This document shows, piece after piece, positions 1-64,000 of a stretch of DNA of 64,000 nt (the first letter of the stretch is position 1; the number at the start of each line of letters is the position of its first letter). Both the position numbers and the translations under genes were made by a program. A model generated the notes under the pieces. It saw nothing but the letters and a program-made list of their open reading frames with translations, ran no database searches and was not told the DNA's origin. The stretch is from NCBI RefSeq assembly GCF_036370855.1, contig NW_026991412.1, positions 124,001 through 188,000 on the forward strand. The letters are read 5' to 3'. The DNA comes from Dromaius novaehollandiae (lineage: Eukaryota; Chordata; Aves; Casuariiformes; Dromaiidae).

Positions 1-241
1 GTGTGCAAAAGCTTAGTTTCTCAAGAGCCTGACTTTTCCCAGCGGTTACCCAAAAGACATTCAGAGTTTATCAGGAGCTTCTCTCTCTGGGGATGCAAGA
101 GCACGGAGGCCATGTGCAGCTGACATAAAGTCATACCCAGGATGAGTATTGGGGCACGACACCAGAGAGAAGGGGCAGCGTTGGGCAGTGGAAGGTGGTG
201 ACATCTTTCCATGGAATGCAGGAAGGGCAACTGTAACCTAC

Positions 242-3200
242 CTGTGCTCAGAAAACTCGTACTGTGCTCTCTCAGCCACTGGCTGTCTGCGTTTTCCAGG
301 ATAACACCTAGTCGCACAATGCAAATAAGTAAACATCAAGGCACTTCCTGTGGTAGCCCTAATTCCCAATCTAGTCGCTTCCTGGTCTTGGACAATGGAT
401 GATAGGCTTTGGGGAGCAGGGGAAAGCTAGAAATACCAAACCAGAAGGGTCCCTCCCGCTTTAAAGTTCCTGGGCAGAAGCAGGAGGCAGAGCTGAGCAA
501 CTGTGTGCGCCAGGGGCCAAGCCTAATGTGGAGCACTAATTCCACTGTGCCTTTGCTAGAGACTTCAGCCCCTTTACAGCCTGTAACTAATTCCTCCTGC
601 TGCCACCCTCCTAAGGCAGGTGACTGTCCCTGGTGCCACTGCAGAGAAAGTGGAGATTGTCCTTTGCTGTCTCTTGCAGGGAGCAGCAGAAGAGAATATC
701 AGCTTTGTCTCTTACCAGCTAATTGGATGGCTGCAGTCCGCATCCCCCAACACGAGCTCCAGAAGTAGGTCTGGAGGGTGTCATAGACGCTTTGCAGAAG
801 CTCTGGCATGTCTCTGGCCTGGTAGAAAACAGAGAAACAGGAGTTCTTTGGCTGAAAAGGCCCTGCCATTGACCCTTGGCAAAGAGGGCAGATGAACTAG
901 GAGAGGAAGGAAAGAGACGGAGGCTGCAAGGGACTGACAGTTCCCATCATTGCCATGCTAGTTCCCACCCTACCACTTCCCAGAAGGCCGCTCCATGCTC
1001 CAGGTCTCTGAGCCAGGGAAAGTCACTGCCACCAGGCAGTCTCACCCTGGGCCACAGCTTACTCACCAGGTGACTGCAGACAGCTTCCTGGAGCTCTTCT
1101 GCACTCTTCTCGGTGTTCAGAGCAACTTGGGTTTGCAGCTTCTGCAGGCCCAGGAATGGAGTGCAGAGCAGGAAAGTGCTTCGACAGGCCTGAAAAGGAG
1201 AGTTGCCCCAGCTCAGCCCTCCCCAGGACCAGCGAGGTGCCTTTCAAGGGACCTCATTGAGCTGAGCCCTGCTGTTCTCTTTCAAGAGGGGGGGATGTTT
1301 CACTCAACGCCATTTATAGAAAGGAGAGGGGAGGGATTGCAACAGCAGCCATCGTTCCCCTGGCCTGGTATGTGGCACTCCAGAGAGAGTATCGGTGCCT
1401 GAGAGCTGTCGCCGCACGATAGCTGTTAACTGATGTGCCCTTGGGAGAAGCCCCGGATCTCAGGAAGCAGGGGAGATCAGAAGGGACATGGTCAGCAAAG
1501 GCTTGGAGGCCTGAGCACTGCGGAGTCTGGGAAGACTGTCCTGCACCTCAAACAGAAAATGCTGTTGGAAGAGTTTGAGGTTGTCTTTCCATGCAGAGAC
1601 ATTATCAGGAAGGCCAGTATTGCTCTGCTGTTACCATGTAGCACCCTCCTCATGAAGAAAGAAGTGAAAGGTGGCTCTTACATTGCAAACTTCTGGATCT
1701 GGGTCCTGAAGATGGAGCATAATTCTGGTCCACGTAGAAGTTGTAATTTCTTTGCCGAGAAAAGATTTCCATTTCCTCTTGGCAGAGGAGGCCAGGACTC
1801 CATACAAGGTGAAGGCTGAGGAACGAAGGACTGCCTCGTCCTGCAATCAGGAAACCCCAGTCACCAAGTTGCTGCCTAGGACCCCAAAACAAACATCTCC
1901 TGGCCAGCCAAATGCTGAGCCCATATCCTGAGCAATGGTTCTAGGCAGTTTGTCCAAGGCCAGAGGATCAAGAGAATCCATTTCTTTGAAAGACACCATT
2001 TGGCATCAAGAAAGGGTTGCCTTATGCTGAGTCTTTCCTTGTCCATTGCTCAGCTTCTCAGGACCGTGCCTCCTGAGCTACTGGGCACTTAGGCTTTTGG
2101 TCTCCGAGGTCCTCAAACACTTTACTGGCACCTGACAGAGAGCTAAAAACCTAGAAGCTCTTGGACTCCAAAGTTCCCAGACTCAGAGCCACCTGGCAGC
2201 CTCACACGTTCCTAAGGCTTCAGGGCTTTCACACAGAGACAGCCCTCCAGGTGGCCTGTAAGGGAGTTGTAAACAGTCAGTTTCCATTTCCCTCAGAAAA
2301 AGAAAAAAAACCCCTCAGATTCAAAAGGCTCTACAAAATGGAATACTTGATTCCAGTTGGTACTGCTCTGTGGAAGAACTCCGGCTCAGAAGACTCTGTT
2401 GTGGTCTGTCATACCACAGCATGGGCACCTCTCATGTCAGAGCAAGTGAACTCCCGCCATTTGCGAGGAGCATCTAAGCAAGTCTTCCAGACTGTAGAGG
2501 CCATGGAGAGGAAGAGGCAGTCCAAGGCGCAAGCCCTCCTTTCCAGGGTAGATGCTGAAAAGACCCAGGGTACAGAGCTAGGCAAAGGAGACCCTCAACA
2601 CCCCTCTTCCTCTCCATTGACAATGAAAGAACCTGTGAGGGCTAGACCAGACATGGAGAACTACTGTGAAGGGAGGTGACGTCCTCCCTCAGTGTCCAGC
2701 CTTTCTTCACTCCTTCCCAAGGGCAATCCAAAGGTGATTAGCTCGCTATGGAGCTAGGAATCAGCAGACATCATCCCAAGTCTCATCAGTTTCTCTTCAG
2801 GCTTTTCTAGGAATGAGGCTTCTTCCCTGAACCCAAACAGTCCTCATCTGTGCTTGCTCACATCATACCTTTCAGATGATCTCACAGACTACTCAAACAA
2901 GAGTTACCTACTGCTCGTTCACTTACGACATCAAAGAAAGTCTTGGTATAAAGGGCGATTTCTTTAAAGGTGACTCCAATGTCCTTCTCTCCCAGCTCTG
3001 CCACCACTTTCGCCAGAGCTGACAAACTCTCGCCCACGATCTCAGAAGAGGTGACGTCCTTGATGGCCCTCATTAACGCCTTCAGAATGGCCTTCTTGTG
3101 CTTTCTCAGCTGTCAAAGCAGAAGGCACACAAGAGCTCCTCACCATTCATGCCTACAGCAGAAGTTCTTTACCATTTCTCCCAAGAACAGAATTGGCAAG

Positions 3201-6200
3201 AAACCAGTCCAGAGCACACCTTAGCCCAAGGCTACACACTCTGTCTCCAGTTGCACCTTTGAAGCCAGAGTGATGTCGGAGAATGGAGCATGGTCTTAAG
3301 ACACACCAGAATTTCCCTGTTGTGGTTGGTCCAGCTTCTGTAAGCCTTGTGCAGCTCTTTACCAGGACCTGTCTGGTTAGGAGCTTTCTGTAGTGAGTGC
3401 AAGCTCATGCTCACCTTCTCAGGTGCTCCACTGGCCAGATTGCCCAGGCCCCTCACTGCCATCCGGCGCACAGTGCTGCTGGCATCCAGGGATTTGTCCA
3501 CCAATGCACGGCGGACAGGCTGAAGTAGCTTCCACTTCTGAAGCATTGGCGCCTTCATCAGCTAGGAAAGAGCACCATGACCATTAGCATTAGATTGATC
3601 CTGAGCACTCATGGCACATGCGTAACTGTTCATGGATTCCAGCATGGCTGGGATACTTTCTGCTAGGATCTTCCTGGAGAAAGAGATGGCCGAGACAGCA
3701 GCTTGCAAAGACAACTGCTCTCAAGCCTTCCTTTTCCACCTTCTGTCTTACCTCAGCAAAGAAAGATGCTGCCATGATCCTCAGGTTTGCTGATGGCGAG
3801 TCCAGCCATGGCAAGACAGCACGTATGGTGGTCACCGTGACCACATCAGTTTGGAGGAGAACACTGCACACACAACACAAGAAGACAAGAAGGCGACAGA
3901 GTATGAGGTTCCAACAGTCAGCTGCTGTGATGCAGACGGTCTTCTTTGGCAACTCAGGACAGCCTCCCCAGGCAGATATGCTGGAGAGGTTCCCATCCAG
4001 ACCGTTTCTGGCTTACAGTCACCCCCAAGAAGGAGAGAAGGCCTCCACAAGGCTCTTACCTAGTCAGCAGACACATGCCCTCATGGTATGTCCGGGGATT
4101 TTCAAGAAAAGCCCATGTGTTCTGCTTCCGGAGAATCCCCATGCATTTCTCACTGATGCACTTGCAGAGCACAGTATCTAATGCTTTGATGGAAAGCCTG
4201 ATTGAAAAGAATATACATATGTCAGAATCGGAGCACTTGAGACTGTGTCAGGATCACTGAGGAAGCTCAGCCACTTTCAGAGGCACTCATTAACTTCTTC
4301 CAAGCCCCAGCGAGTAATACTCAAAGCACCCCCTGAAAGCACACTTCATAATCCCAAAGGGCATCAGGCTAAAAGGAAACTGGCATGATCACTCGCTTTG
4401 ATGCCCCCAAACTCACTGAACACAGGGGAAAACCCGGAAGCCTCAACTTCTTTGATGCTAGAACCTGAGGGGTCTTCTGCAGTACCAGAGTACCATTTAT
4501 GCAAAAGATGCACAACAAGGTCCTCCGAGCTGGGGAAATGAATTGCAGTGGGCAGGAATCACCATGCTGTCGCTGCATCACCACTTGTGGGTTCCCCAAA
4601 CAGACTAGTAATGGTAGAAGAGGAGGCCCAGCACAGCTTGAGGGGACAGTCGCCCTTGCAAGGCCAAGAGGTACTTTGTTCTCTGTCATTCATATAAGCA
4701 AAGTCTCTCAGGGTTCATACACCAAAAAGAAAAAAAAGAGAGAGAGAAAAACAAACAGCACCCCAAGCGATGTTTGGAAACCTGCTGTGGCCACTGTCTG
4801 GACAAAGAGAAATTCAGTTCTGGTTTCCTAAGGAAAGGATTAAACATGGTGACTGCAGAAATCTTGTCCATGGAGCACAGAAGCCTCTCTCATAGGAAGA
4901 ACAGCTACCTTCAAGGCTATAAGACTGGAAGGACCAGAAGGATGTCCTGCCATATCCTCCAGTGCTGACAAACGGGTCGACTCAGCTGAAGGCCAGGGAG
5001 CTGTCTCCACTCATGTCTGGTGAGGCAGGAATGTTCCTGCTTTCATCAAACCCCAATCATTGAATAACTGAGACTTTTGATTCAGAAGCACCTCCAAAGG
5101 GGAATAAAATCATCCAAGGATGCCCAGGGAAGACTAATAACAAAGTAGACAAAAACCAAGCCCAAAGAAATAGATGAAACAGCAGAATTCCCTGTGCATG
5201 ACACAGAGTAAACCAATAGGCGAATTTTAGCTGTGCTGAGAGGGCCAGTTCCGCCTTCATTTCTGCTGTAGCTTTTCCTCACCAGGGCCACACAAGATTT
5301 TCTTCAGACTAGCTCCCACCAGCCTACTTTTTCAAAAGCATATTGAGCTCATGCTAGGGCACAAGAGACAACTCACAGGCTTTTTAAGAAAGTGGAGCAA
5401 AGCCTGACAAGAACGCAGAGAGAGGAGACAGACATAGACAAAGACTGGCTTGGTGAGGTGAGCTAAAGCTGCATCCTTCATCTCTGCCCGTTTTGCTCAT
5501 TACCTGCAAGGACTGCTGCCTTCACCACTTGCCACAAGGACTGGCTCGTCTTCAACTCTTCCTGCAGATGAAGGCAGCTCCTTTCCAAGAGTGTTGCTGA
5601 TTTGTTTCAGCAGCATTGGAAACAGCCGTGGCAGCAGGAGAGACACACTTTCCCGGGGCTCCAGGGAATACACCAGCTCACGGAGGGCACAGGTTACCTA
5701 TGAAGAAATGCCGTCACAAACCACTTGGAAAGGAAGAGCTTTTGCCACCACTTACCCCACCTGCCTGCCCGCCTGCCTGGCTGCTCTCCTCTGGAGCTCT
5801 GACTTCTGCCACAAGCTTGTGGATGGGCAACAACAAGCTCTCACAGCTTCTCACAGTGATCAAAATGAGAATGACCCAGCAAAGCACACTGTGAGGCTTC
5901 TGCATGTGGATTTACAAGTGCCTGTGTACCAGGAGGATGTCCAACCCCTCGCTTTCATTCCACGGGATCCTCAGCCAAAGAGGGGCAGAAATGTCACTTC
6001 ACATACCATGAGAGGCTCCAGCGCAGCCAGATTGTCGCTCCCTTCCTCATCGAGGCAGTTGCTTCTGGCGGGGGTGTCTTCAGCGCTCTCCAGTTTGCCC
6101 ATTAGCAACTGGAGCATTTCAATTGCAAAGATGCCTCTGCCAAGAGTCCTCCACAGCTCCACGGTATCACTGCAGGTGAACAGTTTACCCGTGATCGCGT

Positions 6201-9200
6201 GTACTGTTGGGCCTGCAGCCCCTCAAAGGCAGGTTAAATACTCCCCCCCTCCCAGCGCGGAGCTTTAGCAGCCCCAGTCCCTGGCAAGTCACAAGCACAT
6301 GCTCTGGCAACAGTCGGACTTTTCTCCTCGGGGAAAGAGACAACTGGCTGCTGAACAGAGTCCCCTCTAGTGCCGCCAGGCTGTGGCGTCTCTGGGCTCC
6401 TGAAGTGGAAGGAGAGGGGAGGGGAACCTACCTGTCCATGGGCAGGTGTCTCTGGAGGAGGCTGTTGGTTACTGCCTCAGGGTGATAGCAGCCCAGGACA
6501 GACACTGCCTCAAAGAGGAACTCCTTCAGGCTGCCCTGCTGAGCAGCTGGCAGATGATCGTAAAGGATTGTCAGGATTTCTGGCACCTGGAAGGGACAAG
6601 GAAAGAACAGCAGGTTGTTTTAGGCCTTTCCTAGGGCTTCCCTTAAAGCCAGACCAATTCTTCAGCACATGAGCAAGTCCTGCTTCCTTGACCATTTGTC
6701 AAGATCTCACCCTAAACTTCAGCCCTACCACTCCACACAGTGGAGGGTTTTCTTTTGGGTCTAAGTGTGCTCCTTGCCCTCTCACGCACACAGATGTGCT
6801 GTCATTGCACATGCCTTGGCTCCCTTCTGTTTTCAGCTTCTCTTCTCATGCACACAAAAGACATTTTAACGTTTCACCCAGAGCAGTCTGAACGCTTCTA
6901 ACTATGTGCTTGAAATAAGGCAACATCAAGACCTAACACATTCTTCACACCTTCCGAAGATACCATGCAGTGCCTGCACAAGGGCCTTCAGGTCCTTCCT
7001 GGAGGAACCAGCTCTCCAGGGATACTTGTCCTTGCCTCCAGCCTCCTCATTTCTCATAGATTTAACACCTTCCCCAGAGGGAACAACTTTGCTCTGGAGG
7101 AAGACATTTGGCAGATCCTTTCACCGCCAGAAACTGTGGCCGTAGCCTGCACAGAGCAAAACTACTCACTTCTCCTGTGGATGACAGCCATCAAGACACT
7201 ATCTGTCTGCTCTTTTTCCCCACAGGACAGACACCAAGCGATCTGCTGACCACGTATGAAAGGAACAGAGCCCAGGAGAAAAGATGGCTGGCACCGTTCA
7301 CCAGTGGACCCCGAGACGCAGCACAGACCAGAGAAAGGGGGGGGGCTCTACTAAATTGTGTCTATCAGATTTGCTCCTTCTTGGCACTGTGTCTGGAACA
7401 GTTGGAGACTTTGCTCCAGAAGGGTTTGTATTGCTGGTACCAGATGCACAGTAGCTCTTGGATTAGGTTGCCAGGACTTCAGCTGGATAAACAAGACATT
7501 CTTGGCTCTGCATGCAAGATGCATTTCTGCAGACCACAGCAGCTAGACAAGGGGTAGTGCAGCAGCTCAGTGTCAAAGTTCCAACTCTAAAGATAAACAA
7601 GGGGTGTTTTACCTCCCGCAACATTTCTCTTCCACATTCCTTCAGGAAGATGAGCATCCACTCGCCTGCTGCCCGAGCACAAGTGGGGCTGAAGGACAGC
7701 ATGCTGCCCAGGACAGCCTTCAGAAAGCCTCTTGCCTGCTCTGAGCAAAAGGATTTGCATGCAACCTGGAGAGAAATGAGAAACAGGAGAAACAACATCA
7801 GAAGTCTGCTTCCTCTCTTACAAGCAAAGGACAAGAAAACTTGAGCAGCTTCTCAGTTCAGCCATTAGCTAATCCTGAAGGTGGCAGGTGCTTTGTATTC
7901 CAATTGCACATACAACTTCTTCTTTTGATTTATGAAGCTCATAGAGTTGGAAGGCTCTTCCATGAGGTCGGTTGCTTGCCTACACAACTTATGTTCTTAA
8001 AATAACTCTCAAGAGCTGGCAAGCTAATACATGTTAAAATAAAGAGAAAGCCATCGGGCTAAGGAACTTCCCTGCTTTGCTTCAACAGCTCACTTTCCCC
8101 AGATGGAGAGTGTTTGGGTGTGGATGGATGAAAACAAACACACAAACTCATAGAAACTTCATGGAGTCTACTTCTTTCCCCAGTGGGAACGCTAGATATT
8201 GTTATGCTTCAAAACCCTCTTACTACTTGCTAACAACAGAGGCCCCATTGCTATAGGCCACTCTGAAAGGGGAGAGAAATCTTGGAAGTAAAGAAGAGAA
8301 AAGTGATGGGAGCTGAGCCACCAGGTAGCCACAGCTCTGGCTTTGGAGTCAGTAACCTTTGCGATTTTGGAAGAGGTCCTCAGCAGCGAATCCACATCTG
8401 CGGCCACTAGCTCCTCACAGAAGTGATTCAGATCCACTTCCCTTGTGTGCATAACCTTGCCTAAAAGAAACACAGGTGGGAAAGGATAGGCACATTTTCT
8501 GAAAATGAACCCCCAGTCCACAGCCATTGATCAAGGAATCACCAAATGGTGGTAGGGAATTCCACAGGGGTAGTGCAGGACCCTTCTGAACTCTGGGTGC
8601 AGCATTTTACGAGTCAGGCCATCAGATTCTGCTCTATGCCAGTCAGAAAAAACACTCTCCTTCTCCTACAGCAGTTTTCAGACTATACCTATTGTCCTCA
8701 ACTATGGCTCCTCTTTTTCTCAGCCCCTCCATCCCATGTGCAAGCACAGGTCACACCTATCCTCTGACTGGGAGGAGGGTCTCCATAGATTCATCAGTGT
8801 GGACAGGTGATGCTGACCAAAGTCCACTCCAGAAGCCCAGGTGTACAACTCCCTTCTAAACAATTTCTCAACTGGGATCATTACTTTGTCTCTACAAAGC
8901 TAGAAAGTGCTGTCCTCTAATCCTTGGTGCCTGAGAGTGCTGCCCTGAGACAGAAATGTGGGAGGGCTCTCATTCTCCACAGCACCCAGAAGTGCCCCTG
9001 AGGCAAGGCTGCTCAGAGAACTTTCCCAGGCCTCCCTTGTGCTATGGCCAGGAGGGAAAAGAATGACCAAGGTCTGGATGCAAGAAACCAGCAGTCTGCT
9101 GTCCATTACTCTTCTCCTCTGGCAATGGAGCCCCCTCCCTGCACATTGCCTCTGCTGCCAGACAGGGAAGAGAGGGAAGAGCAGGCGGAAGGAAGTGGGA

Positions 9201-9345
9201 AGCAATGACTGTTCTTCTCACCTTGTGTTGAGAGAAGGCAGCTGATACAGTCGACTGCCCGCTGGCGTGATGTGGCCAGGGAGTCACAGCTGAGAGGCCC
9301 CAGCACTCCAATCATGGAGCCAAACTGCTCAGAAGAGTTTTCTCT
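242..9345 (-). CDS. MROH-like: Copy A, C-terminal coding exons (residues about 1021-1660)
   Basis: Exons in transcription order: 9345-9222, 8460-8357, 7765-7613, 6586-6432, 6169-6007, 5697-5504, 4197-4060, 3863-3752, 3561-3415, 3109-2927, 1840-1682, 1189-1067, 818-716, 307-242. This is the most conserved part of the family: VPEILTILYDHLP, HLPMDSDTVELWRTLGRGIF (the junction of two exons), SLLLPRLFPMLLKQISNTLG, LSIKALDTVLCKC, NTWAFLENPRTYHEGMCLL, VLPWLDSPSANLRIMAASFF, LLQPVRRALVDKSLDASS, RAIKDVTSSEIVGESLSALA and FTLYGVLASSAKRKW. These are Maestro-type HEAT repeats. The final few dozen residues come from the last exon, outside the window for copy A and shown at 43,439-43,542 for copy B. I saw no base difference between the two copies in any of these exons. 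Confidence 0.88.
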
Positions 9346-12300
9346 CTGGTAGAAATCAAAGAAAGAAGAAAGTTCTCAGGCTGCAGGAGTGGCCCTTCAA
9401 CCTTCTCCTTCTGACACTGACTCCTGACCCACAGCAGGGCATCTGGATCGACAGAAGCTCAGCTTTATCCTCCCAGGAGATTAGCAACCCAGAGCACAGC
9501 TCTGAGCAAACCTCCCTGCCAGGGAAGCAGAAGGGCTTAAGGAGCAATGCTGTCTTGGTGGCAGATGGGTGCTGAGGTTAGGGCAGAGCTGCAGAGAAGA
9601 CCTGCAGGGCCTCCTGGCTCGCCAGGGCTGCCCTCGTCTTGGTTCCCCGAGAGACTCCAGCTGAACCCACAAGCACTCCCAAAGAGTTTTGGGAAGAGGG
9701 AGTCAATACTCACAGCATCCTCCAGTCTCTCGGTGTAAGTCTTTAGCAGATGAGTGCAGGCATAAAGGGCCCTCTCTCTCTCCCACTCTTTCCCAGAACG
9801 GAGCCAGGCCTCTAGGAGCTGTTGGAAGACCACAGCTAGATCAGGGCATGCATCGTTTGCACGCACACACACTCACACACACACACACACACTCCTTTAC
9901 AGTCTCCCACCTTTTCTTCCCCCAGGAACCACACTAAGGATACATTGGCCTCCATGGGAATTCATCACCGCTGTGAGGTACACAAACACTGAAGGCTTCT
10001 TATATTAGTGTATCTGATACTTGCACACAGCACTCACTCATCAGCAAAGATTGGGAGTGCCTTGTATCCGTCCACCATGGCCATCTTGGCAACAGCTCCC
10101 ATTGCAACATGCCCTGACAACCAATAACACAACTCCTACAGCCACGACGGGCCATAGTTTTCTCCACCTCCAGGGAAGAATTGCATGCCTTGCACCTGCC
10201 TCCAGAGCATCTCCTATTCTCAGATGATCCCCTAAAGCGTGAGGCCCTCCATCCTTGGCTCTCCTCTTGACAAAAGAGAGTTTCCCTTTCTCCTCTTTGC
10301 TACTCACGTGAAAGGTTTCCTTGAGCCATGACAAGGTCAGCTCTTCCTCAAGACTTGTCATGAGGCGAGCAAGAGCTTCCAGGGATCGTGTATAGAGAGC
10401 CTAAAAGCAAGAGAGAAGGAGTGGTAGCTGAAATCAGAGAGCCTCAGAACTCAGCCAGAGTCCAGAGCCTCAGCTCTGCCAGCATTCAGTGCATGATAAG
10501 GTGCAGCTCTGAACATGCAGAGCAGCAGAGGGGGATTGACAGCTACCTCTGCATGCTCAGCATCATCTGCTGCCTCCCCTTCTTTTGTCTGCTCAAGGGG
10601 AGGAAGGGGAAATAGGCTTCGGAAGCACTCCTGAAGAAGATGACAGTTTTCCTTCTGGGTCAGAGATGGCTTGATCTTGCTGGCAGAAGACAAAAGAAAG
10701 AGTTCAGAAAGGACACTTGCTACTCTTTGCCAGAGGGGGTCCAGTGGCAGCTAGAGTTCATCTGAAGCTGGAGCCCCAGTTCCCAACACTGCTGTTCCAT
10801 GAAGAGGGAGCACTTCCGCCAACTCCCATGGATTCTTGCCCATCAGACTCCCAGCGTACAGAGAGCCGGGAGCTCTCTTCCCCCAGCCAGCCAGCCAGCC
10901 AGCCAGCCAGCAGCCTTTCTGCAGCCCAGACCACTCTCTGTTCCACACTTCTCCAATCTACAGCCTCAGGCCATCTCTCTCCAACACTGGGCTCCAGGAT
11001 CTGTACCGCATCACATCTTCCAGGATCATACAAAACGGGGACCATCACCTCACCCCACACCAAAGGCAGCTTCTCACCCCACACTCAGGTCAACTGTGAA
11101 GCTTCAATCAGCTCCTCTGTGACATGCGGAGGAAAACCCAGCACACAGGAGGAAAAGCCCTACCTCAAGTGCTCCACCGCAAGAATTGCCCTGTAGCGAA
11201 CGGGAGAAGCCACGCAATCCAGGGGCTCCTGCTTCATGAAGTCCTGCAGGTCACAGAGAGACAGGTACACAGAGGTCAGAGGGCAGGAAAGAAGAGGGCC
11301 TTGCCTCAGCAAGAAGAGCAGATTCTTCTTCCGCGCGTGTGGCTAACACAGACAGCCTCCATGCAGGTTTCTCCCAGAACTGCCGGAAGACCGCAGCTCC
11401 AGAGAGGACAGACCCACTGCTCTTCCCAGGGATCACCCACAAGCTGGCAGCACAAGGGACCCTAGTGTGCTGGTGCCTAGGCCTCGGACACTCCCAAGTT
11501 TGCCCAAGGCCTTTCTCAGCCCACAGAGAACAGTGCCTCTCTGAGGAAACCCCTCTCAGTGCACAAACTCTTCTGCAGGACAGCCTCTCTCATTCCATGT
11601 CACTCACCAGCACAAGCTCCAGCAGCACCCTCTTCGAAGCAAAGCTGAAGTTCTCACAGGTGCCAACGCCTTGAAGGGCGCAGCTGACTTCTGTGACACT
11701 CTGGATTAGGGCCAGCTTGAGTTCTGTGTCCTGAGGACCAGGAAAGAAAAAAAAGGTGACATAGATGAGGAGCTGTTCAAAGGACCAAAGGCCAAAAGAT
11801 TAACAGGAGGGCCAAAAGATCAACCCAAGGGCCAAAGCTACTCTCAAAGTGCTGCGGAGGGAAGAAACTGCATCCTCCAGGAGCCTAGGGGGAAGGGCCT
11901 CTGGGTCTTATTTCAGTGGAAGGAGATCTCTCCTGGGATCCTAGGAAGACATGGACTACCTGGAAGCAGAAAGGAGCTTTCCCCAGCTTCCTACCCAAAA
12001 GAGAGCCCCCTGGACTCTGGCCCAAGGCAGTGGGGAAAGCAAATCTGGAACAACGGAAACTGGAAATGGGAGAAGGGCAAGGAGCAAGGCTCATTCAGGG
12101 AGCATTTACTGGGGCTGGGAAAGTGATGCCCGGTGCCTGCAAGGTGCAAGGAGAAAGAGTGAGAGTCGGGGAAACAGAAAACACTAGTATGCGAAAGACG
12201 GCAGCAGTTCAGATTACCGCCAACACTACGAGGCTGCAGAGACTCATCTGGAGCCCTCTGTCCCCTGCATGGGGAGCAACGGCTAGAACTGGACCTGGGA

Positions 12301-15300
12301 TACTGCTTGTGCTTCGGGTCTCTGACATCTCAGACAAGTCCCCCAAAACTCAAAGAACACCAGCAATGACACGGGGATATATGTCAAAGGGATAGAGTGG
12401 CAGGTTTGGAACTGGAGATCCAGGACTCTTGTTGAGAGCAGATCTTTCCAAACAGATGCTCTGTCCCAGTAAGCTCCGGTTCAGAGGAGGGCGGGAGCTA
12501 GCTCTAGACTAATTGTCCCGACACCGAGCATTCACAGCTCCTACCTGAGGGCTGGTTCTGTACTGGCACAGGATGTTCTCTACAATGTCCGTCTCGACCC
12601 GGGCAAGAAGCTGCTGCTTGGGTGCATGGAGTGCTATTTTACTGTAGATGAGCATGACAGCAGCAGCTGTCTTTGCTCCGTTCTCCTTCTGGTGCTCCTG
12701 GAAAATTGGGAAAGTCAGGAGGATTCAGTCGAGCCTCTTCATTTTACCTTAGACTTCCCCTTTGCTTCTAGCTGAGAAACTGCCTCCAAACAGGTACGAG
12801 CTTGCCTTTTTCATCCACACTTCTCAAAACATTTCACCAAGTAACTCTTCAATGCCTCCGTTAACTCTCTGGGAGAGAGCTGTTCTCCCTCCCACTGTCT
12901 CCCTCTCTTGTGTCTAAGAGCTGGAACTCTTAGACAAAGGAGGGCTGAAGTGCAGAACCTCCTTCCTTGACAGCACCAGGAGTTTGAGCACTGCCCATTG
13001 ACCATCCCTCATTTCCATTTGCCAGCTGAACTGAAACCACACCCAACACTGTTCCAATGGCCAGTTGCTGTTTGTTGCCACTGCTGGGGAATTTTGATCC
13101 ATGACTTTGTAATGGGATCTGTCCTGAAGACGCCTGAAGCACCAGAACTCCTGGCTACAGGCTTCCGGCAGTTCTTACACAAGCAAAGAAAGCCAAGACA
13201 ACAGAGAAAACCTGCTTCCCTTACCTTCTGGAGGGTGAAGACCCTAGGAAGTCTCCTATTCTCCCCAGCAGCAGCAAAGTCGTGGACTGTCTTCAAGGCC
13301 AGGTCGAAGTGGCCCTCAGCAGAGGATGCTAACACCGAAATCGGTCCCTGCAACACAAGGGAAAGAGTGAGTCTGTTTCCATCCCACACATTCATCCCTT
13401 TCAAGCTTTCAAGCATATTGCCTGAGGGAATCAGCAGGAAAAAGCTCCAAGTCAGGCAACGAGATCCAAGCTGCCGAGGGAAAACTGGAGAGCGCAGGGA
13501 TAGAGAGCACCCACCTCTCTCTCAGAAGGTTCCAGACGTCTGACTCTTTCCAAGTAGCTCTGCAGCTGTTCTTCAATGTAGCTGATGTTCTGAGACGCTG
13601 CCAGTGCTCCCCCCACAGCCTTATAGAGGAAATTCTGAAAGAGAAGAGGCCAGCGCGAAGAGGTTGCTAACACAGCAACCTGTCATCACTGGAGAAGCGG
13701 AACACCCAGCTACCACCCCATCTCAAGGACCAAGAGACAGCCAAGGCACCAAGACTACAAAAACAGCCCATTTCTTGGCCCAATCCAGTTACCAGCTCTA
13801 TACAGAGAATTAAAGGAAGAAAAAAAAAAAAGACATTATGTAGGGCTGAGAATAGGAAGCAGTGAAAAGCAACTGTATTGAAAAAAACCATGCAGGGAGA
13901 GAAGCATCCTGTGGCTCTGCCACCAAACCTCTCAAGGAAGAAAAGTAAAGACCAAGTCTTAGCAGAGGACCAACCTTCTCCTTGGAAAAGTTTGGATAGT
14001 GGGCCATCTGCTGAGTTAACTCGCCATTCAGCTTCATATTCCAGGTCTCATTCTTTATGGCTTCCAGAGATGTTCTCAGGAACTATGGAGAAAACAAAAA
14101 GTGAAGCAAATGCTTCCTCAGGTTTTGTCAAGGTCTTTCTCTCATTCCAGTGTAACAAGAAGGTGTCTGGGGACAGCTCACACTACGGATAATCCATCTT
14201 CCCTTCCCACCCCTTTAATCTGCCCCAGACCCTTCTTCCAATATGCAGCTAAGATCCTTCTGGGTCTCAGGAAACTATAGAGAAAGAGGCAGTGGCGCTT
14301 TTAGGACAACAGGCCCAAGTTCTGGGAGAGGACAGGCTTGCCCAAAACCTCACTGCCAAGACCCCACCTCCCAGCTGTCATAAAAGAACTCTGTACCTGC
14401 AGCAGACGGCACTCCCATTCTGCATAGTCCAGGGAGCTCTCATCTTTTCCTGGGAAACAAGAGGACACAACAGCAGGTCATCTGATTACAGTGAGCCCAA
14501 AAGAAGCATCCACACGTCTCCTTTGGAAGCAAAAAGTCCAGCATTCCCAGGCTACCAGCTCCCAGAATGTACCTGTTCTGTCAGGGCTCAAAGGCAGCTA
14601 CTCCACCAGCCCCTTTGTGAGTCCAAATGCATAAGGTATGTCCAAGTCCCATTTGTTCAGGACCATGGAATCAACGCTGGGGAATACTGACTGCTGGTCA
14701 AAGCAGCTGTCTATTTCCTCACAGGAAGAAAAATGAGGCAGAAGGGCCTTTCACAACCAGCTGGAGCTTAGTGCAAGAGAGAACTGCCACTGCCAAGCTG
14801 GACTCGACTGGTGACTCTGAGCTTCCAAGGAGAGGGCAGTGCCACAAAATCTCCTCAAGGGGGAATGTAACCACTCACAAACACTGTCCAAGCAAGGGTG
14901 GGAGGATGCTGCCAGAGCCTGCCATTCTGATGCAATATGCCAGGCTAAAGCCCACACAGGGATCAGATTATTTCAGGAGCATTACTTCTCTCAGCTGTCA
15001 GTTCCAGCTCCCTGGAACTGGGAGGGATGAAGAACAAGACAGCTTTAAGACACTCAAGGGCTCCGTTGTCCTCAGGCACTCTGGGGACCTGCCTTTTCCT
15101 GACTTCCCTTCTGTCCTCTTCAAATCAATCCCCTCCCAGCGGACACTTTACCTTCAAGGTACTGCAGCAAGGAAGGGATCTGGGCCATCCAGGGAATCCC
15201 CACCGCTCTGTGAATTGCCCTGTGAAGGGTCTTCAGCAGCTGCAGGGCAACAGCTCCATGGCCACCTCCTTCATAAGGAGAGCAAGCAAGCACCTGGAAG

Positions 15301-18300
15301 AGGGAAGGAGAGAGAATTAGAGCTCCAGCCTGACAGAGGAACAGCAGTTTGTCTGAGAAAGGAGAGGGGCTTTGCAGGTGCCATGGCAGGCAGCACACAG
15401 CAGAACTGCTTCTCTTTTTGCACTGCCTCCCTGAGGAATGGCGCGTCCTTGCTATTCGAGAGGTCCACACTGGGAATGCCCAGGCAGTCCTTGGAGGGCA
15501 AGACGCCCTCCAGCAGGCTTGTTCCTCCCTGAAGGCTGCAAGCATCTGCCTTGAAAGCAGTCTCCATCCGGAGCTCTCCCCCTTTCCCTTGGTCAGGAAA
15601 ACTCTGCCCCGAGGAGTCCCCAACTACTCACCAGGAGACGTACCAGCAGAGCCTGGGGAGTTGGCAGTTTGGCTGGAAAGAGAAAGAAAGATCCATTTCA
15701 GCAGGCCAAGTCCCACACAAGATGATCACCCGTCCATCCCAGGCAAAGCCTCCAGGACAGGACTGAAGGGGCCTGATAATCTGCTGATAAATTTGCCTTC
15801 CCCCAGCTTTTCCCATCTTAGGGTATCCATGCAATTAACGTGCCGAAAGGAAGGTAACTCCCCAGCACTGCCAGCAAGGAGTCCTCCATTTTACAGGGAG
15901 AATGCTGAGAAATGAAGAGCAAAGCATTTTCTCTGGGAAATGCAGAGGAAATTTCCACAAAGGAAATACAGGGCAGGACTCCCTGTCACCTAGCAGAAGG
16001 GCAAGGCTGTGCTGTTCACTCTTCCCAGCCTCCCAGTTGGGTCTGCCAGGGGACAGAGACACACACAGGCTCAGCCTGTCCACCTGACAGAGCAGGACAG
16101 AATACTTTGGAAGTTTCTCTCTTTTACCGCGTTCTTGGTAGCACAGGTAATTGGGTTCCTCCTTCTCTTCTGCTCTCTCCTGTCTCTCCACGAGCTCCCT
16201 GAGGCAGCGGGAGAGTGGGACCAGAGTGCCAGTGTACTGAGCTGGCACTACGAACTGGAGGAGCCTTGGCCATAGGAGCTGCAGAGCAAAATACAGCAAT
16301 TCAGCACGTCATTCTTTCCATCCCTTCAACTCCTGTTTTCATAGTGGCTGTCCTCTGTGGCTATGACCCAGCCCCTCCACTGTTAGCCCTCTCCAGGGCA
16401 TTACTTCATGTCTCTCCCACCCTTTCTCTTCTGTCTCTCTTCCTTCTAGTCCACTGTCCTAATCCCCACTTGAGCCCATCTCTTGGACTGTTATTCACAA
16501 GGCTTCATTTCCCCTCTCCTCCGACAAGACATTCTGGTAGCCCCGTGCTCGGAAGAGCTTGTCAGCAGGGAGGGGGAGGGCTAGAAGAAGGTATCCTCAA
16601 GGCAAGGAGTAGCACCAGGTGGTGGGATGACTTACTCTTGTCATGCCGCTTGCTGAGACGTCCAGGGTGTCGAGGACATGTAAGCAGAGAGTTTGAAGCG
16701 CGGTCTCTGCCACTGCTTCCCTCTCAGAGAGGTTTCCTGTCTCCTGCAAGACACAAGTTTGAAAACACTCCCATCAGCTACTGTTTCTTCAGGAAGAGGC
16801 TAGAGGCTTCAGTAGGAGACTTGGCTTTTGCTTTGGGAGCACAGGTCACCTGAGGTAAGACAATGGGAAATCCTATAGTAGGGGTCACATCCTGGACTGC
16901 AAGGAAAACTACACAGAATGCAGAGAGAGCAACTGCCTGTTTGCAATTACCCAACCAATGGGGGTAAATGGTTTATTCGCGACAGCAGATGCTCAATGGC
17001 CCGAGCTCTGTTTTAATGACACCAAAGAAACGCTCTTCAGAGGAGTTCTGCTCAATTCCTGCACTGAAAGGAGAGCAGAACTGGCCCCAAGGACAAGGAA
17101 GAGGAGGTGGGAGTTCTTGACACGCTTCTCCTTACAAATGCAGCCTTCAGGAGCCTCACAGCAAATGACTGAACAAGAGGAAAGGCACAGCCAAAGCCAA
17201 GAGTTTCACCAAGTCCTTGTTCTGGTGAGCCACCTACAAGGAGTCATTCCCTGTGGACCTGGCTGGCAACACCTAAGAAAGAGGTGCCTGTGGTCCCTTT
17301 GTTTCCAGAAAGCACACAGGGCCCGAAAGCACTGCATGGAGGGCAGGACAGGTTCGGACAGAAATATGGAGGACAAGGAAAGAACTGGAGAGCTTTTCCG
17401 GCTTGTCCTGCTTAGCCCACAATTTCTGTCTTTTGCTGATCATCCATCAGCAGTTCAGAAAAGACTTGTCCACCTTTGTATCCTGCTGAGAATCCACTTT
17501 TCCAGGGTGGCTTTTGCCAAGCAGTTTTGCTGAAATCCCTGGCAGCACCACTGCTCTTTTCTTACTCTCCCACGGTGCCTCCCATTGCATGACATGGTGG
17601 TGTAGCACCACAGCCGCACCCTTGACAGCAACAGAGAGACCCACGATTCAAGTCGGTTGGGATGCTGATGAGGTCATGGCACCAGGCACTCAAGGGCTGC
17701 TGCTTGGGGGCCTCCACATTTTCAGGGAAGCTCAGTGCAGTAGTCAGTGGACAAAAGGCACAAAACAAAGCCCCAAATGTCACATTCTCCTCTTACCAGT
17801 CTGCTGGTGGCCCGACTGAACTCCCTGAAAACATAGGCCACCAGACCCCAGGCCGAACAGTTCTCGACACCAGAGCTGAACAGTTCCTTGATGAAACCAA
17901 GAACAGCCACCTTCACCTGCCGGGGAGGAGATTGCAAACAAGAGTAACCATGAGTCCTTCTCTCCGAAGCAGGAAACATATGCCTAGGCTAGATCCAAAC
18001 TGCGTAGGGAAATGCTTCCCCTGTCACTCATCAGGCTACCATCCCTTCCCCAGCCACCTCACCTTACTCCGGTGGTCTCCAAAGACAGTTTCCACTGCCT
18101 TGACAACCAGGAACATGTTCTTTCTTATCGCCATTGCTGAAAGGAAGTACAGGTACGTTGAGGCAGAGCCCACCCCTCCAAAAGAGCACTGTCAAAATGT
18201 CTCTGCTTTCTCATGGACAGCTAGACAGAAAGCACGGGGCCAAAATCTGACTTCAGGGGAAGCAGCAGAAGCCAGGAGCAACAGGGACTGCCTAACACAG

Positions 18301-21300
18301 AGAGTTAGAAAAATGGGATCCACACTGGAATTCACTACTCTTTATGCTCGGAGTGTTACTGAGCTTCAGCTGTCACCCCTGACGAAGCGTGGTCAATAAC
18401 TATCCAGACAGACTGCTCGGCTGGGTTTGATACGGTTGGAGACTACAATTCATTTGGGTAACATAGTCTTTGTAAGCACCCACGCATTTCTGTGCTTCAC
18501 CCTTTCTCAGCTGAAACATGGTAAGGTGCTTGGTCCACACTAAGCGTGTGCCCTCCATGGATTTTGACAAGGCTGCTGGCCTGTTTCTCAGAGCTGAAGG
18601 GGACTCGGGCGACTTCTGAGATACCTCAGGGAGTGTGCACTTCTTGTGCACTCAGGTTGCAGAGGAGTCTGGTCTACCACAGCCCAACTGCACAGCCTGA
18701 ACACCTCCTCTGATCAGGCTCTGGCAGTTCATGGCTTCAGCTCTTGGCTGTTTCTGCTCGTAGTCCCTCAGCCAAAGTACATCATTCCTCCTATTTTCTT
18801 CCTAGTGTTACTTACAGTCACAATGAACAAAGAATCTCAGCAGAGACAGGGCTGCTATTCTAGAAGCCTCGTTCTCAGCCTCCAGTTGTGAGTACAGAAA
18901 CTCCATGGTCTCCTCAGGGAAGCTTCGGGCTGGAGGGAAGAAATCATGTTCTAGGTTAACAATCAAGCTCTTCTCCCATTGCAGAGCTTTCAAAGAAACC
19001 ACAGCCAAATTCTGTTTTCTCCTTACCTAGTAGCAGCATGCAGTGGCACAGCTCTGTTTTATGGCCAATGCGGTGCTTCTTGGTCACATCCGAGAGCTGT
19101 GGGAATGAGGTACGTTTTAGGATCAGTCTTGAGAGAGACTGAAAAGAATCGCTCCTATGAGGTCTTGTCTCCCTGGGGACTCACAGGGAAAGATGCCATT
19201 CAAGAAGGACAGTGCTCTGTCCTCTCAAAGCTGTCTTCTGCTTCCCCCCCACCCTTCTGTCTCTCTGGAACTCTACGGAGAGGCCAGAGATGAGCTTGTG
19301 CTCTGACAGACAGCTTCTAGATCCTGGAGTCAGAGATGAACACCTTCCTGAGCGTCTTGTCAGCTCCACTCTAACGCTCCAGAGGGAGTTTGAGCCTACG
19401 ACAGGGGACCCACAGCCAAAACAAAGGCTACGCCCTAGAGGCAAGAGCAACCTTTGAGTTCCAGTCAGTTCCGCAGCAGCAAAAGGCCGTTAGGATACAA
19501 GGGCTGGCTGGGATTCCAAGGCTCAGCTTCAGCTCTCTGGGCTCCAGATTCCTCCTGCTCTCTGCCCGAGCAGGAAACTCCTTTGTGAACTGAGCTGTCC
19601 CTGGAACCAGGCAAAGCAGCCCTGGAAAAGTCCGTGGGCACCTGGCCGGAATGGGGGCCTCAACAGCTGTATGGACCTGACTGCAAGGTATGAGAAAAGC
19701 CCAAAGGAGGGAAACTCTGCCCTGCCACCCCATGGGTCTTTCCTGCCAACCAGAGGCAGACCTGCTAACCCAGAGGGAAGTGCAAGATGTTCAGCCCCTG
19801 CTTACCTGGTTGTGCACAACAATGCAGATGATAAAAACTCTTTCCCTGGGGATAAAGGGCTCAGTTTTCTCCACAGCTTCCAAGAAATGCCTGAGACGCT
19901 ACAAGAAAAAGTGAAAACGAGAGGGTGGCTTGTGAGTGAGAGCAGCTCATTAACACAGGACAGCATGCCTCCACAGTTGGCTGTTCTCTGCCCTGAAAAA
20001 ACAGGCAGTATCAAGCCTCCCCCTCCATCTGTGTGCGACTGTCTTGGCTTCTTCTCTAACAGGTTCCCAGCTCCTCCAGGAACTCCCACAGCTCCCTGAT
20101 CCCAGCACACACTCACCCTGACCCATGCAGCCACATCGTATCTTGCCAGACACCTCACCTTGGTCACGTGAAAACCATCTTGGACCTCTTCATACTGGTC
20201 CAAGAGCCAGCAGAGCTGGTCGCACACATGCCCTTGATACTCTTCCTGATGAAGGAGGAGGCCCATCATAGCTGCCACAGCCCTGATGATGTCCTCCTTG
20301 AGCTGCACACAAGGAAGACAGAAGACCTTTGTTTGCTCCGACTGAAGCTCTGCTCTAGGAGGCAGCATCCCCCAGACACAAACTTCCCCCTTCCCAAAGA
20401 CGGCCATTTCCCAGCTTCCTCTGGAGGAAACGGTCTTGCTCGAGAAGAGAGAGAACATTTCCCCTCTTCTAAACCCAAGACCCTTGGGGCTCAAAGGCCA
20501 CTGGAATTTGGCTGGTTCCCAGCGGCGGTTCTCCAGACCCGGCCTGGCCTCACTAGTTCATCGCGAGGCTGCAAAGCGGGACTCCAGGCACACTGCCTGT
20601 TGGCCCACAGCATTTCCACACTGTCGAGCTGCAGCAGGCTCCCAGCTCTAGACAACGCCTCAACGACCTGCTTCCTCCCTGGAAAGCACTTCTCCTGACG
20701 TGACACCACTGTTCCCCAGAAAGACAGGTGAACTCCAGCATTGCAGCTGCTGCTGCTAAAGGGCCACAAAGGCAGCCAGTCTCACCTCCTTCTCTTCACA
20801 GTCCAGCCAGTTTCTGACCACGTAGCAGAAGAAAGGGTATGTCTTCTCACAAAGCTGGGCTTCCCCTATTCGAGGGAAGGAGCACTTTGCCCAGTCTTGG
20901 AAGTAAACAGTCACCCCTTTCGACCACGTTTCCAGAACTGCATGAAAGATGGGGAGAAAGGTCACTCTGTCAAGTATGTCCCAGAGAGAAGAGTTTGCAT
21001 TATCACTCCAGCCTGTCTCAAACTGCCGTCCCATGCTCATCAGCACTTAGCTCCAGAGCAGTTTTGGGTTCTGGGGCAGGCGTGAAATGTTTGAAAATGC
21101 CTTCCTTGAAATGCTAAGCTGTTTCTCTCCTCCCTCTTCTCCTCCTTGTTCCTGCTAGTCCTTTTTCCCCCCTCCAAGATTAGCTGTTGAGTAGTAAAAT
21201 TAGCTGAGTAGTAAAACTCCAACAACTCCATTCCCTTCCTGGCCACAGCCATCTCCTGAGCTTTAGACATTCTTTTATGTTGTACAGACTGTTTGGAGCT

Positions 21301-24300
21301 TTAAAGGGCTGGAGCTCCCTAGAGGTTCAGAACCTGCAGTAGCAGCTTGAGAGAGAAGAGACTTGGGTGCCGACTGCCGCTCACTAACTTCCCCTTCCCT
21401 CTGCATCCCAGTGCAGCCCTGGCACTAGAGGTGGACACTTACCAGCACAGAAGGCTTGCTTCATCCTGCTGCTCTGTACTTGCCCCAGCATGGTGTACAT
21501 GACATTCCAGGTCATTTCCAGAAACGGGATGCAGCTCAGTGCTGCAGAGAAGGGCAGAGGGAAAGCAAACAACCTGCTGTCAGGAAAGCTGTTCAGCAAG
21601 GGTGCCCTTCCCCGAGGGATGGGAGCAGGGAAGCCCTTCAGGGTGGGACTGGAAGCAGAGTGGAGCAGAACTCCGCTAGGCTGGGTCTTCCCACGGTCCC
21701 ATCCTTAGGGCACTTAGCTCAGGGGACAAAGCCACCACTTCCGACTGCTCCCAGGCAGCAAAAGATGTGGAAGCCATAACCCTGTAGCCCTCCCATATTC
21801 CAACAACCGAAACCCTTCTCCCGCTGCTCAAAGAAGCCAGCACCAAAGCATGCAGCCCAAGTTGCCGTACCATAGCTCGTGGCCAGTTTGCTGAGGGTTA
21901 TAAAAACAAATTCCTGAGGGATATCCTCCACAGGCTTCAGATGACGCTGTAGCTCTTCCATGACTTGTAGGAAGTGAGAGCGGGCCAGGGAGACCAGGAT
22001 GTCACTTGCTGCTCTTTGCACGACATCCGTTACACCCTACAAAAGGACCATGAAGGAAAACCATCAACACAGGAAAGACTGAGGCAGCGGGGCAGATGGA
22101 ACTAGCCAACGATGGCTGTATGACTTCAGCTCTACATTTCCATGTTGAAGGGAAGAGTGAGAGAAACGTCATCTCTCCAGAGAGATCCATCAGTGATAAA
22201 TATTCCCTGCCTTGTTTGGCTGCCACCGCTTTGCCCCTTTGTGAAAGGTAAGCAGTTCAGCAGTCCTAAACTTGTTGGTCAAGAAAGAGTTTGACCATTT
22301 GCCCTTCTGTGCTACTGCTGCCTCTCCCTTCCCTTTGTGACAGCGGGAGAATAGGAACAGAGAAGCTCCCAGAAGGCTCCAGCAACGAACACGCTCCACA
22401 CAGAAGGCCAGATGGAATATTGGGTACAGCAGGGAAGGGACTGGCACTTCGCCATGCCTCTTCCTCAAAGCAGGATGACTACCTAAGAACGGTAATCCAA
22501 TGGCCAACCGTGTGGAAGCAGGCTGAGTTTCTGCCTCCCTGCCTGGAGCCTTTCCCTTCAGCACAGACATGCTTGTTACAGCAGTCGTGGGCCTGCTTGC
22601 CTCAGCTGCAGCCAAAGGCCCAGTGCCACTTTACACAGGGCAGCTACTTCAGAGGTTGCACCTGCTCAAGAGCTTGGCTGGATATGGCCCTTTCCCTCAA
22701 GGAGTCAGCTGCCCTGAGGAAGAGTCTCCCATAGTGGGATCTGGGGACTGTCATTGGTTCTTAAGGCAAAGGGGAGATCTTTGGTGTCATGCTATAGCTT
22801 TCCAGACAACAGGGCTCTAGGCAGGATGCTTTGACTAGTTTCGAAGAGAACAAGCTTGCCACTCTCAAATCCCTTGAAGCCAATGTTATTAATTGGCTTA
22901 ACAGATCTCTCTCCAAATGGTCGCCATCTTCCTGGAGGATTCTCCCCAGTTCCTGGTAAATTTCTACCCGATTACCCTGAGGACAAATCAGAACAGGGAA
23001 CATCTGAACTTCTTTCTCCTTGATGACCAGGATGTCGTAGAGCACTTGGTCCGTACAGCCTTCCCAAACGGCATCATGCAGACAGCTCCATTTCGAGGAT
23101 CTAGTCCTAGAAAGTAGCTGAGTGACCAGCCTCACAAGGAAGTGTTTCGCCAAACGGAGGATCCACCCATTGCTCTGGTAAGGATCTCCCCAACTTCACA
23201 GCTCCCTCCACTCTGCTGGATATTCTGCAACCACACAGTTGCTGCCCCAAAGAGCTCATAGCTCCTCTAGACCAAACAAAGTGCCGGGGGCAAAAGGAAT
23301 ACACGGGACAATGGCATTTCCAGACTTCCTTGGTAGGGCCTGACTCACAGGCTTCCCCCGGCTCCTTAGGGAAGTTCCTGGGGTAACTTTTGTGGATCAT
23401 ACCGGGAGATCTGCCTTCCCTGCACAGATTGGTTCTCAAATTATGTTTATGTTTCACTGTCTTTGAGAAGTCGACAAAGATCAAAGCATGGTCGGAGCCG
23501 CAGACAGCAGCCCAGACAGAGAGGTGGCCGGGGGCTTAGGGTGGGTGTAGGACTACTGCTGCGCTCAGGAAGTTTTCAGAGAATATGTCGACAAAAGGAG
23601 GAAGCCTGGGGAGAGCAAATGACCAGAAGGTTGGCCGTGTCCTCTACTGCACTCCTGCCTTCTGTGAGAAAGGATGATGTGCAGTAGCATTGTCTCCTAA
23701 TGACTGGCAAAAATTGCATTTCTGTGATGCGGTGTTTGCAGGAGAGTGCATTTACCATGTGGCAAGAGCACATCCCCTGGTGCCTGAGCCAGGCACGTTC
23801 GGAATCCAAGTGCTTGAATTCAGGCGGAATCCACTGAAACTGCCACTCCCTTACCTCATTTTCCTGCAGTTGGCACAGAAAGGAGACCACAGAGCCAGGC
23901 AAGGTGTTGGTGGCTGCAGGAGGAGACTCTGCATCCACGCCTCCATCCTCAGGCTCCTCAGGTCTCACCCGGGAAGCTCTTTTAGTCAAGCGACCTGGAA
24001 GGAAACAAGCTGAGGATTACCTGCCCTCAGGTATTAGCATCAGGCTGGGTCAAACGGCTCCCCAGCCTTCAGGGAAATTCCTCCCCTCACTGCTAACACC
24101 AGAAGACCAGCTGGTTTGCAGCAGGTGCCTCTATTACCCAGCCAAAGGTGGGCGTATTGGAGCCACCAGATTCAGGCAGGCAGGCCTGACGTCTGGTAGA
24201 TGGCATCAAAGTTGTCTGCAGTGTGCCGAGGAGACACAGCAGAAAAACGACTCTGCCTTGGTTGCTTCCTTTCCCTTCCCTCCGAGGGATTTTGTGGATG

Positions 24301-24899
24301 AGTTCCTTGGGTGAGAAGTTCACAGCAGGAGGATCCAGGTCGAGATCAGGCATTTAGAAATCGAGCAGAGGACAGCCCCGAACGGGAGGAGCTCTGTGGG
24401 CCTGCCATAAAGAACTGAGGAGTGGCCCTTACCCCACCACAATCGTAATCTCTTCATCTCAGAAGGAATTCCTTCCGGACAGCAGTGCTCGCTCCAGCTA
24501 CCTCCTCACAGGTGAAGGAGCAAGCCACTGAAGACCCCACCTCCCCAGACGCCTGGGCGGGCAGCCAAGGCCATTGTGACACCCCCGCGTCCCACGCACA
24601 CCTCACAGACGTCTGCTGACCGCTGCGGGCTGGTGTCCCAGGCAGTCCCTCCCTTGGGGGATGGCACCAGAGGTGGGCACGGGCTCAGGAGCAGGCTCCT
24701 TGCCCTCCCACAAAGCCACTTTTCCCCATCTCGCTCAGTCACTCGTTCGTGGGTCTTACTTCTGGAGTGGTCAGGAGTATGGACGGTATCTGCGCGTCTT
24801 CTCACACCTCCTTTTCTGTTCAATTGGCATTTTCCAGCGACCGGAGATGGAGTGGTCACCTGGGCTGATGGGCTCTTTTCTTTCTTTCTTTTCTGCCAT
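242..24899 (-). CDS. MROH-like: MROH-like HEAT-repeat protein gene, copy A (3' end runs off the window)
   Basis: Gene of the maestro HEAT-like repeat family, whose members are long alpha-helical solenoids of HEAT repeats. The exact paralogue (bird databases use MROH1, 2B and 7 names loosely) is not resolved. I placed 40 coding exons by minus-strand GT/AG splice sites and reading phase; they are listed in the three block entries. Every junction keeps phase. With the last exon, seen only in copy B, the frame is about 1,694 codons, close to the roughly 1,600-1,700 residues of MROH1/2. Family hallmarks are CYHPEAVTNSLLQRHLPMD, NTWAFLENP, RRMAVRGLGNLASGAPEK and LSALAKVVAELGEKDIG. The start is the ATG at 24,899-24,897 (MAEKKERKEPISPG), with A at -3 and G at +4. 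The last exon should lie about 310-420 bases left of base 1. No signal peptide or membrane segment is obvious. Function is not established for the family; mouse MROH2B is a sperm protein that interacts with PKA. Confidence 0.88.
9714..19898 (-). CDS. MROH-like: Copy A, central coding exons (residues about 352-1020)
   Basis: Exons in transcription order: 19898-19806, 19096-19027, 18929-18816, 18136-18063, 17916-17797, 16743-16636, 16278-16128, 15672-15632, 15293-15152, 14449-14397, 14082-13975, 13634-13515, 13347-13225, 12697-12545, 11730-11608, 11243-11164, 10679-10547, 10400-10308, 9818-9714. Typical segments are RLRHFLEAVEKTEPFIPRE, LSDVTKKHRIGHKTELCHC, FPEETMEFLYSQLEAENEAS, GLVAYVFREFSRATSRL, VETDIVENILCQYRTSPQ, ELKLALIQSVTEVSCALQ, YRAILAVEHLSKIKPSLT and ERERALYACTHLLKTYTERL. 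These are HEAT-like helix pairs, with short acidic linkers such as EQTKEGEAADDAEHAE. For the exon at 9714-9818 I chose the acceptor at 9819 rather than the AG 17 bases upstream, because only this one keeps phase with its neighbour. All junctions are in phase and no stop was seen. Confidence 0.85.
9864..9892 (+). repeat. (CA)n microsatellite, unit A
   Basis: CA dinucleotide run with one interruption (ACTCAC), in the intron just upstream, on the minus strand, of the exon at 9714-9818. Its length is the same in the second copy at 53,718-53,746. Confidence 0.9.
10883..10910 (+). repeat. (CCAG)7 microsatellite, unit A
   Basis: Seven tandem CCAG units in the intron between the coding exons at 11,164-11,243 and 10,547-10,679. 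The partner tract in unit B has eleven units; this is the largest difference between the two copies. Confidence 0.95.
20159..24899 (-). CDS. MROH-like: Copy A, N-terminal coding exons (residues 1 to about 351)
   Basis: Exons in transcription order: 24899-24860, 23994-23855, 23174-22863, 22036-21871, 21541-21443, 20937-20786, 20302-20159. The first carries only 13 codons plus one base, and joins in phase to GRLTKRASRV. The second is acidic and low-complexity (EEPEDGGVDAESPPA), then VVSFLCQLQENE. The third begins the helical array (LRLAKHFLVRLVTQLL, YQELGRILQEDGDHLERDLL). Next come SDILVSLARSHFLQVMEEL, EFVFITLSKLATSY, CIPFLEMTWNVMYTMLGQV, WSKGVTVYFQDWAKCSFPRI and IIRAVAAMMGLLLHQEEYQ, the N-terminal MROH2B-type HEAT block. 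Donors and acceptors are clear except the weak donor of the third exon (AGA|GTGGCA). Only copy A has this part in the window; in copy B it lies past base 64,000. Confidence 0.83.
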
Positions 24900-24911
24900 G
24901 ATGTCGATGCC
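24860..24911 (-). promoter_or_regulatory. Start-codon exon with an upstream splice acceptor
   Basis: On the minus strand a pyrimidine run followed by CTGAG ends at 24,912, giving a good acceptor just 12 bases before the ATG at 24,897-24,899. This predicts a short exon holding 12 bases of 5' UTR and 13 codons, and one or more upstream non-coding exons, plausibly starting in the CpG island at 26-27 kb. The donor is CCCAG|GTGACC at 24,859. Phase at this donor fits the next exon exactly. That first exon and the transcription start were not located. Confidence 0.6.
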
Positions 24912-26040
24912 CTCAGAAAAAGAGGCTTATGCCATACCCTGGAGATAGAGTATTTCTCAATAGATTACAAGAAGACAACCTTATGTGACTGTAATTTTCA
25001 TATGACAGTGAATAAAGATAAAATTGTAAACATATTTTCTGGAAAATTTCTTTTTCTGTGTATGGAAATACATTTTTGTGCATATTTCCAATCAAATGTA
25101 AAAAAAAAAGTAACAGCATTCTATTATTGTTGCCTAAAGCTTTTTTCCAGTTAGTGTGCATTTCAATTAATATATTTTAAATGTACAAGTATTACAGATA
25201 GCAATGTTAAAATATAAAAATTGATTTTTGAGTTACAAGCAACTTCCATTTAGATCCACATATTAAAATGTTTAAAAAATATCAATTAAAGAAATCTTAA
25301 ATTATTCTTCTCATCAGCCAACTCCTGGGAATTCATTAGCCAGGAACTTTCAGACATCCCCCCCACCCAAATGTTTAATCACAGAACTGTATTCACAATT
25401 CTCATTTTGCTCACATGGTAAGACAGTGGCTTCTTGTTTATTCACTGTTCCTGTGACAAAAATCTAATATAGCATGTACAAGAACATCAGATACTTAGAC
25501 TAACAGAAAATCAAACCACTAATCATAGTTGTTAATTGCTATTGCTAATAAGCAGTCACAGTGGCGCTGGGGTAGCACGTGTAGTGGAGGCTAAATGCAA
25601 TAATACCTCGTTTTGATGTTGTTCTCTTCTACGAAAGCACTTGGAGCAGATTAAGACATTTCTCGTCCTATTTTGTTTATTGAGTGGGCCCTGATACTGG
25701 GGAGAAGCTGCCGTGAAGCAGACCTAGTAGTCAGCTTCCTTAGAGAAGGCGTCTTGTCCTGTATTTGAGGGCTTCCGGTACGTTTTGACAGACAGTAGTG
25801 AGTGACGGGTTTCCTTTGGACCCCCCGGGGAGCAGAAAGTTCTGCCGGGAAGGCAAAATGTTTCTTGCGGCTGGGTTGGAAGAAGCTGGCTGCTGATGCA
25901 AGGCAGTGACAATTCTGGGGAGTCGCAGGAAGTTCTGAAAAGACGGTCGTTCCCTTTTCTAGAAGGCTATGCACTTCGGTTCCTAATAGCTGTAGTAATG
26001 AAGCCAGGTAAGCGTTCGGGAGGAGCCCAAGCCACTTTTG
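24912..26040. other. AT-rich stretch upstream of the start exon, probable first intron
   Basis: Bases from about 24,950 to 25,650 are strongly AT-rich, with A and T runs, and show no coding exon. From about 25,650 GC content rises toward the CpG island. If copy A starts in the island, this is its first intron; that is inferred from position and from the acceptor at 24,912. Confidence 0.5.
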
Positions 26041-26091
26041 CCTAGCGAGTATTTTGCAAGGGGGGCAGGAAAGCGCTGCGCCCTGCTCCTT

Positions 26092-26204
26092 GCTGCCCTC
26101 GCGTGTCTGAAAGGCGGCACTGCACGCGGGAGGGGGGGCGCGCATGCGCATTGCGTTCCGGCGCGCTCACGGCTGCCCTCGCGTGTCGACAAGGCAGCAC
26201 TGCA
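26092..26204 (+). repeat. Pair of 33-base direct repeats in the CpG island
   Basis: Copies at 26,092-26,124 and 26,172-26,204 share GCTGCCCTCGCGTGTC, then a diverged core, then CACTGCA. The start-to-start spacing is 80 bases. The NRF1 motif lies in the spacer. They look like a local tandem duplication of promoter sequence. Confidence 0.75.
26139..26150. promoter_or_regulatory. NRF1-type palindrome
   Basis: CGCGCATGCGCA matches the NRF1 consensus YGCGCATGCGCR at every position. It lies at the gene-proximal edge of the CpG island, between the two copies of a 33-base direct repeat. Confidence 0.75.
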
Positions 26205-26255
26205 GCCGCCGGCGGCCACCGCTGCGTACGAAGACCGTTGCGGGCAGCCGGCGCA

Positions 26256-26261
26256 CACGTG
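26256..26261. promoter_or_regulatory. CACGTG E-box in a near-palindrome
   Basis: A canonical CACGTG E-box sits in the imperfect palindrome GCGCACACGTGCGC (26,251-26,264). USF/MYC-type factors bind such sites in CpG promoters; whether it is used here is unknown. Confidence 0.5.
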
Positions 26262-26654
26262 CGCGCTGCCGGTCGCCGCGTTGGCCGCTACTCTGCGCTC
26301 TCTCGGGGACGGGTAAGCGCAGGGGCCGCGCTCGTGCCCCCTGCCCGGTGCTCACGGACCGGGAGCGCTTTTCCCGAGAGGGCTTTTCCTTCTCGGTGCT
26401 TCCTGGGGGCGCGGGGACGGGCAGTGCTGTCTCGGAGCTGCTCCGCGGCGCTCTCTCCCCGGGGCAGCCCCAGCGCCTGCTCGCTGATGCCCGCCGCTCT
26501 CTCGGGCGCGGGCAGAGCAGCCTCGGGGCGCTCGCTGCTCGGCCTGAGCGCCGGGGTGGCGCGGCGGGCTGCGGTTAGCGCGCGGGAGCCGGCCGGCTGC
26601 AGCGCGGCGCTGCGACCACGCGAGGGTGGGGCCATTGCGGGTCTGGCCTGCCTC

Positions 26655-26983
26655 GCGCTCCGCTCCCCCGCCCCTCGCGCTCCCCCCGCCCCCCTCGCGC
26701 TCCCCCCGCCCCTCTCGCGCTCCCCCCGCCCCTCTCGCGCTCCCCCCGCCCCTCTCGCGCTCCCCCCGCCCCTCGCGCTCCCCCCGCCCCTCGCGCTCCC
26801 CCGCCCCTCGCGCTCCCCCCGCCCCTCGCGCTCCCCCCGCCCCTCTCGCGCTCCCCCCGCCCCTCGCGCTCCCCCCGCCCCTCGCGCTCCCCCCGCCCCT
26901 CGCGCTCCCCCCGCCCCTCTCGCGCTCCCCCCGCCCCTCGCGCTCCCCCCGCCCCTCGCGCTCCCCCCGCCCCTCGCGCTCGG
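26655..26983 (+). repeat. C/G-rich minisatellite in the CpG island
   Basis: About 17-18 tandem units of the 18-base motif CCCCTCGCGCTCCCCCCG, some units carrying an extra CT to make 20 bases. The minus strand therefore bears regularly spaced runs of four to six G, a layout able to form G-quadruplexes. It produces long spurious open frames of Arg/Gly/Glu or Pro/Leu/Ala repeats on both strands. Confidence 0.95.
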
Positions 26984-26984
26984 G

Positions 26985-26996
26985 CAAGATGGCGGC
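26985..26996 (+). promoter_or_regulatory. YY1-type element CAAGATGGCGGC
   Basis: A perfect match to the CAAGATGGCGGC element that marks the first transcribed bases of many CpG-island genes, where it can bind YY1 and contain the start codon. It lies in plus orientation, away from the MROH gene, just after the minisatellite. The ATG opens a short frame (MAASRAGVLAGRRRARAEAR) with possible GT donors near 27,073-27,085. No downstream plus-strand coding exon was recognised. Confidence 0.55.
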
Positions 26997-27197
26997 GAGC
27001 AGGGCGGGTGTTTTGGCTGGACGGCGGCGGGCGAGGGCAGAGGCGCGCTGGAGTCGAGCATGTGGGGGCCGCGGTGAGGCGAGGTGAGGCGAGCGTGTGC
27101 CTTCGGGTGGCCGCGGGTGTCGGGCTGTGTCCTGCCAGCCGGGGCCGTCGCTGCGTGGAGGCGGCGGGGCGGGGGGGGGGAGTCGGGCCGGGGGCCG

Positions 27198-27229
27198 CGC
27201 GGCGCCGGGTCTGCGCGGCGCCGGGTCTG
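27198..27229 (+). repeat. 16-base tandem duplication
   Basis: Two adjacent copies of GCGCGGCGCCGGGTCT inside the CpG island, a small local duplication without evident function. Confidence 0.8.
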
Positions 27230-27439
27230 CCGGAGCGCGGCTCTGACTCTCCCTTTTGCGTGTGTCGCCTGTAGGGCCCCGGTTCCTCCCCAGCGCGGGC
27301 CGGGGCGTGCGCTCGCCCCTGCGGACGCAGCCTGGAGGAGCGGGGGGGCAGGCGGGCCCCGGAGCGGGATTAGGGCACGGCGTCGGCGGGAGGACGGCTC
27401 CTGATGCAATAGGCGTGCCCGAGAGTGCTGGTAGGTCAT

Positions 27440-28090
27440 GAAGGAGTTTAAAACCTCTGGACCAAATAGGGTTAAGGTCAACTTGAGTTAGATACGATTA
27501 GTGCAGCCCCAAGTTATTTACTTGAGAATTGTGGCTAGGCAAGCAAGAAGATGGGTAGAAGACAGATGCTCCTGGACACCCTGAGGCCTCCCCTGCCCCC
27601 AGGCACAGACTGTGGGTACCAGCCGACCTGGGCACCAACTGATTGGAACCCCCGCTGAGCCCTGCTCCCTCCTGTACAGCTGCCCTAAAGCCATGAGTTT
27701 CCCCGGTGCAGCATGTGTCGATGGGTCCTCCATTGCCTCTGGCATCTCCCCAGGCGCTCGTACGCTGCACAGGGGTCTGGATGTTTCCAGCAGCGGCACA
27801 GCAGCCTGATGCCTCCTCTCGTCTGGGATGCGGGGCCCTTGGTGAGTTCCCTGCTGCCTCCTCTGGCGTCCTCTGCGAGCTCATAAATCCCCCCTCCTCC
27901 TCCTCCTTCTCCTCCTCCTCCCCCTCCCCCCCCACCCTGTCTGGTGGGGTGGGAGACCCGTGGCTCCTCCTGCCAAGCTGACAGCCACGTGGGGCACCCC
28001 TATGCGCTCCCTACGCATCTGGGATGGCACCCCTGCCCTGAGGGCCCCGCAGAGTCCCACCCTTCCTGCAACCACCCCCCCAAAGCCATT
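27440..28090. other. Moderately GC-rich flank of the CpG island, no gene recognised
   Basis: Open frames on both strands here have no recognisable domains or consistent splice sites. The stretch ends in a C/T-rich run (about 27,889-27,932) and C runs before the AT-rich spacer begins. It could be an unrecognised old repeat. Confidence 0.4.
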
Positions 28091-31000
28091 AAACCACACA
28101 ATATCAGGTAAAAATATCAGGTAAAAAAAAGGATTATTTTTTAAACTAATCTGTGGATAAAGCATGTATGTAATAGTCTGGAAACAATTGATAAGCATGA
28201 GTAAAATGTAATTCAGGGTCTGATCCTGTAATCCTTGCTCACAGATGTATAAATGATAACATTTTCAGTTTAAGGGCACAAGCAGTTCTAAAAATACTTG
28301 ACTAATTTTGCTCCTTTCCCAGTATTCTGTAGAGAGTGGCTATTTTAAAAAGTTAACCAAGTCTGTGTAGTTTTAATTAGGTGTATTAAAAAGATAAAAG
28401 AAGGAAATATAGCTCACATTCAAGCACTCAAATATGTGAAAATAGCTGAAATTGCTCTTACTGCACTAAGCTCATTAAATTGACTTGCTGGAATGTTGCA
28501 TATTAGAATGATCAGACCAGAGTGTTAACAGCTTTAATGCTTTTATCTGGTGCAGTTCGCCCACCTCCCCACCTGAGGGTTACCGAGCAGGCACAGTCGA
28601 CTTCCTTTCCGAGGGCTGTGATGCCGGGCTTCGTGCTGGTGTGTGAACTGCTGCTGTCTGTGCTTAGTGCAAAAAAGAGTAACTAAGACAGACCTTTGTG
28701 GTGAGAACCCTTGATAAAGTTCTGTCGGGAACGCATCCCGCTGTCCTCGATAGAAAAGCCACCCTAGATCTCAAGTTTGATTCGGTAACTGATTAAATGG
28801 ATTCTGGTTTAGATCACGAATATATCACATAGTCAAAATTGTGCAATATTCTCCATGAACAGTTAAAGTGATTATTTCATTTTAGACCTTGAATAAGGAG
28901 ATTGAATGAGCTGGTAAACATTACTTGGTGTTAAGATGGTATGAAAATTTAATATCTTTATTCTTCAGTCTCGGTGCTGCAGGAGTCTCTCTCTCATCCT
29001 GGTAGATAATATTAATTGCTGTTTCTCTACCTATGGAGCATATGAGATTTGCCATGCAAGCTCAGAATGAATGCAGTTATCCAACAACCTTACACATTTA
29101 GAAAATACTTTCTGCAGCCAAGACATATAGCAATGTTATAGCGTATGTACAACCTAAAAAGACGGTTTCCAGAGATGTATATGTATACAAGTTTCAGCCT
29201 TCTGGGTGTGTGACTATTCAGAGACTCCCAGCGAACTGTGTCCAGGTTAGCCTGTAGCCAAACAGGCAGACCCAGCACACTGTGCCTGTGGTGTGTTCAA
29301 GCCTAAAGAGACTTCAGGTGCACTGTCATCACCGGGTATCATGCTGACACGGTGTCCACAAGGGGTGGATCTTTTCTGGGCAATTCACAGCTGCTCTTAG
29401 ACTACCAAATAGTCAGAATCCTATACGGAATTATTAATGGTTTTGCTACTGGAAAAAAAGAGAAAGACAGAGTACTTGATCTGCATATTCATAGCCTGAA
29501 AGAACAAAAAAGATATGGGATACAGAAAAAAGAAAGAGGATAATAATTTATTTAAACATAAAAACAACATTAAACTACTGCTTCATTGTTCTACTACCTT
29601 TGGCTCACAGAGCTTAAGTTCCTGGGGAAGCATGGTAAGGGGATGAAATAGGATTTTTTTTCAGTTTTTTTTTAGTAGCAGACTAGTGAAGGTGATATGA
29701 TCAAGGTCCCTAATCTTTTTTTTTTTTCCTCTACCCAAGAAAACTCAGAAGGATACATCACTGCTTTGACAGAGATGGGGATAAAACAAAATCAAAAAAA
29801 AAAAAGAGCTCCTTTTTCAGGAGCAATTCCCACTTACTGTGATTTAAGCACCCACTCTGAAGTTCTGGGACTAAGTACATGGTCCATATGCTCTGACTAC
29901 AAAAAACACTGTCCACAGAGAGCAAGGTCACTGTGATTACCTATGTAAAGTTTCCTTCAGGATGCCCGTTATCTGGAGAAACCCGTTGTTGCACATGATC
30001 TATCTTATATTTTCTCAACATATAATACAGCGATTTCTCAACATATAATACTTGAAGACCAATATAAATATTGTGTAGAATGATACTTTCTAAGTCATTA
30101 ATTTTAAATCATAAATCAAAAATATTTTAAAAAGAGAGATTTGTTCTGCATTGTCAGAGAATAACTACTTCTAAAATAAACTAAAAAGGCTCTATAAATG
30201 AATAAATTTTGCAATTTTTTGCCTTCAATAGTGTTCAAAGGTTAAAAATGAATTAAAATTGTAAAATAAGTGCACTAGCTACTTATTTCATTTATTTTAT
30301 CTTTCCCTTTCCTCCTTTGAATACTCTTTTCCTTAAATTGTATTTTCCAGATATTGCTATATTCCAGTTGTACTTTCTCTTTTTCTAATATTCTCTTCGT
30401 AAGTATCCCCTTAAAGCACTTTAAAAAGTATCTGACGAATATCGCTGTTTCTCTGTATTATGTGAATGATGTTAATTATCTTTACTTTTTAATGGTTTAA
30501 AAATTCAACTTCCCTAACTAAGAGTATGTTTTTAAAAAAGTAGCGATTGCACAGGGGATGCTCCCATTTTCTATTTTTGCTTTTCTAGATTAACGTTCAA
30601 ATATTTCCTGATAGAAATGTATGTTTTTGCAGGTGGAACATTCCTCTGATAGGTACATTTGGTATTGAAATGAGTTAGTCCCGTATAAATCCTGGCATAG
30701 GACTTTCTTCACTAGTTTTAGATGGATCTCTTCTTTCTCAAAGGTATGGCACTAGGTGAGAAAAAGGTGCCGTCAACCTGTAGTTATATTTATACCCGTC
30801 GAGGGGTGGGGATCTTTATGTAGAAAGGGGACACACAAAAGTGTAGCGAAGGGGCATATTTTTCTAAATGTGCCCAGGAAACCTATGAGATAGGTGACAC
30901 AGAGAATTCAGAGGCCTTAAAACAGTGTCACCATTTGAAAAGCAAATTATAAGCTGCAGGAGTGTGTGCACTCCTGCAATGCTTAACATAACCACAGTCT

Positions 31001-32962
31001 TCACTTTGAAGTATGCCTGACTATTGGCTTACATCCCGTTTTCATGTAGCAATATCCAAGGTAACACAAATCTGGCTCCAACTGTAATGTACGTAGGAGA
31101 CAGCGAGTATTAAGACACCAAAGAATTCAAAATGTTTGAATCTGGAAGGACGAAAGAACAGCGTACTCAGTGATCAGCCTTTCAGGTGAAGGAGACAACA
31201 GCTGTGGTTTTGGTCCCTGTTCCCTTGATTATTTCTGTATGCATGGGTTAGTGACTATCTCATCTAATTAAAAATAAACACTGTGATCGAGGATCAAAAC
31301 TCACAGGTCCCTCTTTTCCTTGGCAAAGCCGTAACTAAATGCTGTTGAATATGTGTGATATGTTATGTGCAGAGCCCTTTAAGATTCCATCTGATTTCTT
31401 TGATCTTGTTTTAGGGTGCTTTCAGTGTATTTCCAGTGAGCTATAGTTTGCTCAAATATGTATATGTATTTATGTATATGTTAACATATATATGTTTTAA
31501 ATTCCTCTTCCCTTTGCATTACTCTACTGATTTTTTTTCTTATAACTGTCTCCCATGTCAAGAAGATTTAACAAAATGAAAAGTATGTCTTCATAGGATA
31601 AAGACACATTTTTGTTAGTTACCGTAATACAGACATGAAAGGAAAGATAAAAGAAAAGAGAAGTAGTTCTTCAGATAAAGTCCGTTAAGTATTCATAATG
31701 TGATGACATAGGTGATTGTGATATTATCTAGACAGAAGAGCTCTGCCGAAGGTAGCTTTCAGACAATTATATTGGTAAAAAGAAAAACTGGTAAAAGCTG
31801 ATGAAGTCATTAAATTTTCAAAAGTTACAAATTATCCTGTAAAGCTTCAGTGACTGCAAATTAGCCTTTGCTATAGCCCTCTGCTAACAAGCTATAGATC
31901 ATTTTATTATTCATGAATTTTAGTAATTTCAGGACACCACAGGTCATCTTATGCTCATTTATTTGCTAAACACCTTGTGCTGGTATGCCTATGCTGAAAA
32001 ATTGCTACTATTTACTTCCCGTGAGACAAGCAAGCAACAAACTGGTGGATTTGGCCCCAGACATCCACTCTGCCAGGCAACATATACATCTTGCTGTCAG
32101 TGAAATAAATGAGCCCTTAAATTGGCTGCAAAGCTTTAAGAGCTGAAATTTGTATGTCTAGTTATCAAACAGCAAGTTCAGAACACCTGCCAATATGAAA
32201 CATAATTATGACAAGCTGTTACATTTTACCTTTAACTTTTCAGCTTTAACACCACAACTTCATTATAAGAATCTCCTCCTCCCTGCCCCTCCTTTCTCCC
32301 TTCCCCCAGACTCAGCTCCCCTCCCAAAAAACGCTCACTGCATTCCATTGTAAATGCTGAGTTAACGCTAATACACTGGGTCATCTATCAGCAGACAAAA
32401 AAAAAAGTCAGACATATTAAAAATGCTAGGATTCCTCCTAAGAATAACCACAAATTTTCACAGATTACCAAAAATGGCTAACTGTGTGTAGATACCTGAC
32501 CTTTATAACCGCCTTTGAAGGCTTTTCAGAGAAAGTCAAAAATCATGAAACAGACTTACAGATTCCTTGTTTTGTTTTTTACTTGAAAAAATCGATTCAA
32601 TTACTTCTATCTTATTTCACTGACCGACTTCATTATCTTTCCTTTTGGGTCGCAGAGCCCTACGGCACAGGTTTTTGCCACAACAAATCCAACAATTGAT
32701 AAGCTGTTTGCTGTTTATCCAAATGTTCATGGGAGGGCAAAAAAAGAAAAAAGCCACCAAAAATAAATGTTACTCTTCTTTAAACCCACTTTAAACTATG
32801 CCCTGTGTGCACTATAACTAAATATCTTCCCTTGTGTGCATGTATACCTCTGTGTTACAAACCACAAACAGCTATGTGAGAAGAACACTATTTAAAGGAA
32901 AGACTTTCTTCTTAGCTGTCAAGGAAGATAATATCTAGGCTAAAATTCATTTCAACATTTTT

Positions 32963-33017
32963 TATAGATATATATATATATATGTATATATACACATATA
33001 CACACAATATGTATATA
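32963..33017 (+). repeat. TA-rich microsatellite
   Basis: Imperfect TA/TG/CA alternating run, with an uninterrupted TA core near 32,968-32,982. It lies in the AT-rich spacer. Confidence 0.85.
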
Positions 33018-35120
33018 TCAATATGAAGAGCTTAAAAATTACAACCCTTGACCAATTGCACCCTTCTGGTCAATAAAGTAAATATGAGCAATATGAGAAA
33101 CAAATCAAATGTATGAACTTTACCTCTTTTATTACTTTGACCATATTATTTCTTTTTTTATAGCACCTGCATACTGTATTTTCATTCAAGAAATTTGATT
33201 GCGGATAAAGTAGTCCCTACATGTCATAGCAAAAAAATGACACACTAGCCAAAGTTTAAGTCAATGTATTAGTCAAAACACACCTTCTTTTCTTCTTTTT
33301 CTGACCTTTTGCTACAGACATAGAAATCTCACATATATTTTGGGGTTAACAGGACTTCAGCAGGGCAATCTGTGTTTTAAGCAGGGTTTCTTGCTGGTTC
33401 AGATATATTGTTTGTTCAGTGTTGGGATCCTATGTATTCATACTGCGTTTTCTGTGTTTTGTGTACTGATAATGAATTAAAACAGCAGAAAATCATATAC
33501 GTATATTTTAAATGTGACATGTCTGATTTCATTTTAATGTGATTTGAAATATTTCACCCTGAATTTATAAAAAAAATCATTAGCACAGCTATACGCATTG
33601 TCTTTTCATGATTTTAATTTCTTATTCTTCAATTAAAAATATGCTAAAAGCAGATTTTGCTTAAATTCTGAGATAGTTTGGATAGATTTAGGACCAAATT
33701 GTGGCTGCTTTCTGTGTGCAAGCTTTGACTAGAAAGGTGACACAAACAAACATTTCTACCTGGTTTTCAAGGATATGTCAATAAGGTCTATTCACACCAG
33801 TGCACCATTTAGCACCACCAGCGTTCATGGAAATCCAGAAGTAGCACATGCCTCTGTTCACAGAAATCTCAGCCAGCTTTCTCTGATGCCTCGTACAACC
33901 ATCACTGCAGCCACCACTGTCGAGCTAATTCAACTCTTCCAAAAATCAGCAACTGCTGATAAATTCTTGTCTTAATATAAAAGTTGTGTTTCAATTTTAT
34001 CCATAATCATAATTTTGAGCATAACAAAAACAAGAGTAATATTCATATCAAACATAAAAAGCATGTGGTGTATGTGAATCCTTATGCCTTATCTCTGCTG
34101 CATTTACCTATTGGTAAATGATTCTGACTCTCACCTGAGTCAGAACCCAAATTCGGCATGTGCTGCTTATTCGGGTTGTACATAGATTTGCTGGGAATGG
34201 TGACAGAAAGGAGAGAAAACAAGGATTCGCCTGGTCCAGGTTAGATGTGTTTTGGCTGCCTCCTAGGCGGTGAACCCAGGTTTAGTCTCTGTCAAACACT
34301 GGAGTAAATGGGTCAAAGTGGTGTGTGCCAGACTTGGGAACCAATTTAAATTCCCAGATTATTTAGGTTAAGTGTAGTCAGACACATCAGAAGACAGCTG
34401 CTTTAGGACTTGTCTCACCTATCGTTCAACTACTCCGAGTTTCCAGTTCATGTGTGGTCGTCGACAGTTCAGATGTCTAAATTTGTTTTTATAAAACAAA
34501 TCTGAATTTTTGTAATTTGAGAGATTTTACTGTTACCCTGTAATACAGTATGGGCATTGCTAGCTCCTGGCCGTAAGCTTCGCACTGAGTTTGCACAGCC
34601 TCGGGACTGAGGCTGGTCAGGCTTGGCCCGAGTTTTGTCTGAACTCGTCTCGCCTGCAGCTCTGCTTCCCTCGGCTTAGCTGGGGCAGCAGTTTTTCTAA
34701 CTGCCCGGATGGCGATGGCTATTTTATTTTACTTGTGTTTATCTTTGTACGGTAGAACCATAGGTTGATAAACAAACAGGACAACAAAAAATGCACATTT
34801 AACTTATGTAAAAGGCCCCAAACACCAGAAATTCATATCCAACACAGAGCTGCAGACCAATGAAGAAAGAATGATGTAAAAGCATACTAGAAAACATATA
34901 AAAATAGCCGCAGATGAATCCTAGAGTGAGTAGGAGGAAACCATCACCATGAACATCATATTCCTCCCGGCGAAGGAGCCCAGATGCTGACAGCTCGCTC
35001 TAACACCCACCGTCATCCCGCCATAAATGAACCACAGACCTAGGACCTACGGAGCAACGGAAGGGTGAACATAATACTGGGAAAAGAGTAGAAACTCTGA
35101 AGTGTAACAATTTTAACAGT

Positions 35121-35141
35121 ATTATTATTATTATTATTATT
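35121..35141 (+). repeat. (ATT)7 microsatellite
   Basis: Seven perfect ATT units in the AT-rich spacer. Confidence 0.95.
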
Positions 35142-36925
35142 GAGGCTTTTTTGGTGTATAGAACCCTTCTTCTCATGTAACAATTTCTTCTGGACGAATA
35201 ACGATCCTGCATTTAGACCGTTAAGATTCCCACTATATTAACACTAAATTCTTGGCTTTATATGTAAGGTATGTTTCCTCTTTGCCCATAAACAAGATTT
35301 TGAGCATAACACTATTATTTATTTTGATCCTAGTAATATTATATGTTAACATATAGGCAAAATATCATAATTAGCAAATTAAAAAAGTGTAAGTGGTTGA
35401 GAATATAGGCAGGATACATTTATATTCTCTTTTAGGCATGTGATCCCTGTCTTTAAACCTAATGTCAATCCAATGTGTTTTGGCTATTTCATATCTGTCA
35501 TGAAAATCTATAGAGTTTAATGAGGCTCTGAGATTCTCTGGATGAATAAAAAAAATAGAAACATACAGAAATTACAGTAAAAAAATCAAAGAAATCTGAG
35601 AAAAGGAATAAATGGGCATGTTATTGATTCTGTAAAAACAAATTGTAAGTGTTTTTTCCTCCCTTGAGTACTGCATTGACAGAGAAGAACAGAGCAATAG
35701 AAAAGTATAAAATAAGCCCTGTAGGTATCTTTAAGAGTCTACCTTTCTGGTTGAAGAGCAAAAGCTATAACTGGTCATTTCCTGTTCTTCTGAATTTGGC
35801 AAGTGTTATTTTCGGTTTCTGGGTTTTGTTTTGCTTTGTTTTTCCCACAGGGTTGTTTTTTACCTGGGAGGTTTTAGTAAAACTTTTCTCCTTGGGCTTT
35901 GGGTTCAACAATCTAATGTAAGCTGCCTGGGCTAAGTTTTATCCTATGCAACACTTGTAAGTTTGCACTAAATTTACAGAATTAAATCCATTAGACTCAG
36001 TTCTAAAATAGAAATTATTTTTAAATTGTCTTCATTACTCTTTGAAAGTTGTGAATTTGCACATGATTTTTTTGTGTTGCTGTTAAAATGAATTTTACCT
36101 TAATAACTTTCATTTAAAATACTTCTAATTGAATGATTTTAATCCAGGGAATCTGACTAAACTTTGGAAGGAATTTTCTGTGTTGATCACTTAGAGATAA
36201 GCAAGATAGCACTTGTGAATCAATGAGAGCAACGATGACCTCCAATATTAGTGCTTACTTGCGTTTGCCATCTAATACGGTTTTAAATCAGTTTCTGAAC
36301 TTACTGAACAGAATACATTCAATTTGTAAATGCTGGTGAATGTTCAAGTGAAAAATCTCAGTAGATAGTGGGAAAGCAGAAAAAAGATTTACGATTACTA
36401 TGAAAGAGCTTAAGTACTGAGTCATAAACATAGAATCTTTTTTATTCAGAGTTGTTGTATGAAGACAACTTTTATCGAATGTCAATATGTCTTTAACAGA
36501 CCAGCTCATCCTGCAGTATAATGGTTTATCATTACTACTGAATGCCCCGAAATACAAACAGATAACTAAAATTCTCAGGCCTCATTTTCAGGTACCTGAG
36601 GGTACTTTACACTGTTCTATGAATAGAAGTGTACTGAAGCTTAGTAATATAAATGAAAAAATAATTTCTTATTTTTTTCTTTGCTTCAGTAATAGAACAG
36701 AATAAGACACCAGTGGAGTTCTCTATGAATATTAATGTTCAGGTTAGAAGCATAATCCTGAGATATATCTGTACAAGACACACAGTACCAGACTCTTCTT
36801 AAAGTCAAAGCTTTCATTTATTATTAAAATTTCAGCAAATATTATTTGGGGTGCTAAATGAGATTATAAAAAAAAATTGAAGATCCATGATCCTTATCCC
36901 ATTGACTTCCATAGATTTGTCATGT

Positions 36926-37036
36926 CCCCACTCTCTTTCTCTCTCGTTTTTCTCTTTCTCTCTCTTTTCCCTTCCCCTTCCCCTTCCCCTTCCCCCTCCT
37001 CTTCCACTTCCCCTTCTCTTTCCCCTTTCCCTTTCC
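36926..37036 (+). repeat. Polypyrimidine tract with (CTTCCC)-type units
   Basis: About 110 bases of almost pure C and T, first CTCTTT-like, then CCCTTC repeats, later mixed. It gives false Ser/Pro/Leu-rich and Arg/Glu/Gly-rich open frames. Such mirror-like tracts can adopt triplex DNA; no function is implied. Confidence 0.85.
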
Positions 37037-38194
37037 ATGCCTCTTCTCCATGCAATTCTTAACTGTTAGGTAGTAGGCAAAAAACTCTTGAAAGAATTGG
37101 GTTTAAGAAGTCCAATTGTGTAGTAAGATGGAATTGTGGAGGAAATGATGCCTTGTAAGTCAATAGACTAATACTGTAAAAAGCTATCAATCAGCCAAGC
37201 TTTATTTCTTTATTTCTACTGAGAGAAAAATATTTAAGATACTACTAAGAGTAATCCCAGTGAGATAAGCTCTATATACTAATTTATAAAGCATAATAAA
37301 ATATTCTTTAATGAAGATTTTAGTGAATTTTTATACATACACACATGCACACACACAGAGATCTATTTTTGCATTCACAAACATATATATTCATATGGAC
37401 ACCAAAGAGTTTGTAGAAGCCAGTTACTCAAATAAAATTACAAATGTATTTTTAGCTAACATAAAATTCTGGTTCAGAACACTGTTTTGACAAAAACCAG
37501 CTCACCTCTAAGCTTCTTAATTGTCCCACTGATTTTATGTGACTAATATTTATTTCTCTTAATTCAGTTTTAAGCAATGCAGAATGTCTACAGCTGAACC
37601 AAACTAAGCTCTCCTCACAGTAAATGGAGAGACGTAGGCAATGAATAGGTAATGTTAATGTTAAATGTTTAAGATAATAATAACTGTGTTCTACGAGTTT
37701 CTCTCCAGTGATGATAAGCAGTGATCTGAGTGACTAATTCAGCTGTAAGCTTGGTAAGAGAAATATTACCTCTCAACTCCCCTCTTACAGAAAAAGTCAT
37801 ATATATGAATAATTCACTGAATCAAAATACTAAACATGTTGTCTGGATTTATTACTAAAGAGGCTGTGTGTTTGTCTTCTGATGACACAAGCAGTCTTGC
37901 TAACAAGGCTGACTTCGGCATCGTACCACAACTATGTGCATCACCACGCACTGAGGCAGTCAGTGGCAGGTCACTCTGGGCTCTACCAGAACGAACAACA
38001 CTTGTTAAAGAGCCAGTCCTGGAGACCAGGGGCAAAAGTTGCTTGTAGCTGCCATCATTTAAGGACACCGCAGCTGGACAGGCAGACAAAGCGGTGCTGG
38101 TAGGAGAGTGTAAATACAAGATATGTTCTGAGTCTTTCTGGTTGAAGACATTCTCTAAAAACTCTTCTACACATGCTGTGATCTAACACCCTCC

Positions 38195-39105
38195 CATCAG
38201 ATATTTATAAACATCCCTGTGGCCCTTTGCTGGAATCGCTCCAGTAGCTCCATGTCTCTCTCGTACTGGGGAGCAAGGAGCCGGACCCAGCCTGACTCCA
38301 GGTGTGGCCTCAGCAGTGCTGAGCAGAGGGGAGGGATCCCCTCCTGCAACCCGCTTGCAACACTCTTCCTAGTGCAGCTGTTAAGCTCAGGCTGGAGCTG
38401 GAGCTAATGCAGCTCAGGACGATATCAGCCACCTCTGCCACGAGGGCTGTTGTTGACTTGTGTCCAACTTGTTGTCTGCCAGGACCTCGAGGTCCTTCTC
38501 TGCAAAACTGCTCTCCAGCCCATCAGTCCCCAGTTTGTCCTGGTGCATGGAGTTACTCTGCCCCACCACCACCCAGGTGCAGGCCTTTACATTTCCTTTT
38601 ATTGAACTTTGTGAGGTCACTCTCTGCCCATTTCTCCAGTCTGTCAAGGTCCCTCTGAATGGCAGTACAACCATCTGATGTATCTGCTGCTCTTCTCAGC
38701 TTTGTATCATCTGCAAACTTGCTGGTGATGCACTGTGTCCCATCATCCACTTTTCTGACCTGTACTTCATCAAGACCATGAGGATATTATGGGAGACAGT
38801 GCCAAAAGCCTTCCTGAAGCCAAGGGAGACAACATGCCCTGCTCTCCTCTCATCCACCAAGCCGGTCATGTCATCACAGAAGGGGATCAGGCTGATCAAG
38901 CACTATTTCCCCTTTGTAAATCTGTGCTGACTGCTCCCAGTCACTTTCCTGTCCTTCACATGGCTGGAAATAATACCCAGGATTAATTACTCCATCACCT
39001 TTGCAGGAATTTAAGGTGAGGTTGGCTGGCTTGCAGTTGCCCATATCCTCCTTCTTGCCCTTCTTAAGATAGTTGGGGTGACCCTGCAGGACAACATAAA
39101 AGATC
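38195..39105 (-). mobile_element. CR1 LINE fragment (ORF2 reverse transcriptase), decayed
   Basis: Minus-strand translation in pieces matches CR1 ORF2 reverse transcriptase in the right order: KKGKKEDMGN, then FCDDMTGLVDERRAGHVVSL and FRKAFGTVSHNIL, then SKFADDTKL (the catalytic FADD box), DGCTAIQRDLDRLEKWAES, FAEKDLEVLADNKLDTSQQ, and finally YERDMELLERFQQ. The family is the standard CR1 of birds and reptiles. The reading frame is broken by shifts, and the palm region between SHNIL and TSKFADD is largely deleted. The 5' end and the usual ATTCTRTG-type 3' repeats are absent, so this is an old internal fragment that cannot move. Confidence 0.9.
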
Positions 39106-42100
39106 ATTTTGAAGCAACTTTGTTTAAACTGTCAGGATGCTCTATGGGAAATAAGTTTATATTAGTCAGTAAGTTCAGCAGAGTCAGCCCATTTGCCGTC
39201 TCTAGTTCCACCACAACCTTAGAGTAAGGCTATGGGCTGGGTCCCATTTAAACTTTAGGTGCCTGTGTGTAGACATCTACACCTATCACAGTCACACTGT
39301 ATTCCTTTCATAGAAAGAAATCGTTACTTCTAGATTCATTTGATGTATTTCATATGTTTTTTGGACAGAACAAGGTGAGTTACACTGTTTTACACAGTGT
39401 TTTTTCCAATGCCTGTTCAGTAAGCAAAGGTTAACTGGCTCAGCTGCAGACAGCTACATTGTAAAACACAAATTTAGTTAGATGACTCTAGCGCTTCAGC
39501 ACTGCAGGTAAATGTAATTTTCACAGTAGCAGGAGAGGGCTGTCAGTGGTGTAATTTCTGAAAGTCCTGGTCGCAGCTGGCAGAGGCTGCTTTTCTGGTG
39601 TGATGATCCGATTATAAGATCAGGGCAGAGCAAACAACCGATGATTGTTCTGATGCAAGAAAAAGACACAGTCTTTAGAGGTAATTAAATGGCCCCTTAC
39701 GCTTTGGTGAAATAAATACATAAAATAAATTGAAATAAATCCTTACTGGAAGCAATGATTAACCAGAAGTGAACAATAATTTCTTTAGAGACCTGTAGGC
39801 TTTAACTTTCAGTGGACTAATAGCATCACAGGGGCCAAAATAGATGGCATTTTTATTTGATTTTAGTGATGACTTATTCCTTATGCAAGTAATTTTCTGT
39901 GAAGATAAGAGTTTACGAGAGAGAAATCCTGAAATGTAAGTAGCTTATATAAACATCTCTCCAAGGAAATCTGTATTTTAAATTGCATTTACTATTAAAG
40001 ACATCATATCTTTAATTGAACTGAAAGAAAAATGTTTTCCACCATATTGTTCACAGATTTTGTAGGCTCTTAAAGTTCCATGATGGTGATATTTCTGATG
40101 TAATAGTTCTCCACCTTTAATCTTCATGATTTCATGAGATTCATCTATTTTATTCTCCCAACAACTTTTTATAATGAGAACACATTTTTTCTATACATTT
40201 TTAAGAGCTGTTATATGAATCAACATATGCAGTTATTAACGTGTACCTATATAGCAAAGTATATGTGTTAGAATACAAACGATTTTTTTTTTCCAGAGAT
40301 ATTCATCATTGGTACCGTGTATCAACCAAAACCAATAGAATTATATGCTGCTTTCAGAATTAAGCAGCATGACTCCTACTGCACTTAAAATTTGAGCTCT
40401 TGCTAGTTCCTGGGGGATTCATGCATTCATGGTTAAATTTTGCTTCTCTGACACAGGAGGAAAGCTCATTTCTGCTACTTTTGCTTTACGTTAACAGAGC
40501 ATGAAATAAACAAAAATTTATCATGATTCGTAGCATTAATTAACTAGACGTACTGATGTACCACAGATTTCATTTACATCAGTCCCACCACAACAAAAAG
40601 ATGTTTTGTCAGAACCATTCTTATCTTTCCCTTCCCAAATAATGTGTAACCAGGGAATAAAGTAAGAAATGGTATTTCATTTTGTACTACATAAAAATCA
40701 TTTACTAATATAATGGGACCTACTGACAAGAATGAACTGTATGGACCAAGACACATGCAAATATCCTTCTAGCATTTAATCCAACATAATACAGATTTGT
40801 TTGTGTTTATTTATACATATATTTATTAATTCATGCTAGCAATCACAGAGAACTTCATGATTCAAAAAGCCTTAATTCCTCCCAAATTATCAAACATAAC
40901 TTGTTCTGTCTTTTTTTTTCCCCACTGAATTCCCTTCCCCCCCCCAACAACAAACAAAAACCCTTTCTTCCTAATAATTGGAGTGAATAATTGAGTTAAA
41001 AGGCTATTTCTGTACTAGATACTGCTATCAAAACTCTGTTCTTATACGGTGATACTATGCAGAACTACATAAGTTGTGGACCCCATCGCTGTGTTTTGAA
41101 CAGCTTTGCTCTAAGAAATTTTCAGCCTTTTGTTCATCTATTAAATGTAAGGAACACGATGTACTCCTTCAGAGGTATTTATTGAAAATATTTTTCATTA
41201 GATCATGGTCAGTGTTGATCTCCGCAGGAGAATGTGTTGGTGGGGGGGATTGAAGGAGTTTCTTATTTTTCTGTTGTTGCATTAGATAAGCTTCTGAGCT
41301 GCCCAGTGTTGGAATCTGAGAGGTTTCAGGTAGCATTTTTCAGGGTTTCTTTTTTCTTTTGTAATTTATAGATTAGAGCTTTTCAGATTAATTTTACAGT
41401 GATTGTAATAACAATTAACTGCGGTGCTTATGCCTATTAGAGTTGAGACTGTGGCCTATGAAGATTAAATTCACTTGTCACTGAACTGTAAATATTTCTT
41501 GTATGAAACACAGTGATATTCTGCTAGTCTTTGTATCCAGGAGAATAAGACTGTTAACAAGGAAGAACCCTATGCCAGTCACTAAGAACCACATAACCTA
41601 TGGAAATCTCTTAAGAGAAAAAACAAAATCTGACCAAATTAGCTGCCTAATTTCAGCACTGAAATGTCTAATAAGTAGTCTGTGGTCATCAGCTGTGAAA
41701 TACAGACTACGAAAATCAGGTAGCATGGTTCCAAGCACTGTTCATGCAATTTTATATTAAACAGTACTGGATAAAATAGGAATAATCTAGCAATAAGGTC
41801 AGAAATTCTCAGGAAAGCCCTTGTTCAGATAAATGCCTGATCTCTCTTACCTTCTCTTATGGTCTTGGCTATACAGTGGTGCATTTTTGTGCATTTTCAA
41901 TGGGAAAACTGAACAATGTTTTCACCCTTGTGCTTAGGGTACTCTCTCAAATTTGAGGAACTTGGGTGAATATCCTCAGCAACCTGGTGAAAGTCTAGAT
42001 TTCCAATGCCTTGGGACAGTGCTGGAACTGTTAGATTATTATAAAATGATTGTTGGCCCTATTAACTACAGAATAAACATTGAAAATGTTAATCAAAATC

Positions 42101-42650
42101 TGATCACATGCAACTTCTCAGATACTTCTGAAGATGAGAGATTTTGAAAATTCTTCAGTCGTATCTGGACAGTAATGAATTTTAAGAAGGAGATGGACGA
42201 CTTTCTGCTCTTTCTACTCAAAAAGTATGTCTTTAATCATGTACATTTCAACTTATAGGTTAGTTACTTGATTATCACAAAAGGACATAGAGTATTTGAG
42301 GTATAGATCATAATGAAAGATCATTTTTCTGGCTTGCTATTTGAGATTTTGGGAAATTTCAGCATATGGCTTCCCAGGTAGGTGGAATATAGTTAAACAA
42401 TTTCTGGTGAAATGTTGCACTAAAAAATAATGGATCAATTGCTTCTGTTAGAAGAATCAAACTGAAAGCTATCGTGAAGAATTTGCACACCTAAAACTGT
42501 ATTGATTTCTCTACACACCATTACTTTGTTTACTGGATATGGCTTTTCTATCACAACAACAGTTTGCTTACTTTCTTTAAAAAGCATCTCTACAGCTTTG
42601 GCTTCAGATAAGCCTCTAAGCAACTTAGCAGCAATTATCATTTAGACTGC
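39106..42650. other. AT-rich intergenic spacer between CR1 and copy B
   Basis: I see no recognisable exon, RNA gene or transposon protein. Small open frames at 41,503-41,760 and 41,953-42,147 (plus) and 42,435-42,641 (minus) lack known motifs. C runs and A runs occur near 40,900-40,960. Confidence 0.55.
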
Positions 42651-43289
42651 TATGCTTAAATAGGAATTGAAAGAAACTCAGAAGCAGCCTCTTGAACGGC
42701 CTGTTCTTTCTCTGCCCTTTTGTGAAGATCGCTTTGCATTGAAAGCCGCAGGACCCGACCGTTCAAAGACAGCCCTAGCAGTACTCTGCTGTCTCACATT
42801 CTTTCTACTGACTGGCATTTGCTTGGTGAGGAGTACAGGACTCCTGCGTGTGCGACACACACAAGTATCCTCTGAACAGAGGCTTGGGTGCTGGAAGTAC
42901 TGGTGGGCCTCTGCTGAGCTTTCTACATGGCTAAGGAGGGGCACCAGAGAGGAGAAGGTCTTCCAGTCAGTCCTTACTTCCACACGGCTGGGGCTGTAAA
43001 AAGCAGAGCCAAAACACACAGGAATGGCCAGAGGCTGCTACTCCAGACTCCAGAAAGCGAATCCCCATCTGGCCAGAACGCAGTCCCCCCCCCACAGACA
43101 AATATGCTCTGGAATCACTCGCCCACCTCACGGTGTTCAAGGTCAGCTCCAGACGCACAGCCCTCTCCAGCTCCCCCCCATACAGACACAGCTCAAGCAC
43201 ACTGCCAGCACAGCTGGGCCACGCACACAACAGCCCTGCTTTGGCCAGTGGCTTGTCAAGAGGCCCTCCACCCCAAGGAAGCACCTCGT
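42651..43289. other. GC-richer flank downstream of MROH-like copy B
   Basis: Base composition changes sharply near 42,650 from AT-rich spacer to the GC-rich type seen in the MROH introns. No HEAT-like exon or other known coding segment was found between here and the poly(A) signal at 43,314. It may be the 3' flank carried with the duplicated unit, which cannot be tested because the matching part of copy A is outside the window. Confidence 0.45.
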
Positions 43290-43438
43290 GGATTTCTGTT
43301 CAATAGGCAATGTTTTATTTCAGTCAGCTGATTGCACTGGCTCCGTGGTAACACTCTGTGGACTGCCTGCTCTTGCCTTGCCTGTCTTGCCTTCCCGCTG
43401 CTCACTTTCTGCACTCAAAGATGTTTTTGGAGGACCTC
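43290..43438 (-). promoter_or_regulatory. 3' UTR and poly(A) signal of copy B
   Basis: About 120 bases after the stop codon the minus strand carries the canonical AATAAA hexamer at 43,319-43,314. Cleavage would be expected some 10-25 bases further, near 43,290-43,300. This gives a very short 3' UTR of about 150 bases. The exact cleavage site is inferred. Confidence 0.65.
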
Positions 43439-43542
43439 CTAGTTGCTCCGAAGATTCCTGAGCTCCACCCAGTTGTCTCTGAGGACTTGAGCTGCTGCCT
43501 GCTGCACACTGGGATGCTCGTCTCCGTGGAACAAGTGGAGAG
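43439..43542 (-). CDS. MROH-like: Last coding exon of copy B with stop codon
   Basis: A TTTTCAG acceptor at 43,543 opens an exon that, in the phase set by the exon at 44,096-44,161, reads LHLFHGDEHPSVQQAAAQ, then VLRDNWVELRNLRSN and a TAG stop at 43,441-43,439. The segment PSVQQAAAQVL is the usual final HEAT-like helix of MROH proteins. The matching exon of copy A lies left of the window start. Confidence 0.85.
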
Positions 43543-46500
43543 CTGAAAATGACACAGGCAGATTCCTAAATGACTGCCAAAGCCCAGGACCGAACGGTCG
43601 TGCCGTCCCTGACTCTCTGAGCGAGCACCACTCGAGAAAGCTGGGCAGCTTTCCCTGGGCTCAGTCCTGGGAGAGGGAGGGAAGGGTGGGAGATGAGTGG
43701 TCTGCTTTGCACACTGTCACTGCAAACCCTTGGCCTTCTGCACATAGTCAGCGAGAGAAGCTCTCTCCTGGCACCAAAGCTTCCTCCATCAGGAGTCTTC
43801 CATCTCCCTCTAAGTGGCCAGGAGGCTTCTTCTACTTCAGCCATTTGGCCGAATGTGTGCAAAAGCTTAGTTTCTCAAGAGCCTGACTTTTCCCAGCGGT
43901 TACCCAAAAGACATTCAGAGTTTATCAGGAGCTTCTCTCTCTGGGGATGCAAGAGCACGGAGGCCATGTGCAGCTGACATAAAGTCATACCCAGGATGAG
44001 TATTGGGGCACGACACCAGAGAGAAGGGGCAGCGTTGGGCAGTGGAAGGTGGTGACATCTTTCCATGGAATGCAGGAAGGGCAACTGTAACCTACCTGTG
44101 CTCAGAAAACTCGTACTGTGCTCTCTCAGCCACTGGCTGTCTGCGTTTTCCAGGATAACACCTAGTCGCACAATGCAAATAAGTAAACATCAAGGCACTT
44201 CCTGTGGTAGCCCTAATTCCCAATCTAGTCGCTTCCTGGTCTTGGACAATGGATGATAGGCTTTGGGGAGCAGGGGAAAGCTAGAAATACCAAACCAGAA
44301 GGGTCCCTCCCGCTTTAAAGTTCCTGGGCAGAAGCAGGAGGCAGAGCTGAGCAACTGTGTGCGCCAGGGGCCAAGCCTAATGTGGAGCACTAATTCCACT
44401 GTGCCTTTGCTAGAGACTTCAGCCCCTTTACAGCCTGTAACTAATTCCTCCTGCTGCCACCCTCCTAAGGCAGGTGACTGTCCCTGGTGCCACTGCAGAG
44501 AAAGTGGAGATTGTCCTTTGCTGTCTCTTGCAGGGAGCAGCAGAAGAGAATATCAGCTTTGTCTCTTACCAGCTAATTGGATGGCTGCAGTCCGCATCCC
44601 CCAACACGAGCTCCAGAAGTAGGTCTGGAGGGTGTCATAGACGCTTTGCAGAAGCTCTGGCATGTCTCTGGCCTGGTAGAAAACAGAGAAACAGGAGTTC
44701 TTTGGCTGAAAAGGCCCTGCCATTGACCCTTGGCAAAGAGGGCAGATGAACTAGGAGAGGAAGGAAAGAGACGGAGGCTGCAAGGGACTGACAGTTCCCA
44801 TCATTGCCATGCTAGTTCCCACCCTACCACTTCCCAGAAGGCCGCTCCATGCTCCAGGTCTCTGAGCCAGGGAAAGTCACTGCCACCAGGCAGTCTCACC
44901 CTGGGCCACAGCTTACTCACCAGGTGACTGCAGACAGCTTCCTGGAGCTCTTCTGCACTCTTCTCGGTGTTCAGAGCAACTTGGGTTTGCAGCTTCTGCA
45001 GGCCCAGGAATGGAGTGCAGAGCAGGAAAGTGCTTCGACAGGCCTGAAAAGGAGAGTTGCCCCAGCTCAGCCCTCCCCAGGACCAGCGAGGTGCCTTTCA
45101 AGGGACCTCATTGAGCTGAGCCCTGCTGTTCTCTTTCAAGAGGGGGGGATGTTTCACTCAACGCCATTTATAGAAAGGAGAGGGGAGGGATTGCAACAGC
45201 AGCCATCGTTCCCCTGGCCTGGTATGTGGCACTCCAGAGAGAGTATCGGTGCCTGAGAGCTGTCGCCGCACGATAGCTGTTAACTGATGTGCCCTTGGGA
45301 GAAGCCCCGGATCTCAGGAAGCAGGGGAGATCAGAAGGGACATGGTCAGCAAAGGCTTGGAGGCCTGAGCACTGCGGAGTCTGGGAAGACTGTCCTGCAC
45401 CTCAAACAGAAAATGCTGTTGGAAGAGTTTGAGGTTGTCTTTCCATGCAGAGACATTATCAGGAAGGCCAGTATTGCTCTGCTGTTACCATGTAGCACCC
45501 TCCTCATGAAGAAAGAAGTGAAAGGTGGCTCTTACATTGCAAACTTCTGGATCTGGGTCCTGAAGATGGAGCATAATTCTGGTCCACGTAGAAGTTGTAA
45601 TTTCTTTGCCGAGAAAAGATTTCCATTTCCTCTTGGCAGAGGAGGCCAGGACTCCATACAAGGTGAAGGCTGAGGAACGAAGGACTGCCTCGTCCTGCAA
45701 TCAGGAAACCCCAGTCACCAAGTTGCTGCCTAGGACCCCAAAACAAACATCTCCTGGCCAGCCAAATGCTGAGCCCATATCCTGAGCAATGGTTCTAGGC
45801 AGTTTGTCCAAGGCCAGAGGATCAAGAGAATCCATTTCTTTGAAAGACACCATTTGGCATCAAGAAAGGGTTGCCTTATGCTGAGTCTTTCCTTGTCCAT
45901 TGCTCAGCTTCTCAGGACCGTGCCTCCTGAGCTACTGGGCACTTAGGCTTTTGGTCTCCGAGGTCCTCAAACACTTTACTGGCACCTGACAGAGAGCTAA
46001 AAACCTAGAAGCTCTTGGACTCCAAAGTTCCCAGACTCAGAGCCACCTGGCAGCCTCACACGTTCCTAAGGCTTCAGGGCTTTCACACAGAGACAGCCCT
46101 CCAGGTGGCCTGTAAGGGAGTTGTAAACAGTCAGTTTCCATTTCCCTCAGAAAAAGAAAAAAAACCCCTCAGATTCAAAAGGCTCTACAAAATGGAATAC
46201 TTGATTCCAGTTGGTACTGCTCTGTGGAAGAACTCCGGCTCAGAAGACTCTGTTGTGGTCTGTCATACCACAGCATGGGCACCTCTCATGTCAGAGCAAG
46301 TGAACTCCCGCCATTTGCGAGGAGCATCTAAGCAAGTCTTCCAGACTGTAGAGGCCATGGAGAGGAAGAGGCAGTCCAAGGCGCAAGCCCTCCTTTCCAG
46401 GGTAGATGCTGAAAAGACCCAGGGTACAGAGCTAGGCAAAGGAGACCCTCAACACCCCTCTTCCTCTCCATTGACAATGAAAGAACCTGTGAGGGCTAGA

Positions 46501-49500
46501 CCAGACATGGAGAACTACTGTGAAGGGAGGTGACGTCCTCCCTCAGTGTCCAGCCTTTCTTCACTCCTTCCCAAGGGCAATCCAAAGGTGATTAGCTCGC
46601 TATGGAGCTAGGAATCAGCAGACATCATCCCAAGTCTCATCAGTTTCTCTTCAGGCTTTTCTAGGAATGAGGCTTCTTCCCTGAACCCAAACAGTCCTCA
46701 TCTGTGCTTGCTCACATCATACCTTTCAGATGATCTCACAGACTACTCAAACAAGAGTTACCTACTGCTCGTTCACTTACGACATCAAAGAAAGTCTTGG
46801 TATAAAGGGCGATTTCTTTAAAGGTGACTCCAATGTCCTTCTCTCCCAGCTCTGCCACCACTTTCGCCAGAGCTGACAAACTCTCGCCCACGATCTCAGA
46901 AGAGGTGACGTCCTTGATGGCCCTCATTAACGCCTTCAGAATGGCCTTCTTGTGCTTTCTCAGCTGTCAAAGCAGAAGGCACACAAGAGCTCCTCACCAT
47001 TCATGCCTACAGCAGAAGTTCTTTACCATTTCTCCCAAGAACAGAATTGGCAAGAAACCAGTCCAGAGCACACCTTAGCCCAAGGCTACACACTCTGTCT
47101 CCAGTTGCACCTTTGAAGCCAGAGTGATGTCGGAGAATGGAGCATGGTCTTAAGACACACCAGAATTTCCCTGTTGTGGTTGGTCCAGCTTCTGTAAGCC
47201 TTGTGCAGCTCTTTACCAGGACCTGTCTGGTTAGGAGCTTTCTGTAGTGAGTGCAAGCTCATGCTCACCTTCTCAGGTGCTCCACTGGCCAGATTGCCCA
47301 GGCCCCTCACTGCCATCCGGCGCACAGTGCTGCTGGCATCCAGGGATTTGTCCACCAATGCACGGCGGACAGGCTGAAGTAGCTTCCACTTCTGAAGCAT
47401 TGGCGCCTTCATCAGCTAGGAAAGAGCACCATGACCATTAGCATTAGATTGATCCTGAGCACTCATGGCACATGCGTAACTGTTCATGGATTCCAGCATG
47501 GCTGGGATACTTTCTGCTAGGATCTTCCTGGAGAAAGAGATGGCCGAGACAGCAGCTTGCAAAGACAACTGCTCTCAAGCCTTCCTTTTCCACCTTCTGT
47601 CTTACCTCAGCAAAGAAAGATGCTGCCATGATCCTCAGGTTTGCTGATGGCGAGTCCAGCCATGGCAAGACAGCACGTATGGTGGTCACCGTGACCACAT
47701 CAGTTTGGAGGAGAACACTGCACACACAACACAAGAAGACAAGAAGGCGACAGAGTATGAGGTTCCAACAGTCAGCTGCTGTGATGCAGACGGTCTTCTT
47801 TGGCAACTCAGGACAGCCTCCCCAGGCAGATATGCTGGAGAGGTTCCCATCCAGACCGTTTCTGGCTTACAGTCACCCCCAAGAAGGAGAGAAGGCCTCC
47901 ACAAGGCTCTTACCTAGTCAGCAGACACATGCCCTCATGGTATGTCCGGGGATTTTCAAGAAAAGCCCATGTGTTCTGCTTCCGGAGAATCCCCATGCAT
48001 TTCTCACTGATGCACTTGCAGAGCACAGTATCTAATGCTTTGATGGAAAGCCTGATTGAAAAGAATATACATATGTCAGAATCGGAGCACTTGAGACTGT
48101 GTCAGGATCACTGAGGAAGCTCAGCCACTTTCAGAGGCACTCATTAACTTCTTCCAAGCCCCAGCGAGTAATACTCAAAGCACCCCCTGAAAGCACACTT
48201 CATAATCCCAAAGGGCATCAGGCTAAAAGGAAACTGGCATGATCACTCGCTTTGATGCCCCCAAACTCACTGAACACAGGGGAAAACCCGGAAGCCTCAA
48301 CTTCTTTGATGCTAGAACCTGAGGGGTCTTCTGCAGTACCAGAGTACCATTTATGCAAAAGATGCACAACAAGGTCCTCCGAGCTGGGGAAATGAATTGC
48401 AGTGGGCAGGAATCACCATGCTGTCGCTGCATCACCACTTGTGGGTTCCCCAAACAGACTAGTAATGGTAGAAGAGGAGGCCCAGCACAGCTTGAGGGGA
48501 CAGTCGCCCTTGCAAGGCCAAGAGGTACTTTGTTCTCTGTCATTCATATAAGCAAAGTCTCTCAGGGTTCATACACCAAAAAGAAAAAAAAGAGAGAGAG
48601 AAAAACAAACAGCACCCCAAGCGATGTTTGGAAACCTGCTGTGGCCACTGTCTGGACAAAGAGAAATTCAGTTCTGGTTTCCTAAGGAAAGGATTAAACA
48701 TGGTGACTGCAGAAATCTTGTCCATGGAGCACAGAAGCCTCTCTCATAGGAAGAACAGCTACCTTCAAGGCTATAAGACTGGAAGGACCAGAAGGATGTC
48801 CTGCCATATCCTCCAGTGCTGACAAACGGGTCGACTCAGCTGAAGGCCAGGGAGCTGTCTCCACTCATGTCTGGTGAGGCAGGAATGTTCCTGCTTTCAT
48901 CAAACCCCAATCATTGAATAACTGAGACTTTTGATTCAGAAGCACCTCCAAAGGGGAATAAAATCATCCAAGGATGCCCAGGGAAGACTAATAACAAAGT
49001 AGACAAAAACCAAGCCCAAAGAAATAGATGAAACAGCAGAATTCCCTGTGCATGACACAGAGTAAACCAATAGGCGAATTTTAGCTGTGCTGAGAGGGCC
49101 AGTTCCGCCTTCATTTCTGCTGTAGCTTTTCCTCACCAGGGCCACACAAGATTTTCTTCAGACTAGCTCCCACCAGCCTACTTTTTCAAAAGCATATTGA
49201 GCTTATGCTAGGGCACAAGAGACAACTCACAGGCTTTTTAAGAAAGTGGAGCAAAGCCTGACAAGAACGCAGAGAGAGGAGACAGACATAGACAAAGACT
49301 GGCTTGGTGAGGTGAGCTAAAGCTGCATCCTTCATCTCTGCCCGTTTTGCTCATTACCTGCAAGGACTGCTGCCTTCACCACTTGCCACAAGGACTGGCT
49401 CGTCTTCAACTCTTCCTGCAGATGAAGGCAGCTCCTTTCCAAGAGTGTTGCTGATTTGTTTCAGCAGCATTGGAAACAGCCGTGGCAGCAGGAGAGACAC

Positions 49501-52500
49501 ACTTTCCCGGGGCTCCAGGGAATACACCAGCTCACGGAGGGCACAGGTTACCTATGAAGAAATGCCGTCACAAACCACTTGGAAAGGAAGAGCTTTTGCC
49601 ACCACTTACCCCACCTGCCTGCCCGCCTGCCTGGCTGCTCTCCTCTGGAGCTCTGACTTCTGCCACAAGCTTGTGGATGGGCAACAACAAGCTCTCACAG
49701 CTTCTCACAGTGATCAAAATGAGAATGACCCAGCAAAGCACACTGTGAGGCTTCTGCATGTGGATTTACAAGTGCCTGTGTACCAGGAGGATGTCCAACC
49801 CCTCGCTTTCATTCCACGGGATCCTCAGCCAAAGAGGGGCAGAAATGTCACTTCACATACCATGAGAGGCTCCAGCGCAGCCAGATTGTCGCTCCCTTCC
49901 TCATCGAGGCAGTTGCTTCTGGCGGGGGTGTCTTCAGCGCTCTCCAGTTTGCCCATTAGCAACTGGAGCATTTCAATTGCAAAGATGCCTCTGCCAAGAG
50001 TCCTCCACAGCTCCACGGTATCACTGCAGGTGAACAGTTTACCCGTGATCGCGTGTACTGTTGGGCCTGCAGCCCCTCAAAGGCAGGTTAAATACTCCCC
50101 CCCTCCCAGCGCGGAGCTTTAGCAGCCCCAGTCCCTGGCAAGTCACAAGCACATGCTCTGGCAACAGTCGGACTTTTCTCCTCGGGGAAAGAGACAACTG
50201 GCTGCTGAACAGAGTCCCCTCTAGTGCCGCCAGGCTGTGGCGTCTCTGGGCTCCTGAAGTGGAAGGAGAGGGGAGGGGAACCTACCTGTCCATGGGCAGG
50301 TGTCTCTGGAGGAGGCTGTTGGTTACTGCCTCAGGGTGATAGCAGCCCAGGACAGACACTGCCTCAAAGAGGAACTCCTTCAGGCTGCCCTGCTGAGCAG
50401 CTGGCAGATGATCGTAAAGGATTGTCAGGATTTCTGGCACCTGGAAGGGACAAGGAAAGAACAGCAGGTTGTTTTAGGCCTTTCCTAGGGCTTCCCTTAA
50501 AGCCAGACCAATTCTTCAGCACATGAGCAAGTCCTGCTTCCTTGACCATTTGTCAAGATCTCACCCTAAACTTCAGCCCTACCACTCCACACAGTGGAGG
50601 GTTTTCTTTTGGGTCTAAGTGTGCTCCTTGCCCTCTCACGCACACAGATGTGCTGTCATTGCACATGCCTTGGCTCCCTTCTGTTTTCAGCTTCTCTTCT
50701 CATGCACACAAAAGACATTTTAACGTTTCACCCAGAGCAGTCTGAACGCTTCTAACTATGTGCTTGAAATAAGGCAACATCAAGACCTAACACATTCTTC
50801 ACACCTTCCGAAGATACCATGCAGTGCCTGCACAAGGGCCTTCAGGTCCTTCCTGGAGGAACCAGCTCTCCAGGGATACTTGTCCTTGCCTCCAGCCTCC
50901 TCATTTCTCATAGATTTAACACCTTCCCCAGAGGGAACAACTTTGCTCTGGAGGAAGACATTTGGCAGATCCTTTCACCGCCAGAAACTGTGGCCGTAGC
51001 CTGCACAGAGCAAAACTACTCACTTCTCCTGTGGATGACAGCCATCAAGACACTATCTGTCTGCTCTTTTTCCCCACAGGACAGACACCAAGCGATCTGC
51101 TGACCACGTATGAAAGGAACAGAGCCCAGGAGAAAAGATGGCTGGCACCGTTCACCAGTGGACCCCGAGACGCAGCACAGACCAGAGAAAGGGGGGGGGC
51201 TCTACTAAATTGTGTCTATCAGATTTGCTCCTTCTTGGCACTGTGTCTGGAACAGTTGGAGACTTTGCTCCAGAAGGGTTTGTATTGCTGGTACCAGATG
51301 CACAGTAGCTCTTGGATTAGGTTGCCAGGACTTCAGCTGGATAAACAAGACATTCTTGGCTCTGCATGCAAGATGCATTTCTGCAGACCACAGCAGCTAG
51401 ACAAGGGGTAGTGCAGCAGCTCAGTGTCAAAGTTCCAACTCTAAAGATAAACAAGGGGTGTTTTACCTCCCGCAACATTTCTCTTCCACATTCCTTCAGG
51501 AAGATGAGCATCCACTCGCCTGCTGCCCGAGCACAAGTGGGGCTGAAGGACAGCATGCTGCCCAGGACAGCCTTCAGAAAGCCTCTTGCCTGCTCTGAGC
51601 AAAAGGATTTGCATGCAACCTGGAGAGAAATGAGAAACAGGAGAAACAACATCAGAAGTCTGCTTCCTCTCTTACAAGCAAAGGACAAGAAAACTTGAGC
51701 AGCTTCTCAGTTCAGCCATTAGCTAATCCTGAAGGTGGCAGGTGCTTTGTATTCCAATTGCACATACAACTTCTTCTTTTGATTTATGAAGCTCATAGAG
51801 TTGGAAGGCTCTTCCATGAGGTCGGTTGCTTGCCTACACAACTTATGTTCTTAAAATAACTCTCAAGAGCTGGCAAGCTAATACATGTTAAAATAAAGAG
51901 AAAGCCATCGGGCTAAGGAACTTCCCTGCTTTGCTTCAACAGCTCACTTTCCCCAGATGGAGAGTGTTTGGGTGTGGATGGATGAAAACAAACACACAAA
52001 CTCATAGAAACTTCATGGAGTCTACTTCTTTCCCCAGTGGGAACGCTAGATATTGTTATGCTTCAAAACCCTCTTACTACTTGCTAACAACAGAGGCCCC
52101 ATTGCTATAGGCCACTCTGAAAGGGGAGAGAAATCTTGGAAGTAAAGAAGAGAAAAGTGATGGGAGCTGAGCCACCAGGTAGCCACAGCTCTGGCTTTGG
52201 AGTCAGTAACCTTTGCGATTTTGGAAGAGGTCCTCAGCAGCGAATCCACATCTGCGGCCACTAGCTCCTCACAGAAGTGATTCAGATCCACTTCCCTTGT
52301 GTGCATAACCTTGCCTAAAAGAAACACAGGTGGGAAAGGATAGGCACATTTTCTGAAAATGAACCCCCAGTCCACAGCCATTGATCAAGGAATCACCAAA
52401 TGGTGGTAGGGAATTCCACAGGGGTAGTGCAGGACCCTTCTGAACTCTGGGTGCAGCATTTTACGAGTCAGGCCATCAGATTCTGCTCTATGCCAGTCAG

Positions 52501-54736
52501 AAAAAACACTCTCCTTCTCCTACAGCAGTTTTCAGACTATACCTATTGTCCTCAACTATGGCTCCTCTTTTTCTCAGCCCCTCCATCCCATGTGCAAGCA
52601 CAGGTCACACCTATCCTCTGACTGGGAGGAGGGTCTCCATAGATTCATCAGTGTGGACAGGTGATGCTGACCAAAGTCCACTCCAGAAGCCCAGGTGTAC
52701 AACTCCCTTCTAAACAATTTCTCAACTGGGATCATTACTTTGTCTCTACAAAGCTAGAAAGTGCTGTCCTCTAATCCTTGGTGCCTGAGAGTGCTGCCCT
52801 GAGACAGAAATGTGGGAGGGCTCTCATTCTCCACAGCACCCAGAAGTGCCCCTGAGGCAGGGCTGCTCAGAGAACTTTCCCAGGCCTCCCTTGTGCTATG
52901 GCCAGGAGGGAAAAGAATGACCAAGGTCTGGATGCAAGAAACCAGCAGTCTGCTGTCCATTACTCTTCTCCTCTGGCAATGGAGCCCCCTCCCTGCACAT
53001 TGCCTCTGCTGCCAGACAGGGAAGAGAGGGAAGAGCAGGCGGAAGGAAGTGGGAAGCAATGACTGTTCTTCTCACCTTGTGTTGAGAGAAGGCAGCTGAT
53101 ACAGTCGACTGCCCGCTGGCGTGATGTGGCCAGGGAGTCACAGCTGAGAGGCCCCAGCACTCCAATCATGGAGCCAAACTGCTCAGAAGAGTTTTCTCTC
53201 TGGTAGAAATCAAAGAAAGAAGAAAGTTCTCAGGCTGCAGGAGTGGCCCTTCAACCTTCTCCTTCTGACACTGACTCCTGACCCACAGCAGGGCATCTGG
53301 ATCGACAGAAGCTCAGCTTTATCCTCCCAGGAGATTAGCAACCCAGAGCACAGCTCTGAGCAAACCTCCCTGCCAGGGAAGCAGAAGGGCTTAAGGAGCA
53401 ATGCTGTCTTGGTGGCAGATGGGTGCTGAGGTTAGGGCAGAGCTGCAGAGAAGACCTGCAGGGCCTCCTGGCTCGCCAGGGCTGCCCTCGTCTTGGTTCC
53501 CCGAGAGACTCCAGCTGAACCCACAAGCACTCCCAAAGAGTTTTGGGAAGAGGGAGTCAATACTCACAGCATCCTCCAGTCTCTCGGTGTAAGTCTTTAG
53601 CAGATGAGTGCAGGCATAAAGGGCCCTCTCTCTCTCCCACTCTTTCCCAGAACGGAGCCAGGCCTCTAGGAGCTGTTGGAAGACCACAGCTAGATCAGGG
53701 CATGCATCGTTTGCACGCACACACACTCACACACACACACACACACTCCTTTACAGTCTCCCACCTTTTCTTCCCCCAGGAACCACACTAAGGATACATT
53801 GGCCTCCATGGGAATTCATCACCGCTGTGAGGTACACAAACACTGAAGGCTTCTTATATTAGTGTATCTGATACTTGCACACAGCACTCACTCATCAGCA
53901 AAGATTGGGAGTGCCTTGTATCCGTCCACCATGGCCATCTTGGCAACAGCTCCCATTGCAACATGCCCTGACAACCAATAACACAACTCCTACAGCCACG
54001 ACGGGCCATAGTTTTCTCCACCTCCAGGGAAGAATTGCATGCCTTGCACCTGCCTCCAGAGCATCTCCTATTCTCAGATGATCCCCTAAAGCGTGAGGCC
54101 CTCCATCCTTGGCTCTCCTCTTGACAAAAGAGAGTTTCCCTTTCTCCTCTTTGCTACTCACGTGAAAGGTTTCCTTGAGCCATGACAAGGTCAGCTCTTC
54201 CTCAAGACTTGTCATGAGGCGAGCAAGAGCTTCCAGGGATCGTGTATAGAGAGCCTAAAAGCAAGAGAGAAGGAGTGGTAGCTGAAATCAGAGAGCCTCA
54301 GAACTCAGCCAGAGTCCAGAGCCTCAGCTCTGCCAGCATTCAGTGCATGATAAGGTGCAGCTCTGAACATGCAGAGCAGCAGAGGGGGATTGACAGCTAC
54401 CTCTGCATGCTCAGCATCATCTGCTGCCTCCCCTTCTTTTGTCTGCTCAAGGGGAGGAAGGGGAAATAGGCTTCGGAAGCACTCCTGAAGAAGATGACAG
54501 TTTTCCTTCTGGGTCAGAGATGGCTTGATCTTGCTGGCAGAAGACAAAAGAAAGAGTTCAGAAAGGACACTTGCTACTCTTTGCCAGAGGGGGTCCAGTG
54601 GCAGCTAGAGTTCATCTGAAGCTGGAGCCCCAGTTCCCAACACTGCTGTTCCATGAAGAGGGAGCACTTCCGCCAACTCCCATGGATTCTTGCCCATCAG
54701 ACTCCCAGCGTACAGAGAGCCGGGAGCTCTCTTCCC

Positions 54737-54781
<45 letters not shown>

Positions 54782-57700
54782 AGCCTTTCTGCAGCCCAGA
54801 CCACTCTCTGTTCCACACTTCTCCAATCTACAGCCTCAGGCCATCTCTCTCCAACACTGGGCTCCAGGATCTGTACCGCATCACATCTTCCAGGATCATA
54901 CATAACGGGGACCATCACCTCACCCCACACCAAAGGCAGCTTCTCACCCCACACTCAGGTCAACTGTGAAGCTTCAATCAGCTCCTCTGTGACATGCGGA
55001 GGAAAACCCAGCACACAGGAGGAAAAGCCCTACCTCAAGTGCTCCACCGCAAGAATTGCCCTGTAGCGAACGGGAGAAGCCACGCAATCCAGGGGCTCCT
55101 GCTTCATGAAGTCCTGCAGGTCACAGAGAGACAGGTACACAGAGGTCAGAGGGCAGGAAAGAAGAGGGCCTTGCCTCAGCAAGAAGAGCAGATTCTTCTT
55201 CCGCGCGTGTGGCTAACACAGACAGCCTCCATGCAGGTTTCTCCCAGAACTGCCGGAAGACCGCAGCTCCAGAGAGGACAGACCCACTGCTCTTCCCAGG
55301 GATCACCCACAAGCTGGCAGCACAAGGGACCCTAGTGTGCTGGTGCCTAGGCCTCGGACACTCCCAAGTTTGCCCAAGGCCTTTCTCAGCCCACAGAGAA
55401 CAGTGCCTCTCTGAGGAAACCCCTCTCAGTGCACAAACTCTTCTGCAGGACAGCCTCTCTCATTCCATGTCACTCACCAGCACAAGCTCCAGCAGCACCC
55501 TCTTCGAAGCAAAGCTGAAGTTCTCACAGGTGCCAACGCCTTGAAGGGCGCAGCTGACTTCTGTGACACTCTGGATTAGGGCCAGCTTGAGTTCTGTGTC
55601 CTGAGGACCAGGAAAGAAAAAAAAGGTGACATAGATGAGGAGCTGTTCAAAGGACCAAAGGCCAAAAGATTAACAGGAGGGCCAAAAGATCAACCCAAGG
55701 GCCAAAGCTACTCTCAAAGTGCTGCGGAGGGAAGAAACTGCATCCTCCAGGAGCCTAGGGGGAAGGGCCTCTGGGTCTTATTTCAGTGGAAGGAGATCTC
55801 TCCTGGGATCCTAGGAAGACATGGACTACCTGGAAGCAGAAAGGAGCTTTCCCCAGCTTCCTACCCAAAAGAGAGCCCCCTGGACTCTGGCCCAAGGCAG
55901 TGGGGAAAGCAAATCTGGAACAACGGAAACTGGAAATGGGAGAAGGGCAAGGAGCAAGGCTCATTCAGGGAGCATTTACTGGGGCTGGGAAAGTGATGCC
56001 CGGTGCCTGCAAGGTGCAAGGAGAAAGAGTGAGAGTCGGGGAAACAGAAAACACTAGTATGCGAAAGACGGCAGCAGTTCAGATTACCGCCAACACTACG
56101 AGGCTGCAGAGACTCATCTGGAGCCCTCTGTCCCCTGCATGGGGAGCAACGGCTAGAACTGGACCTGGGATACTGCTTGTGCTTCGGGTCTCTGACATCT
56201 CAGACAAGTCCCCCAAAACTCAAAGAACACCAGCAATGACACGGGGATATATGTCAAAGGGATAGAGTGGCAGGTTTGGAACTGGAGATCCAGGACTCTT
56301 GTTGAGAGCAGATCTTTCCAAACAGATGCTCTGTCCCAGTAAGCTCCGGTTCAGAGGAGGGCGGGAGCTAGCTCTAGACTAATTGTCCCGACACCGAGCA
56401 TTCACAGCTCCTACCTGAGGGCTGGTTCTGTACTGGCACAGGATGTTCTCTACAATGTCCGTCTCGACCCGGGCAAGAAGCTGCTGCTTGGGTGCATGGA
56501 GTGCTATTTTACTGTAGATGAGCATGACAGCAGCAGCTGTCTTTGCTCCGTTCTCCTTCTGGTGCTCCTGGAAAATTGGGAAAGTCAGGAGGATTCAGTC
56601 GAGCCTCTTCATTTTACCTTAGACTTCCCCTTTGCTTCTAGCTGAGAAACTGCCTCCAAACAGGTACGAGCTTGCCTTTTTCATCCACACTTCTCAAAAC
56701 ATTTCACCAAGTAACTCTTCAATGCCTCCGTTAACTCTCTGGGAGAGAGCTGTTCTCCCTCCCACTGTCTCCCTCTCTTGTGTCTAAGAGCTGGAACTCT
56801 TAGACAAAGGAGGGCTGAAGTGCAGAACCTCCTTCCTTGACAGCACCAGGAGTTTGAGCACTGCCCATTGACCATCCCTCATTTCCATTTGCCAGCTGAA
56901 CTGAAACCACACCCAACACTGTTCCAATGGCCAGTTGCTGTTTGTTGCCACTGCTGGGGAATTTTGATCCATGACTTTGTAATGGGATCTGTCCTGAAGA
57001 CGCCTGAAGCACCAGAACTCCTGGCTACAGGCTTCCGGCAGTTCTTACACAAGCAAAGAAAGCCAAGACAACAGAGAAAACCTGCTTCCCTTACCTTCTG
57101 GAGGGTGAAGACCCTAGGAAGTCTCCTATTCTCCCCAGCAGCAGCAAAGTCGTGGACTGTCTTCAAGGCCAGGTCGAAGTGGCCCTCAGCAGAGGATGCT
57201 AACACCGAAATCGGTCCCTGCAACACAAGGGAAAGAGTGAGTCTGTTTCCATCCCACACATTCATCCCTTTCAAGCTTTCAAGCATATTGCCTGAGGGAA
57301 TCAGCAGGAAAAAGCTCCAAGTCAGGCAACGAGATCCAAGCTGCCGAGGGAAAACTGGAGAGCGCAGGGATAGAGAGCACCCACCTCTCTCTCAGAAGGT
57401 TCCAGACGTCTGACTCTTTCCAAGTAGCTCTGCAGCTGTTCTTCAATGTAGCTGATGTTCTGAGACGCTGCCAGTGCTCCCCCCACAGCCTTATAGAGGA
57501 AATTCTGAAAGAGAAGAGGCCAGCGCGAAGAGGTTGCTAACACAGCAACCTGTCATCACTGGAGAAGCGGAACACCCAGCTACCACCCCATCTCAAGGAC
57601 CAAGAGACAGCCAAGGCACCAAGACTACAAAAACAGCCCATTTCTTGGCCCAATCCAGTTACCAGCTCTATACAGAGAATTAAAGGAAGAAAAAAAAAAA

Positions 57701-60700
57701 AGACATTATGTAGGGCTGAGAATAGGAAGCAGTGAAAAGCAACTGTATTGAAAAAAACCATGCAGGGAGAGAAGCATCCTGTGGCTCTGCCACCAAACCT
57801 CTCAAGGAAGAAAAGTAAAGACCAAGTCTTAGCAGAGGACCAACCTTCTCCTTGGAAAAGTTTGGATAGTGGGCCATCTGCTGAGTTAACTCGCCATTCA
57901 GCTTCATATTCCAGGTCTCATTCTTTATGGCTTCCAGAGATGTTCTCAGGAACTATGGAGAAAACAAAAAGTGAAGCAAATGCTTCCTCAGGTTTTGTCA
58001 AGGTCTTTCTCTCATTCCAGTGTAACAAGAAGGTGTCTGGGGACAGCTCACACTACGGATAATCCATCTTCCCTTCCCACCCCTTTAATCTGCCCCAGAC
58101 CCTTCTTCCAATATGCAGCTAAGATCCTTCTGGGTCTCAGGAAACTATAGAGAAAGAGGCAGTGGCGCTTTTAGGACAACAGGCCCAAGTTCTGGGAGAG
58201 GACAGGCTTGCCCAAAACCTCACTGCCAAGACCCCACCTCCCAGCTGTCATAAAAGAACTCTGTACCTGCAGCAGACGGCACTCCCATTCTGCATAGTCC
58301 AGGGAGCTCTCATCTTTTCCTGGGAAACAAGAGGACACAACAGCAGGTCATCTGATTACAGTGAGCCCAAAAGAAGCATCCACACGTCTCCTTTGGAAGC
58401 AAAAAGTCCAGCATTCCCAGGCTACCAGCTCCCAGAATGTACCTGTTCTGTCAGGGCTCAAAGGCAGCTACTCCACCAGCCCCTTTGTGAGTCCAAATGC
58501 ATAAGGTATGTCCAAGTCCCATTTGTTCAGGACCATGGAATCAACGCTGGGGAATACTGACTGCTGGTCAAAGCAGCTGTCTATTTCCTCACAGGAAGAA
58601 AAATGAGGCAGAAGGGCCTTTCACAACCAGCTGGAGCTTAGTGCAAGAGAGAACTGCCACTGCCAAGCTGGACTCGACTGGTGACTCTGAGCTTCCAAGG
58701 AGAGGGCAGTGCCACAAAATCTCCTCAAGGGGGAATGTAACCACTCACAAACACTGTCCAAGCAAGGGTGGGAGGATGCTGCCAGAGCCTGCCATTCTGA
58801 TGCAATATGCCAGGCTAAAGCCCACACAGGGATCAGATTATTTCAGGAGCATTACTTCTCTCAGCTGTCAGTTCCAGCTCCCTGGAACTGGGAGGGATGA
58901 AGAACAAGACAGCTTTAAGACACTCAAGGGCTCCGTTGTCCTCAGGCACTCTGGGGACCTGCCTTTTCCTGACTTCCCTTCTGTCCTCTTCAAATCAATC
59001 CCCTCCCAGCGGACACTTTACCTTCAAGGTACTGCAGCAAGGAAGGGATCTGGGCCATCCAGGGAATCCCCACCGCTCTGTGAATTGCCCTGTGAAGGGT
59101 CTTCAGCAGCTGCAGGGCAACAGCTCCATGGCCACCTCCTTCATAAGGAGAGCAAGCAAGCACCTGGAAGAGGGAAGGAGAGAGAATTAGAGCTCCAGCC
59201 TGACAGAGGAACAGCAGTTTGTCTGAGAAAGGAGAGGGGCTTTGCAGGTGCCATGGCAGGCAGCACACAGCAGAACTGCTTCTCTTTTTGCACTGCCTCC
59301 CTGAGGAATGGCGCGTCCTTGCTATTCGAGAGGTCCACACTGGGAATGCCCAGGCAGTCCTTGGAGGGCAAGACGCCCTCCAGCAGGCTTGTTCCTCCCT
59401 GAAGGCTGCAAGCATCTGCCTTGAAAGCAGTCTCCATCCGGAGCTCTCCCCCTTTCCCTTGGTCAGGAAAACTCTGCCCCGAGGAGTCCCCAACTACTCA
59501 CCAGGAGACGTACCAGCAGAGCCTGGGGAGTTGGCAGTTTGGCTGGAAAGAGAAAGAAAGATCCATTTCAGCAGGCCAAGTCCCACACAAGATGATCACC
59601 CGTCCATCCCAGGCAAAGCCTCCAGGACAGGACTGAAGGGGCCTGATAATCTGCTGATAAATTTGCCTTCCCCCAGCTTTTCCCATCTTAGGGTATCCAT
59701 GCAATTAACGTGCCGAAAGGAAGGTAACTCCCCAGCACTGCCAGCAAGGAGTCCTCCATTTTACAGGGAGAATGCTGAGAAATGAAGAGCAAAGCATTTT
59801 CTCTGGGAAATGCAGAGGAAATTTCCACAAAGGAAATACAGGGCAGGACTCCCTGTCACCTAGCAGAAGGGCAAGGCTGTGCTGTTCACTCTTCCCAGCC
59901 TCCCAGTTGGGTCTGCCAGGGGACAGAGACACACACAGGCTCAGCCTGTCCACCTGACAGAGCAGGACAGAATACTTTGGAAGTTTCTCTCTTTTACCGC
60001 GTTCTTGGTAGCACAGGTAATTGGGTTCCTCCTTCTCTTCTGCTCTCTCCTGTCTCTCCACGAGCTCCCTGAGGCAGCGGGAGAGTGGGACCAGAGTGCC
60101 AGTGTACTGAGCTGGCACTACGAACTGGAGGAGCCTTGGCCATAGGAGCTGCAGAGCAAAATACAGCAATTCAGCACGTCATTCTTTCCATCCCTTCAAC
60201 TCCTGTTTTCATAGTGGCTGTCCTCTGTGGCTATGACCCAGCCCCTCCACTGTTAGCCCTCTCCAGGGCATTACTTCATGTCTCTCCCACCCTTTCTCTT
60301 CTGTCTCTCTTCCTTCTAGTCCACTGTCCTAATCCCCACTTGAGCCCATCTCTTGGACTGTTATTCACAAGGCTTCATTTCCCCTCTCCTCCGACAAGAC
60401 ATTCTGGTAGCCCCGTGCTCGGAAGAGCTTGTCAGCAGGGAGGGGGAGGGCTAGAAGAAGGTATCCTCAAGGCAAGGAGTAGCACCAGGTGGTGGGATGA
60501 CTTACTCTTGTCATGCCGCTTGCTGAGACGTCCAGGGTGTCGAGGACATGTAAGCAGAGAGTTTGAAGCGCGGTCTCTGCCACTGCTTCCCTCTCAGAGA
60601 GGTTTCCTGTCTCCTGCAAGACACAAGTTTGAAAACACTCCCATCAGCTACTGTTTCTTCAGGAAGAGGCTAGAGGCTTCAGTAGGAGACTTGGCTTTTG

Positions 60701-63700
60701 CTTTGGGAGCACAGGTCACCTGAGGTAAGACAATGGGAAATCCTATAGTAGGGGTCACATCCTGGACTGCAAGGAAAACTACACAGAATGCAGAGAGAGC
60801 AACTGCCTGTTTGCAATTACCCAACCAATGGGGGTAAATGGTTTATTCGCGACAGCAGATGCTCAATGGCCCGAGCTCTGTTTTAATGACACCAAAGAAA
60901 CGCTCTTCAGAGGAGTTCTGCTCAATTCCTGCACTGAAAGGAGAGCAGAACTGGCCCCAAGGACAAGGAAGAGGAGGTGGGAGTTCTTGACACGCTTCTC
61001 CTTACAAATGCAGCCTTCAGGAGCCTCACAGCAAATGACTGAACAAGAGGAAAGGCACAGCCAAAGCCAAGAGTTTCACCAAGTCCTTGTTCTGGTGAGC
61101 CACCTACAAGGAGTCATTCCCTGTGGACCTGGCTGGCAACACCTAAGAAAGAGGTGCCTGTGGTCCCTTTGTTTCCAGAAAGCACACAGGGCCCGAAAGC
61201 ACTGCATGGAGGGCAGGACAGGTTCGGACAGAAATATGGAGGACAAGGAAAGAACTGGAGAGCTTTTCCGGCTTGTCCTGCTTAGCCCACAATTTCTGTC
61301 TTTTGCTGATCATCCATCAGCAGTTCAGAAAAGACTTGTCCACCTTTGTATCCTGCTGAGAATCCACTTTTCCAGGGTGGCTTTTGCCAAGCAGTTTTGC
61401 TGAAATCCCTGGCAGCACCACTGCTCTTTTCTTACTCTCCCACGGTGCCTCCCATTGCATGACATGGTGGTGTAGCACCACAGCCGCACCCTTGACAGCA
61501 ACAGAGAGACCCACGATTCAAGTCGGTTGGGATGCTGATGAGGTCATGGCACCAGGCACTCAAGGGCTGCTGCTTGGGGGCCTCCACATTTTCAGGGAAG
61601 CTCAGTGCAGTAGTCAGTGGACAAAAGGCACAAAACAAAGCCCCAAATGTCACATTCTCCTCTTACCAGTCTGCTGGTGGCCCGACTGAACTCCCTGAAA
61701 ACATAGGCCACCAGACCCCAGGCCGAACAGTTCTCGACACCAGAGCTGAACAGTTCCTTGATGAAACCAAGAACAGCCACCTTCACCTGCCGGGGAGGAG
61801 ATTGCAAACAAGAGTAACCATGAGTCCTTCTCTCCGAAGCAGGAAACATATGCCTAGGCTAGATCCAAACTGCGTAGGGAAATGCTTCCCCTGTCACTCA
61901 TCAGGCTACCATCCCTTCCCCAGCCACCTCACCTTACTCCGGTGGTCTCCAAAGACAGTTTCCACTGCCTTGACAACCAGGAACATGTTCTTTCTTATCG
62001 CCATTGCTGAAAGGAAGTACAGGTACGTTGAGGCAGAGCCCACCCCTCCAAAAGAGCACTGTCAAAATGTCTCTGCTTTCTCATGGACAGCTAGACAGAA
62101 AGCACGGGGCCAAAATCTGACTTCAGGGGAAGCAGCAGAAGCCAGGAGCAACAGGGACTGCCTAACACAGAGAGTTAGAAAAATGGGATCCACACTGGAA
62201 TTCACTACTCTTTATGCTCGGAGTGTTACTGAGCTTCAGCTGTCACCCCTGACGAAGCGTGGTCAATAACTATCCAGACAGACTGCTCGGCTGGGTTTGA
62301 TACGGTTGGAGACTACAATTCATTTGGGTAACATAGTCTTTGTAAGCACCCACGCATTTCTGTGCTTCACCCTTTCTCAGCTGAAACATGGTAAGGTGCT
62401 TGGTCCACACTAAGCGTGTGCCCTCCATGGATTTTGACAAGGCTGCTGGCCTGTTTCTCAGAGCTGAAGGGGACTCGGGCGACTTCTGAGATACCTCAGG
62501 GAGTGTGCACTTCTTGTGCACTCAGGTTGCAGAGGAGTCTGGTCTACCACAGCCCAACTGCACAGCCTGAACACCTCCTCTGATCAGGCTCTGGCAGTTC
62601 ATGGCTTCAGCTCTTGGCTGTTTCTGCTCGTAGTCCCTCAGCCAAAGTACATCATTCCTCCTATTTTCTTCCTAGTGTTACTTACAGTCACAATGAACAA
62701 AGAATCTCAGCAGAGACAGGGCTGCTATTCTAGAAGCCTCGTTCTCAGCCTCCAGTTGTGAGTACAGAAACTCCATGGTCTCCTCAGGGAAGCTTCGGGC
62801 TGGAGGGAAGAAATCATGTTCTAGGTTAACAATCAAGCTCTTCTCCCATTGCAGAGCTTTCAAAGAAACCACAGCCAAATTCTGTTTTCTCCTTACCTAG
62901 TAGCAGCATGCAGTGGCACAGCTCTGTTTTATGGCCAATGCGGTGCTTCTTGGTCACATCCGAGAGCTGTGGGAATGAGGTACGTTTTAGGATCAGTCTT
63001 GAGAGAGACTGAAAAGAATCGCTCCTATGAGGTCTTGTCTCCCTGGGGACTCACAGGGAAAGATGCCATTCAAGAAGGACAGTGCTCTGTCCTCTCAAAG
63101 CTGTCTTCTGCTTCCCCCCCACCCTTCTGTCTCTCTGGAACTCTACGGAGAGGCCAGAGATGAGCTTGTGCTCTGACAGACAGCTTCTAGATCCTGGAGT
63201 CAGAGATGAACACCTTCCTGAGCGTCTTGTCAGCTCCACTCTAACGCTCCAGAGGGAGTTTGAGCCTACGACAGGGGACCCACAGCCAAAACAAAGGCTA
63301 CGCCCTAGAAGCAAGAGCAACCTTTGAGTTCCAGTCAGTTCCGCAGCAGCAAAAGGCCGTTAGGATACAAGGGCTGGCTGGGATTCCAAGGCTCAGCTTC
63401 AGCTCTCTGGGCTCCAGATTCCTCCTGCTCTCTGCCCGAGCAGGAAACTCCTTTGTGAACTGAGCTGTCCCTGGAACCAGGCAAAGCAGCCCTGGAAAAG
63501 TCCGTGGGCACCTGGCCGGAATGGGGGCCTCAACAGCTGCATGGACCTGACTGCAAGGTATGAGAAAAGCCCAAAGGAGGGAAACTCTGCCCTGCCACCC
63601 CATGGGTCTTTCCTGCCAACCAGAGGCAGACCTGCTAACCCAGAGGGAAGTGCAAGATGTTCAGCCCCTGCTTACCTGGTTGTGCACAACAATGCAGATG

Positions 63701-63768
63701 ATAAAAACTCTTTCCCTGGGGATAAAGGGCTCAGTTTTCTCCACAGCTTCCAAGAAATGCCTGAGACG
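43439..63768 (-). CDS. MROH-like: MROH-like HEAT-repeat protein gene, copy B (5' end runs off the window)
   Basis: Near-identical second copy, same strand, head-to-tail with copy A. Exons in transcription order: 63768-63676, 62966-62897, 62799-62686, 62006-61933, 61786-61667, 60613-60506, 60148-59998, 59542-59502, 59163-59022, 58319-58267, 57952-57845, 57504-57385, 57217-57095, 56567-56415, 55600-55478, 55113-55034, 54533-54401, 54254-54162, 53672-53568, 53199-53076, 52314-52211, 51619-51467, 50440-50286, 50023-49861, 49551-49358, 48051-47914, 47717-47606, 47415-47269, 46963-46781, 45694-45536, 45043-44921, 44672-44570, 44161-44096, 43542-43439. They correspond to copy A exons shifted by 43,854 (left of the CCAG repeat) or 43,870 (right of it). 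No exon base differs from copy A as far as I can see, so this copy is open from residue 352 or so to its stop. Its first six or seven exons should lie past base 64,000. Confidence 0.88.
53718..53746 (+). repeat. (CA)n microsatellite, unit B
   Basis: Same length and same interruption as the tract at 9864-9892, as expected for a very young duplication or a duplicated assembly. Confidence 0.9.
54737..54780 (+). repeat. (CCAG)11 microsatellite, unit B
   Basis: Eleven tandem CCAG units at the position matching 10,883-10,910, a gain of four units relative to unit A. It is intronic and causes the change of offset between the copies from 43,854 to 43,870. Confidence 0.95.
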
Positions 63769-64000
63769 CTACAAGAAAAAGTGAAAACGAGAGGGTGGCT
63801 TGTGAGTGAGAGCAGCTCATTAACACAGGACAGCATGCCTCCACAGTTGGCTGTTCTCTGCCCTGAAAAAACAGGCAGTATCAAGCCTCCCCCTCCATCT
63901 GTGTGCGACTGTCTTGGCTTCTTCTCTAACAGGTTCCCAGCTCCTCCAGGAACTCCCACAGCTCCCTGATCCCAGCACACACTCACCCATACAGCCACAT

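Follow-up and report, generated by a model that had tools for sequence, protein, structure and literature searches.

Near-identical 20-kb segments of emu DNA as parts of a probable young, subtelomeric-type head-to-tail array of MROH2B-like gene units

The 64,000-base stretch of emu DNA analyzed here (the window, C172:124,001-188,000) holds one complete and one incomplete unit of what we regard, with a probability of roughly 0.87, as a genuine young head-to-tail array of a subtelomeric duplicon, homogenized by exchange. Each unit comprises an MROH2B-like gene, a CpG-island promoter, and an AT-rich spacer (Table 1; unit positions given below follow the numbering of the window). The unplaced contig C172, 227,340 bases long, carries 4.4 such units head to tail, and C181, likewise unplaced, carries about 7. 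Most likely, the array is real and young and not merely two haplotypes pasted together, and what had been noticed as a suspicious pair of sequences becomes a mapped multicopy locus.

Comparing the window with itself by BLAST, we obtained a single direct match of 20,134 columns, between 1-20,118 and 43,855-63,988. The near-identity of these segments reported in the first-pass annotation was borne out, as they differ by 5 substitutions and one 16-base (CCAG)4 insertion. Base-by-base comparison placed the substitutions, in the left and right copies, respectively, at 5350/49,204, 9006/52,860, 11,033/54,903, 19,440/63,310, and 19,670/63,540, and the additional 16 bases of CCAG in the right copy at 54,766. 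A "small change" that had also been noted at the right end proved to be a 6-base deletion and 1 substitution in the right copy at 63,989; the alignment continues beyond it, and with this change a more diverged stretch of the last unit (unit 5) begins. Since the overlap amounts to 64,000 - 43,854 = 20,146 bases, all of which are homologous, the reported ends are those of the window and not those of the repeat. A 20-kb duplication separated by unique sequence was rejected because the spacer also recurs, in a unit of ∼43.8 kb. The 16-kb spacer, which had been thought to be either the true intergenic spacer or an assembly join, is neither a join nor unique; it belongs to the repeat unit and is present in units 1 to 4 of C172.

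Table 1. Features of the window, in window coordinates
Feature	Positions	Strand	Basis or remark
Full repeat unit (unit 4 of C172)	1..43854		Arbitrary cut point; period 43,854 b
MROH2B-like gene of unit 4, coding part	1..23992	-	Pfam domains on ab initio exon model
(CCAG)n, unit 4	10883..10915		7 full repeats, same in units 1-3
CpG island, presumed promoter	26001..27500		G+C 0.71-0.85, CpG observed/expected 1.0
18-bp GC-rich minisatellite (CGCTCCCCCCGCCCCTCG)n	26661..26981		Within CpG island
AT-rich spacer	28001..42400		Mostly 30-45% G+C; in C172 units 1-4 and at 7 C181 places (probe 33,000-36,500)
MROH2B-like gene of unit 5, 3' part to window end	42400..64000	-	Homology to unit 4
Unit 5, last on C172, first 20.1 kb	43855..64000		Continues to C172:193,355 (unit position 25,519)
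(CCAG)n, unit 5	54737..54785		11 full repeats, the 16-base difference
Start of more diverged part of unit 5	63989..64000		6-b deletion and one substitution

The genome searched comprised 271 contigs with a total of 1,468,444,375 bases. With 2 kb of the gene (window 21,000-23,000) as the gene probe, 63 matches were scored, 21 of which were full length at 96 to 100% identity: 5 on C172, 7 on C181, and one each at C1 right, C1 left, C2, C3, C5, C6, and the small contigs C132, C249, and C188. The other matches were diverged or partial, and the same probe gave no match when compared with phage records. On C172 the full-length matches lie in one orientation at spacings of 43,783, 43,799, 43,737, and 43,864 b; on C181, again in one orientation, the spacings are 43,852, 43,942, 43,685, 43,660, 43,911, and 43,677 b. 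Both contigs thus hold three or more head-to-tail copies, as a tandem segmental duplication or gene array does. The earlier proposal of a head-to-tail MROH unit with a period of ∼43.86 kb, lying in a longer array, was confirmed by these 5 matches on C172 and 7 on C181 at ∼43.8-kb spacing. With the spacer probe (window 33,000-36,500), for which 40 of 427 candidates were scored, we found whole copies at 4 places on C172, at 7 on C181, on C3, and at C1 right, copies lacking the first 6 bases of the probe at C2 and C1 left, and partial matches at C6, C5, C249, C177, and an interstitial C1 site near 180 Mb.

Contig C172 starts inside the array, at unit position 7,320 of unit 1; its complete units 2, 3, and 4 measure 43,799, 43,737, and 43,854 b, respectively, and unit 5 stops at position 25,519. 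Units 1 to 4 differ pairwise by 0.19 to 0.62 substitutions per kb (0.55 to 0.62 among units 2, 3, and 4), and unit 5 differs from the other C172 units by 1.6 to 2.3 substitutions per kb. Noncoding DNA was as alike as exons, as had been claimed for the introns of the window: 12 of the 78 variable sites among C172 units fall in modeled exons, and the spacer probe matched at ∼100% in all 4 places on C172 (40 of 427 candidates scored). Unit-specific indels were present, with unit 3 lacking 145 b at 28,148 and unit 4 lacking 40 b at 29,805, and between fixed anchors the promoter minisatellite is 212, 230, 312, and 322 b long in units 1 to 4. Among the C172 units, 38 substitutions are private to unit 5, of which 33 lie at unit positions 20,127 to 25,494 and 5 in the preceding 20.1 kb. 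In unit 2, eight substitutions are clustered at unit positions 3,056 to 6,199 (approximately C172:39,520-42,663), perhaps marking a tract converted from another copy; the contig does not include this part of unit 1, which may thus share these eight differences.

Related copies lie near the ends of large chromosomes. The six copies on chromosome-sized contigs (two on C1, one at each end, and one each on C2, C3, C5, and C6) are located 188 to 468 kb from a contig end, and all six have the same orientation relative to that end, as is characteristic of a subtelomeric duplicon shared by several chromosome ends. The plus strand of the window runs toward the end, and the gene, on the minus strand, is therefore oriented away from it. 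At their right ends, C1, C2, and C6 have (TTAGGG)n telomere repeat, which was absent from the first 600 b of the left ends of C1 and C3 and from the outermost bases of C172 and C181. As mapped by the two probes, the gene-to-spacer distance is 31.8 to 31.9 kb at both ends of C1 and at C2, 32.9 kb at C3, and 31.9 kb in the window, and these distances indicate that the four copies are the same spacer-plus-gene block. The C3 copy groups with C172 by the spacer probe but not by the gene probe. We infer that C172 is itself subtelomeric. Its array would be the tandem form of a subtelomeric duplicon that is also present near the ends of several large chromosomes, and in the chromosome-end copies the 5' end of the gene would face the chromosome end.

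Array edges were located on both contigs. On C181, of which selected parts were compared, the array extends over ∼305 kb from edge to edge and contains 7 units. Its left edge, at 104,672 (unit position 26,856), falls within the 18-bp minisatellite, and to the left of this edge lie a second, diverged copy of the promoter (102,535-103,651) and a spacer fragment. At C181:104,600-104,671, the sequence joined to the minisatellite resembles by eye the reverse complement of the start of C2 and is probably another repeat common to contig ends. On C172, unit homology ends on the right at 193,355 (position 25,519), 1.1 kb away from the minisatellite and not within it; beyond this edge, 13.5 kb without a unit match is followed by a promoter region of 91 to 93% identity that begins at 206,882 and contains a minisatellite of 94 b. 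Exon peptides E1 to E7, compared with C181:98,001-104,700 and the C172 tail, gave 0 matches for all 7 peptides at E values of up to 1, and thus no neighboring MROH gene body is seen in those stretches.

The array may be real and C172 nevertheless represent a second haplotype of the C181 array that was left unpurged, that is, one locus with alleles of different lengths, and to this we assign an even chance. Consistent with it, C172 is short and begins inside the array, and the two contigs have the same right edge: their last units are 99.72% identical over 10,000 b, including the 137 b past the array edge over which the shared flank was compared, while the last unit of C181 is 99.12 to 99.14% identical to the remaining C172 units. 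Bit scores of the spacer probe argue against it, placing C172 (6305 to 6314) nearer to the copy at the C3 end (6301) than to C181 (6204 to 6227) among the 40 of 427 candidates scored. So do the array-marking sites 20,577, 24,034, and 24,046, at which all 4 of C172 units 1 to 4 are distinct from the sampled C181 units (4 of 7), although alleles could carry such variants too. At two of the three marking sites, 24,034 and 24,046, the state found in the last unit of C172 is that of C181, and the separation of C172 and C181 is therefore not clean at the edge.

Exchange, beyond recency, presumably keeps the units alike. Units of one array would resemble each other because exchange, by unequal crossing-over or gene conversion, is more frequent within arrays than between them, and the outermost unit would undergo less exchange and diverge. 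Such unequal exchange or conversion within the array accords with the combination of near-identical units, array-marking variants, patchy differences, and divergence of the outermost unit. Recency alone, i.e., a very late expansion from one unit without continuing exchange, appears unlikely to us. It would agree with the 0.19 to 0.62 substitutions per kb found in gene and spacer alike across units 1 to 4, but the patchiness of the differences argues against it: unit 2 has its cluster of eight at 3,056-6,199, and the last unit, after 20 kb of near-identity, diverges in steps, as would be expected from conversion tracts or reduced exchange at the edge.

The promoter minisatellite may be the place where units are joined. 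The left array edge within it, its variation in length, and its G4-type motifs, which are on the minus strand, all point to the promoter; the right edge lies at a distance of 1.1 kb and provides no confirmation. Alternatively, template switching or break repair at the G4-rich minisatellite, rather than unequal crossing-over between promoters, might have produced the joins; we consider this doubtful. The G4-type motifs speak for it, as does the left edge, which is fused straight into the minisatellite beside the second diverged promoter copy and the piece of spacer; against this, the right edge lies outside the minisatellite, and the edges of one array cannot tell such joins from unequal crossing-over. 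Adjoining the minisatellite is AAGATGGCGGC (window 26,986-26,996), which we take to resemble a YY1 site; it points away from the MROH gene, and the CpG island may thus start transcripts both ways.

The weakest alternative, a false duplication in which the assembly joined both haplotypes of a single-copy locus into an apparent pair, is highly improbable: the few substitutions between the window copies (5 in 20.1 kb) and a short, unplaced C172 (227,340 b) whose right edge is in common with C181 would suit it, but two haplotypes give at most two copies, whereas 4.4 units on C172 and about 7 on C181 lie in tandem, with private indels and with minisatellite lengths that differ between units, so that neither a two-copy state nor a lack of unit-specific structure was found. 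Of the joined haplotypes considered in the first-pass annotation, what stands is that C172 and C181 may be two haplotypes of one locus; as the sole cause of the pair, a two-haplotype join is contradicted by the 4 to 7 successive, distinct units, with their unit-specific indels, on two contigs.

In vertebrates without functional PRDM9, such as birds and canids, recombination is described as gathering at promoter-like features, including CpG islands (PMC5519329), so that a CpG-island promoter would be a natural exchange point. A speculative extension, which we rate as rather improbable, is that in the absence of PRDM9 a promoter with a GC-rich minisatellite would serve as an exchange point that multiplies and homogenizes its own gene unit near chromosome ends. 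If such promoter-driven amplification takes place, array ends should show a minisatellite breakpoint and a gradient of divergence in the outermost unit.

The gene itself was assigned by its domains. In three hand-typed pieces of a crude ab initio exon model, we found PF23221, PF23210, PF21047, and PF23227 in the expected order and far above their curated cutoffs, and such family-specific HEAT domains identify the gene as MROH2B-like. Among 10 single minus-strand open frames compared with Pfam, 2 exceeded the cutoff of an MROH domain (PF23221 and PF23227), 4 matched MROH below the cutoff, 1 matched only HEAT and 1 an unrelated family, both below the cutoff, and 2 had no match. The 3' end of the unit 4 gene lies to the left of the window, at the equivalent of about 42.4 to 43.8 kb in the window, and the 3' limit of the unit 5 gene (42400) was set by base composition and a HEAT match below the cutoff. 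No indel was present in the modeled exons of the three complete units, and the sole stop-creating change seen, at 25,433 in the last unit, falls in the low-confidence second exon of the model.

A diverged paralogue located close to the end of C14 served for comparison with the predicted gene. Within the 4 kb of the C14 copy that was read, where 6 of the 7 peptides (E1 to E7) fall in the compared stretch, six exon pieces comprising 269 codons were open in both copies. This comparison gave a dN of 0.20 and a dS of 0.33, a ratio of 0.61 (one-sided Fisher P of 0.006, from rounded counts), which suggests weak constraint on the predicted MROH2B-like gene. The function of MROH members is given as unknown in a paper on human MRO (PMC5391009), and in penguins MROH2B is listed among spermatogenesis genes with single-nucleotide polymorphisms under divergent selection between two species (PMC11371425). 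The emu gene shares the order PF23221, PF23210, PF21047, PF23227 with the MROH2B branch of the MROH family; in contrast to that branch, it is amplified in tandem and subtelomerically.

Blocks that are common to chromosome ends, lie in one orientation, expand in tandem, and are homogenized within arrays are known from human subtelomeric duplicons and gene-bearing macrosatellites such as D4Z4. The emu array has the same sharing among ends, orientation, tandem expansion, and within-array homogenization; unlike those systems, its unit is 43.8 kb long with a many-exon gene, and the lineage and the gene differ. In the complete chicken genome, multicopy genes occur in the heterochromatin of dot chromosomes, with testis bias on 7 of 10 dot chromosomes, and the W chromosome carries 52 tandem copies of a 5.6-kb unit with HINT1W (PMC9974502). 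As far as that account goes, the testis-expressed amplicons of chicken likewise place many gene copies in a bird genomic region rich in repeats, but they are pericentromeric or W-linked and contain other genes, e.g., an olfactory receptor (PMC9974502), whereas the emu copies, judged from sequence, lie near the ends of large chromosomes in a 43.8-kb unit with a predicted gene. The term MROH is absent from the main text of the chicken paper (PMC9974502), and no MROH array in birds was apparent from the title or the start of the abstract among the matches listed for the open-licence PubMed Central literature.

Work on MROH copy number, expression, or population variation in this genome would go wrong if the array were mistaken for a single gene or for an error of assembly. 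The two arrays, together with the chromosome-end copies, offer a clean system for measuring exchange within arrays versus that between chromosomes, and the same system suits a test of promoter CpG islands as exchange points in birds.

Several minor features were observed in addition. The spacer contains a (CCCTTC)n hexamer array (window 36,969-37,033) and, on the minus strand at 38186..38786, what we take from its translation to be a CR1 LINE pol-like fragment. Three copies of a second MROH-related family of ∼79% identity lie on C181 (846,729-920,355) at intervals of ∼36 kb and in the opposite orientation, with further copies on C270, C152, C54, C194, and C249 and near the end of C14, and one of 76% identity on C1. 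Finally, the gene probe has a partial match at C16:16,978, and the first 600 b of C16 appear by eye to start within MROH promoter-like sequence, as if the assembly had broken off in another copy.
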